From NCBI GenBank assembly GCA_011033025.1, contig WFMF01000023.1:682001-746000 (forward strand): 64,000 nt of DNA, read 5' to 3'. The translations under genes and the position numbers were made by a program. The notes under the pieces are model-generated. The model saw only the letters and a program-made list of their open reading frames with translations, was not told where the DNA came from and searched no databases. Source of the DNA: Beroe forskalii (taxonomy: Eukaryota; Ctenophora; Nuda; Beroida; Beroidae). Shown one piece after another: positions 1 to 64,000 of the stretch; within the stretch, counting starts at the first letter, position 1, and every line of letters starts with the position of its first letter.

Positions 1-731
1 GAGACACGGATGATTGCTGATCATGATTAGCACTTCCGTACTGTGTATGTAGATAATAATACCTACAAAGTACATTACACACATTTTAGATAACCCGAAT
101 GCAGTGTTTTTCACACCTAGAATTTAGAATTACACAGTAACTAATACTTACTCAAACATACACACACACACTCATCCACACAGACGATGATTCAAAACAG
201 AAGTTTCCTTTATGTTTTGTGAGCACTTGATATGCACTGGAATCATTGCTACATCATTAACACGCTATTCATGTGCAATTGATAGTTGCCAATGGAATCA
301 TTACAATCTCAATGTATAGAGTGTATAGAATGTAAACATTGTGATTCAATTTGTGTGTTGTAGCGTGTTTTGTGTGTAACTATAAAACATATAACGTACA
401 CTAGGGGCTGTAATTCAATTCAAATCAAATCATTCGCATAGAATCGCTGTTATAGAGCCTCAGGCCGCCTGATCAGAAACAAAATTCCAAAAGTTGTCTA
501 TTTCACACAGCGTAGTTACACCAAGAAAACCAAACAGTAAAACTTTGTGACATTGATTTTACTCTAATTCACCGTAGTAATTCCTAATTTACGAAATCAC
601 TGGTTTACAGTTGTCAGTTGTTTTTTAAGGGATACCCGCTGTAGATCTATATCAACCCGCTGTAGATCTATATAATGAGTATTCCCAGCATGAGAAATAA
701 AAACAACACCAGAGCAGGGTGTTTGACTCAC
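1..731. other. No gene recognised
   Basis: AT-rich sequence with a short CA/ACAC run near 160-180 and a direct 18-base duplication CCCGCTGTAGATCTATAT at about 636-673. It should be AGPAT-like intron or downstream sequence. I see no acyltransferase C-terminal exon here. Confidence 0.5.
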
Positions 732-885
732 GGGAGTTCCCCAGCTGGTTGATTACTTCACCTGCCCCCTTGGTGCGGGGACACAGCAAGTGTCTGAAGG
801 GCTTTATTCCCCTCTCCTCGCAGAACTTTACGGAGGCTGTGTGTTTGAGGGGCGTGAAGCGGGTCCCTTCCGCACACAGGATGTA
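732..885 (-). CDS. AGPAT: AGPAT-like exon 5 with EGTR motif
   Basis: Acceptor CCCCAG|TAC, donor TCCC|GTGAGT, phase 1. It encodes YILCAEGTRFTPLKHTASV, then RHLLCPRTKGAG: the EGTR block and the PRTKG block in correct order. Confidence 0.87.
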
Positions 886-2364
886 CTGGGGAGTGGGTTA
901 TTCCTTATATGGCATAATGAGACTTGGTTACAGCAGGAAATACCGTCATCAGCTTCCAAAGAACTGATTCGGAATACTCAAAATTCAAATTACTCAAAGC
1001 AAATATAAAAAGTTGAAATCATAACAAAACAGTGGCTTTAGACACTCACAAAGTTAGAAATGATGAGGGGGTCGTATCTAGCCCATGTTTTGCAGAGTTT
1101 AGCAATGTTTGCCTGGTCGACAGTCCAGTCTCGGGACATGAAGAGGTAGTCAGTGAACCACATGAACCACCCAACCACTGGCAAGTACTTCACTTCCTGC
1201 TTCACCATGCTCTTACACCCCTGAGATAAAGAACTGAGATAAACACTGAGATAAAGTACTGAGATAAAGTATACACTGAGGTAAACCATTAAATTAACAC
1301 TGAAATAATCACTAATAAACCGCGGACATTGAACTAGAGAGCACGCACTTATTCTGATGTTATCAGCTCCTTATCCAATATCCAATGATGCGATCATTAC
1401 AACAACAAAGTAAAACAAGCAGTTTGCAGAATTGAGCTTCGTGATTCGGGAACATGACTACAGCTCTACAGGAAACATTATGTTGCATTATTGGAAGGTG
1501 CTCATTTGACTGTACTCTTTTTAAATCTGCATATTATATCTAATGTACCGGGTGGTCCAAAATGTAATGTATCAAATAGTTATGACATATGTAAATTGTA
1601 ACCTTAAGACCGCCTAGCCTCTCAAGTAACACGTATCCTAGCAACCAGTCCACCTCACCACGGTGGTTCAGGACGCACAGGGCATGTTCCTTATTGAAGG
1701 AAGCCATGTCTTCAGGAGTGGCGAACAGTCTCATGTCACAGCCACAGTGCCACTCAGCCGCAAACGTGAAGACTGAAACATGAGATCATGGAACTAGGTA
1801 TTTATTACCACATTTAACACCCGGGTTCCTGTTACGAGAAAAACTCACGTTTAGTATCAGGAATAAAAGTTTACTAGTTTAGAGACATACATTTTTAATA
1901 GTGACAATTGAAGAATATAAGTCACTATGCATTGCCCATCTTTTAGTCCTGAATCATTTTGCCCCGAATATAATACTCACTCGCAACATGAGCTGTTTGA
2001 AGGTAACCATTTAGACGAGTTCCCCATTTCTCTGATAATGTTCTGACAAAGAGAAAGATCTGGAAAGGTACACTTTCTAAGGTATTGATAACACTAAAAT
2101 AATCATCCGATTAATGACCTTATCAGCTTATTATCGAAGCACAGAAAAATACAAATGATGGGGAATTTCAATTCAATGACAAAACTGTTTATAAAAGTTT
2201 CATAATATCAATCTAGTACCTTATTGATATTGACCACATAAAAAACTTACCAGTAGTTGTAAAAAGTTGACCAGGAATCCACTAAGAATATATATGTAAC
2301 TCAAAGTAGCAATAGAAATAACTGAGTGTACTTTCAACAGTTTGTGTAACATGGTTCCTGCCAT
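732..2364 (-). CDS. AGPAT: AGPAT3/4-like lysophospholipid acyltransferase, five 5' exons, 3' end outside window
   Basis: Exons 2251-2364, 1981-2059, 1603-1772, 1050-1220 and 732-885 all join in frame by GT-AG introns (phases 0,1,0,0; last donor phase 1) into about 229 residues starting MAGTMLHKLL. Family members transfer an acyl chain to lysophosphatidic acid at ER or Golgi membranes. Visible: an N-terminal hydrophobic segment (residues about 14-38), acyltransferase block I NHRGEVD (the NHx4D catalytic motif), the YLPVVGWFMWF segment, EGTRFT (substrate-binding block) and PRTKG. Order and spacing match animal AGPAT3/4. The start is the first of two nearby ATGs (the second is Met5). The C-terminal exons, expected below base 732, are not visible in bases 1-731 and are probably outside. 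AGPAT5 or an LCLAT-type paralogue is possible; family assignment is firm, subtype is inference. Confidence 0.85.
1050..1220 (-). CDS. AGPAT: AGPAT-like exon 4
   Basis: 57 codons from acceptor TTATCTCAG|GGG to donor TTT|GTGAGT. It contains VKYLPVVGWFMWFTDYLFMS, the membrane-associated segment after the catalytic motif. The acceptor motif is tandemly repeated upstream (see 1221-1287). Confidence 0.83.
1221..1287 (-). repeat. Tandem copies of the exon-4 3' splice site
   Basis: On the coding strand the acceptor TTTATCTCAG of AGPAT exon 4 occurs five times in a row upstream of the used site, at spacings of about 14-18 bases; the outermost copy is degenerate (TTTACCTCAG). Any of the copies could serve as a 3' splice site. 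Confidence 0.8.
1603..1772 (-). CDS. AGPAT: AGPAT-like exon 3 with NHx4D catalytic motif
   Basis: Acceptor TTTCAG, donor CTTAAG|GTTACA. It carries KEHALCVLNHRGEVDWLLGY, in which NHRGEVD is the His-Asp catalytic motif of glycerophospholipid acyltransferases. Confidence 0.88.
1981..2059 (-). CDS. AGPAT: AGPAT-like exon 2
   Basis: 79 bases between TTTCCAG and donor GCGA|GTGAGT (phase 1), encoding IFLFVRTLSEKWGTRLNGYL and a few more residues, matching the linker that follows the first membrane segment in the family. Confidence 0.75.
2251..2364 (-). CDS. AGPAT: AGPAT-like exon 1 (start codon and first membrane segment)
   Basis: 38 codons from ATG at 2364 to a phase-0 donor CTACTG|GTAAGT. It encodes a short basic start and a hydrophobic run ending GFLVNFLQLL, as in AGPAT3/4 N-termini. 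A Met at residue 5 could be an alternative start. Confidence 0.8.
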
Positions 2365-4497
2365 AGAGATGAAATATTAGGACATTTATAACACATCAAT
2401 TAATTGAATGGATTTGATTGTTTGATCAACTTCATCTCTTCAATTACATGGTGACTCTCTTCTGGATGGCATGGTGGCTCAACCAACTCAAGGGTAGTGT
2501 GCCTGTGTGACTCAAAGACCTGGTTCGCCAATATTTGTTTTATCAGTTACATGGTGAGAAAAGAATTAACTTCAGGTCATCTTGTCTTTAACTATACTAG
2601 GTTATTTGGGGCCTGTAAAACACATCAGTTATATGTATGGAGGAGCTTGACCCAGGTGTCTCGACCTTTTGAGGCGCGGCATGCTACTGCCTGTAATTTT
2701 TTACTGGCGTGAGCTGTGCACAATTACGCCAATGCAATACGCATTAAAATATGATCCGACACGTGGCGTAAAACACATCAGTAACATGTATGGAGGAGCC
2801 TGACTGACCAATTGATCAACAAATTGAGGCAGTGTGGAGGAAGTTCGACCCTAAAAGATTTTCAAAAGCAAACTTTAGGGTGAAGGTGGCCTGTTTCCAC
2901 CACAAAATTCTTAAATTGAGCATATGCTTGTTATGTAGATTGATATAAAATTTATTAAAAGCAATTAGTAGTTACATCTGTTGACCATCTTATTCACAAT
3001 GCTTCTACAACAGCAACAACCTTCACTCCTCCTGCTGAGTGCCATCAGGAGGGGACTAGGAGTAGGGCTGGAGACAAAAGAAAAGAAGAGAAGGGTTGTC
3101 TGCAGAATGTTGTGGGTAAGGAATCCAGGTGGAGAAGATGGGAGGAGGGAGAAAGGATCATCTGCAAGGGCATCAAGGACATCAGGACTCAGAGATAGAA
3201 GAGCATCATCAATGGTCTTCCAAACTGCTGGCACTTGTCATTAGGCTTCCCTGACTCCAAGGGGGGGGGGTCTGCAGCAGGGCACTGTTCATCCTCTTCT
3301 GCTGTTCTACTGTGTCTCTTGAAGACAATAAGACAAGGTATGAAGAGATGATCACCCTTATCTGATCCTTGCCATCATCTGATTAGGATGGCAAGCAAGG
3401 TATCTCCTATGTGTGGGAGCATAGACCGAAGGGATTGGCCCTGAGGTCAGCAGACTTGGAGGGTCACAAACCACTCAGATCCCCTCTTTTAACCGCCAAG
3501 GGGTCCCACCTGTAAACCCTTAGGACCTTTCACAGCCCGGGGGCCAAGTTTAGTCTGTGGTCTTTTTTGCTTCACTCTTCACATCATCCATCACTCACTC
3601 TGGTCTTTGAGGGTTCACTAGCCTAAACAAACCCACAGACAGGTCTCATCCCTTCTTATATCCCTAGCAGGAATCAAACTCTTCACAAAAATCCTACTCT
3701 AAAAGGGAATCAATCTAGTATAAAGTATAATAAAGTAAAACTGTTTGCTTTACATCAATATGGTTCCACAACAAACTCTACACAACACTACATCGTTCAT
3801 TTCAACACATGTTACAATGTGTTCATGGTTTATTAACTTAAATGCAACATAAAATACTTCAATATCAATGAACACCCCTATCTAGGTGCTATGAGTCATC
3901 ATCAAAATCTCTTTACAAGAACTACCAAAAGGACACACCAACAACACATGTCAGCACAACTCTACATCAACTCCATGGTATTCAAGTTCTCGATAGTAGA
4001 AGGGCAATGCCCTAAGAGGCAACTTACCAAATGACCAAGGTAGTCTATCTTCAGAGGGGTGCCCCGCTCATTTGCTAATCAAAAGAGTAGTACCACCTGG
4101 CTTTTATGTGTTAAAAATTTAATGATTTATTCAGTCACCCCAAGTTCATGATGGGTCCTAAGATTATTCAGCCACTAAAGTAAACATAATTTTTGGGCGG
4201 CAAGCAGAGTAGTAGAATAAACTTGAAAACAAAATGAAAAGCCATCATATTAGGGATATTTTGACATATGCTTTATGCCATTTTCAACCTGAATTTAGAT
4301 TTATTATACAATGCTAACAAGTGAATATATATATATGATAGTTATTGCCTACAAGCACGCTGAAGATGATCTTTAAAACTGCTAATTTAAACAAGACGAC
4401 GTTACATAATTTTTGTTCATTGTTGAAAAAATAGGTACGTCTCCCATGTAAACGGGAGCCTTCATTATCTATGACAATCATGTAAAATAACTATTAG
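2365..4497. other. Non-coding stretch without a supported gene
   Basis: It contains a weak tRNA-like segment near 2468-2535 (TGGCTCAACC and TGGTTCG boxes), a G10 run near 3260 and AT-rich sequence with TA repeats near 4330. Short open frames at 2965-3244 have no recognisable protein features. Confidence 0.5.
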
Positions 4498-4499
4498 GA

Positions 4500-4585
4500 T
4501 TTTGGGTTTTAATCCAAGGATTTGTTAGGTTCAGGGTTAGGATTAACGTTAGGGTTTTGGTTAGGGCAATGGTTAGGTTTAGGAT
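4500..4585 (+). repeat. Degenerate telomere-like repeats
   Basis: Irregular copies of TTAGG, TTAGGG and GGTTAGG (GGTTAGGATTAACGTTAGGG and neighbours). TTAGGG is the usual animal telomere unit. This is a short decayed interstitial stretch, not an array. Confidence 0.45.
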
Positions 4586-4653
4586 ACCCAAAATATTAAA
4601 TAACATCTGGCAACATAATTAAGAGCGTGGGGTAGGGGTTGCCTTGCTAAAGT

Positions 4654-5173
4654 GCTAAACACGTATATCCCTGTTTGGCTCGCGCGCTTCCTTTGCCGGA
4701 CGTTGCCTGCGATTCGGGGCGCGCGCAGGGGCCAGGCAACGTCTGGCAATGTGGCATGGCAACGCTCACACCTATGCGGGCTTCGAAAGGGTTTGCCAAG
4801 CGAATAAGCAATGCCTGGCCCCCTTTGCACTGTGAGCTTTAGCTTCGCGTGCGCTCAGACTCGAAAAGTCTAGTGTCTTATTTTGAAAAATATGGGACAA
4901 ACAACGTTTGGAAATGACTGGCGAAAAATTGCGCGCGGCGCACTGGCTCACTGGCATGGCCGCTTTCAATGACATGCAGTGAGCCACGAACAATCTTACC
5001 ACATGTTACGTGCACATGCATCCCTGTTTGTTGCCCTAACCAGCGCCCTGGTTAATTTTAAGGTTTCGCGCAACGCCACTGGTTAGGGGAAGCATAGGTT
5101 TGTGTGTACGCGCCGCGCGCTGGGGAAGCGCGCCGCGCGAGCCACACAGGGATTTACCGATACGTGTTTAGCA
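4654..5173. mobile_element. GC-rich element with terminal inverted repeats
   Basis: The left end TGCTAAACACGTATATCCCT is mirrored at the right end as the reverse complement TGCTAAACACGTATCGGTAA...CCCTGTGTGGC. The interior is GC-rich (runs of GCGCGC) in an AT-rich neighbourhood. A related copy with the same CACGTATATCCCTGT end and the phrase CACCTATGCGGGCTT occurs at 41.49-41.9 kb. No transposase is visible, so it would be non-autonomous. Confidence 0.55.
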
Positions 5174-5179
5174 AAACGA

Positions 5180-5945
5180 CAACGACCATTATCGACAAAT
5201 ACATTGGCGATAATTCATATTCAGCAATGACGATCCATGTTCGACAATGGCCATGGCGATTCATTGTCGATAATGGCGATTCAATCTCGACATTGGTGAC
5301 TCGAGTCGCCAATGTCGAGATTGAATCGCCATTATCGACAATTAATCGCCATTGTCAACAATGAATTGCCATTGTCGACAATGAATCGCCATTGTCGACA
5401 ATGAATCGCCATTGTCGACAATGAATCACCATTGTCGACAATGAATCGCCATTGTCGACAATGAATCGCCATTGTCGACAATGAATCGCCATTAACGACA
5501 ATGAATCGCCATTAACGACAATGAATCGCCATTGTCGACAATGAATCGCCATTGTCGACAATGAATCGCCATTGTCGACAATGAATCGCCAGTGTCGACA
5601 ATGAATCGCCAGTGTCGACAATGAATCGCCATTGTCGACAATGAATCGCCATTGTCGACAATGAATCGCCATGGCCATTGTCGACAATGAATCGCCATTG
5701 TCGACAATGAATCGCCAATTTCAACAATGAATCGCCAATTTCAACAAGGATCCTTGTTGAAATTGGCAATTCATTGTTGACAATGGCGATTAATTGTCGA
5801 CAGTGGCGATTTATTGTCGACACTCGACAATGGCGATTCATTGTCGACAATGGTGATTCAATGTTGACAGTGGCGATTAATTGTCGACAATGGTTAATCA
5901 TTGTCTACAATGGCGATTCATAGTCAACAATGGCGATTCGATTCA
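5180..5945. repeat. 20-bp palindromic minisatellite in alternating orientation
   Basis: The unit ATTGTCGACAATGAATCGCC contains the perfect palindrome ATTGTCGACAAT. Orientation flips at about 5297 (centre GACTCGAGTC) and again at about 5752 (centre AAGGATCCTT), so large parts can fold back on themselves. About 30 units in all, with a shorter continuation at 6116-6290 beyond a MITE. Long open frames here are products of the 20-bp repeat, not genes. Confidence 0.9.
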
Positions 5946-5952
5946 GTGTCAA

Positions 5953-6115
5953 GGGATCCTTCACATATAACATAATCACCTAGAGGGGGGGGTAGGAGGG
6001 GGTTTCCGAATGATTACGTTACATGTTATTGTAACAAATACAACTACTGTAAACTTTATTACGAGGGGGGGTTGAAATCGGTCAAAAATTGATTACGTAA
6101 TATGTGAACGATCCC
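5953..6115. mobile_element. MITE-like element inside the palindromic minisatellite
   Basis: The ends are inverted repeats of about 25 bases: GGATCCTTCACATATAACAT on the left and the reverse complement of GATTACGTAATATGTGAACG then ATCC on the right. The 163-base interior has two G-runs and no coding capacity. The minisatellite resumes on both sides. Confidence 0.6.
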
Positions 6116-6290
6116 CAACAATGGCGATTCGATTCATTGTCGACAATGGCGATTGATCATCAACAATGGTGATTATTTATCGACAATAGCGATTCATTGT
6201 CGACAATGGCGATTGGTATCGCCGTTGACGAAAATGGATGCACAGTCATTGATAGTCAATGAATCGCCCCTGTTGGCAATGACAACTTTC
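6116..6290. repeat. Continuation of the 20-bp palindromic minisatellite
   Basis: Units of CATTGTCGACAATGGCGATT type in the same orientation as 5756-5945, interrupted from them by the MITE. Confidence 0.75.
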
Positions 6291-6894
6291 CAATTCGCTT
6301 TTGACTTTGCCTGGAAATACTCAAATAGTCAAGAACTAATAATACACTCATATTAAAATTGGTTATTTTTAGAAATATCGGGACTACAATAAAATACAAA
6401 CCATTATCAGTTTCAAAGATAGTTCCAATAAATTCTGATTCATTTCAACTGAATTACTGAGAATGATTTAAATAACGAATGTGTTCAATTATCAACAATA
6501 TCAAGAACTGAATCAGTATTCACGCTTGATCCTGCCACTTCAAATTTTCAACAAATATTCGAAATTTTCGGCCCAATTTTTTACATCTTCTTCCACGATT
6601 TGAAAACTTGAATTGAAGATTTTTCGTTAATAAAAACTGAATCGGTCTGAATGTCTGATCGCCAAAGTATTAACCTCAAATAAATATCTTAAATCATTAA
6701 TATGTACATTGCTACATCCTCAAATCTTAAGCATCAGACCATGCCGATACAGTTTTGAGTCTCAATTGGAGCAAAGCCAAAATTCCGTACATTTATTTCA
6801 AATCGGTGACTAAAATCTACAAAATACTACGCCGCGCGGTGCGTGGTCACATGTCTGCAAACTAGAAGTCGCGATTTCAGGAAATTCTATGTTA

Positions 6895-9800
6895 GGCCGA
6901 TATTTTTCGATATCTCCAAATTCCTTCGTCACAATTTCATGAAACTTTGCAATCCATTCGAGAGTGATCCTAAGAAGGGAAAAACGTCAAAAATCGAAAG
7001 TCCACGTGCTAGTTTAACCGCTACAGTCAAACACAAGGATTTATTTTGATTTTACGAAAGTGGATTTGGTACAAGGGCCATATCTCCGAATTCCTTCGTC
7101 ATAATTTCATGAAACTTTGCAATCCATTCGAGAGTGATCCTAAGAAGGGAGAAACGTCAAAAAACCGAAACTCCACGTGCTAGTTTTACCGCTACAGTCA
7201 AACACAAGGATTTATTTTGATTTTACGAAGGTCGACTTGGTACAAGGGTCATATCTCCGAATTCCTTCGTCATAATTTCATGAAACTTTGCAATCCATTC
7301 GAGAGTGATCCTAAGAAGGAAAAAACGTCAAAAAATCGAAACTCCACGTGCTAGTTTTACCGATACAGTCAAACACAAGGATTTATTTTGATTTTACGAA
7401 GGTCGACTTGGTACAAGGGTCATATCTCCGAATTCCTTCGTCATAATTTCATGAAACTTTGCAATCCATTCGAGAGTGATCCTAAGAAGGGAAAAACGTC
7501 AAAAATCGAAACTCCACGTGCTAGTTTTACCGCTAAAGTCAAACACAAGGATTTATTTTGATTTTACGAAGGTCGACTTGGTACAAGGGTCATATCTCCG
7601 AATTCCTTCGTCATAATTTCATGAAACTTTGTAATCCATTCGAGAGTGATCCTGAGAAGGGAAAAACGTCAAAAAATTGATACTCCACGCGCTATTTTTT
7701 CCGCTACAGTCAAACACAAGGATTTATTTTGATTTTTAATGAGTCGGTTAGTTACAATGGTCATATCTCCGAATTCCTTCGTCATAATTTCATGAAACTT
7801 TGCAATCCATTCGAGAGTGATCCTAAGAAGGGCAAAACGTCAAAAAATCGAAAGTCCACGTGCTTGTTTTAAATTTTTAATGAAATTATGACCTAGGAAT
7901 TCGGAGATATGACCCTTGTACCAAGTCGACCTTCGTAAAATCAAAATAAATCCTTGTGTTTGACTGTAGCGGTAAAACTAGCACGTGGAGTTTCGATTTT
8001 TTGACGTTTTTCCCTTCTTAGGATCACTCTCGAATGGATTGCAAAGTTTCATGAAATTATGACGAAGGAATTCGGAGATATGACCCTTGTACCAAGTCGA
8101 CCTTCGTAAAATCAAAATAAATCCTTGTGTTTGACTGTAGCGGTAAAACTAGCACGTGGAGTTTCGATTTTTTGACGTTTTTCCCTTCTTAGGATCACTC
8201 TCGAATGGATTGCAAAGTTTCATGAAATTATGACGAAGGAATTCGGAGATATGACCCTTGTACCAAGTCGACCTTCGTAAAATCAAAATAAATCCTTGTG
8301 TTTGACTGTAGCGGTAAAACTAGCACGTGGAGTTTCGATTTTTTGACGTTTTTCCCTTCTTAGGATCACTCTCGAATGGATTGCAAAGTTTCATGAAATT
8401 ATGACGAAGGAATTCGGAGATATGACCCTTGTACCAAGTCGACCTTCGTAAAATCAAAATAAATCCTTGTGTTTGACTGTAGCGGTAAAACTAGCACGTG
8501 GAGTTTCGATTTTTGACGTTTTTCCCTTCTTAGGATCACTCTCGAATGGATTGCAAAGTTTCATGAAATTATGACGAAGGAATTCGGAGATATGACCCTT
8601 GTACCAAGTCGACCTTCGTAAAATCAAAATAAATCCTTGTGTTTGACTGTAGCGGTAAAACTAGCACGTGGAGTTTCGATTTTTGACGTTTTTCCCTTCT
8701 TAGGATCACTCTCGAATGGATTGCAAAGTTTCATGAAATTATGACGAAGGAATTCGGAGATATGACCCTTGTACCAAGTCGACCTTCGTAAAATCAAAAG
8801 AAATCCTTGTGTTTGACTGTAGCGGTAAAACTAGCACGTGGAGTTTCGATTTTTTGACGTTTTTCCCTTCTTAGGATCACTCTCGAATGGATTGCAAAGT
8901 TTCATGAAATTATGACGAAGGAATTCGGAGATATGACCCTTGTACCAAGTCGACCTTCGTAAAATCAAAATAAATCCTTGTGTTTGACTGTAGCGGTGAA
9001 ACTAGCACGTGGAGTTTCGATTTTTGACGTTTTTCCCTTCTTAGGATCACTCTCGAATGGATTGCAAAGTTTCATGAAATTATGACGAAGGAATTCGGAG
9101 ATATGACCCTTGTACCAAGTCGACCTTCGTAAAATCAAAAGAAATCCTTGTGTTTGACTGTAGCGGTAAAACTAGCACGTGGAGTTTCGATTTTTGACGT
9201 TTTTCCCTTCTTAGGATCACTCTCGAATGGATTGCAAAGTTTCATGAAATTATGACGAAGGAATTCGGAGATATGACCCTTGTACCAAGTCGACCTTCGT
9301 AAAATCAAAATAAATCCTTGTGTTTGACTGTAGCGGTGAAACTAGCACGTGGAGTTTCGATTTTTGACGTTTTTCCTTCTTAGGATCACTCTCGAATGGA
9401 TTGCAAAGTTTCATGAAATTATGACGAAGGAATTCGGAGATATGACCCTTGTACCAAGTCGACCTTCGTAAAATCAAAATAAATCCTTGTGTTTGACTGT
9501 AGCGGTAAAACTAGCACGTGGAGTTTCGATTTTTTGACGTTTTTCCCTTCTTAGGATCACTCTCGAATGGATTGCAAAGTTTCATGAAATTATGACGAAG
9601 GAATTCGGAGATATGACCCTTGTACCAAGTCGACCTTCGTAAAATCAAAAGAAATCCTTGTGTTTGACTGTAGCGGTAAAACTAGCACGTGGAGTTTCGA
9701 TTTTTTGACGTTTTTCCCTTCTTAGGATCACTCTCGAATGGATTGCAAAGTTTCATGAAATTATGACGAAGGAATTCGGAGATATGACCCTTGTACCAAG

Positions 9801-10750
9801 TCGACCTTCGTAAAATCAAAATAAATCCTTGTGTTTGACTGTAGCGGTGAAACTAGCACGTGGAGTTTCGATTTTTGACGTTTTTCCCTTCTTAGGATAA
9901 CTCTCGAATGGATTGCAAAGTTTCATGAAATTATGACGAAGGAATTCGGAGATATGACCCTTGTACCAAGTCGACCTTCGTAAAATCAAAATAAATCCTT
10001 GTGTTTGACTGTAGCGGTAAAACTAGCACGTGGAGTTTCGATTTTTTGACGTTTTTCCCTTCTTAGGATCACTCTCGAATGGATTGCAAAGTTTCATGAA
10101 ATTATGACGAAGGAATTCGGAGATATGACCCTTGTATCAAGTCGACCTTCGTAAAATCAAAATAAATCCTTGTGTTTGACTGTAGCGGTGAAACTAGCAC
10201 GTGGAGTTTCGATTTTTTGACGTTTTTCCCTTCTTAGGATCACTCTTGAATGAATTGCAAAGTTTCATGAAATTATGACGAAGGAATTCGGAGATATGAC
10301 CCTTGTACCAAGTCGACCTGATCGTAAAATCAAAATAAATCCTTGTGTTTGACTGTAGCGGTAAAACTAGCACGTGGAGCTTCGATTTCTTGACGTTTTT
10401 CCCTTCTTAGGATCACTCTCGAATGGATTGCAAAGTTTCATGAAATTATGACGAAGGAATTCGGAGATATGACCCTTGTACCAAGTCGACCTTCGTAAAA
10501 TCAAAATAAATCCTTGTGTTTGACTGTAGCGGTGAAACTAGCACGTGGAGTTTCGATTTTTTGACGTTTTTCCCTTCTTAGGATAGCTCTCGAATGGATT
10601 GCAAAGTTTCATGAAATTATGACGAAGGAATTCGGAGATATGACCCTTGTACCAAGTCGACCTTCGTAAAATCAAAATAAATCCTTGTGTTTGACTGTAG
10701 CGGAAAAACTAGCACGTGGAGTTTCGATTTTTTGACGTTTTTCCCTTCAT
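6895..10750. repeat. 170-171-bp satellite array with an internal inversion
   Basis: About 22 copies of a 170-171-bp unit containing TCATATCTCCGAATTCCTTC and CATGAAACTTTGCAATCCAT. The first five to six copies run forward to about 7870; the remaining 17 or so are inverted. In the inverted block two variants recur (GTGAAACTAGC versus GTAAAACTAGC; AAAAGAAATCC versus AAAATAAATCC) at spacings near 340 and 510, suggesting a dimeric higher-order unit. Nucleosome-length units are typical of centromeric or heterochromatic satellites, but no such role is shown. Confidence 0.93.
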
Positions 10751-10884
10751 AGATTAAGAATAAATAAAGAATAATTGATAAAAATATAAATACCTCAAAG
10801 CTTAAAATGGGAGCCCTACATTTCACCTACGACAATTCACCTCACTGCACTTTATCCCTCTGCCCTGACCAAAGTCTAGACTCT

Positions 10885-11251
10885 GCCCTGACCAAAGTCT
10901 AGACTCTTATCCAGACCCTAACCTTAGAGGTGAAATATTATGTGATAAAGTTTCGTGATATGAATTGTGGTAGGTAAATGTCCGCTCCCCCTAAAATCCT
11001 GAACTGAAAATAAACTTAAATAAAATAGAGAAAGTCTTCTAAACAGATCCACGTCACCTTTAACTTCAAATTAATTAATTTAACTTCTAGACCAAAGTCT
11101 AGACTCTTATCCAGACCCTAACCTTAGAGATGAAATATTATGTGATAAAGTTTCGTGATATGAATTGTGGTAGGTAAATGTCCGCTCCCCCTAAAATCCT
11201 GAACTGAAAATAAACTTAAATAAAATAGAGAAAGTCTTCTAAACAGATCCA
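10885..11251 (+). repeat. 200-bp tandem duplication
   Basis: The block beginning ACCAAAGTCTAGACTCTTAT at 10891 repeats at 11091 with about 160 bases of near identity (one visible change, TAGAGGTG to TAGAGATG). The second copy ends just 3' of the 231-aa gene and may be in its 3' UTR. Confidence 0.85.
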
Positions 11252-11258
11252 CATCCCC

Positions 11259-11954
11259 TTATTGCGTTCTGCTCACTATGTTACTACAGATAGCTTCTGC
11301 AAACAGTTCTGCTGTATCAAATCTGTAGTGGAAGAAAGCCACGAGTTCCCCTGAGGGGTCTAGCAGCGCGTAGAACGCACAGTCCGCATCAAAGAGTCGT
11401 TCCCTCACCAGCACACTGGAGTGCAGCTGAGTACTGAGTGATGTGAGGAGTACAGGAAGCAGTGTGACGCCTGACACACCTTTAGGCACCACTACACTCC
11501 TCCCCTCCCTCTCAACTAGCTCAGCTTCCTCGCAGAACTGTAGCTGGACCATGGCACACACGTCCCTCAGAAACTCCTCCTCCTCCTCCTCCTCAGACGA
11601 TGTGACCCTCACTAGCACCCAGGAAGTAGTAGCATGGGGGATGTCAGAGTGGAGCAGGGAGTCATGCACCCGAGGGGAGTCCAGGGTCTTACAGCGAGCT
11701 GCTTTGTAGAACAGCAGCTCCGTAGAGATGTAAGCAACGAGGGATGAAACAACTGTGAAGATGAAAACCTGGGCTGATTCCCTGGGGTAACGGAAGTTTC
11801 TCTTGGCTCTCAGAGCACTGATGGGACTGGGGTAGCTGACTAGACTCCTACATTGGGAGACTAGAGCTCTGTTCCTGACTTTGTGGGGGCTGCGAACCCA
11901 GCCAAAACATTGCTGTGCTGTTCTCAGGCGGGGGAGGACCTGTCTTATTAACAT
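11259..11954 (-). CDS. Unrecognised 231-aa protein with one membrane segment, possibly mitochondrial
   Basis: A single open frame of 231 codons from ATG at 11954 to TAA at 11259. Residues 1-60 are rich in Arg and Ser with few acids (R-Q-V-L-P-R-L-R at the start), like a mitochondrial presequence. VFIFTVVSSLVAYISTELLF (about 67-87) is a probable membrane span. An acidic run SSEEEEEEEF (about 125-134) follows, then a compact C-terminal domain with PVLLTSLSTQL and AFYALLDPSGELVAFFHYRF. I do not recognise the family. Composition is that of a real protein and differs from the surrounding repeats. The Glu run rests on a (CTC)n microsatellite. Further 5' exons cannot be excluded. Confidence 0.6.
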   Translation of the reverse strand: MLIRQVLPRLRTAQQCFGWVRSPHKVRNRALVSQCRSLVSYPSPISALRAKRNFRYPRESAQVFIFTVVSSLVAYISTELLFYKAARCKTLDSPRVHDSLLHSDIPHATTSWVLVRVTSSEEEEEEEFLRDVCAMVQLQFCEEAELVEREGRSVVVPKGVSGVTLLPVLLTSLSTQLHSSVLVRERLFDADCAFYALLDPSGELVAFFHYRFDTAELFAEAICSNIVSRTQ

Positions 11955-12475
11955 GCAGCTGAATGGGATGTGGGTTACAGTATCTCAGTATTATCACAGG
12001 ATCAAACAAACTCTAGGGAGAAAGATTAAAATATGACTGATAGATAAAGGCATCTTCTTATCTATCATGGGTCAGGCAATCATCTGTCATCAGCACTATA
12101 TCAATCAAACTACAGAAATTCAGAAAACAACAAAACAAAAGTCACAAAATGATTACTTAGTAGGTATTAGAAAACGTAATGAATTTCACAATCAATAATT
12201 ATACTGGAATTATTAAAGAGTTAAAGCATTCTACAAAATAGCGTCACGTCTCATCTATGTTCATGTACCCATATGTAATGAATTCATGAATAATACAAGT
12301 TCCTCTGCCTTTACGAAGACAAAACATTAAAATCCTTCACATATTGTCATTTCTTCGCGTATAAGCTTTGAATCAGAGCTGCATACCTTTTCTTCCATAG
12401 CGTACCTCATATGACATCAAACGCACGGAAGTGCTTTTTTCTGAATCCTGGCTGGAGCCAGGTGGAGTTTGTTGA
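11955..12475. other. No gene recognised
   Basis: AT-rich spacer with no supported exon, between the 231-aa gene and the 43-bp array. It may include the promoter and 5' UTR of the 231-aa gene and the 3' UTR of the SLC35F6-like gene. Confidence 0.4.
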
Positions 12476-12479
12476 GCTC

Positions 12480-12909
12480 AGTTAGCCCACAGACTACCGT
12501 CTAGTAGCGGCTGTGAGCCCTCAGTTAGCCCTCAAACTACCGTCTAGTAGCGGCTGTGAGCCCTCAGTTCGCCCTCAAACTACCGTCTAGTAGCGGCTGT
12601 GAGCCCTCAGTTAGCCCTCAAACTACCGTCAAGTAGCGGCTGTGAGCCCTCAGTTCGCCCTCAAACTACCGTCTAGTAGCGGCTGTGAGCCCTCAGTTAG
12701 CCCTCAAACTACCGTCTAGTAGCGGCTGTGAGCCCTCAGTTAGCCCTCAAACTACCGTCTAGTAGCGGCTGTGAGCCCTCAGTTAGCCCTCAAACTACCG
12801 TCTAGTAGCGGCTGTGAGCCCTCAGTTAGCCCTCAAACTACCGTCAAGTAGCGGCTGTGAGCCCTCAGTTAGCCCTCAAACTACCGTCTAGTAGCGGCTG
12901 TGAGCCCTC
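12480..12909 (-). repeat. 43-bp minisatellite made from the SLC35F6-like stop-codon region
   Basis: Ten tandem 43-bp units. The unit nearest the gene is the coding sequence for the last residues (EGSQPLLDGSLRAN) plus the TGA stop; the other nine are near-perfect copies running into the 3' UTR. Internal unit differences are CTA/CAA and TTA/TTC changes. Confidence 0.92.
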
Positions 12910-13026
12910 AAAGTCCGCTGAAATCTCCGCGAATCCGGAAGCTGTGCGCGGTGAGGCGATGCACTTGATGTAGATAACCTCGTTATACAGGAGGGTGCCT
13001 ATCATGAGGAGAACAAAGCCTCCGAT
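12865..13026 (-). CDS. SLC35F6: SLC35F6-like last exon
   Basis: Acceptor CTGCAG|ATCGGA (chosen because IGGFVLLMIGTLLYN then aligns gap-free with the family) and TGA at 12865. An upstream AG at about 13043 would add YGFLQ but break the frame with the only nearby GT donor. The tail ends ADFEGSQPLLDGSLRAN, near a di-leucine. Confidence 0.8.
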   Translation of the reverse strand: MGGFVLLMIGTLLYNEVIYIKCIASPRTASGFAEISADFEGSQPLLDGSLRAN

Positions 13027-16000
13027 CTGCAGGAAACCGTACCTGGGAGGGGGGAATTCGAGTAGAGTACAACAGTTTACACTGTAGTCTATACTGATAG
13101 ACAGTGTACATTGTACATGGTAAAATGTACTGATAGACAGTTTAGTGTACACTGGGAGGGGATAACTCGAGTAGAGCACATTGCATAGTGCACACTGTAC
13201 AATGTACACTGTACTGATTGACAGTTTAGTGTACACTGGTAGGGGTAAATTCGAGTATGTAGTGTATATTGTACAGATACAACAGTGTACATTGTACTGA
13301 TAGACAGTTTAGTGTACACTGGGAGGGGATAACTCGAGTAGAGCACATTGCATACTAGCGTAGAATGAAGAATCAACCATGTACAGTATACATTGTACAT
13401 AGTATATAGAGTACATTGTACATGGTAAAATGTACAATCAACAATGTAGAGTGTACGTAGTTTAGGGTGGTGTACCCATACAGAGTTTAGTGTACATTGT
13501 ACATCCTGTTAAATAATATATTGAACAGTGTACAATGTAAGAATGTACTGGGAGGGGGGAATTCGAGCATATAGAGTACATTGTACAGTGTACAACATTG
13601 TGTACTGTACTGTGTACTCATAAACAGTGTACATTGTACAATGTACACCGTACTATATTGAACTGATCAAGTAACAAACATTAAACAACACCACCGTCTA
13701 CAGACTCATTACAGACTCACTACAGGCACTACATTGCTTTCTGATAACACTACACTCTACAGAAGGACAGATACAAGTAATCTGGTACTACATTGCATTC
13801 TAATCTACAGAGAGGTACTGACGTCATGTCAAAGGACTCCCCGTAAGAGGCGAGGATGAGGGGACACTATCAAAGGAACAGAGGACCCTATCACTAACAG
13901 GGGACACTATCAAGTTAACAGAGGACCCTATCACTAACAGGGGACACTATCAAGTTAACAGAGGACCCTATCACTAACAGGGGACACTATCAAGTTAACA
14001 GAGGACCCTATCACTAACAGGGGACACCATCAAAGTAACAGAGTACCCTATCACTAACAGGGGACACTATCAAGTTAACAGAGGACCCTATCACTAACAG
14101 GGGACACTATCAAGTTAACAGAGGACCCTATCACTAACAGGGGACACTATCAAGTTAACACAGGACCCTATCACTAACAGGGGACACTATCAAGTTAACA
14201 GAGGACCCTATCACTAACAGGGGACACTATCAAGTTAACAGAGGACCCTATCACTAACAGGGGACACTATCAAGTTAACAGAGGACCCTATCACTAACAG
14301 GGGACACTATCAAGTTAACAGAGGACCCTATCACTAACAGGGGACACTATCAAGTTAACAGAGGACCCTATCACTAACAGGGGGGACACTATCAAGTTAA
14401 CAGAGGACCCTATCACTAACAGGGGACCCTATCAAGTTAACAGAGGACCCTATCACTAACAGGGGACACTATCAAGTTAACAGAGGACCCTATCACTAAC
14501 AGGGGACACTATCAAGTTAACAGAGGACCCTATCACTAACAGGGGACACTATCAAGTTAACAGAGGACCCTATCACTAACAGGGGACACTATCAAGTTAA
14601 CAGAGGACCCTATCACTAACAGGGGACACTATCAAGTTAACAGAGGACCCTATCACTAACAGGGGACACTATCAAGTTAACAGAGGACCCTATCACTAAC
14701 AGGGGACACTATCAAGTTAACAGAGGACCCTATCACTAACAGGGGACACTATCAAGTTAACAGAGGACCCTATCACTAACAGGGGACACTATCAAGTTAA
14801 CAGAGGACCCTATCACAAACAGGGGACCCTATCAAGTTAACAGAGGACCCTATCACTAACAGGGGACACTATCAAGTTAACAGAGGACCCTATCACTAAC
14901 AGGGGACACTATCAAGTTAACAGAGGACCCTATCACTAACAGGGGACACTATCAAGTTAACAGAGGACCCTATCACTAACAGGGGACACTATCAAGTTAA
15001 CAGAGGACCCTATCACTAACAGGGGACACTATCAAGTTAACAGAGGACCCTATCACTAACAGGGGAGCGGACACTATCAAGTTAACAGAGGACCCTATCA
15101 CTAACAGGGGACACTATCAAGTTAACAGAGGACCCTATCACTAACAGGGGACACTATCAAGTTAACAGAGGACCCTATCACTAACAGGGGACACTATCAA
15201 GTTAACAGAGGACCCTATCACTAACAGGGGACACTATCAAGTTAACAGAGGACCCTATCAATAACAGGGGACACTATCAAGTTAACAGAGGACCCTATCA
15301 CTAACAGGGGACATATCAAGTTAACAGATGACTGTGTCACTAACAGGGGACCCTATCAAGTTAACAGAGGACCCTATCACTAACAGGGGACACTATCAAG
15401 TTAACAGAGGACCCTATCACTAACAGGGGACTACAAGTATCAACCCTATCACTAACAGAGGACCCTATCACTAACAGGGGACACTATCAAGTTAACAGAG
15501 GACCTATCACTAACAGGGGACACTATCAAGTTAACAGAGGACCCTATCACTAACAGGGGACACTATCAAGTTAACAGAGGACCCTATCACTAACAGGGGA
15601 CACTATCAAGTTAACAGAGGACCCTATCACTAACAGGGGACACTATCAAGTTAACAGAGGACCCTATCACTAACAGGGGACACTATCAAGTTAACAGAGG
15701 ACCCTATCACTAACAGGGGACACTATCAAGTTAACAGAGGACCCTATCACTAACAGGGGACACTATCAAGTTAACAGAGGACCCTATCACTAACAGGGGA
15801 CACTATCAAGTTAACAGAGGACCCTATCACTAACAGGGGACACTATCAAGTTAACAGAGGACCCTATCACTAACATGGGACACTATCAAGTTAACAGAGG
15901 ACCCTATCACTAACAGGGGACACTATCAAGTTAACACTTAACAGAGGACCCTATAACTAAAAGGGGACACTATCAAGTTAACAGAGGACTGTATCACTAA

Positions 16001-19000
16001 CAGGGGACACTATCAAGTTAACAGAGGACCCTATCACTAACAGGGGACACTATCAAGTTAACAGAGGACCCTATCACTAACAGGGGACACTATCAAGTTA
16101 ACAGAGGACCCTATCACTAACAGGGGACACTATCAAGTTAACAGAGGACCCTATCACTAACTGACTAACAGGGGACACTAACAAGTTAACAGAGGACCCT
16201 ATCACTAACAGGAGACACTATCAAGTTAACAGAGGACCCTATCACTAACAGGGGACACTATCAAGTTAACAGAGGACCCTATCACTAACAGGGGACACTA
16301 TCAAGTTAACAGAGGACCCTATCACTAACAGGGGACCCTATCAAGTTAACAGGGGACCCTATCACTAACAGGGGACACTATCAAGTTAACAGAGGACCCT
16401 ATCACTAACAGGGGACACTATCAAGTTAACAGAGGACCCTATCACTAACAGGGGACACTATCAAGTTAACAGAGGACCTATCACTAACAGGGGACACTAT
16501 CAAGTTAACAGAGGACCTATCACTAACAGGGACACTATCAAGTTAACAGAGGACCCTATCACTAACAGGGGACACTATCAAGTTAACAGAGGACCCTATC
16601 ACTAACAGGGGACACTATCAAGTTAACAGAGGACCCTATCACTAACAGGGGACACTATCAAGTTAACAGAGGACCCTATCACTAACAGGGGACACTATCA
16701 AGTTAACAGAGGACCTATCACTAACAGGGGACACTATCAAGTTAACAGAGGACCCTATCACTAACAGGGGACACTATCAAGTTAACAGAGGACCCTATCA
16801 CTAACAGGGGACACTATCAAGTTAACAGAGGACCCTATCACTAACAGGGGACACTATCAAGTTAACAGAGGACCCTATCACTAACAGGGGACACTTTCAA
16901 GTTAACAGAGGACCCTATCACTAACAGGGGACACTATCAAGTTAACAGAGGACCCTATCACTAACAGGGGACACTATCAAGTTAAACAGTTAACAGAGGA
17001 CCCTATCACTTACAGGGAACACCATCAAGTTAACAGAGGACCCTATCACTAACAGGGGACACTATCAAGTTAACAGAGGACCCTATCACTAACAGAGGAC
17101 ACTATCAAGTTAACAGAGGACCCTATCACTAACAGGGGACACTATCAAGGACCCTATCACTAACAGAGGACCCTATCACTAACAGGGGACCCTACTATCA
17201 AGACACTATCAACAGAGGACCCTATCACTAACAGGGGACACTATCAAGTTAACAGAGGACCCTATCACTAACAGGGGACACTATCAAGTTAACAGAGGAC
17301 CCTATCACTAACAGGGGACACTATCAAGTTAACAGAGGACCCTATCACTAACAGGGGACACTATCAAGTTAACAGAGGACCCTATCACTAACAGGGGACA
17401 CTATCAAGTTAACAGAGGACCCTATCACTAACAGGGGACACTATCAAGTTAACAGAGGACCCTATCACTAACAGGGGACACTATCAAGTTAACAGAGGAC
17501 CCTATCACTAACAGGGGACACTATCAAGTTAACAGAGGACCCTATCACTAACAGGGGACACTATCAAGTTAACAGAGGACCTATCACTAACAGGGGACAC
17601 TATCAAGTTAACAGAGGACCCTATCACTAACAGGGGACACTATCAAGTTAACAGAGGACCTATCACTAACAGGGGACACTATCAAGTTAACAGAGGACCC
17701 TATCACTAACAGGGGACACTATCAAGTTAACAGAGGACCCTATCACTAACAGGGGACACTATCAAGTTAACAGAGGACCCTATCACTAACAGGGTACACT
17801 ATCAAGTTAACAGAGGACCCTATCACTAACAGGGGACACTATCAAGTTAACAGAGGACCCTATCACTAACAGGGGACACTATCAAGTTAACAGAGGACCC
17901 TATCACTAACAGGGGACACTATCAAGTTAACAGAGGACCCTATCACTAACAGGGGACACTATCAAGTTAACAGAGGACCCTATCACTAACAGGGGACACT
18001 ATCAAGTTAACAGAGGACCCTATCACTAACAGGGGACACTATCAAGTTAACAGAGGACCCTATCACTAACAGGGGACACTATCAAGTTAACAGAGGACCC
18101 TATCACTAACAGGGGACACTATCAAGTTAACAGAGGACCTATCACTAACAGGGGACACTATCAAGTTAACAGAGGACCCTATCACTAACAGGGGACACTA
18201 TCAAGTTAACAGAGGACCCTATCACTAACAGGGGACACTATCAAGTTAACAGAGGACCCTATCACTAACAGGGGACACTATCAAGTTAACAGAGGACCCT
18301 ATCACTAACAGGGGACACTATCAAGTTAACAGAGGACCCTATCACTAACAGGGGACACTATCAAGTTAACAGAGGACCCTATCACTAACAGGGGACACTA
18401 TCAAGTTAACAAGGGACCCTATCACTAACAGGGGACACTATCAAGTTAACAGAGGACCCTATCAAGTATCACTAACAGGGGACACTATCAAGTTAACAGA
18501 GGACCCTATCACTAACAGGGGACACTATCAAGTTAACAGAGGACCCTATCACTAACAGGGGACACTATCAAGTTAACAGAGGACCCTATCACTAACAGGG
18601 GACACTATCAAGTTAACAGAGGACCCTATCACTAACAGGGGACACTATCAAGTTAACAGAGGACCCTATCACTAACAGGGGACACTATCAAGTTAACAGA
18701 GGACCCTATCACTAACAGGGGACACTATCAAGTTAACAGAGGACCCTATCACTAACAGGGACACTATCAAGTTAACAGAGGACCCTATCACTAACAGGGG
18801 ACACTATCAAGTTAACAGAGGACCCTCACTACTAACAGGGGACACTATCAAGTTAACAGAGACCTATCACTAACAGGGGACACTATCAAGTTAACAGAGG
18901 ACCCTATCACTAACAGGGGACACTATCAAGTTAACAGAGGACCCTATCACTAACAGGGGACACTATCAAGTTAACAAAGGACCCAATCACTAACAGGGGA

Positions 19001-22000
19001 CACTATCAAGTTAACAGAGGACCCTATCACTAACAGGACACTATCAAGGAGGACCCTATCACTAACAGGGACACTATCAAGTTAACAGGACCCTATCACT
19101 AACAGGGGACACTATCAAGTTAACAGAGGACCCTATCACTAACAGGGGACACTATCAAGTTAACAGAGGACCCTATCACTAACAGGGGACACTATCAAGT
19201 TAACAGAGGACCCTATCACTAACAGGGGACACTATCAAGTTAACAGAGGACCCTATCACTAACAGGGGACACTATCAAGTTAACAGAGGACCCTATCACT
19301 AACAGGGGACACTATCAAGTTAACAGAGGACCCTATCACTAACAGGGGACACTATCAAGTTAACAGAGGACCCTATCACTAACAGGGGACACTATCAAGT
19401 TAACAGAGGACCCTATCACTAACAGGGGACACTATCAAGTTAACAGAGGACCCTATCACTAACAGGGGACACTATCAAGTTAACAGAGGACCCTATCACT
19501 AACAGGGGACACTATCAAGTTAACAGAGGACCCTATCACTAACAGGGGACACTATCAAACAGAGGACCCTATAAACAGAGGACCCTATCACTAACAGGGG
19601 ACCCTATCACTAACAGGGGAACAGTTAACAGGGACCCTATCACTAACAGGGGACACTATCAAGTTAACAGAGGACCCTATCACTAACAGGGGACACTATC
19701 AAGTTAACAGAGGACCCTATCACTAACAGGGGACACTATCAAGTTAACAGAGGACCCTATCAGTAACAGGGGACACTATCAAGTTAACAGAGGACCCTAT
19801 CACTAACAGGGGACACTATCAAGTTAACAGAGAACCCTATCACTAACAGTGGACACTATCAAGTTAACAGAGGACCCTATCACTAACAAAGGACACTATC
19901 AAGTTAACAGAGGACCCTATCACTAACAGGGTACACTATCAAGTTAACAGAGGACCCTATCACTAACAGGGGACACTATCAAGTTAACAGAGAACCCCTA
20001 TCACTAACAGGGGACACTATCAACACTATCAAGTAACAGAGGACCCTATCACTAACAGGGGACACTATCAAGTTAAACAGTTAACAGAGGACCCTATCAC
20101 TAACAGGGGACACTATCAAGTTAACAGAGGACCCTATCACTAACAGGGGACACTATCAAGTTAACAGAGGACCCTATCACTAACAGGAGACACTATCAAG
20201 TAAACAGGAACCCTATCACTAACAGGGGACACTATCAAGTTAACAGAGGACCCTATCACTAACAGGGGACACTATCAAGTTAACAGAGGACCGTATCACT
20301 AACAGGGGACCATATCAAGTTAACAGAGGACCCTATCACTAACAGGGGACACTATCAAGTTAACAGAGGACCCTATCACTAACAGGGGACACTATCAAGT
20401 TAACAGAGGACCCTATCACTAACAGGGGACACTATCAAGTTAACAGAGGACCCTATCACTAACAGGGGACACTATCAAGTTAACAGAGGACCCTATCACT
20501 AACAGGGGACACTATCAAGTTAACAGAGGACCCTATCACTAACAGGGGACACAATCAAGTTAACAGAGGACCTATCACTAACAGGGGACACTATCAAGTT
20601 AACAAAGGACCCTATCACTAACAGGGGACACTATCAAGTTAACAGGACCCTATCACTAACAGGGGACACTATCTATCAAGTTAACAGGGGACCCTATCAC
20701 TAACAGGGGACACTATCAAGTTAACAGAGGACCCTATCACTAACAGGGGACACTATCAAGTTAACAGAGGACCCTATCACTAACAGGGGACACTATCAAG
20801 TTAACAGAGGACCCGTATCATGACTAACAGGGGACACTATCAAGTTAACAGAGGACCCTATCACTAACAGGGGACACTATCAAGTTAACAGAGGACCCTA
20901 TCACTAACAGGGGACACTATCAAGTTAACAGAGGACCCTATCACTAACAGGGGACACTATCAAGTTAACAGAGGACCTATCACTAACAGGGGACACTATC
21001 AAGTTAACAGAGGACCCTATCACTAACAGGGGACACTATCAAGTTAACAGAGGACCCTATCACTAACAGGGGACACTATCAAGTTAACAGAGGACCCTCC
21101 CACTAACAGGGGACACTATCAAGTTAACAGAGGACCCTATCACTAACAGGGGACACTATCAAGTTAACAGAGGACCCTATCACTAACAGGGGACACTATC
21201 AAGTTAACAGAGGACCCTATCACTAACAGGGGACTATCAAGTTAACAGAGGACCCTATCACTAACAGGGGACACTATCAAGTTAACAGAGGACCCTATCA
21301 CTAACAGTGGACACTATCAAGTTAACAGAGGACCCTATCACTAACAGGGGACACTATCAAGTTAACAGAGGACCTTATCACTAACAGGGGACACTATCAA
21401 GTTAACAGAGGACCCTATCACTAACAGGGGACACTATCAAGGGGACCTATCACTCAAACAGGGGACACTATCAAGTTAACAGAGGACCCTATCACTAACA
21501 GGGGACACTATCAAGTTAACAGAGGACCTATCACTAACAGAGGACCTATCACTAACAGGGGACACTATCAAGTTAACAGAGGACCCTATCACTAACAGGG
21601 GACACTCTCAAGTTAACAGAGGACCCTATCACTAACAGGGGACCCTATCAAGTTAACAGAGGACACTATCAAGTTAACAAAGGGCCCTATCACTAACAGA
21701 GGACCCTATCACTAACAGGGGACACTATCAAGTTAACAGAGGACCCTATCACTAACAGGGGACACTATCAAGTTAACAGAGGACCCTATCACTAACAGGG
21801 GACACTATCAAGTTAACAGAGGACCCTATCACTAACAGGGGACACTATCAAGTTAACAGAGGACCCTATCAGTAACAGGGGACACTATCAAGTTAACAGA
21901 GGACCCTATCATAACGGGGGAAACTATCAAGTTAACAGAGGACCCTTTCACTAACAGGGGACACTATCAAGTTAACAGAGGACCTATCACTAACAGGGGA

Positions 22001-25000
22001 CACTATCAAGGACACAACAGAGGACCCTATCACTCACAGGGGACACTATCAAGTTAACAGAGGACCCTATCACTAACAGGGGACACTATCAAGTTAACAG
22101 AGGACCCTATCACTAACAGGGGACACTATCAAGTTAACAGAGGACCCTATCACTAACAGGGGACACTATCAAGTTAACAGAGGACCCTATCACTAACAGG
22201 GGACACTATCAAGTTAACAGAGGACCCTATCACTAACAGGGGACACTATCTTCCACATCTGAAACAGAGAAGATTAACAAGAACGACAAAACAGGTATCA
22301 GAAAACTAGTTAATCAGCACTAACACATTTTAATGACTCGAAGGAAAGTTAATCTGTTTACTGGCGCCTCTTTTCCATCCCATCTTTGTCCCTGTGCTCC
22401 CTCAGTCGATGCTAACGAATCAGGGTGCAAAAAAACACAACTTTACTATAAGGGAGAGAATGTATAACGAATTGAGGGGGCCAACACCGAAAAAACCCCA
22501 TAAACCTCAAAAAATTTGCCAATTTCTATATCCTCTGGGGGTTTTCCGGGGCTGCCCCCCAAGGAGGAATGTTCCCAACCTGGGCTATAGCGTCGAGGGA
22601 GTTCTCGTAGCTGTGTAATGGTGAGCCGCTCCCGGGATGAAGTAACACACGGGGGAGAACCAGGAGGGACATGAAGAGGACTGAACGCTCCTTCCATTCC
22701 CACCACCTGGGGAAGGGGGGTGAAAGGGGAGGTAAAGTTGTGGGAGGAAAGGGGAGGGTAAAGAGGGGGGGATGAAAAGGGAGGGGTAAAAGGGGGGGGG
22801 GTTAAAAGGGGAGAACCAGAAGCGACATGAAGAGACTCCAAACGCTCTTCCATTCCCCTCCACCTGGGGAAGGGGTTGAAAGGGGGAGGCGAAGTGGGGG
22901 GTAAAGGGGGGGTTATAGGAGGGGGTAAAAGAGGAGTGTGAATTTGGGAGGGTAAAAGGGGGGTGAGGGGGGGTTAAGGGGGTTAAAGGGGTGGTAAGAG
23001 GAGGGGGGTTAAGGGGGGGTATAAGGGGGGAGTTAAAGGGGGGACCACAATGGACATGAAGAGAACATACCCACCGCCTGGAGAGGTAAACAATACATTG
23101 AACAGTGAACACGGGGCGGAGCGGGGCGGTGGATGAAAGTAAAGGGTAACCACTGGGGGGTTGGGGAAAAGTAAAGGTGGAGCATTGACAGAGCTTATTA
23201 GCAACTCAGAACTATGGCAGTTGATAGAAGAATTCATGGCGACTTCATACCTGGGTTGTTGTATGTTAAAAGTGTTAAAAGTCTGATGATGACACTTAAC
23301 GAAGTCTGATGACACATTTGTAACAAGACAAAAAGACGGAGCATTAAATCGAGTAAATGATGGATTCATCTGAACTGGTGGGTTTAGAGAACCCTCTAAA
23401 AGACAAAGGGTACCATGGTAACAAACAAAATGACGTCACCATGACGACTTTCTGCCCCACCATGAACTTGATGTCGTTGACAAATTCACACCATGAAATT
23501 CACCATGCCATTACAACTTGATGTCGTCGCGACAACAAAACTGACGTCACCATGACGACTTAATAACTTGTCACCATGACGACTTGATGTCGTCACCATG
23601 ACAACTTGATGTCGTCACCATGATAACTTGATGTCGTCGCCATGACAACTTGATGTCGTCGCCATGACAACTTGATGTCGTCACCATGACAACTTGATGT
23701 CGTCACCATGACAACTTGATGTCGTCACCATGACAACTTGATGTCGTTACCATGACAACTTGATGTCGTCGCCATGACAACTTGATGTCGTCACCATGGC
23801 AACACTCAAAGCCCTTAGTGGTGCCCCTCCGGGGTTTTCAATGAATCAATCAACTTGATGTCGTCACCATGACAACTTGATGTCGTCACCATGACAACTT
23901 GATGTCGTCACCATGACAACTTGATGTCGTCACCATGGCGACTTGATGTCGTCACCATGGCAACACTCAAAGCCCTTAGTGGTGCCCATGACAACTTGAT
24001 GTCGTCACAACTTGATGTCGTCACCATGACAACTTGATGTCGTCACCATGACAACTTGATGTCGTCACCATGACAACTTATGTCGTCACCATGACAACTT
24101 GATGTCGTCACCATGGCGACTTGATGTCGTCACCATGACAACTTGATGTCGTCACCATGACAACTTGATGTCGTCACCATGACAACTTGATGTCGTCACC
24201 ATGACAACTTGATGTCGTCACCATGATGTCGTCAACTTGATGTTGTCACCATGACAACACCATGACAACGATGTCGTCACCTCACCTGTATAGGCGGCAC
24301 GTTGTGCTTCTTGATGTACAGCTCCTCTATTATCATCTGCGAAGCACTGACCAGCTGAGCAAGCAGAATCAACACGATACCCAGCAACATTTCACCTGAA
24401 AAAGCAACATTTCACCTGAACAAGCAACATTTCACCTGAAAAAGCAACATTTCACCTGAAAAAGCAACATTTCACCTGAAATAGGCAACGTTTCACCTGA
24501 ACAAGCAACGTTTCACCTGAACAAGCAACATTTCACCTGAACAAGCAACATTTCACCTGAACAAGCAACGTTTCACCTGAAAAACAACATTTCACCTAAA
24601 TAAGGAACATCTCAAATTCCCAAGCAATGAGGGAATCAGCAAGGAATAGACGGTCTCAGATGAGAAACGAAAGAAAATTAACAAGTAGTTGTGAGTTGTA
24701 AACCGAAGGGCAAAGAGTGTGTAATATAAAAGTAATAGAGGGCCTTTAAAACCTTCCATAGATTCGTTACTACCTTTATCATCAATAGATTGATGTAAAG
24801 AATATTAACGTATACTGTTTTTCATTTATTATCGATGTGCTATTCCAATTTACCCATACAAAAGGATGATTTTTCATAATAGAAATACTAATTACATCAA
24901 ACAATGTGAAAATTGAAATGAGAGTTGAGTAATGGGATCCAATACTGAATTATCAATTAGTAAATTATCAAACTCACTCGCACTTTTCAGGGTTAATGGT

Positions 25001-27430
25001 GATTGCACATCACACATCGATAAAAAAACTAATATTTTAACAGAAAAAAATCATCGTATTTGAACACTATTCCTTCCACAGATTACCAATTCTACACAGT
25101 CTAAATGTCTCCATAGGATACCTTGCTAAACATACCATGGGACACGCCAGTAGTCGCACTGTCATCTTCTCCCAACACCGAGGATAGACCGACCATCGCC
25201 AGCCCTGCCATGACCACGCCCATCCCGATCCAGTTAGTGGGGTACATCTTACGCTTCAGAAATATCACCTGCGGGTGGGGAGTATTGCAATTTGGGGCGA
25301 TTTCATATCTCGTGAAAAATTAATAGTTCTTACATTTGCTTGATACTTTGATAATTCAAAGGAGTTGCATAATTATCTGATTGCGATTACAAGAGCCAAT
25401 TTGGCTCAGTGTTAAATACTTGAATAGGAGAGTGATCTTAAAGTGGTCTTGCTTTTTGGGCCAAAAAGCAAGACCACTTTAAGATCACTCTCCTATTCAA
25501 TTATTTAACACTGACTGTATTAAATTTGGCACTAGTTACAAGGCGATCTTAACACAGCCTAAACAGTCAATACGACTACTCGACTAGTACTAGTATACTA
25601 GTATACTAGTAGACTAGTACTCTAGCAGACTAGTACTAGTAGACTAGTAGACTAGTAAACTAGTAGGCAGGACACATTAGACATACCGATAAAACTCCTG
25701 CGAATATGATAATAGCCCCCCTCAGCATTTGCCACACAGAGGCTGGAACGTAGAGCAGCCCAATGCCAGACAGAGTGGTGCCGATCAGGTCGCAGACAGT
25801 GGGCACCACGAAGATACCAGTCAGCACCTGCCTGAGGGAGTGGTGTTAGCTGGCGTTGTCATGTGACGAGTGACAGTTAACATGGCATCCAATGTTGTTA
25901 CTATGACACCAAAAATGGGTGCCATGGTTACTGGATTGGATGATCCAAGGCAGTTACGGAGAAACACCCAATGTAGTGACCATGACACCCAATGTAGTGA
26001 CCATGACACCCAATGTAGTGACCATGACACCCAATGTAGTGACCATGACACCCACTGTAGTAACCATGACACCCAATGTAGTGACCATGACACCCAATGT
26101 AGTGACCATGACACCCACTGTAGTAACCATGACACCCAATGTAGTGACCATGACACCCACTGCAGTAACCATGACACCCACTGTAGTAACCATGACACCC
26201 AATGTAGTGACCATGACACCCAATGTAGTAACCATGACACCCAATGTAGTAACCATGACACCCAATGTAGTAACCATGACACCCACTGCAGTAACCATGA
26301 CACCCACTGCAGTAACCATGACACCCAATACAACAATTATCCCCCCTTGCAGTTACCATGACAACCACCTGCTCGGGTTGAGAGTCTGATTCCTGGATGT
26401 TCTGAGTTTCCCGCTCCCTCCTCTTCTTACTCCTCTGTATCTCGTAGACAATGAGACAGACAGCCTCTCCATAGAACATGAGCAGGGTTTGGAACCAGGG
26501 GTGTGTGAAGGGGTGCTCCTCGCCGTATATCCCTGGCAAAGAGAACGGATTACTGATTGGAAAAAGTAGAGAATGTTGAGAGGGATACACGAGGGTAGAG
26601 CAAGGGATTTTGTGATGTCAACCTCAACAAGGATTTGAGAGGCGGGGCTTTGAAAGGCGGGGGGGTTTGAGAGGCGGGGGGTTTGAGAGGCGGGGGGGTT
26701 TGAGAGGCGGGGTTTGAGAGGCAGGGGATTTGAGAGGCGGAGTTTTGAGAGGCGGGGGTTTGAGAGGCAGGGGTTTGAAAGGCGGGAGTTTGAAGGCGGG
26801 GGTTTGAGAGGCGGGGGGAGTTGAGAGGCGGGGGTTTGAGAGGTGGGGTTTGAGAGGCGGGGGTTTGAAAGGCGGGGTTTGAGAGGCAGGGGGTTTGGAG
26901 GCGGAAGTTTGAGAGGCGGGGGGTTTGAGAGGCGGGGTTTGAAAGGCGGGGGTTTGAAAGGCGGGGGTTTGAGAGGCGGGGATTTGAGAGGCGGGGTTTG
27001 AGAGGCAGGGGTTTTGAGGCGGGGGGTTTGAGAGGCGGGGGTTTGAGAGGCGGGAGTTTGAGAGGCGGGGGTTTGAGAGGCGGGGGGTTTGAGAGGCAGG
27101 AGGATTTGAGAGGCGGAGTTTGAGAGAGGCGGGGTTTGAGAGGTGGGGGGTTTGAAAGGCGGGGTTTGAGAGGCAGGGGGTTTGAGAGGCGGGGGGGGGG
27201 TTGAGAGGCGGGGGTTTGAGAGGCGGGAGTTTGAGAGGCGGGAGTTTGAAAGGCGGGGGTTTGAAAGGCGGGAGTTTGAGAGGCGGGGATAGGATAAAGA
27301 GGAAAAGACCGGTTTGAGGATTACCTGGCGCAGTCGACTGGTTCTGTGCTTTCTTAGTCAGGGTGTTCAGGGACCCGGTGACCAGCATACCCACCACTAA
27401 CACACATGTGTACACTTGAAACCTGGCCAT
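12865..27430 (-). CDS. SLC35F6: SLC35F6-like multi-span transporter, exons over 14.6 kb, possibly disabled
   Basis: Exons in gene order: 27325-27430, 26369-26532, 25687-25827, 25136-25268, 24286-24395, 22580-22706 (damaged), 22247-22258, 13819-13866, 12865-13026. Exons 1-5 join in frame by GT-AG introns. SLC35F6 is a ten-span drug/metabolite-transporter-fold protein of lysosome and mitochondrion. Visible: VVGMLVTGSLNTLTKKA (span 1), HPFTHPWFQTLLMFYGE, VWQMLRGAIIIFAGVLS, VVMAGLAMVGLSSVL, LLAQLVSASQMIIEELYIKK, GGFVLLMIGTLLYN. Odd: exon 6 has shifts of frame and extra partial copies, and the segment containing the family's SVTKELSATTRMVLDSLRT region is not found. Either this is a dying gene or the assembly is faulty here. 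Introns are nearly all minisatellite. Confidence 0.8.
13030..13580 (-). repeat. Degenerate repeats carrying the exon-8 splice-acceptor tract
   Basis: The C-rich tract plus AG upstream of the last SLC35F6-like exon (CTCGAATTCCCCCCTCCCAG) recurs about five times in variants (near 13035, 13153, 13232, 13318, 13548), separated by GTACA-rich palindromic sequence. Confidence 0.75.
13819..13866 (-). CDS. SLC35F6: SLC35F6-like exon after the 40-bp array
   Basis: 16 codons CPLILASYGESFDMTS from acceptor TTTGATAG|TGTCCC (supplied by the last array unit) to donor TCA|GTACCT, phase 0. It continues in frame into the last exon at 13026. Confidence 0.55.
13861..22250 (+). repeat. 40-bp minisatellite, 8.4 kb
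   Basis: About 209 tandem copies of GAGGACCCTATCACTAACAG plus GGGACACTATCAAGTTAACA. The two 20-base halves resemble each other (RGGACMCTATCA core), so the unit is a diverged dimer. Most copies are identical; common variants are single-base losses in the CCC or GGGG runs. On the gene strand each unit has TTGATAG|TG (acceptor-like) and GATA|GTGTCC (donor-like). Confidence 0.98.
22247..22258 (-). CDS. SLC35F6: SLC35F6-like 12-base exon piece before the 40-bp array
   Basis: TTTCAG|ATG TGG AAG ATA|GTGTCC. The last seven bases (GATA|GTG) are identical to the repeat unit. Joined to 13819-13866 it reads MWKICPLILASYGESFDMTS, aligning with the family's VIWALSLALGWEAF segment. Weak because it is so short. 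Confidence 0.4.
22580..22706 (-). CDS. SLC35F6: SLC35F6-like exon 6, frame-disrupted
   Basis: Acceptor CCCCAG|GTGGTG, donor GCCCAG|GTTGGG. Family-like pieces appear in more than one frame: VVGMEGAFS, then VLFMSLLVLP, then VCYFIPG, then SYENSLDAIAQ. At least three small indels separate them. Either a decayed exon or sequencing indels; two further partial copies lie upstream. Confidence 0.6.
22710..23060 (+). repeat. G-rich low-complexity repeats around the exon-6 copies
   Basis: Variable units of AAAGGGGGGGTTAAAGGGG type. On the coding strand they read as long pyrimidine tracts (CCCTTTAACCCC) directly upstream of each exon-6 copy. Confidence 0.8.
22806..23095 (-). pseudogene. Two extra partial copies of SLC35F6-like exon 6
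   Basis: Copies start at about 22860 and 23075 with the same CAG|GYGG acceptor and residues VEGNGRAFGV / LFMSLLVLP and VLFMSIVVP, each cut off after about 50 bases into C-rich repeat. Each has different small indels. The second has lost the EGAF segment. Confidence 0.65.
23540..24285 (-). repeat. 22-bp minisatellite starting at the exon-5 donor
   Basis: Units of GGTGACGACATCAAGTTGTCAT on the coding strand, about 30 copies, with a 26-base phrase (CACTCAAAGCCCTTAGTGGT and following) inserted twice. The exon-5 donor itself reads CAG|GTGAGGTGACGACATCG, so the unit core begins at the splice site. Confidence 0.88.
24286..24395 (-). CDS. SLC35F6: SLC35F6-like exon 5
   Basis: Acceptor TTTTTCAG|GTGAAA, donor ATACAG|GTGAGG, phase 0. 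It encodes LLAQLVSASQMIIEELYIKK, then HNVPPIQ, a clear family match. Both its acceptor and its donor neighbourhood are amplified into minisatellites. Confidence 0.87.
24396..24605 (-). repeat. 20-bp minisatellite of the exon-5 acceptor
   Basis: About ten copies of CAGGTGAAATGTTGCTTTTT directly upstream of exon 5, whose own boundary is TTTTTCAG|GTGAAATGTTGCT. Each unit therefore repeats polypyrimidine tract, AG and the first 13 coding bases. Confidence 0.9.
25136..25268 (-). CDS. SLC35F6: SLC35F6-like exon 4
   Basis: Acceptor CCCGCAG|GTG, donor CATG|GTATGT, phase 1. It encodes FLKRKMYPTNWIGMGVVMAG, then LAMVGLSSVLGEDD. Confidence 0.85.
25407..25514. repeat. 108-base near-perfect palindrome in an intron
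   Basis: Arms of about 53 bases (CAGTGTTAAATACTTGAATA...CTTGCTTTTTGG) around a single central G, with one or two mismatches. A cruciform or MITE remnant between SLC35F6-like exons 3 and 4. Confidence 0.85.
25570..25665. repeat. ACTAGT-rich self-complementary microsatellite
   Basis: Irregular tandem ACTAGT/ACTAGTAG units (for example GACTAGTACTAGTATACTAG). The hexamer is its own complement. Confidence 0.8.
25687..25827 (-). CDS. SLC35F6: SLC35F6-like exon 3
   Basis: 47 codons between GGCAG|GTG and TCG|GTATGT. It encodes VVPTVCDLIGTTLSGIGLLY and VWQMLRGAIIIFAGVLS, the most conserved stretch of the family (QMLRGA). Confidence 0.88.
25960..26362 (-). repeat. 21-bp minisatellite starting at the exon-2 donor
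   Basis: About 18 copies of GTGGGTGTCATGGTTACTGCA (two main variants) on the coding strand. The donor region of exon 2 reads CAG|GTGGTTGTCATGGTAACTGC, the same phrase. Because 21 is a multiple of three, all six frames stay open across it; those frames are not genes. Confidence 0.9.
26369..26532 (-). CDS. SLC35F6: SLC35F6-like exon 2
   Basis: Acceptor TTTGCCAG|GG, donor GAGCAG|GTGGTT, phase 0. It encodes HPFTHPWFQTLLMFYGEAVC (span 2 region), then a basic-acidic loop (QRSKKRRERETQ). Confidence 0.82.
26630..27300 (-). repeat. 15-17-bp minisatellite filling intron 1
   Basis: About 42 imperfect units of CCCGCCTCTCAAACC type on the coding strand, with variable C-runs. A long proline-rich frame across it is a by-product. 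Confidence 0.9.
27325..27430 (-). CDS. SLC35F6: SLC35F6-like exon 1 (start codon, span 1)
   Basis: ATG at 27430 (MARFQVYTCVLVVGMLVTGS), matching the family start; an in-frame upstream ATG at 27466 would add 12 residues. Ends GCGCCAG|GTAATC, phase 1. Confidence 0.8.
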
Positions 27431-28375
27431 TCTCTCAGGGAGGGGAGCGTTAGTGGGATGGATCATAGATCAAATGCAACAGTAAACTGGATGTTAAAAT
27501 CCAGGCGAGAGATATTTAGTTTAATCCATTACTTAGCCATTTCCCAAAAATCCAGAATGCTATCCTATAAAGTTCAAAAACTAGTCATGTCTTTAAGATT
27601 GAAGACTTCAGTGAATATCAAGACGAAGAAAAGGCAATTATAGGCAACAACTGACAAAACACAAATCATAAAACACAAATCATAAAACACAAATATTAAG
27701 CTTGTAAAAAGCAGACCCTGAGTGTCACTGTGTCTGCATGACCGCATAAAATGACAGACTCTTATCAGGAAACATGACACTCCCAACCTTTAAAAGGGTA
27801 GCATCACGTATTCTAACTCTCCAGTCACATGACTGCATGGGAGTATGAGTAGAGCGCGTGCAGCTGACAAATCCAATGTCTTATCTTTAAAAGTATAAAG
27901 ATTTATGGGAAATGAAAACTGAAACAAAGTGTATATATGAGGTAGAGTCCTGCGCGTCTATAGTTGGTGGTTATACATCACCATCTTACTGCTGTAACCC
28001 AACAAATACCGTCACTGTGAACTGAGTATTGGTCGTGCAACAGTATCCACCCGTCACTAGGAGCATCAGTGAGGAATCTGTTGTTGAGTACATTCACCTC
28101 CCCCATTAAGAAACAAAATAATGTATAAGATATTTAACACAGCTCATGATTAAAAACACATCAAAAATCATTTCAATAATTTAAAATTGCAAAACGGTTC
28201 TGCAATATAAAGGCTGATACAAATTATTCACATTCAATTTATGTAACACATTAAATCAATTGATACATCGTTCCCAAACGACATGGCTCGTCATCTAATA
28301 AAAACACCATATAAGGATTAAGGACTATAACATTGTCAATTAATTCCCATATATGGCAACCCTATCCTGGCGTTG
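27431..28375. promoter_or_regulatory. SLC35F6-like 5' flank and intergenic spacer
   Basis: About 940 bases between the SLC35F6-like start and the COMM-domain stop. It must hold the promoter and 5' UTR of the former and the 3' UTR of the latter. I see no TATA box or exon I can support; a short CACAAATCATAAAA repeat lies near 27660. Confidence 0.35.
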
Positions 28376-28967
28376 CTAGCTCTGAGACTCTATGGCTAGT
28401 TTAGCCTTCTCCATTTCCAGCAAAAAGTCGTAGTATTGGTCTAGAGACATCTCCACAGTGACACTCTCTTTTTCATTGTTCTCATCTCTCAGTTCCAGAT
28501 TCAGCTGAAACAAACATGAGGGGTTGTAGAGGAGATTAGTAGAGGAAATGACGCTTCAAACAATGCTACCAACTGTGGTAGTATTAGACCTGTTCTAGAC
28601 AGGAGCTCTCAGCCCTGTCTAGAACGGGTCTAAGTAATGAAACTTCAAATGATATATGGTATAACAGATAGATATCATCAAGGGGGATGCGTGTGGATGA
28701 TGGATTCAAAAACAATCCAACAATGGGGCCATTTATGAAACATAAAACTGTCAAAATCCAGAAAATGATTTATGATTGGTAAGATATTATTCAAATTCCA
28801 AAATATTGTCAAAAAAATCTAAACAATTAATAATAATCAATTGATAATCAACTGATAACTTGTATTCAGCAGCTGAAGGTGGGTGTCTGACTGGTTTGCC
28901 AGTTTCTTTGACGCCACAGTGATGCCCCATTTCCACTCAATGTTACACACTTCCTTCGACATAGTGG
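28376..28967 (-). CDS. COMM-domain protein, last two exons (COMMD7-like)
   Basis: Exons 28873-28967 and 28376-28504. The first encodes EVCNIEWKWGITVASKKL, the second LNLELRDENNEKESVTVEMS, then LDQYYDFLLEMEKAKLAIES and stop. This is the COMM domain (VEWKFGVT.. LQLxL.. ELTLxQFYxFLxEME), which mediates assembly of the COMMD/CCDC22/CCDC93 (Commander) complex in endosomal recycling. The closest I recognise is COMMD7. The N-terminal helical half is not visible; KDM8 starts only 340 bases upstream on the same strand, so the rest is lost, lies beyond KDM8, or the protein is COMM-only. The splice junction is unusual: the acceptor TTTGTTTCAG|CTG is strong, but the matching in-frame donor point (CTTCAG|CTGCTG) has no GT. 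Confidence 0.65.
28578..28634. repeat. Hairpin in the COMM-domain intron
   Basis: Inverted repeat TTAGACCTGTTCTAGACAGG / CCTGTCTAGAACGGGTCTAA around a nine-base loop, one mismatch in 20 pairs. Confidence 0.8.
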
Positions 28968-29309
28968 CTACGGAATGTGAAGTGTGAAAATACCAGATGC
29001 CGGTAAGAAGTTAGGAAAATGTTCCCGTACTGAAAGTAACCAATTAATGCACGAACCGTTGCATTGATTTCAAACGACAAACTTCAATCATGAAAGTTTG
29101 ACGAATTCATAGATTAAACTTAAATAAATTTTGACAACAATAAACTTTAATAAAAGCGATTCTGTATTCTGTGGCAAACATTAAATAAAACTTATCAAAA
29201 ACAATCAATGTTAAGTAGATAAAATAAAGAAGTTGTTAACTAAACTTGAATAAATAAACGCAACTATCCAAACAGGCCGGATCTTGGATTAGTCCTATAT
29301 ATCACCTGA

Positions 29310-30480
29310 TCATTCCTTCCACCAGAAGCTGACACTGAGGCTAGGTGAGAGAGCTCTAACGTGATGCCACCAGAACTTGGGGATGTAGAGGACATCTCCC
29401 GGGCCCAGGTCACCACTCCACGCTGTCTTGTCCTCATAGTCTGGGAAGAGATCTACACTAGGTGCCTCAATGTCTATCTGACTTGTATTAGCCAGCAAGT
29501 GGTGGGGGTGGGGGTGCATGTCCACTCCCCTCTCAAACAAGGTGAATCTCTTGTAGCCGTGTACTTGACAGAACAAGTTGTTGTATTGGTCGTGGTGCAG
29601 GGGCGATACTGTGCCTTCAGGACCAAACCAGCAGTTAGTCACTAGTCCCTCCTCTGCAACGGCGCAATAGTCCAGGGGGATTATGTCTTCTTTCAGTTTG
29701 GGGATGTGGCTGAACAACTCGTATTGGGCTAAGTATGCAATCTCATCAGACGGATTCAGGATGTAGGTTTCTATGAATTCTTTGAGAGTAACCAGTTTCT
29801 GAGACCACTTGTCACTGGTGTAAGTGGATCCTATCTCTATGGGAACAGTCCTGCAGCCGAAGTTATCTGAGAGGTACTGTGGGCACCATTTCTGCAGGGC
29901 TGGCCAGTGCTCCAGACAGTGCTTCATGACAAAGGGAGTTCCCTTTTCAACTAGCTGAACGAAATGCTCCAGGGAAGGAGACTGGATTACAGGAATCCTG
30001 GTGAGATGCGGCAACCAGGGTGGCTTCAACTCACTCTTGCGGGGTGGCTCTGCACACTTCGACGGCTTGAAGGGAACTAGTTTTGATTGGATGTGGTCTG
30101 CTAGAGTCTGAACAAATAACTCTTTTTCAAGGGGAGCGCCCATTATCAGTCCCATATCACAAGAAAGGAGCGCCTCTGTGAACTTGTCAGAGTGATACAG
30201 GTTCACTAGATTTAACGAAACACACAGAACGGTAGAGTTGTCTCCAGAAAATATCAACATCCCTCCAGTGTCCGACGTTAATGGTTTCCCAGACCGAGTC
30301 CAGCAAAATATCACATTTTTCTATGGATTCTGTGAAGTTTTCGGAATCAATTGAGCTTTTCAGAACATCCGAGAAAATTCTGCAGATTTTGGAACAGAAA
30401 TAATAATCAAACTTTTCTCTAAACAAAGTGCAATTGAGGTAAAAACCTAAACCATTCGCAATAGTGTCAGAAACATTCAT
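29310..30480 (-). CDS. KDM8: KDM8/JMJD5 JmjC-domain hydroxylase, with one apparent frameshift
   Basis: A JmjC Fe(II)/2-oxoglutarate oxygenase; in mammals this protein hydroxylates arginines. N-terminal part in one frame (30480 to about 30195): MNVSDTIANGLGFYLNC to SVWETINVGHWRDVDIFWRQ, the helical domain. The rest is in the next frame (about 30235 to 29310): ALLSCDMGLIMGAPL, KHCLEHWPALQKWCPQYL, CRTVPIEIGSTYTSDKWSQ, AYLAQYELFSHIPKL, WFGPEGTVSPLHHDQYNNLF (HxD iron ligands) and VLYIPKFWWHHVRALSPSLS (distal His), ending FWWKE. Total about 390 residues, near the usual length. A single-base shift near 30200-30235 separates the two frames; no intron fits there (the only GT..AG of the right length is 25 bases). 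Either an assembly indel or an inactivating mutation; the conserved residues favour error. Confidence 0.92.
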
Positions 30481-31605
30481 CGCATTTTAGCATTGTTGCT
30501 TATTTCCCACGTATCACGAAATGGCAGAAAATTTAGCGCTCGATTTTTTGTACGATTCATTGCGTGATATTTAAGTTGAGTGCGCGGCGCGAAGCGCTTC
30601 TTTGGTGCTTATATTTTGAAAAGCACTAACGTTGCAGTGTACCATTTAAATTTGTCAAAATTTTAACTTCAATATAAATTTTAACATTATTTTAAAAAAC
30701 ATGAAATAAAGAAATAATTTATCAAAATTTGCTTAATTTGAATCATAATTAAGATCTAAGCTGGCGCGCTCCTTATACCGCAGAAAGCCGCGCATCGATG
30801 TACCTCAGAAATTCGTAATTCGCAAAGCTAAAATCGAGCGCTGTCATCACCAAATGTTTTGGCATTCCGTTGCTGTTTTGTCTGACGTTGTCATGAATAA
30901 ACCGGAAAGTACGGTCCTGTGAATTTACTGTTGCTATCTTGAACTCTTGAACTTTTGAATAGAATTTCGGAGTTTAGACTCACCGCCCCGTTTCTTCTCA
31001 TTCAATTGATATCGAGGCTGGAAACTGGTTGAAAATTGAAATTAATCGTAAAATCAGTTCGTTGTTTCGCCTTGGCGTTGACAAGTCCCATTTTCTCAAT
31101 ATACTGGGAATTATTTCAATATCTGCTCTGAAGAGTATCAATAACCCGTGTTTTAAGTTCTTATACCTTAGTGCTTGGCATCGCTGGCGACTGACGAAAG
31201 ACTCTTACGTACAGGGACGATTACCTCATTAAGCTATTAGGAGATCGCCCTGTTTCCTGGTAGTGTTTGTATTCGCTGCCTAGGGATGCCTCGATTAGTG
31301 CCCAGATACCTGTACCCAGCGACTTGTACATTGTCTACACTAATACACAATCGGTAACCCCCATTTCACTTTCCTACGGTGCGCTTTCCCAGCTTCATTC
31401 TCTGTATTTGTTCTTTGCTTATTTTGTGAAGTTGTCAGATTCTTGGACATTTGTCCGACACTTTAAACTTATAGCTATCTCTTTTTGGTTGCAATCAGAT
31501 TACTTTTTCCTGAAAAACAATTTGATTTAACACCATTGCAATCTTTTTACTCTTTATAGACACTTGCAGTTAGCTTGAAGTTTACCTTATTCTCCCCACC
31601 TAGAT
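30481..31605. promoter_or_regulatory. Divergent intergenic region between KDM8 and the 78-aa gene
   Basis: The two genes are head to head with about 1.1 kb between start codons, so a shared or bidirectional promoter is possible. The 5' UTR of the plus gene probably includes an exon upstream of the acceptor CCCCACCTAG at 31603. Open frames at 31029-31530 have no recognisable features. Confidence 0.4.
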
Positions 31606-32237
31606 ATGAAGTACAGTCCTGATCGATACAGTGACAGCAAATCACCAACCAAGGTACCTTCTCTTTCATTGAATGAACTGCCTGAGGTCCTTTCAATCAT
31701 TTGTTCTAAAAATCAAAACTTATGATTCATATGAAAATTAGTAAAACTGACACCTTTTTGTATAATTTGTAATTAATTTAGTAATTTCCTTCATCGATAT
31801 AAAAAGCTGGTTTTAATTCTCTATAAGCATCTATAAGAGGCATGGCACGTATAACACATCTGTCGATGGAGAGCTTTAGATAGTTTATATAAAGTAAAGA
31901 GGCTTCCGACCCAGAGTCCACCCTGGTTTGCCGCCGCCGACCCAGAGCCGCCCGACCTAGAGTCCGTTCCCCCGGTCGATCGAATGGAATTGGTCAAATC
32001 ATCACATTGTTATGCAGGTGAAGTTAGGGTTTAACTCTTACTCTTCAGGTGAAGCTTGAGTTCGAGGAGGATGAGGACACTGAGTACAAACCCCCCACCC
32101 CCCGCCCATCTACTGACTGGGAAGAGGAGAGTCGTAAGAACACCTGGTTCACAGAACCAGCCCACCTCTCTGCCAATGGGACTAGCAGGGCTCAAGCCTT
32201 CGACGACTTGGAAAACACCTTCTACTCCTTTATGTAA
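31606..32237 (+). CDS. Unrecognised 78-aa acidic protein, two coding exons
   Basis: Exon 31606-31653 encodes MKYSPDRYSDSKSPTK and ends AAG|GTACCT; exon 32049-32237 starts CTCTTCAG|GTGAAG, phase 0, and runs KLEFEEDEDTEYKPPTPRPS, DWEEESRKNTWFTEPAHLSA, then ending ENTFYSFM. It is low in hydrophobics, Pro/Glu-rich, probably disordered with a short C-terminal motif. Good splice sites, matching phase and non-repetitive codons support a real gene. I do not recognise the family. Confidence 0.55.
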
Positions 32238-32547
32238 TTAGGTAGATATTATACGACTTAATGATTTTCAAAACGTTCATGTAAATGTTGATGGGGGAAT
32301 AGTGGTTGGAGGGATGGAGTTGGTGCTTTTTTATAAATTTCAAGTACAATTAGTGGGAATTTATAGCGTATCTTTAGCACTGTGAGGGACTTGAGGGAGC
32401 TCGCTGAACCGATCACTAAACACAATGGAAGGTTCAACATACAATTTGGATGCATATTTGACAATACAGGACAAACAATGTATTTGACAATGACTTCCAC
32501 GCCTTGAGACATCGTATTGTTACAATGAAAAATATCAAGTTATTTTC

Positions 32548-32625
32548 CGCTTTAAATGATATTTTTCCTCTGATCGCGACAAAATGTCGCGATCAGAGGA
32601 AAAATATAATTTAAAACGGAAATTA
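32548..32625. repeat. Long perfect hairpin 3' of the 78-aa gene
   Basis: Stem TATTTTTCCTCTGATCGCGACA and its exact complement around a three-base AAA loop, extended by a mismatched outer stem (TTCCGCTTTAAAT / ATTTAAAACGGAA). A MITE remnant or a small-RNA hairpin; expression unknown. Confidence 0.8.
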
Positions 32626-34325
32626 CAGTACAACATGCGACTTATAAACATTGCCCCACTCCATTATCTAATATTATCAAGTTAGGTCTGTACCTGATAG
32701 ATCCGCAAACCCATCAACTCAACACACCGTAAACTCCCTGACCTCTATAGGGGAGAGGCATGATGCGTATTATACGAGATGATCCAGGAGTTAAACAGGG
32801 CATCATTATCTAATTATCTAATTAACTTGGCAGACCCTCATTATATTGATCAGTGATTAGCCGCGGGTGTGTATGACAACAGTACGTGTAATGTGTCTGA
32901 ACTCCAGTTTACATGTTGTACATTGTGCTCGCTGGTTAGCAATCGCTCCAAATGCTGAAAATGGAAAACAAAGACTTCTTGCATCATTTGTCGTATATGA
33001 TTGTCCGTCATTGTACACGCTCTGTACTATTTGGATTCGAAGGAATCATAATGTACAGTTATTTCTTTTGTCCTTCGTTCGAATGCTTGAGTAGAGAATG
33101 CTTGGCATGTTGTGAATCATAATATTTTCATTAGATGCATCAGACATAGCGTGCCATCGAGCTCTCCACTTCTAATGAATAATACAGCAATCGAGATGCT
33201 TCTTTAAATTCAGTTGTGTCGTATTTTATTAACTCTGCTATTTTGAAAGATCATCTATCAAACGATTCAGTGACTTTAATAATTTACATCTAATTATAGC
33301 AGATAAGGTAGCCTGACGCTTTCTTTAATATTAACTCTTCTCTCTGAAAGTTTGACACTTTTCAAGAAAATATCTGAATGTTTTTCATTTTTATCCCATG
33401 GAAATGCTGTTTTTTGAGTTTCAAGCAGAGGTATAGGTTTCTTAGGATCCCCATGGCAACCTGTCCGTTTCCATAGCTCACTTTACGTCATGAATCACAA
33501 AACGGAATGTATATTTTAGAGTGTGCAGGCTAAATTTAGCTCTACCCTTCCATACAGAGCGAACCTTGCGATCATATTCTGTAGCTAGGTGCTCAGATGC
33601 TCAGGTACTTTGGTAGTTGGTAATTGTTTGCGTCAATTAACAAGTACTGCTGGTATAGGGTATATACTCTGAGTATATTGCCTAAGAACTGCATTGTAGT
33701 CTCATATCAAACACAAGTTCCCTGACTATTTCCCGTCTTCGTTCTCTGTGAAGCTGTACTGTGGAGCATTGTTTGGAGATAATACTACTAACTTTCTTCC
33801 CTATTCAGCCTTCTCTTATTGAGAAATCTCGAATACTAGGTCTCTCCCTTTTGCTTGCAATATATATGCCATTTTCAGTTTGTCCATAATTTCGTATCTC
33901 TGTGAAATTAAGTAGATTGGCATGGGAAAATGATATACACCTGCTTGTATCAAACTGATGTTGGATATACAATTTATGTTGGGATATTTAACACATTTAA
34001 CTCTATTGTTGGTTAAATGGTTGTATCTACTTATGACTAGGTAATATTCCTGACATATAATAATATATCGTCATTCGTTGCACGAGATATTAGGTATGTA
34101 CCAAAATGCCACATATAGCATTATTAACTGAAAATTAACTTCTGTGATTCAATAAGTCAATCAGTGTCAATTAATCGATTGATAGAAATTTATTTTTGGT
34201 TGGAAAGGCAGCGAAACAACAAGTTGTTGGGAAATTGAATCATTGAATTCTCATTCATCTTTATTCTATTAGAAGTTATACCCATTCAAGCATAAACATT
34301 TTCAATAAAATTTCGGTAAATTGAG
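32626..34325. other. No gene recognised
   Basis: AT-rich, non-repetitive sequence. The open frame at 32867-33094 (75 codons, Cys-rich start) has no family signature and no clear splice context. Confidence 0.4.
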
Positions 34326-34530
34326 CGATCCGTCGAGGCCAGTATCACTCCAGTATCAGACCAGTACCACGCCACTGCCAGTACCACGCCAGTATCGCGC
34401 CAGTATCAGGCCTACCTCACGCCGTTATCGCGCCAGTATCACGCAAGTGGCGCGCCAGTAGCACGCCAGTAGCGCGCCAGTAGCACACCAGTAGCACGCC
34501 AGTAGCACGCCTACTACTAAACGGGGGATG
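34326..34530 (+). repeat. 11-12-bp minisatellite, forward block
   Basis: Tandem CGCCAGTAGCA / CGCCAGTATCA units, about 17 copies. Confidence 0.85.
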
Positions 34531-34847
34531 GATCCACGAGAGATCCAAACAGAGTCCCCAGCACAGGACCTCCCGCAGAAAGGTCCCTGTTGCTAGGGCT
34601 ACTGTGGATGGGAACGAGTCCCGTACCTCCCCAGGAGGACCAAGATGCCGGGCATCTTGGTGAGGCCAACAAGGTTACGGGAAGGGAATTCCTGCCCAGT
34701 GTTGGTGATCCAGGGTACCGTCGGGTCCTAACCCGGGTCAGGACCCGTGGTACCCTTTAAACTGGATCTTCCTGTCGCAAGACCAGGAGGATCCCAAGGT
34801 TAGTTTGCTGCAGGATCGTTGTCGGCTTTTCTAGGTTCTAGGTTCAG
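34531..34847. other. Palindrome-rich insert of unknown nature
   Basis: About 315 bases of GC-richer, non-repetitive sequence splitting the minisatellite. Several short inverted repeats: AAGATGCCGGGCATCTT (34651-34667), GGTCCTAACCCGGGTCAGGACC inside GGGTACC..GGTACCC (34713-34756), GATCC..GGATC. No open frame of note. Possibly a structured RNA gene or element fragment; no family recognised. Confidence 0.45.
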
Positions 34848-35175
34848 TAGCACGCCAGTACCGCGCCAGTAGCACGCCAGTACCGCGCCAGTAGCACGCC
34901 AGTACCGCGCCAGTACCGCGCCAGTAGCACGCCAGTACCGCACCTTTTGAAACTAACTTAATGTCCGGACGCCAGTTACACGCCAGTATATGATCTGATA
35001 CTGGCGTGCTACTGGCGTCCTGGCTTAAAGTTAGTGTCGATAGGCGTGCTACTGGCGCGGTACTGGCGTGATACTGATTACTGGCGTGCTACTGGCGCGC
35101 TACTGGCGCACTACTGGTGTGATACTGGCGCAATACTGGCGTGATGAATCATCACGCCAGTATTGCGCCAGTATC
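34848..35175. repeat. 11-12-bp minisatellite, forward then inverted
   Basis: Forward CGCCAGTAGCA units to about 34985, then reverse-complement units TACTGGCGTGC to about 35150, then a last forward piece, giving a long fold-back. Confidence 0.85.
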
Positions 35176-35179
35176 ACAC

Positions 35180-35665
35180 AATGTTAGGTGAAGTTGTTAG
35201 GTGAAGTTTTTATGTGAAGTTGTCGAGTGAAGTTGTTGTGTGAAATTGTCGTGTGAAGTTGTTAGGTGAAGTTGTTGTGTGAAGTTGTAATGTGAAGTTG
35301 TCGTGTGAAGTTGTCGTGTGAAGTTGCTATGTGAAGTTGTTAGGTGAAGTTGTTGTGTGAAGTTGTCGTGTGAAGTTGTTAGGTGAAGTTGTCGAGTAAA
35401 GTTGTCGTGTGAAGTTGTTGTGTGAAGTTGTTGTGTGAAGTTGTTGTGTGAAGTTGTTGTGTGAAGTTGTTGTGTGAAGTTGTTAGGTAAGGTTCTTGTG
35501 TGAAGTTGTCGTGTGAAGTTGTTAGGTGAAGTTGTCGAGTAAAGTTGTCGTGTGAAGTTGTTGTGTGAAGTTGTTGTGTGAAGTTGTTGTGTGAAGTTGT
35601 TGTGTGAAGTTGTTGTGTGAAGTTGTTAGGTAAAGTTCTTGTGTGAAGTTGTCGTGTGAAGTTGC
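35180..35665 (+). repeat. 12-bp minisatellite GTGAAGTTGTYG
   Basis: About 40 units of GTGAAGTTGTTG / GTGAAGTTGTCG / GTGAAGTTGTTAG. A longer internal repeat of about 130 bases is seen (35,380-35,500 and 35,510-35,640). The open frame on the minus strand is only the repeat. Confidence 0.93.
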
Positions 35666-38600
35666 AAGCACGACACGATTGTATACTTGTCAACATTCGC
35701 CAGTTTTGTCAAGTAAACTATTCTCATGATTCTCAACACAAGGTATTGGCGTTTGTGATGGCATCATCATCACGAGGTAGAGCGGGAAACTAGTGACGTC
35801 TAACTGCTTTCATTCGTATGTTACAAGCAATGGTTTTATCTCGATCTGCACTTATTATAGCTCATGTTGTTTTCTCTTTTGTAGTAATTGGTGTATTTCG
35901 CTGCAGCACGTTTTAGCTGCTTCACTACTTAAATAGTCTGGACGACCATAACTGCCCTGGTCATAAAATCCCATAAGATACCTAAAAAAAACTTAGACCT
36001 GAATATTTTAACGATTTATTTGTTCTAGTGGACTTGGTGTCATGCCTTGATATAGCACTAAGCAGGTTTCATCCATAGTTTGGGTTTCTGTGGACACAAA
36101 TTTTCCAAAAACGCAATTTTATAGCCAGAAATCAATACAAGGGTTTTTATGAGGCTTCAAAATCTTGAAATTAGTCACGATTCAAACGTACTCGAGTTTG
36201 AATCGTGGGTCCAACGTTGGATGCAACTTGGTGTGCATTCGTAGATTCTATTAATTGGTTTTCTATACAGGAGACTGTTCGTATATTTGGTTACAAGGAC
36301 GACTAATAACTTAGGTTTAAAGCCATGTGCCTTGATTCCCACACCACAAATGTTGTGCATTTCGTTTATTTTGTAGTTTCACGAGAGGCTTCTTCCATTA
36401 TTTTCCTGGTTATTTGAATTAAATTTTCCAACTTTGCATACATTATAATGAACTGATTAGGGGGGGGGGGTTCGCCCCTCATAATTTTGAAAACACGAAT
36501 TTGAGATATGAGTTTACCAAGATGGCTTTGACCTGTACCAACATTTCGGTGGTGGCCTTGAGTCCATAGGTCCATAACTCAAAGGATAAAGAGCTTAGTT
36601 TTTGTTTGCATTCGAATCGTCTCCATGATCATTTTTGTGTGTTTTTTTTGTTAAAATTGGATTAAAAATGACTAAGTTACGGCCATGCAAAGTGGTGTTG
36701 GCCTATTTAATGGCCATATCTTTGGAGATATGAGCTTCAACTTTTTTCCTGATCATTTCTAGGTTAAAATTGAACTTGGGCAAATGGATCAATAAGGCAA
36801 ACCAATGAATAGATGAATTGGACCTCAATATTTGGCCATTTCAACCTTTAAAAATCAACAAAATCGCTTATATCTCAGCTTGGGATTTTGTCCAAGTGGA
36901 CTGTTACACTTTTCTATAGCTTTGCCATTTTTCTATACTTCTGCATAAAATTTTCAGAATCGCTTTGAAAATGAATTTTGCACTTATGTTATTGACCGAA
37001 ATTTTGAGTTAGGCCCCCAAAGAGGTTTTTGGCCATTGGAGCAAAACTCCCCGGGGATTTTAGCTAGTGAAGCTTGAAGTCTTATCAATTCATGCAATCC
37101 ACGTGCATCTGGGGACCTCTCAGCCCCCAGATGCACCTTAAACCTTCAACTTTGTAAACCTTGTAAAACCTTGCCATGTACCCTCACTGGGATTCAGTGT
37201 AGACGAAAGCAATCCTATGATTCTCTCCGTTAATATTAATGATGATTAACGACCTAGTCCAATCTCAGCTCCTTTAAATCAGGAGAGGGTGGCTCAAAGA
37301 ACGATAAAACAATGGAAATATTAGCATATAGCGCATGGGGAAGGGATTATTTGATAGGATGATCGTCTAATGTTCTAACAAGTTTAAATCATGCGATTCC
37401 TAGACACCCAGCTAACACACTCGGCAGTAATATGGGATTCTACTTACTACCTACTTGGAAAAAATATTCTAACTTTGCATACATTATTAACTGATCCAAC
37501 CAATTGATCACATTGGAAAACTCCCAAAAAAGCAGTTATAGATATGAATTCCTATTGGTCCGCTCTACTCAGGATGGAGCTATTATAGATGTATGTATTC
37601 ATATTATGTGTTTTGGAGCGATGAAGACCAGATGTATTCACATTTTATGTTTTAATGAGCCTCTTAAGATATGTTTTCGTTTTCTCTGTTCTAATGGAAT
37701 ACCACATTCTCTTGATGCGAAGTTGTATGTTTTCATCAAACTCCAGAAGCTATTGCTTATTGCTACCTCCAAAGTTCACTGATCATTCAGTCATTTGTTT
37801 GTCTAGGTATATAGTATGTACCCATGTTTACAAGTTTACAGTAGATACCTAGTACCTACCTCATATGCACCAGTTGCTTTAATGTTTGCGCATGTACATG
37901 ATACTTGTTCTTAATAAGATCACTAACGATGAAGTTCAATGGTTAGCCTGTATATTATGAAGTTCAATACCTATCATAACATCATAACCCTCGACTTGAT
38001 ATTTCTATCTGCAGAATCCGTCATTATATTTCAAAATACCTATCATAACATCACAACCCTAGACTTGATATTTCTATCTGTAGAATCTGTCCTTATGTTT
38101 CACTACTCGACTGAGCGTGGAAGCGAGTAACTTAAGACTGAGTGAGTTTGTTTACGTTGTTTGTTTACAGTATCGAGTGTCGAATATTGCGTGATTTCAC
38201 TAAACTCTGTGTGCCGCTGTAGCCATATTATGCCAGCATAGTAATGTTCATTACTTCAAGCCTTCGGTCCTCCGTGCTTCTATAAGTTTTATTTTGTAGA
38301 ATTCTTGACATTGCTCTAGTATCCCTTTATCAAACACTACTTGATATGCTTTACTCTAACTGATCTGCCATTAGTCAACCCGCTCTCTAATACCATCACT
38401 GCCGTTTCACTGCCGGTTTGTATACCGGTTTGTATACCGCTCTCTAATACCATCACTGCCGTTTCACTGCCGGTTTGTATACCGGTTTGTATACCACTAT
38501 CTAATAAGTTAACTGTTGGAGTCCGGCCGGTGGTTTTTAGCGGTGAATCTAGTGTTTATTCTACTGATTTACTGGAATGTACTTGTCGTACTTGTTGCTC

Positions 38601-38920
38601 GGTTCATATACCGGATGGCTGGGTTTCGTTTTCGACTCTCTTAAATTACCCTGTACAACGTACACTTTGACTTTTGACGATCTAACAATAAAATATTATG
38701 TAAACTTTGGTTGATTTGCAACCAAACACTCAAACATTTCTAAATTTCGTATAAATTGCCCCTCATTTTCTTGAATAGTGATTGATTGATTTATTCTTTG
38801 TTTCGTTGTACTGGTACAAGTCTATCTTGTTCCAGTGCTACCTGGACACCCGGTTCAACCGGATCAAAATCGAATAAAATATCAATCACTCTTCGCATCG
38901 AACTGTGCGACTCTTATTCT
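35666..38920. other. No gene recognised; small duplications and one hairpin
   Basis: Holds a hairpin GTGCATCTGGGG / CCCCAGATGCAC at 37102-37136, a 63-base tandem duplication at about 37966-38092 (CCTATCATAACATC...) and a 57-base duplication at about 38380-38500 (CTCTCTAATACCATCACTGC...). Open frames here (to 109 codons) are partly made by those duplications. Confidence 0.5.
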
Positions 38921-38974
38921 TTCATTCAACGACTCTATCCGTGAACCCATTAACCTTTATCAACGCTCCGTGAA

Positions 38975-39233
38975 GCCATTTACCCCCACACCACACCACC
39001 AGTAGATGTCTGCTAAGTTTGACCTGCTGTATAACTACTACCACCAGTAGATGTCTGCTAAGTTTGACCTGCTGTATAACTACTACCACCAGTAGATGTC
39101 TGCTAAGTTGACCTAACACCATAACTGCTACCCNNNNNNNNNNNNNNNNNNNNNNNNNNNNNNNNNNNNNNNNNNNNNNNNNNNNNNNNNNNNNNNNNNN
39201 NNNNNNNNNNNNNNNNNNNNNNNNNNNNNNNNN
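38975..39233. repeat. 45-50-bp tandem repeat running into the assembly gap
   Basis: Three copies of ACCACCAGTAGATGTCTGCT-containing units at 38992-39120, then 100 N at 39134-39233. The round gap length and adjacent repeat indicate a scaffold join of unknown true size. Confidence 0.85.
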
Positions 39234-39687
39234 ATGCACAGCTGGGTTGGGCTGAGGGCACTGAGGTCCCCATCTTGAAACCCTGCCCTCTCTCCCCACT
39301 CTCTCAACCTTCCTCTCAGTCTCTAATCCAAATTCCCTGCCCAAACCCACCCAATAAAAGTTAAGTGAAAATAACACTGAAAATACTTAGCTTTGTTTCT
39401 GAAGAATCATGAGAGACTCTCCTTTCTGATATCATCCAGAAGCAGTGAGTGGCAGCAAAAAACAGAGACAGCAACAGAATCCAGGACCACATCAGCAACC
39501 CTCTGACTCTCTGAGAGGGTTCTCTTGACAGTCAGGGAGGATCTTGATACGGGTCCCTGAGTGAGACAAATACTAGTACATGAAACGATATTCAGAATAG
39601 AGTGAAAATGTGAGTAAGAATAAATGGAAAAGAAATATAGGTGGAATAGATGATATGTCAAACACTCACTGAATAGTCATCTTGTTT

Positions 39688-40105
39688 TACAGACGACTAA
39701 TTTGATTGACTACAGACTCTACTTCAGGTGACAAATCGGTGTGGATTCCAAAAACTCAAACATCCTCGTACCGATTTGTCACTAGAAGTTGAAGTGAACC
39801 TCATATAATCAAATATCCACTATTGCATGGAAATTTTATGGAAGGTTTCCTCCTACATTCCATGTCTGTGCCAGGATAGCATGATTCTATATCGATATTC
39901 ATATCACAGAATAACATAGAGAATAATTTAGTCTAATTTATGGTAAAGGTACCATTGAATAGTGGATATTTGATAATATGAGGTTCACTTCAACTTCTAG
40001 TGACAAATCGGTACGAGGATGACAAACCGGTGTTTGAGTTTTTGGAATCCATACCGATTTGTCACCTGAAGTAGAGTCTGTAGTGAATCAAATTAGTCGT
40101 CTGTA
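39688..40105. mobile_element. Fold-back element with long inverted arms
   Basis: Arms of about 130 bases: TACAGACGACTAATTTGATT...CTTCAGGTGACAAATCGGT on the left, its reverse complement on the right, enclosing about 130 unique bases. The left arm lacks a short stretch present in the right (GATGACAAACCGG). No coding capacity. Confidence 0.8.
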
Positions 40106-42230
40106 GGATACATGAAGTAAGAACACGTGGCATATTGATTACACTTCGAGTGACAAATCGATACGGGTGACATATCGGGGTCTAACAAAAGGGTTATAGC
40201 CAGAGGCCCAATCAGTATACTTCACGGCAAAGAAAGAATAGAATGATGTTGCAACGTGCATCGTGATGGATAGATCTCTAGCTCTGTAGATAATGACTGG
40301 CCACGGACAAGAAAGAAAGTCCAAATGTTCCTTTGATCAAGGTACGCAAGAGAAGTAAATCAGAAGAAATAATTTGAAAGAATAAAGAATATAAATCAAT
40401 GGACACATCGTTATCAACGATTCAAGTTATCAGGAGGAATGTAGAATGTGTACCGATTAACAGATTGAAAGAAATATGCGTAGTTCAACAGGTGGGGAAT
40501 GGAATTTAAAATGATAATGAAAAAGCAGTAGGTAATACAAAGATACAAACAATAAACATAATCAGAAAGAGATTGGAATTTTGTGTAAATTAAGATAAAT
40601 TCATGATGAACTTTGAATGTTCATTATGGCCAAAGTAATTATGAATTGAAGTCTAATTATGGATTAATTACTAATTAATTACAATTGAGAATTACCTCAT
40701 GAAGTCAGATGATGAAAGGGTCGACACGCAATACGAGGCAGAGCAGCTCAGAGCAACACAAGGAAACGATCGTGACTATGAAATGAGTGCTCTGTGTAAG
40801 CTACTCTCTGTGTCACACTCTCTAATTAGTCAGCTCAACAGAGCCGCGCGCTGATTGGCTGGCTTCAGAATACGTGACCTGAATCCACGCCTCCTATTGG
40901 TTAGAGATAATTCTACCATGGAGTTGTTTTTCAGCCAATAGGAGCGCGCATTCAGGTCACGTGACACGCGAGCTGACCAATGAGAGAGCACACGTTCAAC
41001 ACAAGGAACAAGAGAGGAGCACCACCTCGGTTACACACCAGACACACCGACGCCATGTGTAAATCCTAGTGTGGGAAACAATACAGTGTAAGCACTAAGC
41101 AATTAACAACAACAGTCGTATTGCATACTTAATACTCAAAGAATTTAGTATTTACTGAATACTCAAAACATTTAGCTGATGGTGATGTTCTTTGATGGTG
41201 ATGTATGTTCGTGTGCATCTAAACACACGAACTGCGAACTATCCAGCTATCAGGGCACCTGCATGTGCAAGGCAACGTGGCAAGTTTTTAGTTTATCCAG
41301 CTGCCGAGCTGACCAATGAGAGAGCATCACTGATGACACTGATCACGTTCTGCACAAGGAACAAGAGAGGAGCGACATGAGACTGCTCTACCTCGGTTAC
41401 CAACTGCAGCCATACTGACGCCATGTGTAAATCCAAATAGGGAAACTCGCGGCCGCGGCGCGTACAAACACCTATGCGGCGCGGCATGGCATTTTGCTAA
41501 ACACGTATATCCCTGTGTGGCCCGTACACACACCTATGCGGGCTTAGGAACATGGCATTAGGAAATAGGAAAGTATATAGGAAACATTTACAATACAGGT
41601 AAACAACAACAGCTAATTGAGTAGACATACTCAAAGCATTTTTGGCTTTTGCCCGCATGCCATCATGGGCGTTGCCTGGCCCCCTATCCGCGTGCGCCCA
41701 TGGGCGCGCGCGGATAGGGGGCCAGACTCGAAAAAGAACATATGGGGCAATGGCATTTAGCATCGAACTAGAAAAAACTTGAAACTTAAAGTATTTGAAA
41801 CTTTTTCGTATACCCCTGTTTGCGATGGCTGCGATGCGTGCTTCCTCACTCCTCATGAAGCGCGCGGCGCGTACACTCATCTATGCGGGCTTAGAACAAG
41901 GTCCCAAAATCAGAATGACAAAGTGTGCGCCGCGCACCTCTCAACAGAATATAACAACATTTAAGACAGTTACGAAATGATTGCGGAGTAACTGAAAAAA
42001 AAATCTATTCGGAGCCTGATCGTTTGTCGTTTGATGGTGACCGTAGGCGGGGCATGGGGCTTACTGAAATACCACTTGGCTACTGGCTAGGTCGAGACAA
42101 ATTTGGTTAAGGGTTTTATTAAGACTTATGTAGAACTAAGAACAGGATTATAAGACAGCTTAGTTTTTCAATTTTTACGAAACACGTTAAAATTAATGAG
42201 CAATAGCATGAGGTTACACATGTCATTATC
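40106..42230. other. No gene recognised; CCAAT-rich and repeat-element segments
   Basis: 40.85-40.99 kb has several CCAAT/ATTGG pentamers (ATTGGCTGG, TCCTATTGG, GCCAATAGG, GACCAATGAG), and 40.97-41.08 recurs in altered form at 41.30-41.45. A copy of the CACGTATATCCCTGT element starts at 41491. A 48-base perfect palindrome (CTGGCCCCCTATCCGCG arms around TGCGCCCATGGGCGCG) lies at 41679-41726. No supported exon. Confidence 0.5.
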
Positions 42231-42284
42231 ATCAGATTCAGAGTAACTCGACCACAACTCAGGCTCTGGTCAAATGGGAGTACT

Positions 42285-44331
42285 TCATCGATTTGAAGAC
42301 ACAGAAGACCTACTTTTTCTAGAGAGTCGGGACATCCTTGACATGACTGAATTTGTGGGACTATTCCCGTTCTTACTTTGAGTTTGTACAGGACTTGTTG
42401 CAACCGAAATTACTTCAGATTTCTTTCGTACACTGGGTAGAGTTTCATCACTCCTATCATTGAAAGCATATCTGTTGATCACGTTAACGAGGTGAGCAAT
42501 GACTAGTTCCTTCTCCTCCACTTGGTTTTCTTTCTTCCTCGCTTCCCTCTGTAATTTAGCTGCCTTCTCCGTCATCTCCTCAATCTTATCCCTCATCTCG
42601 GCGATTGTTATGTCAGTTTCCACAGCATTCCGAGCACCCTCATCCATTACGATCTCATTCTTCTCTGTCATGAGATGCATCACGAGCGAGTCCTTCTTCT
42701 CAATCTCCTCAGAAAGCAGTTTGAATCTGCTGTCAAGGAGGGTCAAAGCATCGCTCGCCTCATCAACCGGTTTAGCATCGTCTGAAGGGGACACTATTCC
42801 CATGGACTCTAGTCTCTTGATGTAACTCTCTGTCGTAGATCTGATAGATTCTTGGAGGGACTTGATGACATCCTCCTTCAGCTGAACCATCATCATAGCA
42901 TCTGTCTTCTCTTTCTCAATCCGCCCCAGGATCGCTTTCAACTGAGCTAGTTCTCCCTCGTAAGTTTGATTGAGCATCTCGCTCTGTCGCCTCTTCGCTT
43001 CCACTTCCACTTTCATATTCTCACTCCTCTTCAGGTTCCCTATCATGTCCTTCACATCTTTCTCATACAGGTCCCTCTCTGACTTGAGGGAGTCCAGCTC
43101 GTCTGTTTGCTCCTTGTACAGTCTCTGCATTGTCCTCAGAGCCTCCTCCATTTCTTTAGACTCAGAGCTCTGGTCAGCGTAGGAAATCTGTATTTCTTTC
43201 ATCGTCTCTCGGAGTCCGTTGAGATTCAGTTCTAAGTCCATGATGATGTAATCTTTAGTTTCTAAACTCCTCTCAGAGTCCTTGATTTCAGCTTTAAGTT
43301 TCACGTTTTCAGCCACCAGATCCTCAATGAAATCCTCCACTGGACGACTGGCTCTCTCGTCCGATTCCACTTCATTTCTCAGGACTTGTATCCGAGAAAA
43401 TGTCTCCTCGACCCCTCCACAAGCATCCTGGATCCTCTCCATTTCCTCTTCCAACTGATTGATCCTCTCCTTGGCTTCAATGTAATCTGTCTTATGTTGC
43501 TCCACTAAACTGTCCATGTACTCCATAGTAGCATCGATTTCCCCCAACTGCGTGGAGAGCAAGTCATTCTCTGATTTCATCTGCGACGTTACAACCTGCA
43601 AGCCGTCTAAACTCTCTGTAGCCTCCGCAAGGTTCCTGCTCAGTGCCTCCTTCTCTCCCTTCTCGTACTTATACCTGTGATCGGAGTCCTCCAACTTCCC
43701 TTTCAGAGTCTCAATGTACGCTGTCTGCTCAGACAGTTTCTTCCCCAGAACTGCTAGCTGGGAGTACACAATGTTCTGATTTCTGAACGCATCGCTCGTC
43801 AGTGCTTCCAACTCCTGTTCACTCAGTAGAGGAGGAGCCTCCTCCTCTTCTTGGCAGGTTGCCAAGGACTGCTTCCCTTGGCTGGTTGCCAAGGACTGCT
43901 TCCCTTGGCTGGTTGCCAAGGGCTGCTTCCCTGAAGCAGTACTCTCTTCGCTCCCAGGGTAAATCCGGATAATGTCGTGAGAGGTGATGTGGGTTCGGCA
44001 GACTGGACAGATCTGAGAGTTCTCCAGCCAACGCTTGATGCAACTACCGTGGTAAACGTGGCCACATCTGAAATATGGTGAAACTCAAGCATAAAGGGTG
44101 TGGTAAAGGAGTGAGGTAAGGTAGAGTTTTTAAGATCTTCGAGCCCAAATTTGTGTACGAAGCTGTCGATGAAAATAACAAAACATTTCCTTGTGTTTAA
44201 CATTCCCATGGTCCCCGGTGACCACATTTAGTCGAACTGATCTCCCCGTCGCCCAGTGAATCCGTGCAGATGGAACAAACACCAAACTGGGGGGTGGGGT
44301 CTGAGGTGGATTGGTCGGATCTGTTCTCCAT
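42285..44331 (-). CDS. TRAIP: TRAIP-like RING finger / coiled-coil E3 ubiquitin ligase
   Basis: Exon 1 (about 44225-44331) encodes MENRSDQSTSDPTPQFGVCS, ICTDSLGDGEISSTKCGH; exon 2 (42285-44067) opens CGHVYHGSCIKRWLENSQIC, PVCR. Together they form a C3H2C3 RING (CxxC, CGH, HxxC, CPVC). Then three nine-residue repeats (LATSQGKQS), a coiled coil of about 400 residues (heptads such as ERINQLEEEMERIQDACGGV) and a Ser/Arg-rich tail (SRMSRLSRKSRSSVSSNR). An N-terminal RING followed by a long coiled coil is the TRAIP layout (a ligase that ubiquitinates stalled replisomes), but the coil is longer and I see no clear C-terminal PCNA-binding motif; another RING-coiled-coil family is possible. The intron junction is irregular: CGH is encoded on both sides and no GT-AG pair keeps the RING in frame. 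Confidence 0.65.
43838..43930 (-). repeat. 27-bp in-frame coding repeat in the TRAIP-like gene
   Basis: Three copies of GGTTGCCAAGGACTGCTTCC(CTTGGCT), encoding LATSQGKQS between the RING and the coiled coil. The copies are nearly identical, so the expansion is recent. Confidence 0.9.
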
Positions 44332-44339
44332 CTCACCCA

Positions 44340-46360
44340 CAGAGAGATGGAATCTAGTGGTGGTCGGGAAAATAGGAATTAGGAAATGGAGGCATAAAAT
44401 ATTCCGTCTCTAAAATTGGAAATAAAACACCGAAACTAACTTCAGAGACAAGCGAAATGAGGGTATCAAGTAAAGCCCATTTCAGTGACTTGTATTCCCA
44501 CATTTCTGAATAATAGAGATAAGAGCATGTTACCTGATATCATTCTTACGTCTGAACACTGGACATGTGATTTGGAAATACGTGTTTTTAATAACATCTG
44601 AGAAAGTTGCTAGTGGCATAATGGGGCATTGCTTGTTCCAGTTAATATGAAACTTGGCATTCGTGGCCCCTAAGGTTCAAGAACTGGGCAAAGGGCCTTC
44701 CATAATCAAATTAACGGAGTATAAATGATTTGGCATTGGTGGAATATAAAATGATGAAGAGACAAAAAAGTTCCCCAAGAGACAAAATCGCCAAAAAAAC
44801 GCTGACTAAGAACTGTAAAGAAGAAAAACTCTGGTGTTCATTAACATAGGTGTATGTGAGTATTTAACAGACTATCACCAAAGATAATATACATAAATTA
44901 ACACTATAACTTTATAATGATTATTGACACGGATATGTGACGTATAGCTAAGTCCAAACGCTGTATTAAGGTGCCTCAGTTTATTGCAAGGGCATGAAAC
45001 TATCGAGAAATATTGAGTTTAAAACCCCTTCCAGTAATACAGTCTAGACATCTATCATCCAAGCTAAGTTGTCATTACGAAACATTTAACAATTCATGAA
45101 AGCAAGTTCTGACCCACCATCTGAGTAAAAATATAATATCGTAAAAACCAGTGATATATTTCACTCTAAAGGATATTTCCTTGCGTTTATTAAATTTAAA
45201 TAACTGCCTTCAAGGCAGCTATGAAATATAATAATTAATATTAAACTGCTGCTAGCGATAAGACTTATCAAACAATTTTAAAACAAATCATGATATTTTT
45301 ACATATAAAAGCATGCAATCTGTTTTTACATCATAAAATGAGTCACAAAAGGCAAAAGCACTGTGTCAATTATATCAAATACTGTTCACAGAGAAAAGAA
45401 ATAAAGATCGGATAGACCTCAGTTGACAAATCGAGCTCCGAGCAATTAACAACATGCGGTTGAAAATAAACATCAACATCACAGTTAAATGTTAAATTGA
45501 TTAAATGGAACATTTTACAATTCAAGAGCGACTAAAATACGTCATATATTTGTATAGCAAGGGAGTGACGAACCCCTAGTTGCGCGGCTTTTCCGTGCGC
45601 GGCTCACTGCCTGTCATTAATAATAATAGCTGGTGAGCCGCGCACGGGAAAGTCGCGTACATACTCCTGGGAGTTCGACACGCCACCGTAAGTGACCAAT
45701 CCTTGCCCTATAAATTGTCTGACTTGCAGTGTCTGTATCATGCAGTGAGAATAAAAATGTAAAATATTTCTTGTCAAAATGCAATTACGATTTAAGTAAA
45801 ACAGAAAATATCAATATCACTTATACGAGCGACTGACAACTGTTTCACTGATAACGTTAGCTGATTCAATATTTAAGTGCATGTAAAACTGTAAAAGCTT
45901 TTCCAATCCGAAATGGAAACAAGAAATGCGACTCGTTTGATAGAAATGCTACCTCGAGAGAAAAGCGTCTTTTTAGGTTACTTATGCTTGAAATATTCTG
46001 CCTTGAGGGACCTGTATAACTGATAAGTGGAATATACACATACAGCGAATGATGTGGGGCAGAGGCTTTCCAAAAGCTATTTCCATTGTAAGCAGCCTTC
46101 AGCTGCTGACTGCAGTGATGTCAAATGTCAGAGTGAAAGTGGGGAGATGGCTCAATCGGTAAAGCAGCTGTTCCAGCATACAGACAGGTGTGGGTTCAAG
46201 TCCCTCTCATTTTCAGTTCATCTGAGTTTGCGTGTGGGTAGGGAATCATCGAGTGTCCGCTAGAGAAAGTGACACCATCAAATTAGAGCTGGTCAAAGTG
46301 AAATCATCAGAATTTTCAGCTTGTGAAAGTGACATCATCAGACGTCAGCAAGTGACATCA
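44340..46360. other. No protein gene recognised
   Basis: TRAIP-like 5' flank and TRPC-like 3' flank. Contains an inverted repeat at 45585-45658 (GCGCGGCTTTTCCGTGCGCG arms around a 25-base spacer) and a tRNA-like element near 46139. Confidence 0.5.
46139..46215 (+). repeat. tRNA-derived (SINE-like) element
   Basis: A box TGGCTCAATCGG and B box GGTTCAAGTCC, correctly ordered with about 36 bases between, match RNA polymerase III internal promoters. The cloverleaf is imperfect and the acceptor stem does not pair fully, so it is a SINE head or decayed tRNA rather than a tRNA gene. Confidence 0.45.
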
Positions 46361-46493
46361 TCAGATGTCAGAGAATCTTCCGCCAGTGGACGAACTCTCC
46401 CCTGAACTAGGACTCTTCCTGCCTAGCACAGTATCCCGGTTGCTAGGCAACGTATCCCGGGAAGTCTCCAGCAGCTTACTCAACCCCAGCATC
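46361..46493 (-). CDS. TRPC: TRPC-like last exon
   Basis: Acceptor ATTTCAG|GATG, phase 2, ending at TGA (46361). A Ser-rich tail: LGLSKLLETSRDTLPSNRDT, then GRKSPSSGESSSTGGRFSDI. Confidence 0.65.
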
Positions 46494-49400
46494 CTGAAAT
46501 GTGAGGGAGATTGAGTTATGGAAGGTAGTCTACTCGTGATCAGAATGAGTTACTAATGAGTTTCTGGGTTTGCAACATTTCAGCTTATCTATATGAGCGG
46601 AGTTATGGGAGTTAGTTTAACGAGTAACCGTAAGAGGATTTGATGAACACTGCAATTGGAACGTCGAATGTCGAGAAGAGAAAACAAGAACATCGAATAT
46701 AAGAAATCAACCTAGATATTCAACTAGATATTCAACCAATTTTCCGCTTTAAACATAAACAGTTAGCACATGAAGCCCGCAAGTTCACCTGTCGTTCTGT
46801 TCAGCCAGCAGAGTATTGTTCTTCTCCCCATCGTCCACCAGACTCTTCACTTGGGTCTGGAGTGTTGCCAAGTTGTCCTGGAGACCCACAAAGCTCTTCC
46901 AGACCGCCTGCAGGGCGTCCAACTTGATACCCTCAGAATCTAACTTAGCGTAGAGCTTGTAGAGGTCTTCTCTCATTGTCATGATTGCCTGGGAGGGGTT
47001 ACCGGGGGTGAGAAAGGGTTGGGAGGGGTTACCGGGGAGTGAGGGAGGAATTGGGGGTAAAAAAGATAATGAGATGTTACCGGGGAGTGTGAAAGGGTTG
47101 ACAACAAGTAGAGAAACTAGAAAGCTAGTCCCTGATATTTCCTTTGGATTTTTCGAATGTATAGGAATGATTACAGCTCCCCAATACACCTTCCAAACGG
47201 GTAAGGGTGCTAAACGAGCCGATGATATTTTCTTAAGAATACAGTGCAAGTGATAAAGTTAATAAATCCAAGAAATAACGGCTGACCGACTACCCAACAT
47301 TCTTAGTGCTTACAGAATGAGCTTTCTAAATACCTCGAAAGAGTCCATCTCCTCGTTCCTCTGCTGGGTTGGTTTGAGGCGGCTGCACACTCTGCTGACA
47401 ATGTCCTGCTTGTCATGGAGGGAGGTGTTGTGGAGCAGGTTATACTCGCTGTCTCCCCACACAACCTGCTTTATTCCCTGGAGATGATTAGATTAAGGAT
47501 TAAGAGATGATAAGATAACGGGAGGGGGGGGGGGTGGGAGTGGGGGGTGGGAGGGGGATGGAGGAGGGGGTGGGGGTGGGTGGGAGGGGGGAGTGGGGGG
47601 AGGTGGAAGGGGGGAGGGAGGGAGGGGGTGGAAGGGAGGGGAGGGGGAGGGGGAGGGGGAGGGGGAGGTGGAAGGTGGGAGGGGGGTGGGGGTGGGTGGG
47701 AGGGGGGGAGTGGGGGGAGTGGTGTCCCCCAAAACTACCGGCTTTAGTCCCTGAGGAAGAAGGATTAGGAGATGATAAGACAAGAAATAGATAAGGAGAT
47801 GATAACACATTAAACAACCGGGGGGGGGGGGCAGCGAGTGGTCAGGTACAAGGTTTACAAGGTTTATAAGGTTACAAGGTTTACAAGGTTTTACAAGGTT
47901 TACAAGGTTTTACAAGGTTTACAAGGTACAATTACTCACCTTTTTGCAGGGGCTGCAGACGCAGCATTTGCAGAACAGAGCTAGAGGCCAGGTGAGGATG
48001 TTGAATGGCGGAGGGATGGGGTGGTTTGCCTCGTGCATCATCACCAGCTTCATGGTGGAGCACCGCTTCTCTGTCTCACACGCCTTCCGGGATGTCGTTA
48101 CTTTTCCTGGAGAAGATGAAACTCAGACTTGAAGTTTAACCAAGCTGGCAGCATCGAGTTTAATTAGCGATGTTTGAAATGCCATTACAACAAACAAAGT
48201 ATGAGCAAAGCATATTATTCTCAAGATAAAAAATTAACTATTCCTCTCACCAAAGCACGATATTGTAAAAGAGATGAGAGTGAGGAAGGAGAGGAGGAGG
48301 AATATGATGAAGAGGAGTTGCCCGGCAATGTTTCCTGCTGCGTCATTTCCAGGAGAGGAAACCACTCTGTCCAGGGACAGGAAGAGAACCGTAAACACTG
48401 TCAGAGCACTGGGAATGAGTGTTGTCAATAAAGAGTGGTGCCAAAACGGAGTGGTGTCAATACAGAGTGGTGTCAATACAAAGTGGTGTCAAAACGGAGT
48501 GGTGTCAATACAGTGTGGTGTCAAGGCGGAGTGGTTTCAAGGTGGAGTGGTGTCAATACAGAGTGGTGTCAAAACGGAGTGGTGTCAGTACAGAGTGGTG
48601 TCAAAACGGAGTGGCGTCAATACGGGGTGGTGTCAGACCATTGGGAATGAGTGGTGTCAGTACAGAGTGGTGTCAATAAAGAGTGGCGTCAATACGGGGT
48701 GGTGTCAGACCATTGGGAATAAGTGGTGTCAATACAGAGTGGTGTCAAAACGGAGTGGTGTCAAAACGGAGTGGTGTCAATACAGAGTGGTTTCAAGGCG
48801 GAGTGGTTTCAAGGTGGAGTGGGGTCAAGGTGGAGTGGTGTCAATATGGAGTGGTGTCAAAACAAAGCGGTGTCAAAACAAAGCGGTGTCAAAACAAAGT
48901 GGTGTCAAAACAAAGTGGTGTCAATAGCAAAGTGGTGTCAAAACAAAGCGGTGTCAAAACAAAGTGGTGTCAAAACAAAGTGGTGTCAAAACAAAGCGGT
49001 GTCAAAACAACGTTGCAAACCCTAACCTGTTCTTCTGCGGGGCAGTTGACAGGTAGACCGTGTGAATAGCTACATTGAACACGACATAGAGGAAGCCCAG
49101 AACCCCAAGGTAAGAGCAGAAGTCAGGGATCAGCTTCTCGATAACGTTCAGTGGGTTGTAGGGGATCAGGGGACGGACTATGGACAGAAACCGGACGGAG
49201 AGGGTGATCAGGAGAACTCCTGGGAGAGGGAGATTTAATTCATGACAGGTGTTTTATCGGAATGAAGCAATCAGAGCGACAGAGCATACCGTATATGGAA
49301 ATGAACTAATCAGAACTTACCTTATATGGAAATGAACCAATCAAACTTACCATATATGGAAATGAACCAATCAAACTTACCATATATGGAAATGAACCAA

Positions 49401-52400
49401 CCAAAACTTACCATATATGGAAATGAACCCATCACAACTTACCATATATGGAAATGTCTATCAAGTTAACAGAGGACCCTATCGCTAACAGGGGACACTA
49501 TCAAGTTAACAGAGGACCCTATCACTAACAGGGGACACTATCAAGTTAACAGAGGACCCTATCGCTAACAGGGGACACTATCAAGTTAACAGAGGACCCT
49601 ATCACTAACAGGGGACACTATCAAGTTAACAGAGGACCCTATCACTAACAGGGGACACTATCAAGTTAACAGAGGACCCTATCACTAACAGGGGACACCA
49701 TCAAGTTAACAGAGGACCCTATCACTAACAGGGGACACAATCAAATTAACAGAGGACCCTATCACTAACAAGGGACACTATCAAGTTAACAGAGGACCCT
49801 ATCACTAACAGGTCGCACTTTCAAGTTAACAGAGGACCCTATCACTAACAGAGGACACTATAAAGTTAACAGATGACTCTATCACTAACAGGGGACACTA
49901 TCAAGTTAACAGAGGACCCTATCACTAACAGGGGACACTATCAAGTTAACAGAGGACCCTATCACTAACAACAGGGACACTATCAAGTTAACAGAGGACC
50001 CTATCACTAACAGGGGACACTATCAAGTTAACAGAGGACCCTATCACTAACAGGGGACACTATCAAAGTTAACAGAGGACCCTATCACTAACAGGGGACA
50101 CTATCAAGTTAACAGAGGACCCTATCACTAACAGGGGACACTATCAAGTTAACAGAGGACCCTATCACTAACAGGGGACACTATCAAGTTAACAGAGGAC
50201 CCTATCACTAACAGGGGACACTATCAAGTTAACAGAGGACCCTATCACTAACAGGGGACACTATCAAGTTAACAGAGGACCCTATCACTAACAGGGACCC
50301 TATCAAGTTAACAGAGGACCCTATCACTAACAGGGGACACTATCAAGTTAACAGAGGACCCTATCACTAACAGGGACACTATCAAGTTAAAAGGGACCCT
50401 ATCACTAACAGGGGACACTATCAAGTTAACAGAGGACCCTATCACTAACAGGGGACACTATCAAGTTAACAGAGGACCCTATCACTAACAGGGACACTAT
50501 CAAGTTAACAGAGGACCCTATCACTAACAGGGGACACTATCAAGTTAACAGAGGACCCTATCACTAACAGGGGACACTATCAAGTTAACAGAGGACCCTA
50601 TCACTAACAGGGGACACTATCAAGTTAACAGAGGACCCTATCACTAACAGGGACACTATCAAGTTAACAGAGGACCCTATCGCTAACAGGGGACACTATC
50701 AAGTTAACAGAGGACCCCTGCCACTAACAGGGGACACTATCAAGTTAACAGAGGACCCTATCACTAACAGGGGACACTATCAAGTTAACAGAGGACCCTA
50801 TCACTAACAGGGGACACTATCAAGTTAACAGAGGACCCTACTCAACAGGGGACACTATCAAGTTAACAGAGGACCCTATCACTAACAGGGGACACTATCA
50901 AGTTAACAGAGGACCCTATCACTAACAGGGGACACTATCAAGTTAACAGAGGACCCTATCACTAACAGGGGACACTATCAAGTTAACAGAGGACCCTATC
51001 ACTAACAGGGGACACTATCAAGTTAACAGAGGACCCTATCACTAACAGGGGACACTATCAAGTTAACAGAGGACCCTATCACTAACAGGGGACACTATCA
51101 AGTTAACAGAGGACCCTATCACCAACAGGGGACACTATCAAGTTAACAGAGGACCCTATCACTAACAGGGGACACTATCAAGTTAACAGAGGACCCTATC
51201 ACTAACAGGGGACACTATCAAGTTAACAGAGGACCCTATCACTAACAGGGGACACTATCAAGTTAACAGAGGACCCTATCACTAACAGGGGACACTATCA
51301 AGTTAACAGAGGACCCTATCACTAACAGGGGACACTATCAAGTTAACAGAGGACCCTATCACTAACAGGGGACACTATCAAGTTAACAGAGGACCCTATC
51401 ACTAACAGGGGACACTATCAAGTTAACAGAGGACCCTATCACTAACAGGGGACACTATCAAGTTAACAGAGGACCCTATCACTAACAGGGGACACTATCA
51501 AGTTAACAGAGGACCCTATCACTAACAGGGGACACTATCAAGTTAACAGAGGACCCTATCACTAACAGGGGACACTATCAAGTTAACAGAGGACCCTATC
51601 ACTAACAGGGGACACTATCAAGTTAACAGAGGACCCTATCACTAACAGGGGACACTATCAAGTTAACAGAGGACCCTATCACTAACAGGGGACACTATCA
51701 AGTTAACAGAGGACCCTATCACTAACAGGGGACACTATCACTAACAGGGGACACTATCAAGTTAACAGAGGACCCTATCACTAACAGGGGACACTATCAA
51801 GTTAACAGAGGACCCTATCACTAACAGGGGACACTATCAAGTTAACAGAGGACCCTATCACTAACAGGGGACACTATCAAGTTAACAGAGGACCCTATCA
51901 CTAACAGGGGACACTATCAAGTTAACAGAGGACCCTATCACTAACAGGGACACTATCAAGTTAACAGAGGACCCTATCACTAACAGGGGACACTATCAAG
52001 TTAACAGAGGACCTATCACTAACAGGGGACACTATCAAGTTAACAGAGGACCCTATCACTAACAGGGGACACTATCAAGTTAACAGAGGACCCTATCACT
52101 AACAGGGGAACCTATCAAGTTAACAGAGGACCCTATCACTAACAGGGGACACTATCAAGTTAACAGAGGACCCTATCACTAACAGGGGACACTATCAAGT
52201 TAACAGAGGACCCTATCACTAACAGGGGACACTATCAAGTTAACAGAGGACCCTATCACTAACAGGGGACACTATCAAGTTAACAGAGGACCCTATCACT
52301 AACAGGGGACACTATCAAGTTAACAGAGGACCCTATCACTAACAGGGGACACTATCAAGTTAACAGAGGACCCTATCACTAACAGGGGACACTATCAAGT

Positions 52401-55400
52401 TAACAGAGGACCCTATCACTAACAGGGGACACTATCAAGTTAACAGAGGACCCTATCACTAACAGGGGACACTATCAAGTTAACAGAGGACCCTATCACT
52501 AACAGGGGACACTATCAAGTTAACAGAGGACCCTATCACTAACAGGGGACACTATCAAGTTAACAGAGGACCCTATCACTAACAGGGGACACTATCAAGT
52601 TAACAGAGGACCCTATCACTAACAGGGGACACTATCAAGTTAACAGAGGACCCTATCACTAACAGGGGACACTATCAAGTTAACAGAGGACCCTATCACT
52701 AACAGGGGACACTATCAAGTTAACAGAGGACCCTATCACTAACAGGGGACACTATCAAGTTAACAGAGGACCCTATCACTAACAGGGGACACTATCAAGT
52801 TAACAGAGGACCCTATCACTAACAGGGGACACTATCAAGTTAACAGAGGACCCTATCACTAACAGGGGACACTATCAAGTTAACAGAGGACCCTATCACT
52901 AACAGGGGACACTATCAAGTTAACAGAGGACCCTATCACTAACAGGGGACACTATCAAGTTAACAGAGGACCCTATCACTAACAGGGGACACTATCAAGT
53001 TAACAGAGGACCCTATCACTAACAGGGGACACTATCAAGTTAACAGAGGACCCTATCACTAACAGGGGACACTATCAAGTTAACAGAGGACCCTATCACT
53101 AACAGGGGACACTATCAAGTTAACAGAGGACCCTATCACTAACAGGGGACACTATCAAGTTAACAGAGGACCCTATCACTAACAGGGGACACTATCAAGT
53201 TAACAGAGGACCCTATCACTAACAGGGGACACTATCAAGTTAACAGAGGACCCTATCACTAACAGGGGACACTATCAAGTTAACAGAGACCCTATCACTA
53301 ACAGGGGACACTATCAAGTTAACAGAGGACCCTATCACTAACAGGGGACACTATCAAGTTAACAGAGGACCCATCACAACTTACCATACCAGTTAACAGA
53401 GGACCCTATCACTAACAGGGGACACTATAAAGTTAACAGAGGACCCTATCACTAACAGGGGACACTATCATTGAAATGAACCCATCACAACTTACCATAT
53501 ATGGAAATGAACCAATCAAAACTTACCATATATGGAAATGAACCAATCAAAACTTACCATATATGGAAATGAACCAATCAAAACTTACCATATATGGAAA
53601 TGAACCAATCAAAACTTACCATATTATATGGAAATGAACCAATCACAACTGACCATACATGGAAATGAACCAATCAAAACAAACCATGAACATATATGGA
53701 AATGAACAAATCAAACTTACCATATACCTGGGGAAATGTCATAATCAAAGGGTTAAATAGACTGAACAAACATACCATATATGATCTGGGGCGTAATCCT
53801 TCCCATTCTTAATTAATCATGCGTGTCTTTCAGCAGGAGAACACTAATCAGCCATGTGAACAGCAGAATGTCACACACGAACCTGAACTGGTAGTACCAG
53901 ACGATGACGTCATTATCAGGGGTTAGAGTGGGGAGTTGTTGACGTAATATTGGGGCAGGGGCGTTGATGAGAACACTGCTTATGGGGGGTTAGGAGTGGG
54001 GCGTTGATGATTATCAGGTTATAGAATAAGTCTTAAGTCACCAGGACGTTGTAGCCTTCTGAGGGGGTTGATCCAAAACAGTGACTGTTGATGACTACCA
54101 GAGGGGCCAAACGCCAGCGCTAACTTAGATTGTACGTTACACTGTCAGGGTGTTCAAGAAATTGCTACATAGAACTCCAAACGTGAAAACTTATCGCTGC
54201 TAATGAAAAACTGAAAAGATAAACTGCCGCTATAAATTCTCCTCTCAAACATGCTCCAAATTCGTTACCAGAACCCCAAACCAGTTACAGAATATCAACT
54301 AAGATGATGAAGAAGCATTTTGCAATACTAAATGATGAAAAGTCCCATTTTGAATCAGATAAAAGTTATTCAAACAGCTGTTCGTTTCATGACATACCAG
54401 TCTACAGAATATCAACTAAGATGATGAAGAAGCATGTTGCAATACTATACTATTTCATTATTTCACATGCGCCAGTAAATCTTAAACACCTTATCATTGC
54501 ACCTTATCTTTACAGCACCATATCTAAAACAACATCAGGAAGATGGCACCACACTCATGAAAATGAAATGTAAATCATACCTGAGAAATGATGCGGACCT
54601 GAAGAAATAATGAGGAAGAGTAGGACAGCAGTATATCACCTGGAAGGGGAAAACTGCGAAGGGGGAGTAGATGGAGTGACCTGAAGGAAGTTGGAGTTTT
54701 GCTGGGAAAACCTGAAATAAAGTACCAATGACCAATTATGCAGTGGATAATCCTTCGATGGCATGAAACTACCAAGAAGCAATTCGTTCCTCCAAAATTT
54801 CAAAAATATTCTCAATATTTTCAATCCTGAAAAATCTACAGATCCATGTCTTAAGGGTTAAAAACTCACATGAACTTTCTGAGGGGTGAGTCTCGTCTGG
54901 CACCGCAGAGGATATAGCTGACTACGGAGAGGAAGGGAAGGAGGAAGGGGGAGATCAAGGAGAGGAAAATATCTCCTGAAAATGGGGTGGTGTCAGGGTT
55001 GGGTGGTGTCAGGGTTGGGTGGTGTCACGGTGGAGTGGTGTCAGGAAGTAGTGGTGTCAGGGTGGAGTGTTGTCAAGATTGGGTGGTGTCAGGAAGGAGT
55101 GATGTCAAGATGGTGTGGTGTCAGGAAGGAGGGGTGTAAAGGTTGGGTGGTGTCAGGAGTGGTGTCAGCATGAAGTGGTGTCAGCGCAGAGTGGTGTCAG
55201 TTCCCTACATACCTGGCTGAGCTCTGCCCGTTTTTGAGCGTGTGATCCTCTGTTGGAGGAGTCTGTAAGTGGCTGGATGGGACACGAACTCATTCCTCCC
55301 GTAGTACAGAGCGTCATGGATTGGGGCTGACTGCCGGGAGGGGGCGTGGTCACGGCACATCACTGCACTTACCTGAGGATGTTTAGTAATGTTAAGAAGG

Positions 55401-58400
55401 GGCGTGGTCACGGCAATCACCGCACTCACCTAGGGATGTTTAGTCATGTTAAAAGGGGGCGTGGTCACGCCGTCACGGCACATCACCGCACTCACCTAGG
55501 GATGTTTAGTCATGTTAAAAGGGGGCGTGGTCACGGCACATCACTGCACTTACCTGGGGATGTTTAGTCATGTTAAAAGGGGGCGTGGTCTCGGGACATC
55601 ACCGCGCTTACCTAGTGATGTTTGGTCATGTTTAAAGGGGCGTGGTCACGGCACATCACCGCGCTCACCTAGTGATGTTTAGTCATGTTAAAAGGGGCGT
55701 GGTCTCGAGACATCACCGCGCTCACCTAGGGATGTTTAGTCATTTTAAAAGGGGGCGTGGTCACGGCACATCACCGCGCTTACCTGGGATGTTTAGTCAT
55801 GTTAAAAGGGGCGTGGTCACGGCACATCACCGCGCTCACCTAGTGATGTTTAGTCATGTTAAAAGGGGCGTGGTCACGGGACATCACTGCGCTCACCTAG
55901 GAAGAGGGTTATGTTGCCTAACACGCTTTGTGATTACTTAAAATTTAGCTTACCTCTTGTGGAGAGAGGCACTGGTCTATGAGGTGAACTGAGAATCTCT
56001 CACAGGCCGTACCAAGGCGTTCCCAGTGCGAGGCTAGGGAGGTTCTGACACACGCCAAGAGCCGGAATGCCCGACCTGAGAGGGTTGCTAAGTGAGAGAG
56101 GAGTTGCTAAGGAGAGAGGGGGTTGCTAGGGAGGGGGTTGCTTGGTGAGAGAGGGGGTTGCTAAGGAGGGGGTTGCTAAGGAAGGAGTTACTAAAGAGGG
56201 GGTTGCTGAGGAGGGGGTTGCTTAGGAGTGGGTTGCTAAGGAGGGGGTTGCTAAGGAGGGGTTGCTAAGGAGGGGGTTGCTAAGGAGGGGGTTGCTAAGG
56301 AGTCGGAATGCCTGGGGGGGGGGTGAAGAAACAGCCAATGGGAACAAGGCGTGATTATAGCCAATGAAAATCAAGCATTCCAACCATATGAGACTCTCAA
56401 CCAATAAGGATGAAGTGCAATATTTATTATCCAATAAGAACAAAGAACCCTGTCTCTTACCCAATAGGAAAGCTGTTTCCAGGGGAGCAGGAGTGAGAAT
56501 GAGGATCTGCTGGGATATCAGCCTCCACAGGGCTTGCACGTCAGGGTCCCGGGACTCCACGACATTTACTGTATTACCTGCGAGTAAAGGTGTCAAAACG
56601 GAGATCAGTCAACATGAAAATAGAAGGATTGTTACTAAGGACAAGGAGAACAAATAAAACAAGAAAAAGGATGCTTTCAGAAAAATTAACGAAGCAAATT
56701 TCGGTCGAAAGTCGAAGACGTCTCCAGATACTCCTACAGAGGATATCTATCATTCAGTTTCCTTCAATAATCCTCCTAATCATGTAATCCCCAGTTCCTC
56801 TCATCCACCCAATCTGAACCTTTTGAACCCTGATCTGAACCACATAATTTCTATCACTTGGGGCCTCTAACCCACATTATCTGACCCTTTTGAACCTTGA
56901 TCTAAACCCCCTAATCTGACGCCCCTGAGCCCTCTAACCCATTAATCTGACATCCCTGTACCCACCTAATCTGACGCCCAGCATGCGAGCCAGTCTGACA
57001 TCCGTGCACCCTGCTAGTCGCATGAGCGCCTCCCCGACATCAGCCCCCTGAGACACCAGGTACTCAGCCACATCCATCCTGTCAACTCGTAGGGCGCAGG
57101 AGAGCGGGCAGTCTGCTCGAGCACACATGGGGCGAGGGCGTTGCTATGAGGTTGCTAGGGAGGGGTTGCTAGGAGGGGATTGCTAGAGGGGTTCTAGGGA
57201 CGGGGTTGCTAGGGAGGCGGTTGCTAGTTAGGAGGTTGCTGGGGAGAGAGAGGGTTGCTGGGGAGAGGGGGTTGCTTAGGGGGGGGGTTGCTAGGAAAGG
57301 TTGCTAGGGGAGGGGTTGCTAAGGAGGGGGTACTAGGAGGTTGCTAGGGAGGGGGTTGCTAGGGGGGTTTCTAGGGAGGGAGGGGGTTGCTTAGGAGGAG
57401 GCTGCCCCATACTCACATGTTATCAGAGATGCCATTAGGACTGTTAACGCTCGCCCCAGCCTCCACCAGAAGTCTGACACACTCCGGGTTACCGCCCAGG
57501 ATGGCGGAAACAATGGGGGATATGATCACGTGGGGTTCCGGGATACGGACACTGTCCTGCGGGGAGGAGAGGGTAACGAGAATAAGAAACAAGAATTGCG
57601 CCTGCCGGCGTATTTCTTGAGCCCGTTTTCCCGTATGCAGGCGCTTAATTTCCTGTTCCCTGGGGCTTGGTACACAAACACGCCGTCATTTGATCTACGA
57701 CCATTGTCCGTCTTATTTACTGACATGGTGCGTTGACTATAAACTTATATGACCTCCAAAATCAAGGTACAATCGCGTTTGTACACCGACGAGAATTGAG
57801 AGAAAGAGGTTTTCTTTAATAGAAATAAGAGTTATCTTAAATAATTTTCCGTGATAAAACGCTTCTTCTATCAACTTCAAGTGTCACATGAAGACATGAT
57901 AGTCACAACTCACATCACAATACTAACATCATTGAATAAGTTTCATTAAATATTCCTTGTTATGCACGGGCGCTATATAGTACATTTCCTTCTACAAATT
58001 TGAATTAACGCGCGCAGATCTGAATATCACGTGGGCGATTTCGTTTCACGTGCCAAATGTTTGCGCGCGCGTTCCCGCCATTTCATAGAACTCTTTCAAG
58101 ATTTGTTTAGTTGCGCGCTTTTGAGAGTTTCATAACTTTGATCAACATTTTCGTTACGCGTTACATTTCTTTTGTGTGGTGTTGCAGATTTCAAACCATT
58201 GTAATGTTCGATATTATTGTGCCCCGCCTTGATAATTTCAAGATTGAGATACACAGTATGATTACTGACCAAGATAAAAGATTCAGATATATCATTATTA
58301 TCAATCACGAACCGAGACAAACTCGAAAATGTTTTACTTTTCTCAAGTCAATTCTTTAGATCATTCGTTACTGATTGCACAAATACTGCCCATTGTAAAT

Positions 58401-59909
58401 TGGCCGAATTGCCCGCTACTTAAACATAGCCAAATGACTGTGTGATTGAAATCAAATCAATTATTTGATTGATTCCGTGAAAATTGATATTGTTTTGATT
58501 TGATGATTAAATAATTGTAGAATTTTTGAAAAAAGAATTTACCGAGCATTGAACTCAAATACCTACTAAGCAGCCCAGTTAGCTAGCTGTAGCCCACAAT
58601 GCAAAGGATGCCACTACACCAAGCTACTCTGACGCGAGTGATATTATAAAGGAGCAGTTGGATGCATGAAAATGGAGCATACGACGACGACGACGACGAC
58701 GACCAACTTTTGTCGCGCGCAGCACACCACCTATTTCAGATTTAACAGTACGCGTATAGGTAGTATACACACAACCCCAAAATACACGATCTCTGCTAAC
58801 CTATTCTCAATGCCTTTTTGTAAAACAAAAACGCGATTGGGAACAGGAAAAAATACAAAAAGAGACACATCTTTTAGGAATGGTGGGAGAGGGGAGCCAT
58901 CAAGTGAAATCATAACTATTAAGAATCGCTAAAAAAGGTTGGGCCCCAGGTGTGCATCGGCAGATTACCGAGTTACCAGTTTTTTAAGTTATATCTTGAT
59001 TGTAATTTGTATGCTACCATAAATACAAATACGGTACTTTAAAAACAAAAGACCTCATATCAAGTCACCAAAAATATGCCACCACGAAAGAGCTACCACC
59101 ACCCACACCACTCCACACTCCAAACCCCCCCAGCCCCCCTCCCCCTACTACTGTCCGAGCTAGTAACTTTGAGAGAGTTCCGCTTCATATCAGCCATGAC
59201 CCCCAAATACGCTGCCCCCGTCCGCTTCAGACTGTCCGGGTTGACGGAGAGGAAGGAGTCGAGTGCGTTAGCGTCCCCCTCACCGCACAGCCGCATCAGG
59301 GTCGTGTAGTCCGGGGCGGACTCCTCTGGGACTGTAGGACGGTTAATTAATTCTAGAGATGGAAAAAGGTGAAAAATCACGATATCATCATAATTTTAAG
59401 AGTTGAAGAGACAGACAACCATAACTTTTTACTTTTATAGCAAACAAAAAATTTTGGGCCCTTGCCAGGGCCTTAATTACAGCAAACAAAAACCCACCGA
59501 ATTGCTTGCTGTCCGCATCTCCATCGTAAAGCCCCCTGAAGGGCTTGTCAAAGGGAGGGTCGTAGCAGAGAGTGGTCATTGGACTCAGGAGCACTTCCTC
59601 ATCCTCCAGCACGGGACTTCTCTGAAAAGGGGGGGGGGGAGGTAAAGAGGGGAGTTTTAGAAAGGGGGGGGGGGCAATCTGCACACATATATGCGTAAAC
59701 AAACAAACAAATTACACGGTTTTGAATTTCTCTCAAAAAAGCCCACAAGAAAATACAACTCCAGCCTAACTGCTATCATCTCACTCACAAGGTGGTCTCT
59801 GAATCTCTCTAGCTCCGGCAGGTCAGGTATGTCATCCAGACTCGCACCCACCGCCACGGACCTGACTTGAGGCCACTGGTCTGCAGCAGCGGTACTTGCT
59901 GCACTTTCC
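46361..59909 (-). CDS. TRPC: TRPC-type cation channel, 16 exons, 5' end not found
   Basis: Sixteen exons from 59909 to the stop at 46361 join largely in frame by GT-AG introns, giving about 770 residues. Order: acidic N-terminal part; ankyrin-like repeats (TTLMRLCGEGDANALDSFLS; IVSAILGGNPECVRLLVEAG; CALRVDRMDVAEYLVSQGAD); the TRPC linker (LETAFLLG..WERLGTACERFSVHLIDQ, EVSAVM, RNEFVSHPATYRLLQQ); S1 (SLISPFLLPFLSVVSYILCG); S2 (FVCDILLFTWLISVLLLK); S4-S5 (ITLSVRFLSIVRPLIPYNPL, LGVLGFLYVVFNVAIHTVYL); pore and S6 (LLFIIFLLLSFLTLISFTIS); TRP box (HPIPPPFNILTWPL); a C-terminal coiled coil. Family members are calcium-permeable plasma-membrane channels. Odd: the S3 exon is not found, exon 10 contains an in-frame TAA, and S6 lacks the usual NxLIAMMN. 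Possibly decaying, or the assembly is faulty around the 40-bp array. Confidence 0.82.
46789..46988 (-). CDS. TRPC: TRPC-like exon 15 (coiled coil)
   Basis: Acceptor CCTCCCAG|GCA, donor GACAG|GTGAAC, phase 2. Heptads such as KLDALQAVWKSFVGLQDNLA predict a C-terminal coiled coil, as in TRPC tetramers. Confidence 0.7.
46989..47095 (-). repeat. Short repeats of the exon-15 acceptor tract
   Basis: The coding-strand phrase GGTAACCCCTCCCA(AG) upstream of exon 15 occurs twice in full, plus partial copies (GGTAACATCTC, CTCCCCGGTAAC). Confidence 0.55.
47334..47477 (-). CDS. TRPC: TRPC-like exon 14
   Basis: 48 codons between TCTCCAG|GGA and TTCGAG|GTATTT, phase 0: GIKQVVWGDSEYNLLHNTSL, then KQDIVSRVCSRLKPTQQRNE. 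Resembles the TRPC region YxxVMRxLVxRY in position only. Confidence 0.65.
47515..47735 (+). repeat. Polypurine G-rich tract
   Basis: GGGAGG/GGGGTG units with an internal repeat of about 110 bases (GGGGGTGGGTGGGAGGGGGG at two positions). Many G-runs give quadruplex potential on the plus strand. The proline- and glycine-rich open frames are by-products. Confidence 0.9.
47845..47935 (+). repeat. TTTACAAGG repeats
   Basis: About eight units of ACAAGGTTT(T)ACAAGGTTT type in the exon 13-14 intron; the same unit recurs at 63832-63862. Confidence 0.85.
47940..48106 (-). CDS. TRPC: TRPC-like exon 13 (TRP box)
   Basis: Acceptor TTCTCCAG|GAAAAG, donor AAAAAG|GTGAGT, phase 0. It encodes CSTMKLVMMHEANHPIPPPF, then NILTWPLALFCKCCVC; IPPPFNIL is TRP box 2. 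Confidence 0.85.
48251..48408 (-). CDS. TRPC: TRPC-like exon 12 (pore and S6)
   Basis: Acceptor TTCCCAG|TGC, donor TTTG|GTGAGA, phase 1. It encodes ALTVFTVLFLSLDRVVSSPG and AGQLLFIIFLLLSFLTLISF, then TISCF. The S6 end departs from the usual TRP sequence. Confidence 0.7.
48420..49018 (+). repeat. 16-bp minisatellite AGTGGTGTCAAWACRG
   Basis: About 37 units with longer repeating blocks (a block with CCATTGGGAATGAGTGG occurs three times). It fills the exon 11-12 intron. Related units with the core GTGGTGTCA occur at 54983-55198 and 63665-63830. Confidence 0.92.
49027..49219 (-). CDS. TRPC: TRPC-like exon 11 (S4-S5)
   Basis: Acceptor CTCCCAG|GAG, donor AACAG|GTTAGG, phase 2. It encodes LLITLSVRFLSIVRPLIPYN and SYLGVLGFLYVVFNVAIHTV, consistent with S4 (ANIFSSLRLI-like) and S5. 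Confidence 0.75.
49290..49456 (-). repeat. 31-bp minisatellite, left block
   Basis: About five units containing CATTTCCATATATGGTAAGT on the coding strand. They match the exon-10 donor (CATATATG|GTATGT). The block ends abruptly at 49456, where the 40-bp array begins. Confidence 0.88.
49457..53471 (+). repeat. 40-bp minisatellite, second array, 4.0 kb
   Basis: About 100 copies of the same unit as at 13.9-22.2 kb, same orientation, same common indel variants. It is bounded on both sides by the 31-bp minisatellite, with a hybrid junction at 53372-53395 (ACCCATCACAACTTACCATA inside the array). Confidence 0.98.
53472..53775 (-). repeat. 31-bp minisatellite, right block
   Basis: About eight units of the same 31-bp repeat up to the exon-10 donor. 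Each unit carries ATATATG|GTAAGT, a better 5' splice site than the exon's own. Confidence 0.9.
53776..53882 (-). CDS. TRPC: TRPC-like exon 10 (S2), with an in-frame stop
   Basis: Acceptor AGTTCAG|GTT, donor TATATG|GTATGT, phase 1, joining exons 9 and 11 in phase. It encodes FVCDILLFTWLISVLLLKDT, then HD, TAA, LRMGRITPQIIYG. The part after the stop still resembles the linker before S3. Stop is real, an error, or a sign of decay. Confidence 0.6.
53883..54869. other. TRPC-like intron 9, non-minisatellite
   Basis: Contains duplicated 60-base phrases (GATGATGAAGAAGCATKTTG at 54303 and 54420). Possible exon-like segment at 54600-54715 with acceptor TATTTCAG|GTTTTCC, but it does not fit the channel family. 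Confidence 0.45.
54870..54975 (-). CDS. TRPC: TRPC-like exon 9 (S1)
   Basis: Acceptor TTTTCAG|GAG, donor TTCAT|GTGAGT, phase 2. It encodes FLSLISPFLLPFLSVVSYIL, then CGARRDSPLRKFM, the first pore-domain span and the following basic loop. Confidence 0.82.
54983..55198 (+). repeat. 17-bp minisatellite GGGTGGTGTCAGGRWK
   Basis: About 13 units in the exon 8-9 intron, starting seven bases from the exon-9 acceptor. Same GTGGTGTCA core as at 48.4 and 63.7 kb. Confidence 0.88.
55213..55372 (-). CDS. TRPC: TRPC-like exon 8 (FVSHP motif)
   Basis: Acceptor CCTCAG|GTAAGT, donor CCAG|GTATGT, phase 1. The exon's first six bases are themselves a consensus 5' splice site. It encodes VSAVMCRDHAPSRQSAPIHD and GRNEFVSHPATYRLLQQR, the TRPC KxFVAHPxxQQLL landmark. 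Confidence 0.88.
55373..55920 (-). repeat. 57-60-bp repeat of the exon-8 acceptor plus first coding bases
   Basis: About nine tandem units. On the coding strand each contains CTAG|GTGAGCGCGGTGATG, then CCGTGACCACGCCCC, matching the exon-8 boundary CAG|GTAAGTGCAGTGATG and its next codons, followed by TTTTAACATGACTAAACATC. Each unit therefore has a 3' splice site fused to a 5' splice site (AG|GTGAGY). Confidence 0.92.
55954..56075 (-). CDS. TRPC: TRPC-like exon 7
   Basis: Acceptor CTCTCAG|GTCGGG, donor AAGAG|GTAAGC, phase 0. It encodes SLASHWERLGTACERFSVHL, then IDQCLSPQE, matching the TRPC pre-S1 helical linker. Confidence 0.85.
56085..56312 (-). repeat. 15-16-bp minisatellite CCCCCTCCTTAGCAAC
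   Basis: About 13 units in the exon 6-7 intron. On the coding strand each reads as a pyrimidine tract ending TTAG, i.e. an acceptor-like site. The same unit fills 57130-57400. Confidence 0.88.
56461..56577 (-). CDS. TRPC: TRPC-like exon 6
   Basis: Acceptor CGCAG|GTAATA, donor TTGG|GTAAGA, phase 1. It encodes VESRDPDVQALWRLISQQIL, then TPAPLETAFLL, like the DPFxTAFxL stretch of TRPCs. Confidence 0.8.
56966..57126 (-). CDS. TRPC: TRPC-like exon 5
   Basis: It encodes CARADCPLSCALRVDRMDVA, then EYLVSQGADVGEAL, ending at TTAG|GTGGGT, phase 1. The start is unclear: the best protein join is ..CCCCAT|GTGTGC, a non-AG acceptor (see findings). The alternative CATAG|CAACGC would need a different exon-4 donor. 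Confidence 0.65.
57128..57400 (-). repeat. 15-bp minisatellite CCCCTCCCTAGCAAC
   Basis: About 17 units in the exon 4-5 intron, same family as 56085-56312. Confidence 0.88.
57417..57556 (-). CDS. TRPC: TRPC-like exon 4 (ankyrin repeat)
   Basis: Acceptor CCCGCAG|GAC, donor AACAT|GTGAGT, phase 2. It encodes IISPIVSAILGGNPECVRLL, then VEAGASVNSPNG, aligning with the last TRPC ankyrin repeat. Confidence 0.8.
57557..59167. other. TRPC-like intron 3, 1.6 kb
   Basis: Mostly unique AT-rich sequence. Holds a tRNA-like segment on the minus strand at about 58545-58635 and an (ACG)7 microsatellite at 58680-58702. Open frames here show no family features. Confidence 0.5.
58545..58635 (-). repeat. tRNA-like (SINE-like) segment
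   Basis: A box TGGTGTAGTGGC and a weaker B box GAGTTCAATGC on the minus strand. The A region resembles that of the element at 59930. Confidence 0.35.
59168..59331 (-). CDS. TRPC: TRPC-like exon 3 (ankyrin-like)
   Basis: Acceptor CCTACAG|TCC. It encodes TTLMRLCGEGDANALDSFLS and GAAYLGVMADMK. The donor is uncertain: AAA|GTTACT (used here) is phase 0 and in frame with exon 4. Confidence 0.65.
59498..59621 (-). CDS. TRPC: TRPC-like exon 2
   Basis: Acceptor CCTTTTCAG|AGA, donor TTCG|GTGGGT, phase 1. It encodes SPVLEDEEVLLSPMTTLCYD, then PPFDKPFRGLYDGDADSKQF. Confidence 0.65.
59789..59909 (-). CDS. TRPC: TRPC-like exon 1 found (not the true first exon)
   Basis: Acceptor CCCACAG, donor CACCTT|GTGAGT, phase 0. 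It encodes ADQWPQVRSVAVGASLDDIP, then DLPELERFRDHL. No start codon, so at least one exon lies upstream (above 59.9 kb or outside). Confidence 0.6.
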
Positions 59910-59924
59910 CTGTGGGTAGGGTGG

Positions 59925-60000
59925 TTAGTTGGTGTAATGGTATGCAGTCTGGCTCGTGATCAAAAGATCCCGGGTTCGATTCCCGGCCGTTCCTACTGAG
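59925..60000 (+). repeat. tRNA-derived element
   Basis: A box TGGTGTAATGG, perfect B box GGTTCGATTCC and a paired T arm (CCGGG/CCCGG). The 5' and 3' acceptor strands do not pair and the anticodon stem is weak (loop CTCGTGA). A decayed tRNA or SINE head; not called as a functional tRNA. Confidence 0.5.
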
Positions 60001-60556
60001 CTAAGGGTGGAAGAGTGGGATGTCATCATTTCACGCATGTGGCTATGTGGGCAGGATTGCTCGAAATGGAGTACTCGATAAGCTTAGATACTGACAATTG
60101 CGCGCACCACTCTAAACTACAGTAACTTACTGTTGTGTAGTGCGCGCAATTATTAGTATCTAAAGTAATTATCAGGCACTCCTTTCAGAGCGGTCTCCCC
60201 ACATATCATCCAGAACTTAAAAACAGGTTTGGCGAGCATAATATTCAAAATTTCCACTTTAATTCATCTCTTTTTTTAATTCCTACTTCTTTCAGGGTTA
60301 GAATCAGGATTATTATACGGGGGTGGAAATAACTATGTCAAATATGATTATTACCCTCCTGTGGCTCAAACTCCAGTGTGATAATTATCGATATATCACT
60401 CCTTTATACTTTTATAGGACTACTGAACAGTGGCGGAATAATAGAGCAGAATATCTTCGAATAAATTGTTGATTTTATGAAGGAGCACTCAAAATCTATA
60501 AAAACGTTGAATTCAGACGAGGGTCGTCAGACCCGAGTGGGAGGGGGTACTGTTTT

Positions 60557-60691
60557 GTCGGGTAATAATACAATTAACAAACTCATGGATCGTGTTATAT
60601 CGAAAATTGTCAAACTCGGCTGACGCCTCGTGTGATAATTTTCGATATAACACTCCCATTCGTTTGTTAATCGTACATTATTAAACCTGAC
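60557..60691. mobile_element. Fold-back element
   Basis: Arms of about 60 bases: GTCGGGTAATAATACAATTA... and GTGTTATATCGAAAATTGTC against its reverse complement, around a short GC-richer centre. No coding capacity. Confidence 0.7.
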
Positions 60692-62594
60692 TCGAAAGTA
60701 AACCTTCGCAACTTCAGCCCGACTTCCTTTTCTCTGGTTGGGTGTTTGATCGGTGATATGCCGTTTACAAACACTTCTCTAAACATGCGATTCTAATACC
60801 ACAGCAAGTTTGACAGGTCATTGACAAGAGGTGAAGGAGGATGACATAACACTAGGCAGAAATAGGTTTCAATGGAAATTGGACATAAAAATCTAACTCT
60901 CCACTCTAACCGCTGATAATGACGTCGATCCAAACCGTCTAGTACGGACGAACAGTACGGTTGCTCACGATTTCAAAGGCAGGAGCGTTATAACAAACAA
61001 CAAATCAGCTTGTGAATAATATAAATAATAAATACATACACACAAATACACAAATACAAACACACACGCACACCGACAGTCATTACTTATCGTTGATATA
61101 AAGCATGTAAACATATACAATACACAGCAAACGATACAAAGCACTGGTTATTAATGGTAATTAGTAAAGCAAACGATCGTTATAAGGGCTCCGAAGGAAT
61201 TCATTGCATAATATACGCTAATCTCACGAGGCGAAGCCGAGTGCCAATTAATGTACTAATCACTCGAGGCGAAGTCAAGTGTTGATTTTTGATTACGCGA
61301 GAGTCAGCCAAGTGCAATAAGTTCAACAGTATCAGTGACGTTAGATTAGCGTATTTTACCACGACCAGCTGTTATACTCCTAAAATAATTGCACGGTAGT
61401 AATCTGCACGGGGGTGGTAAAATATTAACGAAAAGAGTGAGTCAAACGATTGGTGCGAAACACTTGTTAAACTCTCTGAAGAAAGGAAGCAAGGAAGAAA
61501 GAAAGCAAGGAGCAGAATTCCTGAGTATTTACAGCAACACACACAAAAAGGTCATTATAACACCAGATGAAACTCTGTGCTTGTCACCCTTAAATCACCC
61601 CCAAAACATGTAAATATTACCCTTTATCAAAGCACATCATTTAGAGGAAATTATGGTATTTAACAGAAGCTAATGAAGGAAGAGGTCACACACAAATATT
61701 AAACACTAAGGGGAGCCCAGTGAGAGAGATGGAGAGAGAAATCTACACGAGCGTCTAGTGAAGTAGTGACATATGATGTACTGCGCAAGCAATCTGTGAT
61801 TAGTTTTCTCGCATGTAGTACAACAGAAAGAGGCATATAAACTGGTGTTGGTGTCATTATTATGATGTGATGTGGTGGCATTGATGGCATGGCACTGTCT
61901 ATGCCTTTAATGACACCATCATCTAACTGCCACCATCTCATAAGAGTGTGTGTATAATGTGTGTGTATAGTGTATACATTGTATAGTCACATAGGACGTG
62001 TGGTGGTCTAAGTACAAGTTGTGTATAAGATGTATTGTTTGAGGTGTAGGTGTGCTGTTTAGAAAGGTTCACATGTTGTCATAACAACCTCATAGCAACA
62101 TCCCCATAGCAACGTCCCCATAGCAACTGGTGAAATAGGTACCCACCGCCTCATATCAACATCAACGTATCTAAATTCTACTATCTACATTCATTATTCA
62201 TATCTAGTTTGAATGATGCATTAGGTATATGTCTAGATAAGAATAGAAATTTGAATTTACAATATATAACGCAACATCATTGATTTATCACACTGGTAAA
62301 AGCTTAAAAGAGTAAAATAGCCATGAACAAAATAAAGCGCCGTCTAGTCATCTTATTTTGTTTTGAAGTTCATTCTGCTACTCCGCTTCCCATTTACACC
62401 CGAACCTCTGTTGCCCTCCTCCGCTAACCTCTCTTGTTACCCACCCCCGGCCCCCAACCTCTGTTACCCCCCTCGGCCTCTGTCACCCTCCACAACATGC
62501 TAAACGGGGTTCTAGATCCGCAGCCTCAGAAGTGAAGGCACTCTGTGAGACTTGTGACAACGAAACACAAGATAAATACAAAAGGCGACCGTGT

Positions 62595-62705
62595 GACGTC
62601 ATAAATTCACCATTCTAAGCTATGATAATGACGTCATCAATTCACCATTCTATGCTATGATAATGACGTCATCAATTCACCATTCTATGCTATGATAATG
62701 ACTTC
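62595..62705 (+). repeat. 35-bp triplicate with CRE-like sites
   Basis: Three units GACGTCATCAATTCACCATT..., two of them joined so as to create TGACGTCA, the cAMP-response-element palindrome. Regulatory role unproven. Confidence 0.7.
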
Positions 62706-63664
62706 ACTCTCAACTCCCTATACTTTTCACTAGCTGTTATGATCGCTGAGAGCGACCTTCAAAAGAGCTACGATTAAAATGTAGTAAAAGGAGCACAAGC
62801 AACTTGCTCTCTCTCAAATAATAAATAAACAACTGAGGCTGGACGGCACAGGGTAACACACAAAGAATAGCATGTAAAAGACAAATCCGTGAAATATTAC
62901 CGTTGTAATGAATAATATGTATATTAAATGAATAAAGTTTAAATTCATTATTAGAGTTACAAAGCAGATTTATTAACACGAGTGAAGTATAAGAGAGGTG
63001 TTTAGATATGACGTGTCAAGGGAGGGTGTCACTTGGTGGCGAGAAAATCAAGTAAAAAGCATTCCATTTGCCTGGGGTCACCAGTAAGTAAAGTTTTTAA
63101 TGTTATAAAGCGAATTAATTCGCACGGTCTGGAAGTAAAAAGCATGCCATTTGCCTGGATTTACCAATATAGCGAGAGAGAGGTGTACTATATTACGTGG
63201 AACGACGAATGAAGACGCATAAAAAGTCTTTGGGGTTCACGATTACACCAAGTAAAACGCAATTATCCCTTATTTGGAGGGAAACGGAGTTAGCAATCAT
63301 ACCTTACTTGGTAAAGGTACTTTGTGATCGGCTGTGCTTTCTGATGTGGCACTATATGTAATGCAGTGGCAGACGAATTGTCCTACGAGAAAATATACAA
63401 GTCCCTCATTAACATTTAATGTTGATGGGGGACTTGAATAATCTGGGGTCGAAAAGGAAGATACGGGGATTTTTCCGCGAAATTCCAAGATTTCGTTCCA
63501 GAGCCTCAAACACAAAAGAAAACACGGAGAACACAATGTCAAAAGACTCTTTGACAGTGAACTGCTAGTATTCTACATCCTACAACAAAATATCATGTTA
63601 AATGCGGCAAGAATCAAATCATGACAAATGTGAAATGAATATTCGCAAAGAAAAGTGAGCGGTT

Positions 63665-63865
63665 AGGTGGTGTCTGAACGAAGTAGTTATTGGTGTCAGA
63701 GTGAATTGGTGTCAGCGTGAAGTGGTGTCAGCGTAAAGTGCTGTCAGCGTGAAGTGGTGTCAGAGTGAAGTGGTGTCAGAGTGAAATGGGGTGTCAGCGT
63801 GAAGTAGTGTCAAAGTGAAGTGGTGTCGGAGGTTTTACAAGGTTTACAAGGTTTACAAGGTTTAA
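63665..63865 (+). repeat. 17-bp minisatellite GTGAAGTGGTGTCAGMG plus TTTACAAGG repeat
   Basis: About ten units, followed by four TTTACAAGG units. Both families also occur in TRPC-like introns (48.4, 54.98, 47.85 kb), which hints that the same gene continues here. Confidence 0.85.
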
Positions 63866-64000
63866 TATAAAATATCAACCAACTAACGTTGGTTGTTATA
63901 TTGTACAATAACAATAACAACAAACATCATCCTTTATTTCTTTCCTGTCTCATATATTTTCATATTTGATAATATCCTGATATCAAAAATTAAAATCTCA

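Follow-up and report, generated by a model that had tools for sequence, protein, structure and literature searches.

The tandem arrays that carry copies of splice junctions in the genome of the ctenophore Beroe forskalii are, with a probability of roughly 0.8, minisatellites of the kind called mirages in amphioxus, that is, random local tandem duplications that have expanded and are tolerated at junctions, and not the outcome of a habit directed at splice sites. In the window (the whole stretch of 64,000 nucleotides analyzed here) and in genes elsewhere in the genome, junctions recur as tandem copies within introns, three of the junction-bearing units originated within their own genes, paralogous genes differ in the number of copies, and a sample of 77 introns displays no preference of repeats for junctions. 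From the letters of the DNA, we infer a mutational step, the action of selection, and a spliceosome that ignores decoys. Short gene segments would undergo tandem duplication at positions that are essentially random and subsequently expand by slippage or unequal exchange; where a founding segment straddles an exon-intron edge, copies would accumulate on the intron side, because a copy landing within coding sequence would be removed by selection and splicing would continue to use the copy joined to the exon. The outcome would be a longer intron filled with decoy sites.

Junction copies in the window

Exon models were built on the minus strand for the AGPAT-like, SLC35F6-like, and TRPC-like genes only, on the basis of reading frames and splice consensus. 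AGPAT and TRPC are presumed identities, and the SLC35F6 model is supported by 49 homologues, of which the top-ranked shares 53% identity across 98% of the query, and its exons are further supported by tblastn with eight of these 49. The models yielded 48 junctions (25 donors and 23 acceptors), excluding edges that could not be placed, namely, the exon 1 acceptor, both the donor and the acceptor of exon 3, the exon 5 acceptor, and the edges of exon 10 in the TRPC-like gene, along with the exon edges at both ends of a 40-bp array in the SLC35F6-like gene. A 24-base stretch across each junction was compared with up to 800 bases of its own intron, and agreement at 17 or more of the 24 positions was counted as a near copy.

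Near copies were found for 5 of the 48 junctions: the acceptors of SLC35F6 exons 5 and 6, the acceptors of TRPC exons 12 and 15, and the donor of TRPC exon 5. Four further junctions scored exactly 16/24 (the last SLC35F6 acceptor, the TRPC exon 14 acceptor, the TRPC exon 6 donor, and the TRPC exon 2 acceptor, which is low-complexity), a score close to chance given that, when 40 other places in the window are tried, the top score is often 15–16. The other 39 junctions, several of them beside arrays, remained below 16/24 in their own introns; the array-flanking acceptors of TRPC exons 7 and 9 and donors of TRPC exons 8, 11, and 13 and SLC35F6 exons 1, 2, and 5 reached just 10–14/24. A sequence-only reading of the window had proposed that introns of all three genes are lengthened by copies of their own junctions, which stands for some introns and not for the 39 modeled junctions without a copy; its count of at least eight such junctions can be kept only if partial copies are included, as five reach 17/24. 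Among the control windows, 1 of 48 placed within exons scored 17 (in SLC35F6 exon 6, itself duplicated), and 109 of 240 placed in intron interiors reached 17/24. Interiors are repeated far more often than junctions (109/240 vs 5/48), and junctions are therefore not favored.

The clearest case is exon 5 of the SLC35F6-like gene, where a 20-bp unit, TTTTCAG|GTGAAATGTTGCT, comprising the acceptor and 13 coding bases, forms an array at 24383..24614 (minus strand; 24/24) with 10 decoys in addition to the used copy, every one with AG; these and all other copy numbers given here come from a draft assembly and may be wrong. Exon 6 lies together with its acceptor and extra copies at 22683..23100 (minus strand; 20/24), with one scored extra copy (22840–22875) and a more degenerate one, recognized by eye, near 23080. 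The acceptor of the last exon is accompanied by four upstream copies at 13041..13567 (minus strand, partly within an 84-bp array; 16/24), all of which retain AG and reproduce only the intron side of the junction (20 intron bases). Similarly, the 13-bp array TTTATCTCAG at 1221..1271 (minus strand; 15/24), upstream of an AGPAT-like exon with its acceptor at 1220/1221, is confined to the intron side, without coding bases, and AG is retained in 3/3 decoys.

In the TRPC-like gene, the 16-bp array of the TGACACCACTC family at 48417..49009 (minus strand; 21/24) contains two decoys (48631–48653 and 48703–48725) in which the exon 12 acceptor is present along with about 10 coding bases, with AG changed to AA. 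AG is lost as well from the single upstream copy of the exon 15 acceptor (46986..47034, minus strand; 17/24). Degenerate repeats surround the exon 5 donor at 56797..57025 (minus strand; 18/24), and two of the five copies, one of which lies in the exon and four in the intron, retain GT. The 57-bp array detected by the repeat scan in the intron between exons 7 and 8 (55341..55901, minus strand), with units that read AG|GTGAGC or AG|GTAAGC, was considered as a set of copies of that intron's own junctions and rejected, the score being 13/24 for each junction.

Two arrays span stop codons. The 43-bp array at the end of the SLC35F6-like gene (12477..12910, minus strand) has a unit in which about 38 coding bases are joined by the stop codon; its first copy is the used one, and the stop is retained in 9/9 further copies. 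In the TRPC-like gene, an array delineated by the repeat scan and the exon model (46266..46371, minus strand) covers the final codons along with the stop codon and has two scored copies, both with the stop. Splicing is therefore not the target. That arrays end at coding edges of either kind would point to selection against copies inside coding sequence, with splicing not the cause.

The two largest arrays in the window (13859–22250, 8.4 kb, in the SLC35F6-like gene, and 49458–53470; no strand assigned) consist of the 40-bp unit, and the second of these, about 4 kb long, splits a 31-bp array in the TRPC-like gene (49287..53726, no strand assigned). Because the 40-bp unit is a dispersed satellite, one 41-base variant of which is matched exactly 26 times across 14 contigs and only once in the window, these arrays are not junction copies, and their derivation from an SLC35F6 junction is ruled out. 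No exon was found in the SLC35F6-like gene for about 50 residues conserved among homologues, in the region of the 40-bp array (13859..22250). Tandem repeats account for 39% of the window compared with 6.2% of 240,290 bases from other gene loci; the window is thus much more array-rich than the genome sample, and a local difference is possible.

Junctions and intron interiors in the genome sample

Searches of the 216-Mb draft assembly (1134 contigs) with the kinesin, CCT, ion-channel, and myosin families produced 120, 45, 110, and 78 matches, respectively. Of 159 of these matches, selected by the availability of their DNA, 157 were usable and gave 90 neighboring exon pairs, 77 of which yielded an intron call and 13 of which did not. 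This is a small sample of conserved families, with introns called by frame and consensus and weak calls kept, and a few of the 77 introns come from close paralogues and are not independent. The median intron length is 235 bases.

The pattern first described for three unrelated genes of the window extends to unrelated kinesin, myosin, and CCT genes in other parts of the genome. A kinesin gene (C212) has a 36-bp unit of 10–24 coding bases plus the donor, and a myosin gene (C225) has a 34-bp unit of the acceptor plus 6 coding bases. Two paralogous CCT genes, copies A and B of C558, hardly differ over the 40 exon bases that flank four introns on either side but are set apart by whole junction units: the 37-bp unit of copy B (12 coding bases plus the donor) occurs in three copies in one intron where copy A has one, and the 31-bp unit of copy A (the acceptor plus 2 exon bases) occurs in four copies in another intron where copy B has one. 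The single-copy form is probably the older state of these introns.

Near copies at 17/24 within the same intron were found for 4 of the 77 donors and 4 of the 77 acceptors, compared with 0.0 and 0.1, respectively, expected from other introns. Exon-interior control windows were repeated in 1 of 154 cases, and mid-intron windows in 8 of 77 compared with 8 of 154 junctions, a comparison biased toward mid-intron, where both sides were searched and not one side as for junctions. In a 20-base profile across the 77 introns, the repeated share was 0–1.3% well inside exons, 3.9% at both junctions, 0–3.9% across the 56 intron bases that follow donors, and 8–13% from 24 bases before acceptors inward. The junction forms no peak, and the dip that a strict avoidance model would give is likewise absent at donors.

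Under a null model in which the founding unit is placed randomly in a collapsed intron, 4.6 ± 1.7 of 25 arrays are expected to straddle a junction. Among 25 non-overlapping arrays, 3 did so with at least 2 exon bases, or 4 counting the kinesin C212 array, which was scored as non-straddling as its best row starts inside the intron, with other rows reaching 10–24 exon bases. Array-junction overlap in the 77-intron sample thus shows no excess over chance placement, and the proposal of a genome-wide habit aimed at junctions is not supported; the dispersal of the 40-bp arrays, the two arrays that span stop codons, and the majority of window junctions that are not copied also speak against it. Junction copies are frequent in the window because the window is rich in minisatellites, and they are to be expected at junctions because introns are short.

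A process that favors junctions, with AG|GT junctions as hot spots of tandem duplication by which introns grow or arise as a rule, is improbable in the face of this lack of excess over either intron interiors or random placement, and the arrays over stop codons form without any need of splicing. Such a process would accommodate the junction copies in several unrelated genes, and it draws on direct repeats that exceed chance: repeats of at least 10 bases spanning both splice sites occur at 3 of the 77 sampled introns compared with 0.03 expected from mispaired introns, and those of at least 7 bases at 8 of 77 compared with 1.7 expected. A single CCT gene (C2), however, contributes two of these three introns, with repeats 15 and 11 bases long, and none of 20 window introns has a junction-spanning direct repeat of at least 8 bases. 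In C2, the same 15 bases stand on both sides of one intron, and the joined exons read SQDAEVGDGTT. The long direct repeats would fit introns that were gained when an AG|GT segment was duplicated, and a target-site duplication at insertion would look alike. Intron creation by AG|GT duplication, which the sequence-only reading had invoked, accordingly concerns a minority at most, given 3 of 77 sampled introns and 0 of 20 in the window. It is conceivable, if rather doubtful, that fast minisatellite birth makes junction-spanning duplication a running supply of longer and occasionally new introns, as the C2 repeats suggest; in that case, comparisons among paralogues, alleles, or close species would allow introns to be observed as they arise from AG|GT duplication.

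Decoy sites and the spread of units

The 11 splice arrays contain 41 scored decoys, 34 of which retain AG or GT. If used, 27 of these 34 intact decoys would shift the frame and 7 would keep it, and the kinesin donor leads to an in-frame TAG. When exons are joined at the exon-attached site, the six introns examined give an open, conserved-looking protein, with joined exons that read, for example, SKLTRLLQ|DSLGG (kinesin) and DIAGFEIFD|FNSFEQ (myosin), which we take to be conserved motifs of these proteins. Judging by these frames, the exon-attached copy is probably the one spliced. The arrays raise a puzzle of splicing, namely, how the right one of many near-identical sites is picked.

In some units, for example TTTTCAG|GTGAAA and CCTAG|GTGAGC, an acceptor-like site passes directly into a donor-like one without an intervening exon, as would be expected if AG|GT units served as recursive or regulated splice sites, used stepwise or controlling exon choice. 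Such a role is nevertheless very unlikely, as AG is absent from 2/2 decoys of TRPC exon 12 and 1/1 of exon 15, and copy number is unequal between the CCT paralogues.

An exact search of the genome with three junction-bearing units placed 7/7, 4/4, and 4/5 matches in the unit's own gene (15/16 in total); the 18-base core of the SLC35F6 exon 5 unit has seven exact matches in the genome, 7/7 within its own intron. An acceptor-bearing mobile unit common to CCT and myosin was also considered, given that CCTCGTGTTTCAG occurs in both, and was rejected as 4/5 exact matches of the 16-mer lie in one gene. The dispersal of the 40-bp unit and the recurrence of the 16-bp GTGGTGTCA family in several places would suit mobile elements that, like introners, carry splice sites with them as they spread, a reading that is barely credible given that 15/16 exact matches of the three junction-bearing units are in their own genes and none of these three recurs as introns at many loci.

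Comparison with known systems

The founding paper on amphioxus mirages is reportedly a study of Adh. The amphioxus globin genes BflGb6 and BflGb9 and the Adh3, troponin C, and PGBD5 genes have minisatellite-like tandem duplications of exon-intron boundaries, termed "mirages," in which many units contain AG/GT signals and copy number varies; splicing is reported to be regular, and a model of intron gain from mirages is already published (PMC3087553, PMC3902484). The two systems are alike in having tandem units of 10–160 bp over both 5' and 3' boundaries, many of them with AG/GT. Boundary-spanning units with coding bases are present here in SLC35F6 exon 5, kinesin C212, CCT C558 copy B, and others, with the AGPAT array and the last SLC35F6 acceptor, copied on the intron side only, falling outside this feature. 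Both boundaries are involved, donors in C212, C558 copy B, and TRPC exon 5 and acceptors in SLC35F6 exon 5, C225, and C558 copy A, and AG/GT persists in many units, as the decoy counts show. Length is unstable between the paralogous CCT genes (a comparison of paralogues, not alleles), as copy number is between haplotypes in amphioxus. The animal is also a different one, the arrays here additionally span stop codons, a random-placement test has been added, and splicing, reported as regular in amphioxus, is read here from DNA alone.

In the model of Rogers, with potato RdRp, vertebrate ATP2A1, and fission-yeast genes as examples, introns are gained via tandem duplication of an AGGT-bearing segment (PMC4974935). 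The likeness to this model lies in duplication across AG|GT and in two C2 introns whose splice sites both carry a direct repeat; unlike in that model, the window introns already exist and grow. In human duplicated genes, expanding internal tandem repeats of the minisatellite type vary between recent paralogues and, at exon-intron boundaries, may give rise to new introns (PMC2812944). Variation between paralogues and possible novel introns at boundaries are shared with the arrays described here, but half of the variable human repeats in that account are coding, whereas the scored copies here are intronic or lie after the stop, except for one exon copy in the TRPC-like gene.

These comparisons suggest that mirage minisatellites occur beyond amphioxus. 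The C558 paralogue pair allows array growth to be followed, and random placement in short introns supplies a null model that claims of junction hot spots must beat first.

Satellite and minisatellite arrays within the window

A 171-bp satellite at 6910-10752 consists of one array at 6910-7871 and a second, oppositely oriented one at 7876-10752. A 16-bp repeat family with the core GTGGTGTCA forms separate arrays at 48417-49009, 54982-55200 and 63691-63831, with a further array outside the window, in a myosin intron on another contig (C225) of the same draft genome. At 49450-53480, a 31-bp array is interrupted by a 4-kb array of the dispersed 40-bp unit, and the motif GAAATG flanks the inner array at both ends; the pair may represent a target-site duplication or may simply reflect the period of the surrounding 31-bp array.

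A segment of the SLC35F6-like gene without a located exon

For approximately 50 residues that are conserved in SLC35F6 homologues, no exon was found in the part of the SLC35F6-like gene that separates exon 6 from the last exons (13859-22578); the 8.4-kb array of the 40-bp unit lies in this stretch. Either the assembly lacks the sequence or the gene is broken.

Repeated exons and repeat-flanked introns elsewhere in the genome

Exons are repeated in a kinesin gene (L069; C291:171201-174881), where one exon is matched three times and the next four times, with several of these matches spaced by about 800 bases. On contig C173 (212858-215434), a single open frame of 881 residues is given for five matches to myosin exons, so that some of the intervening introns may be stop-free; one of the five is additionally listed with internal stops. 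In a CCT gene on contig C2 (L087), direct repeats of 15 and 11 bases lie across the splice sites of two introns; these are candidate intron gains, whether through tandem duplication or through insertion.
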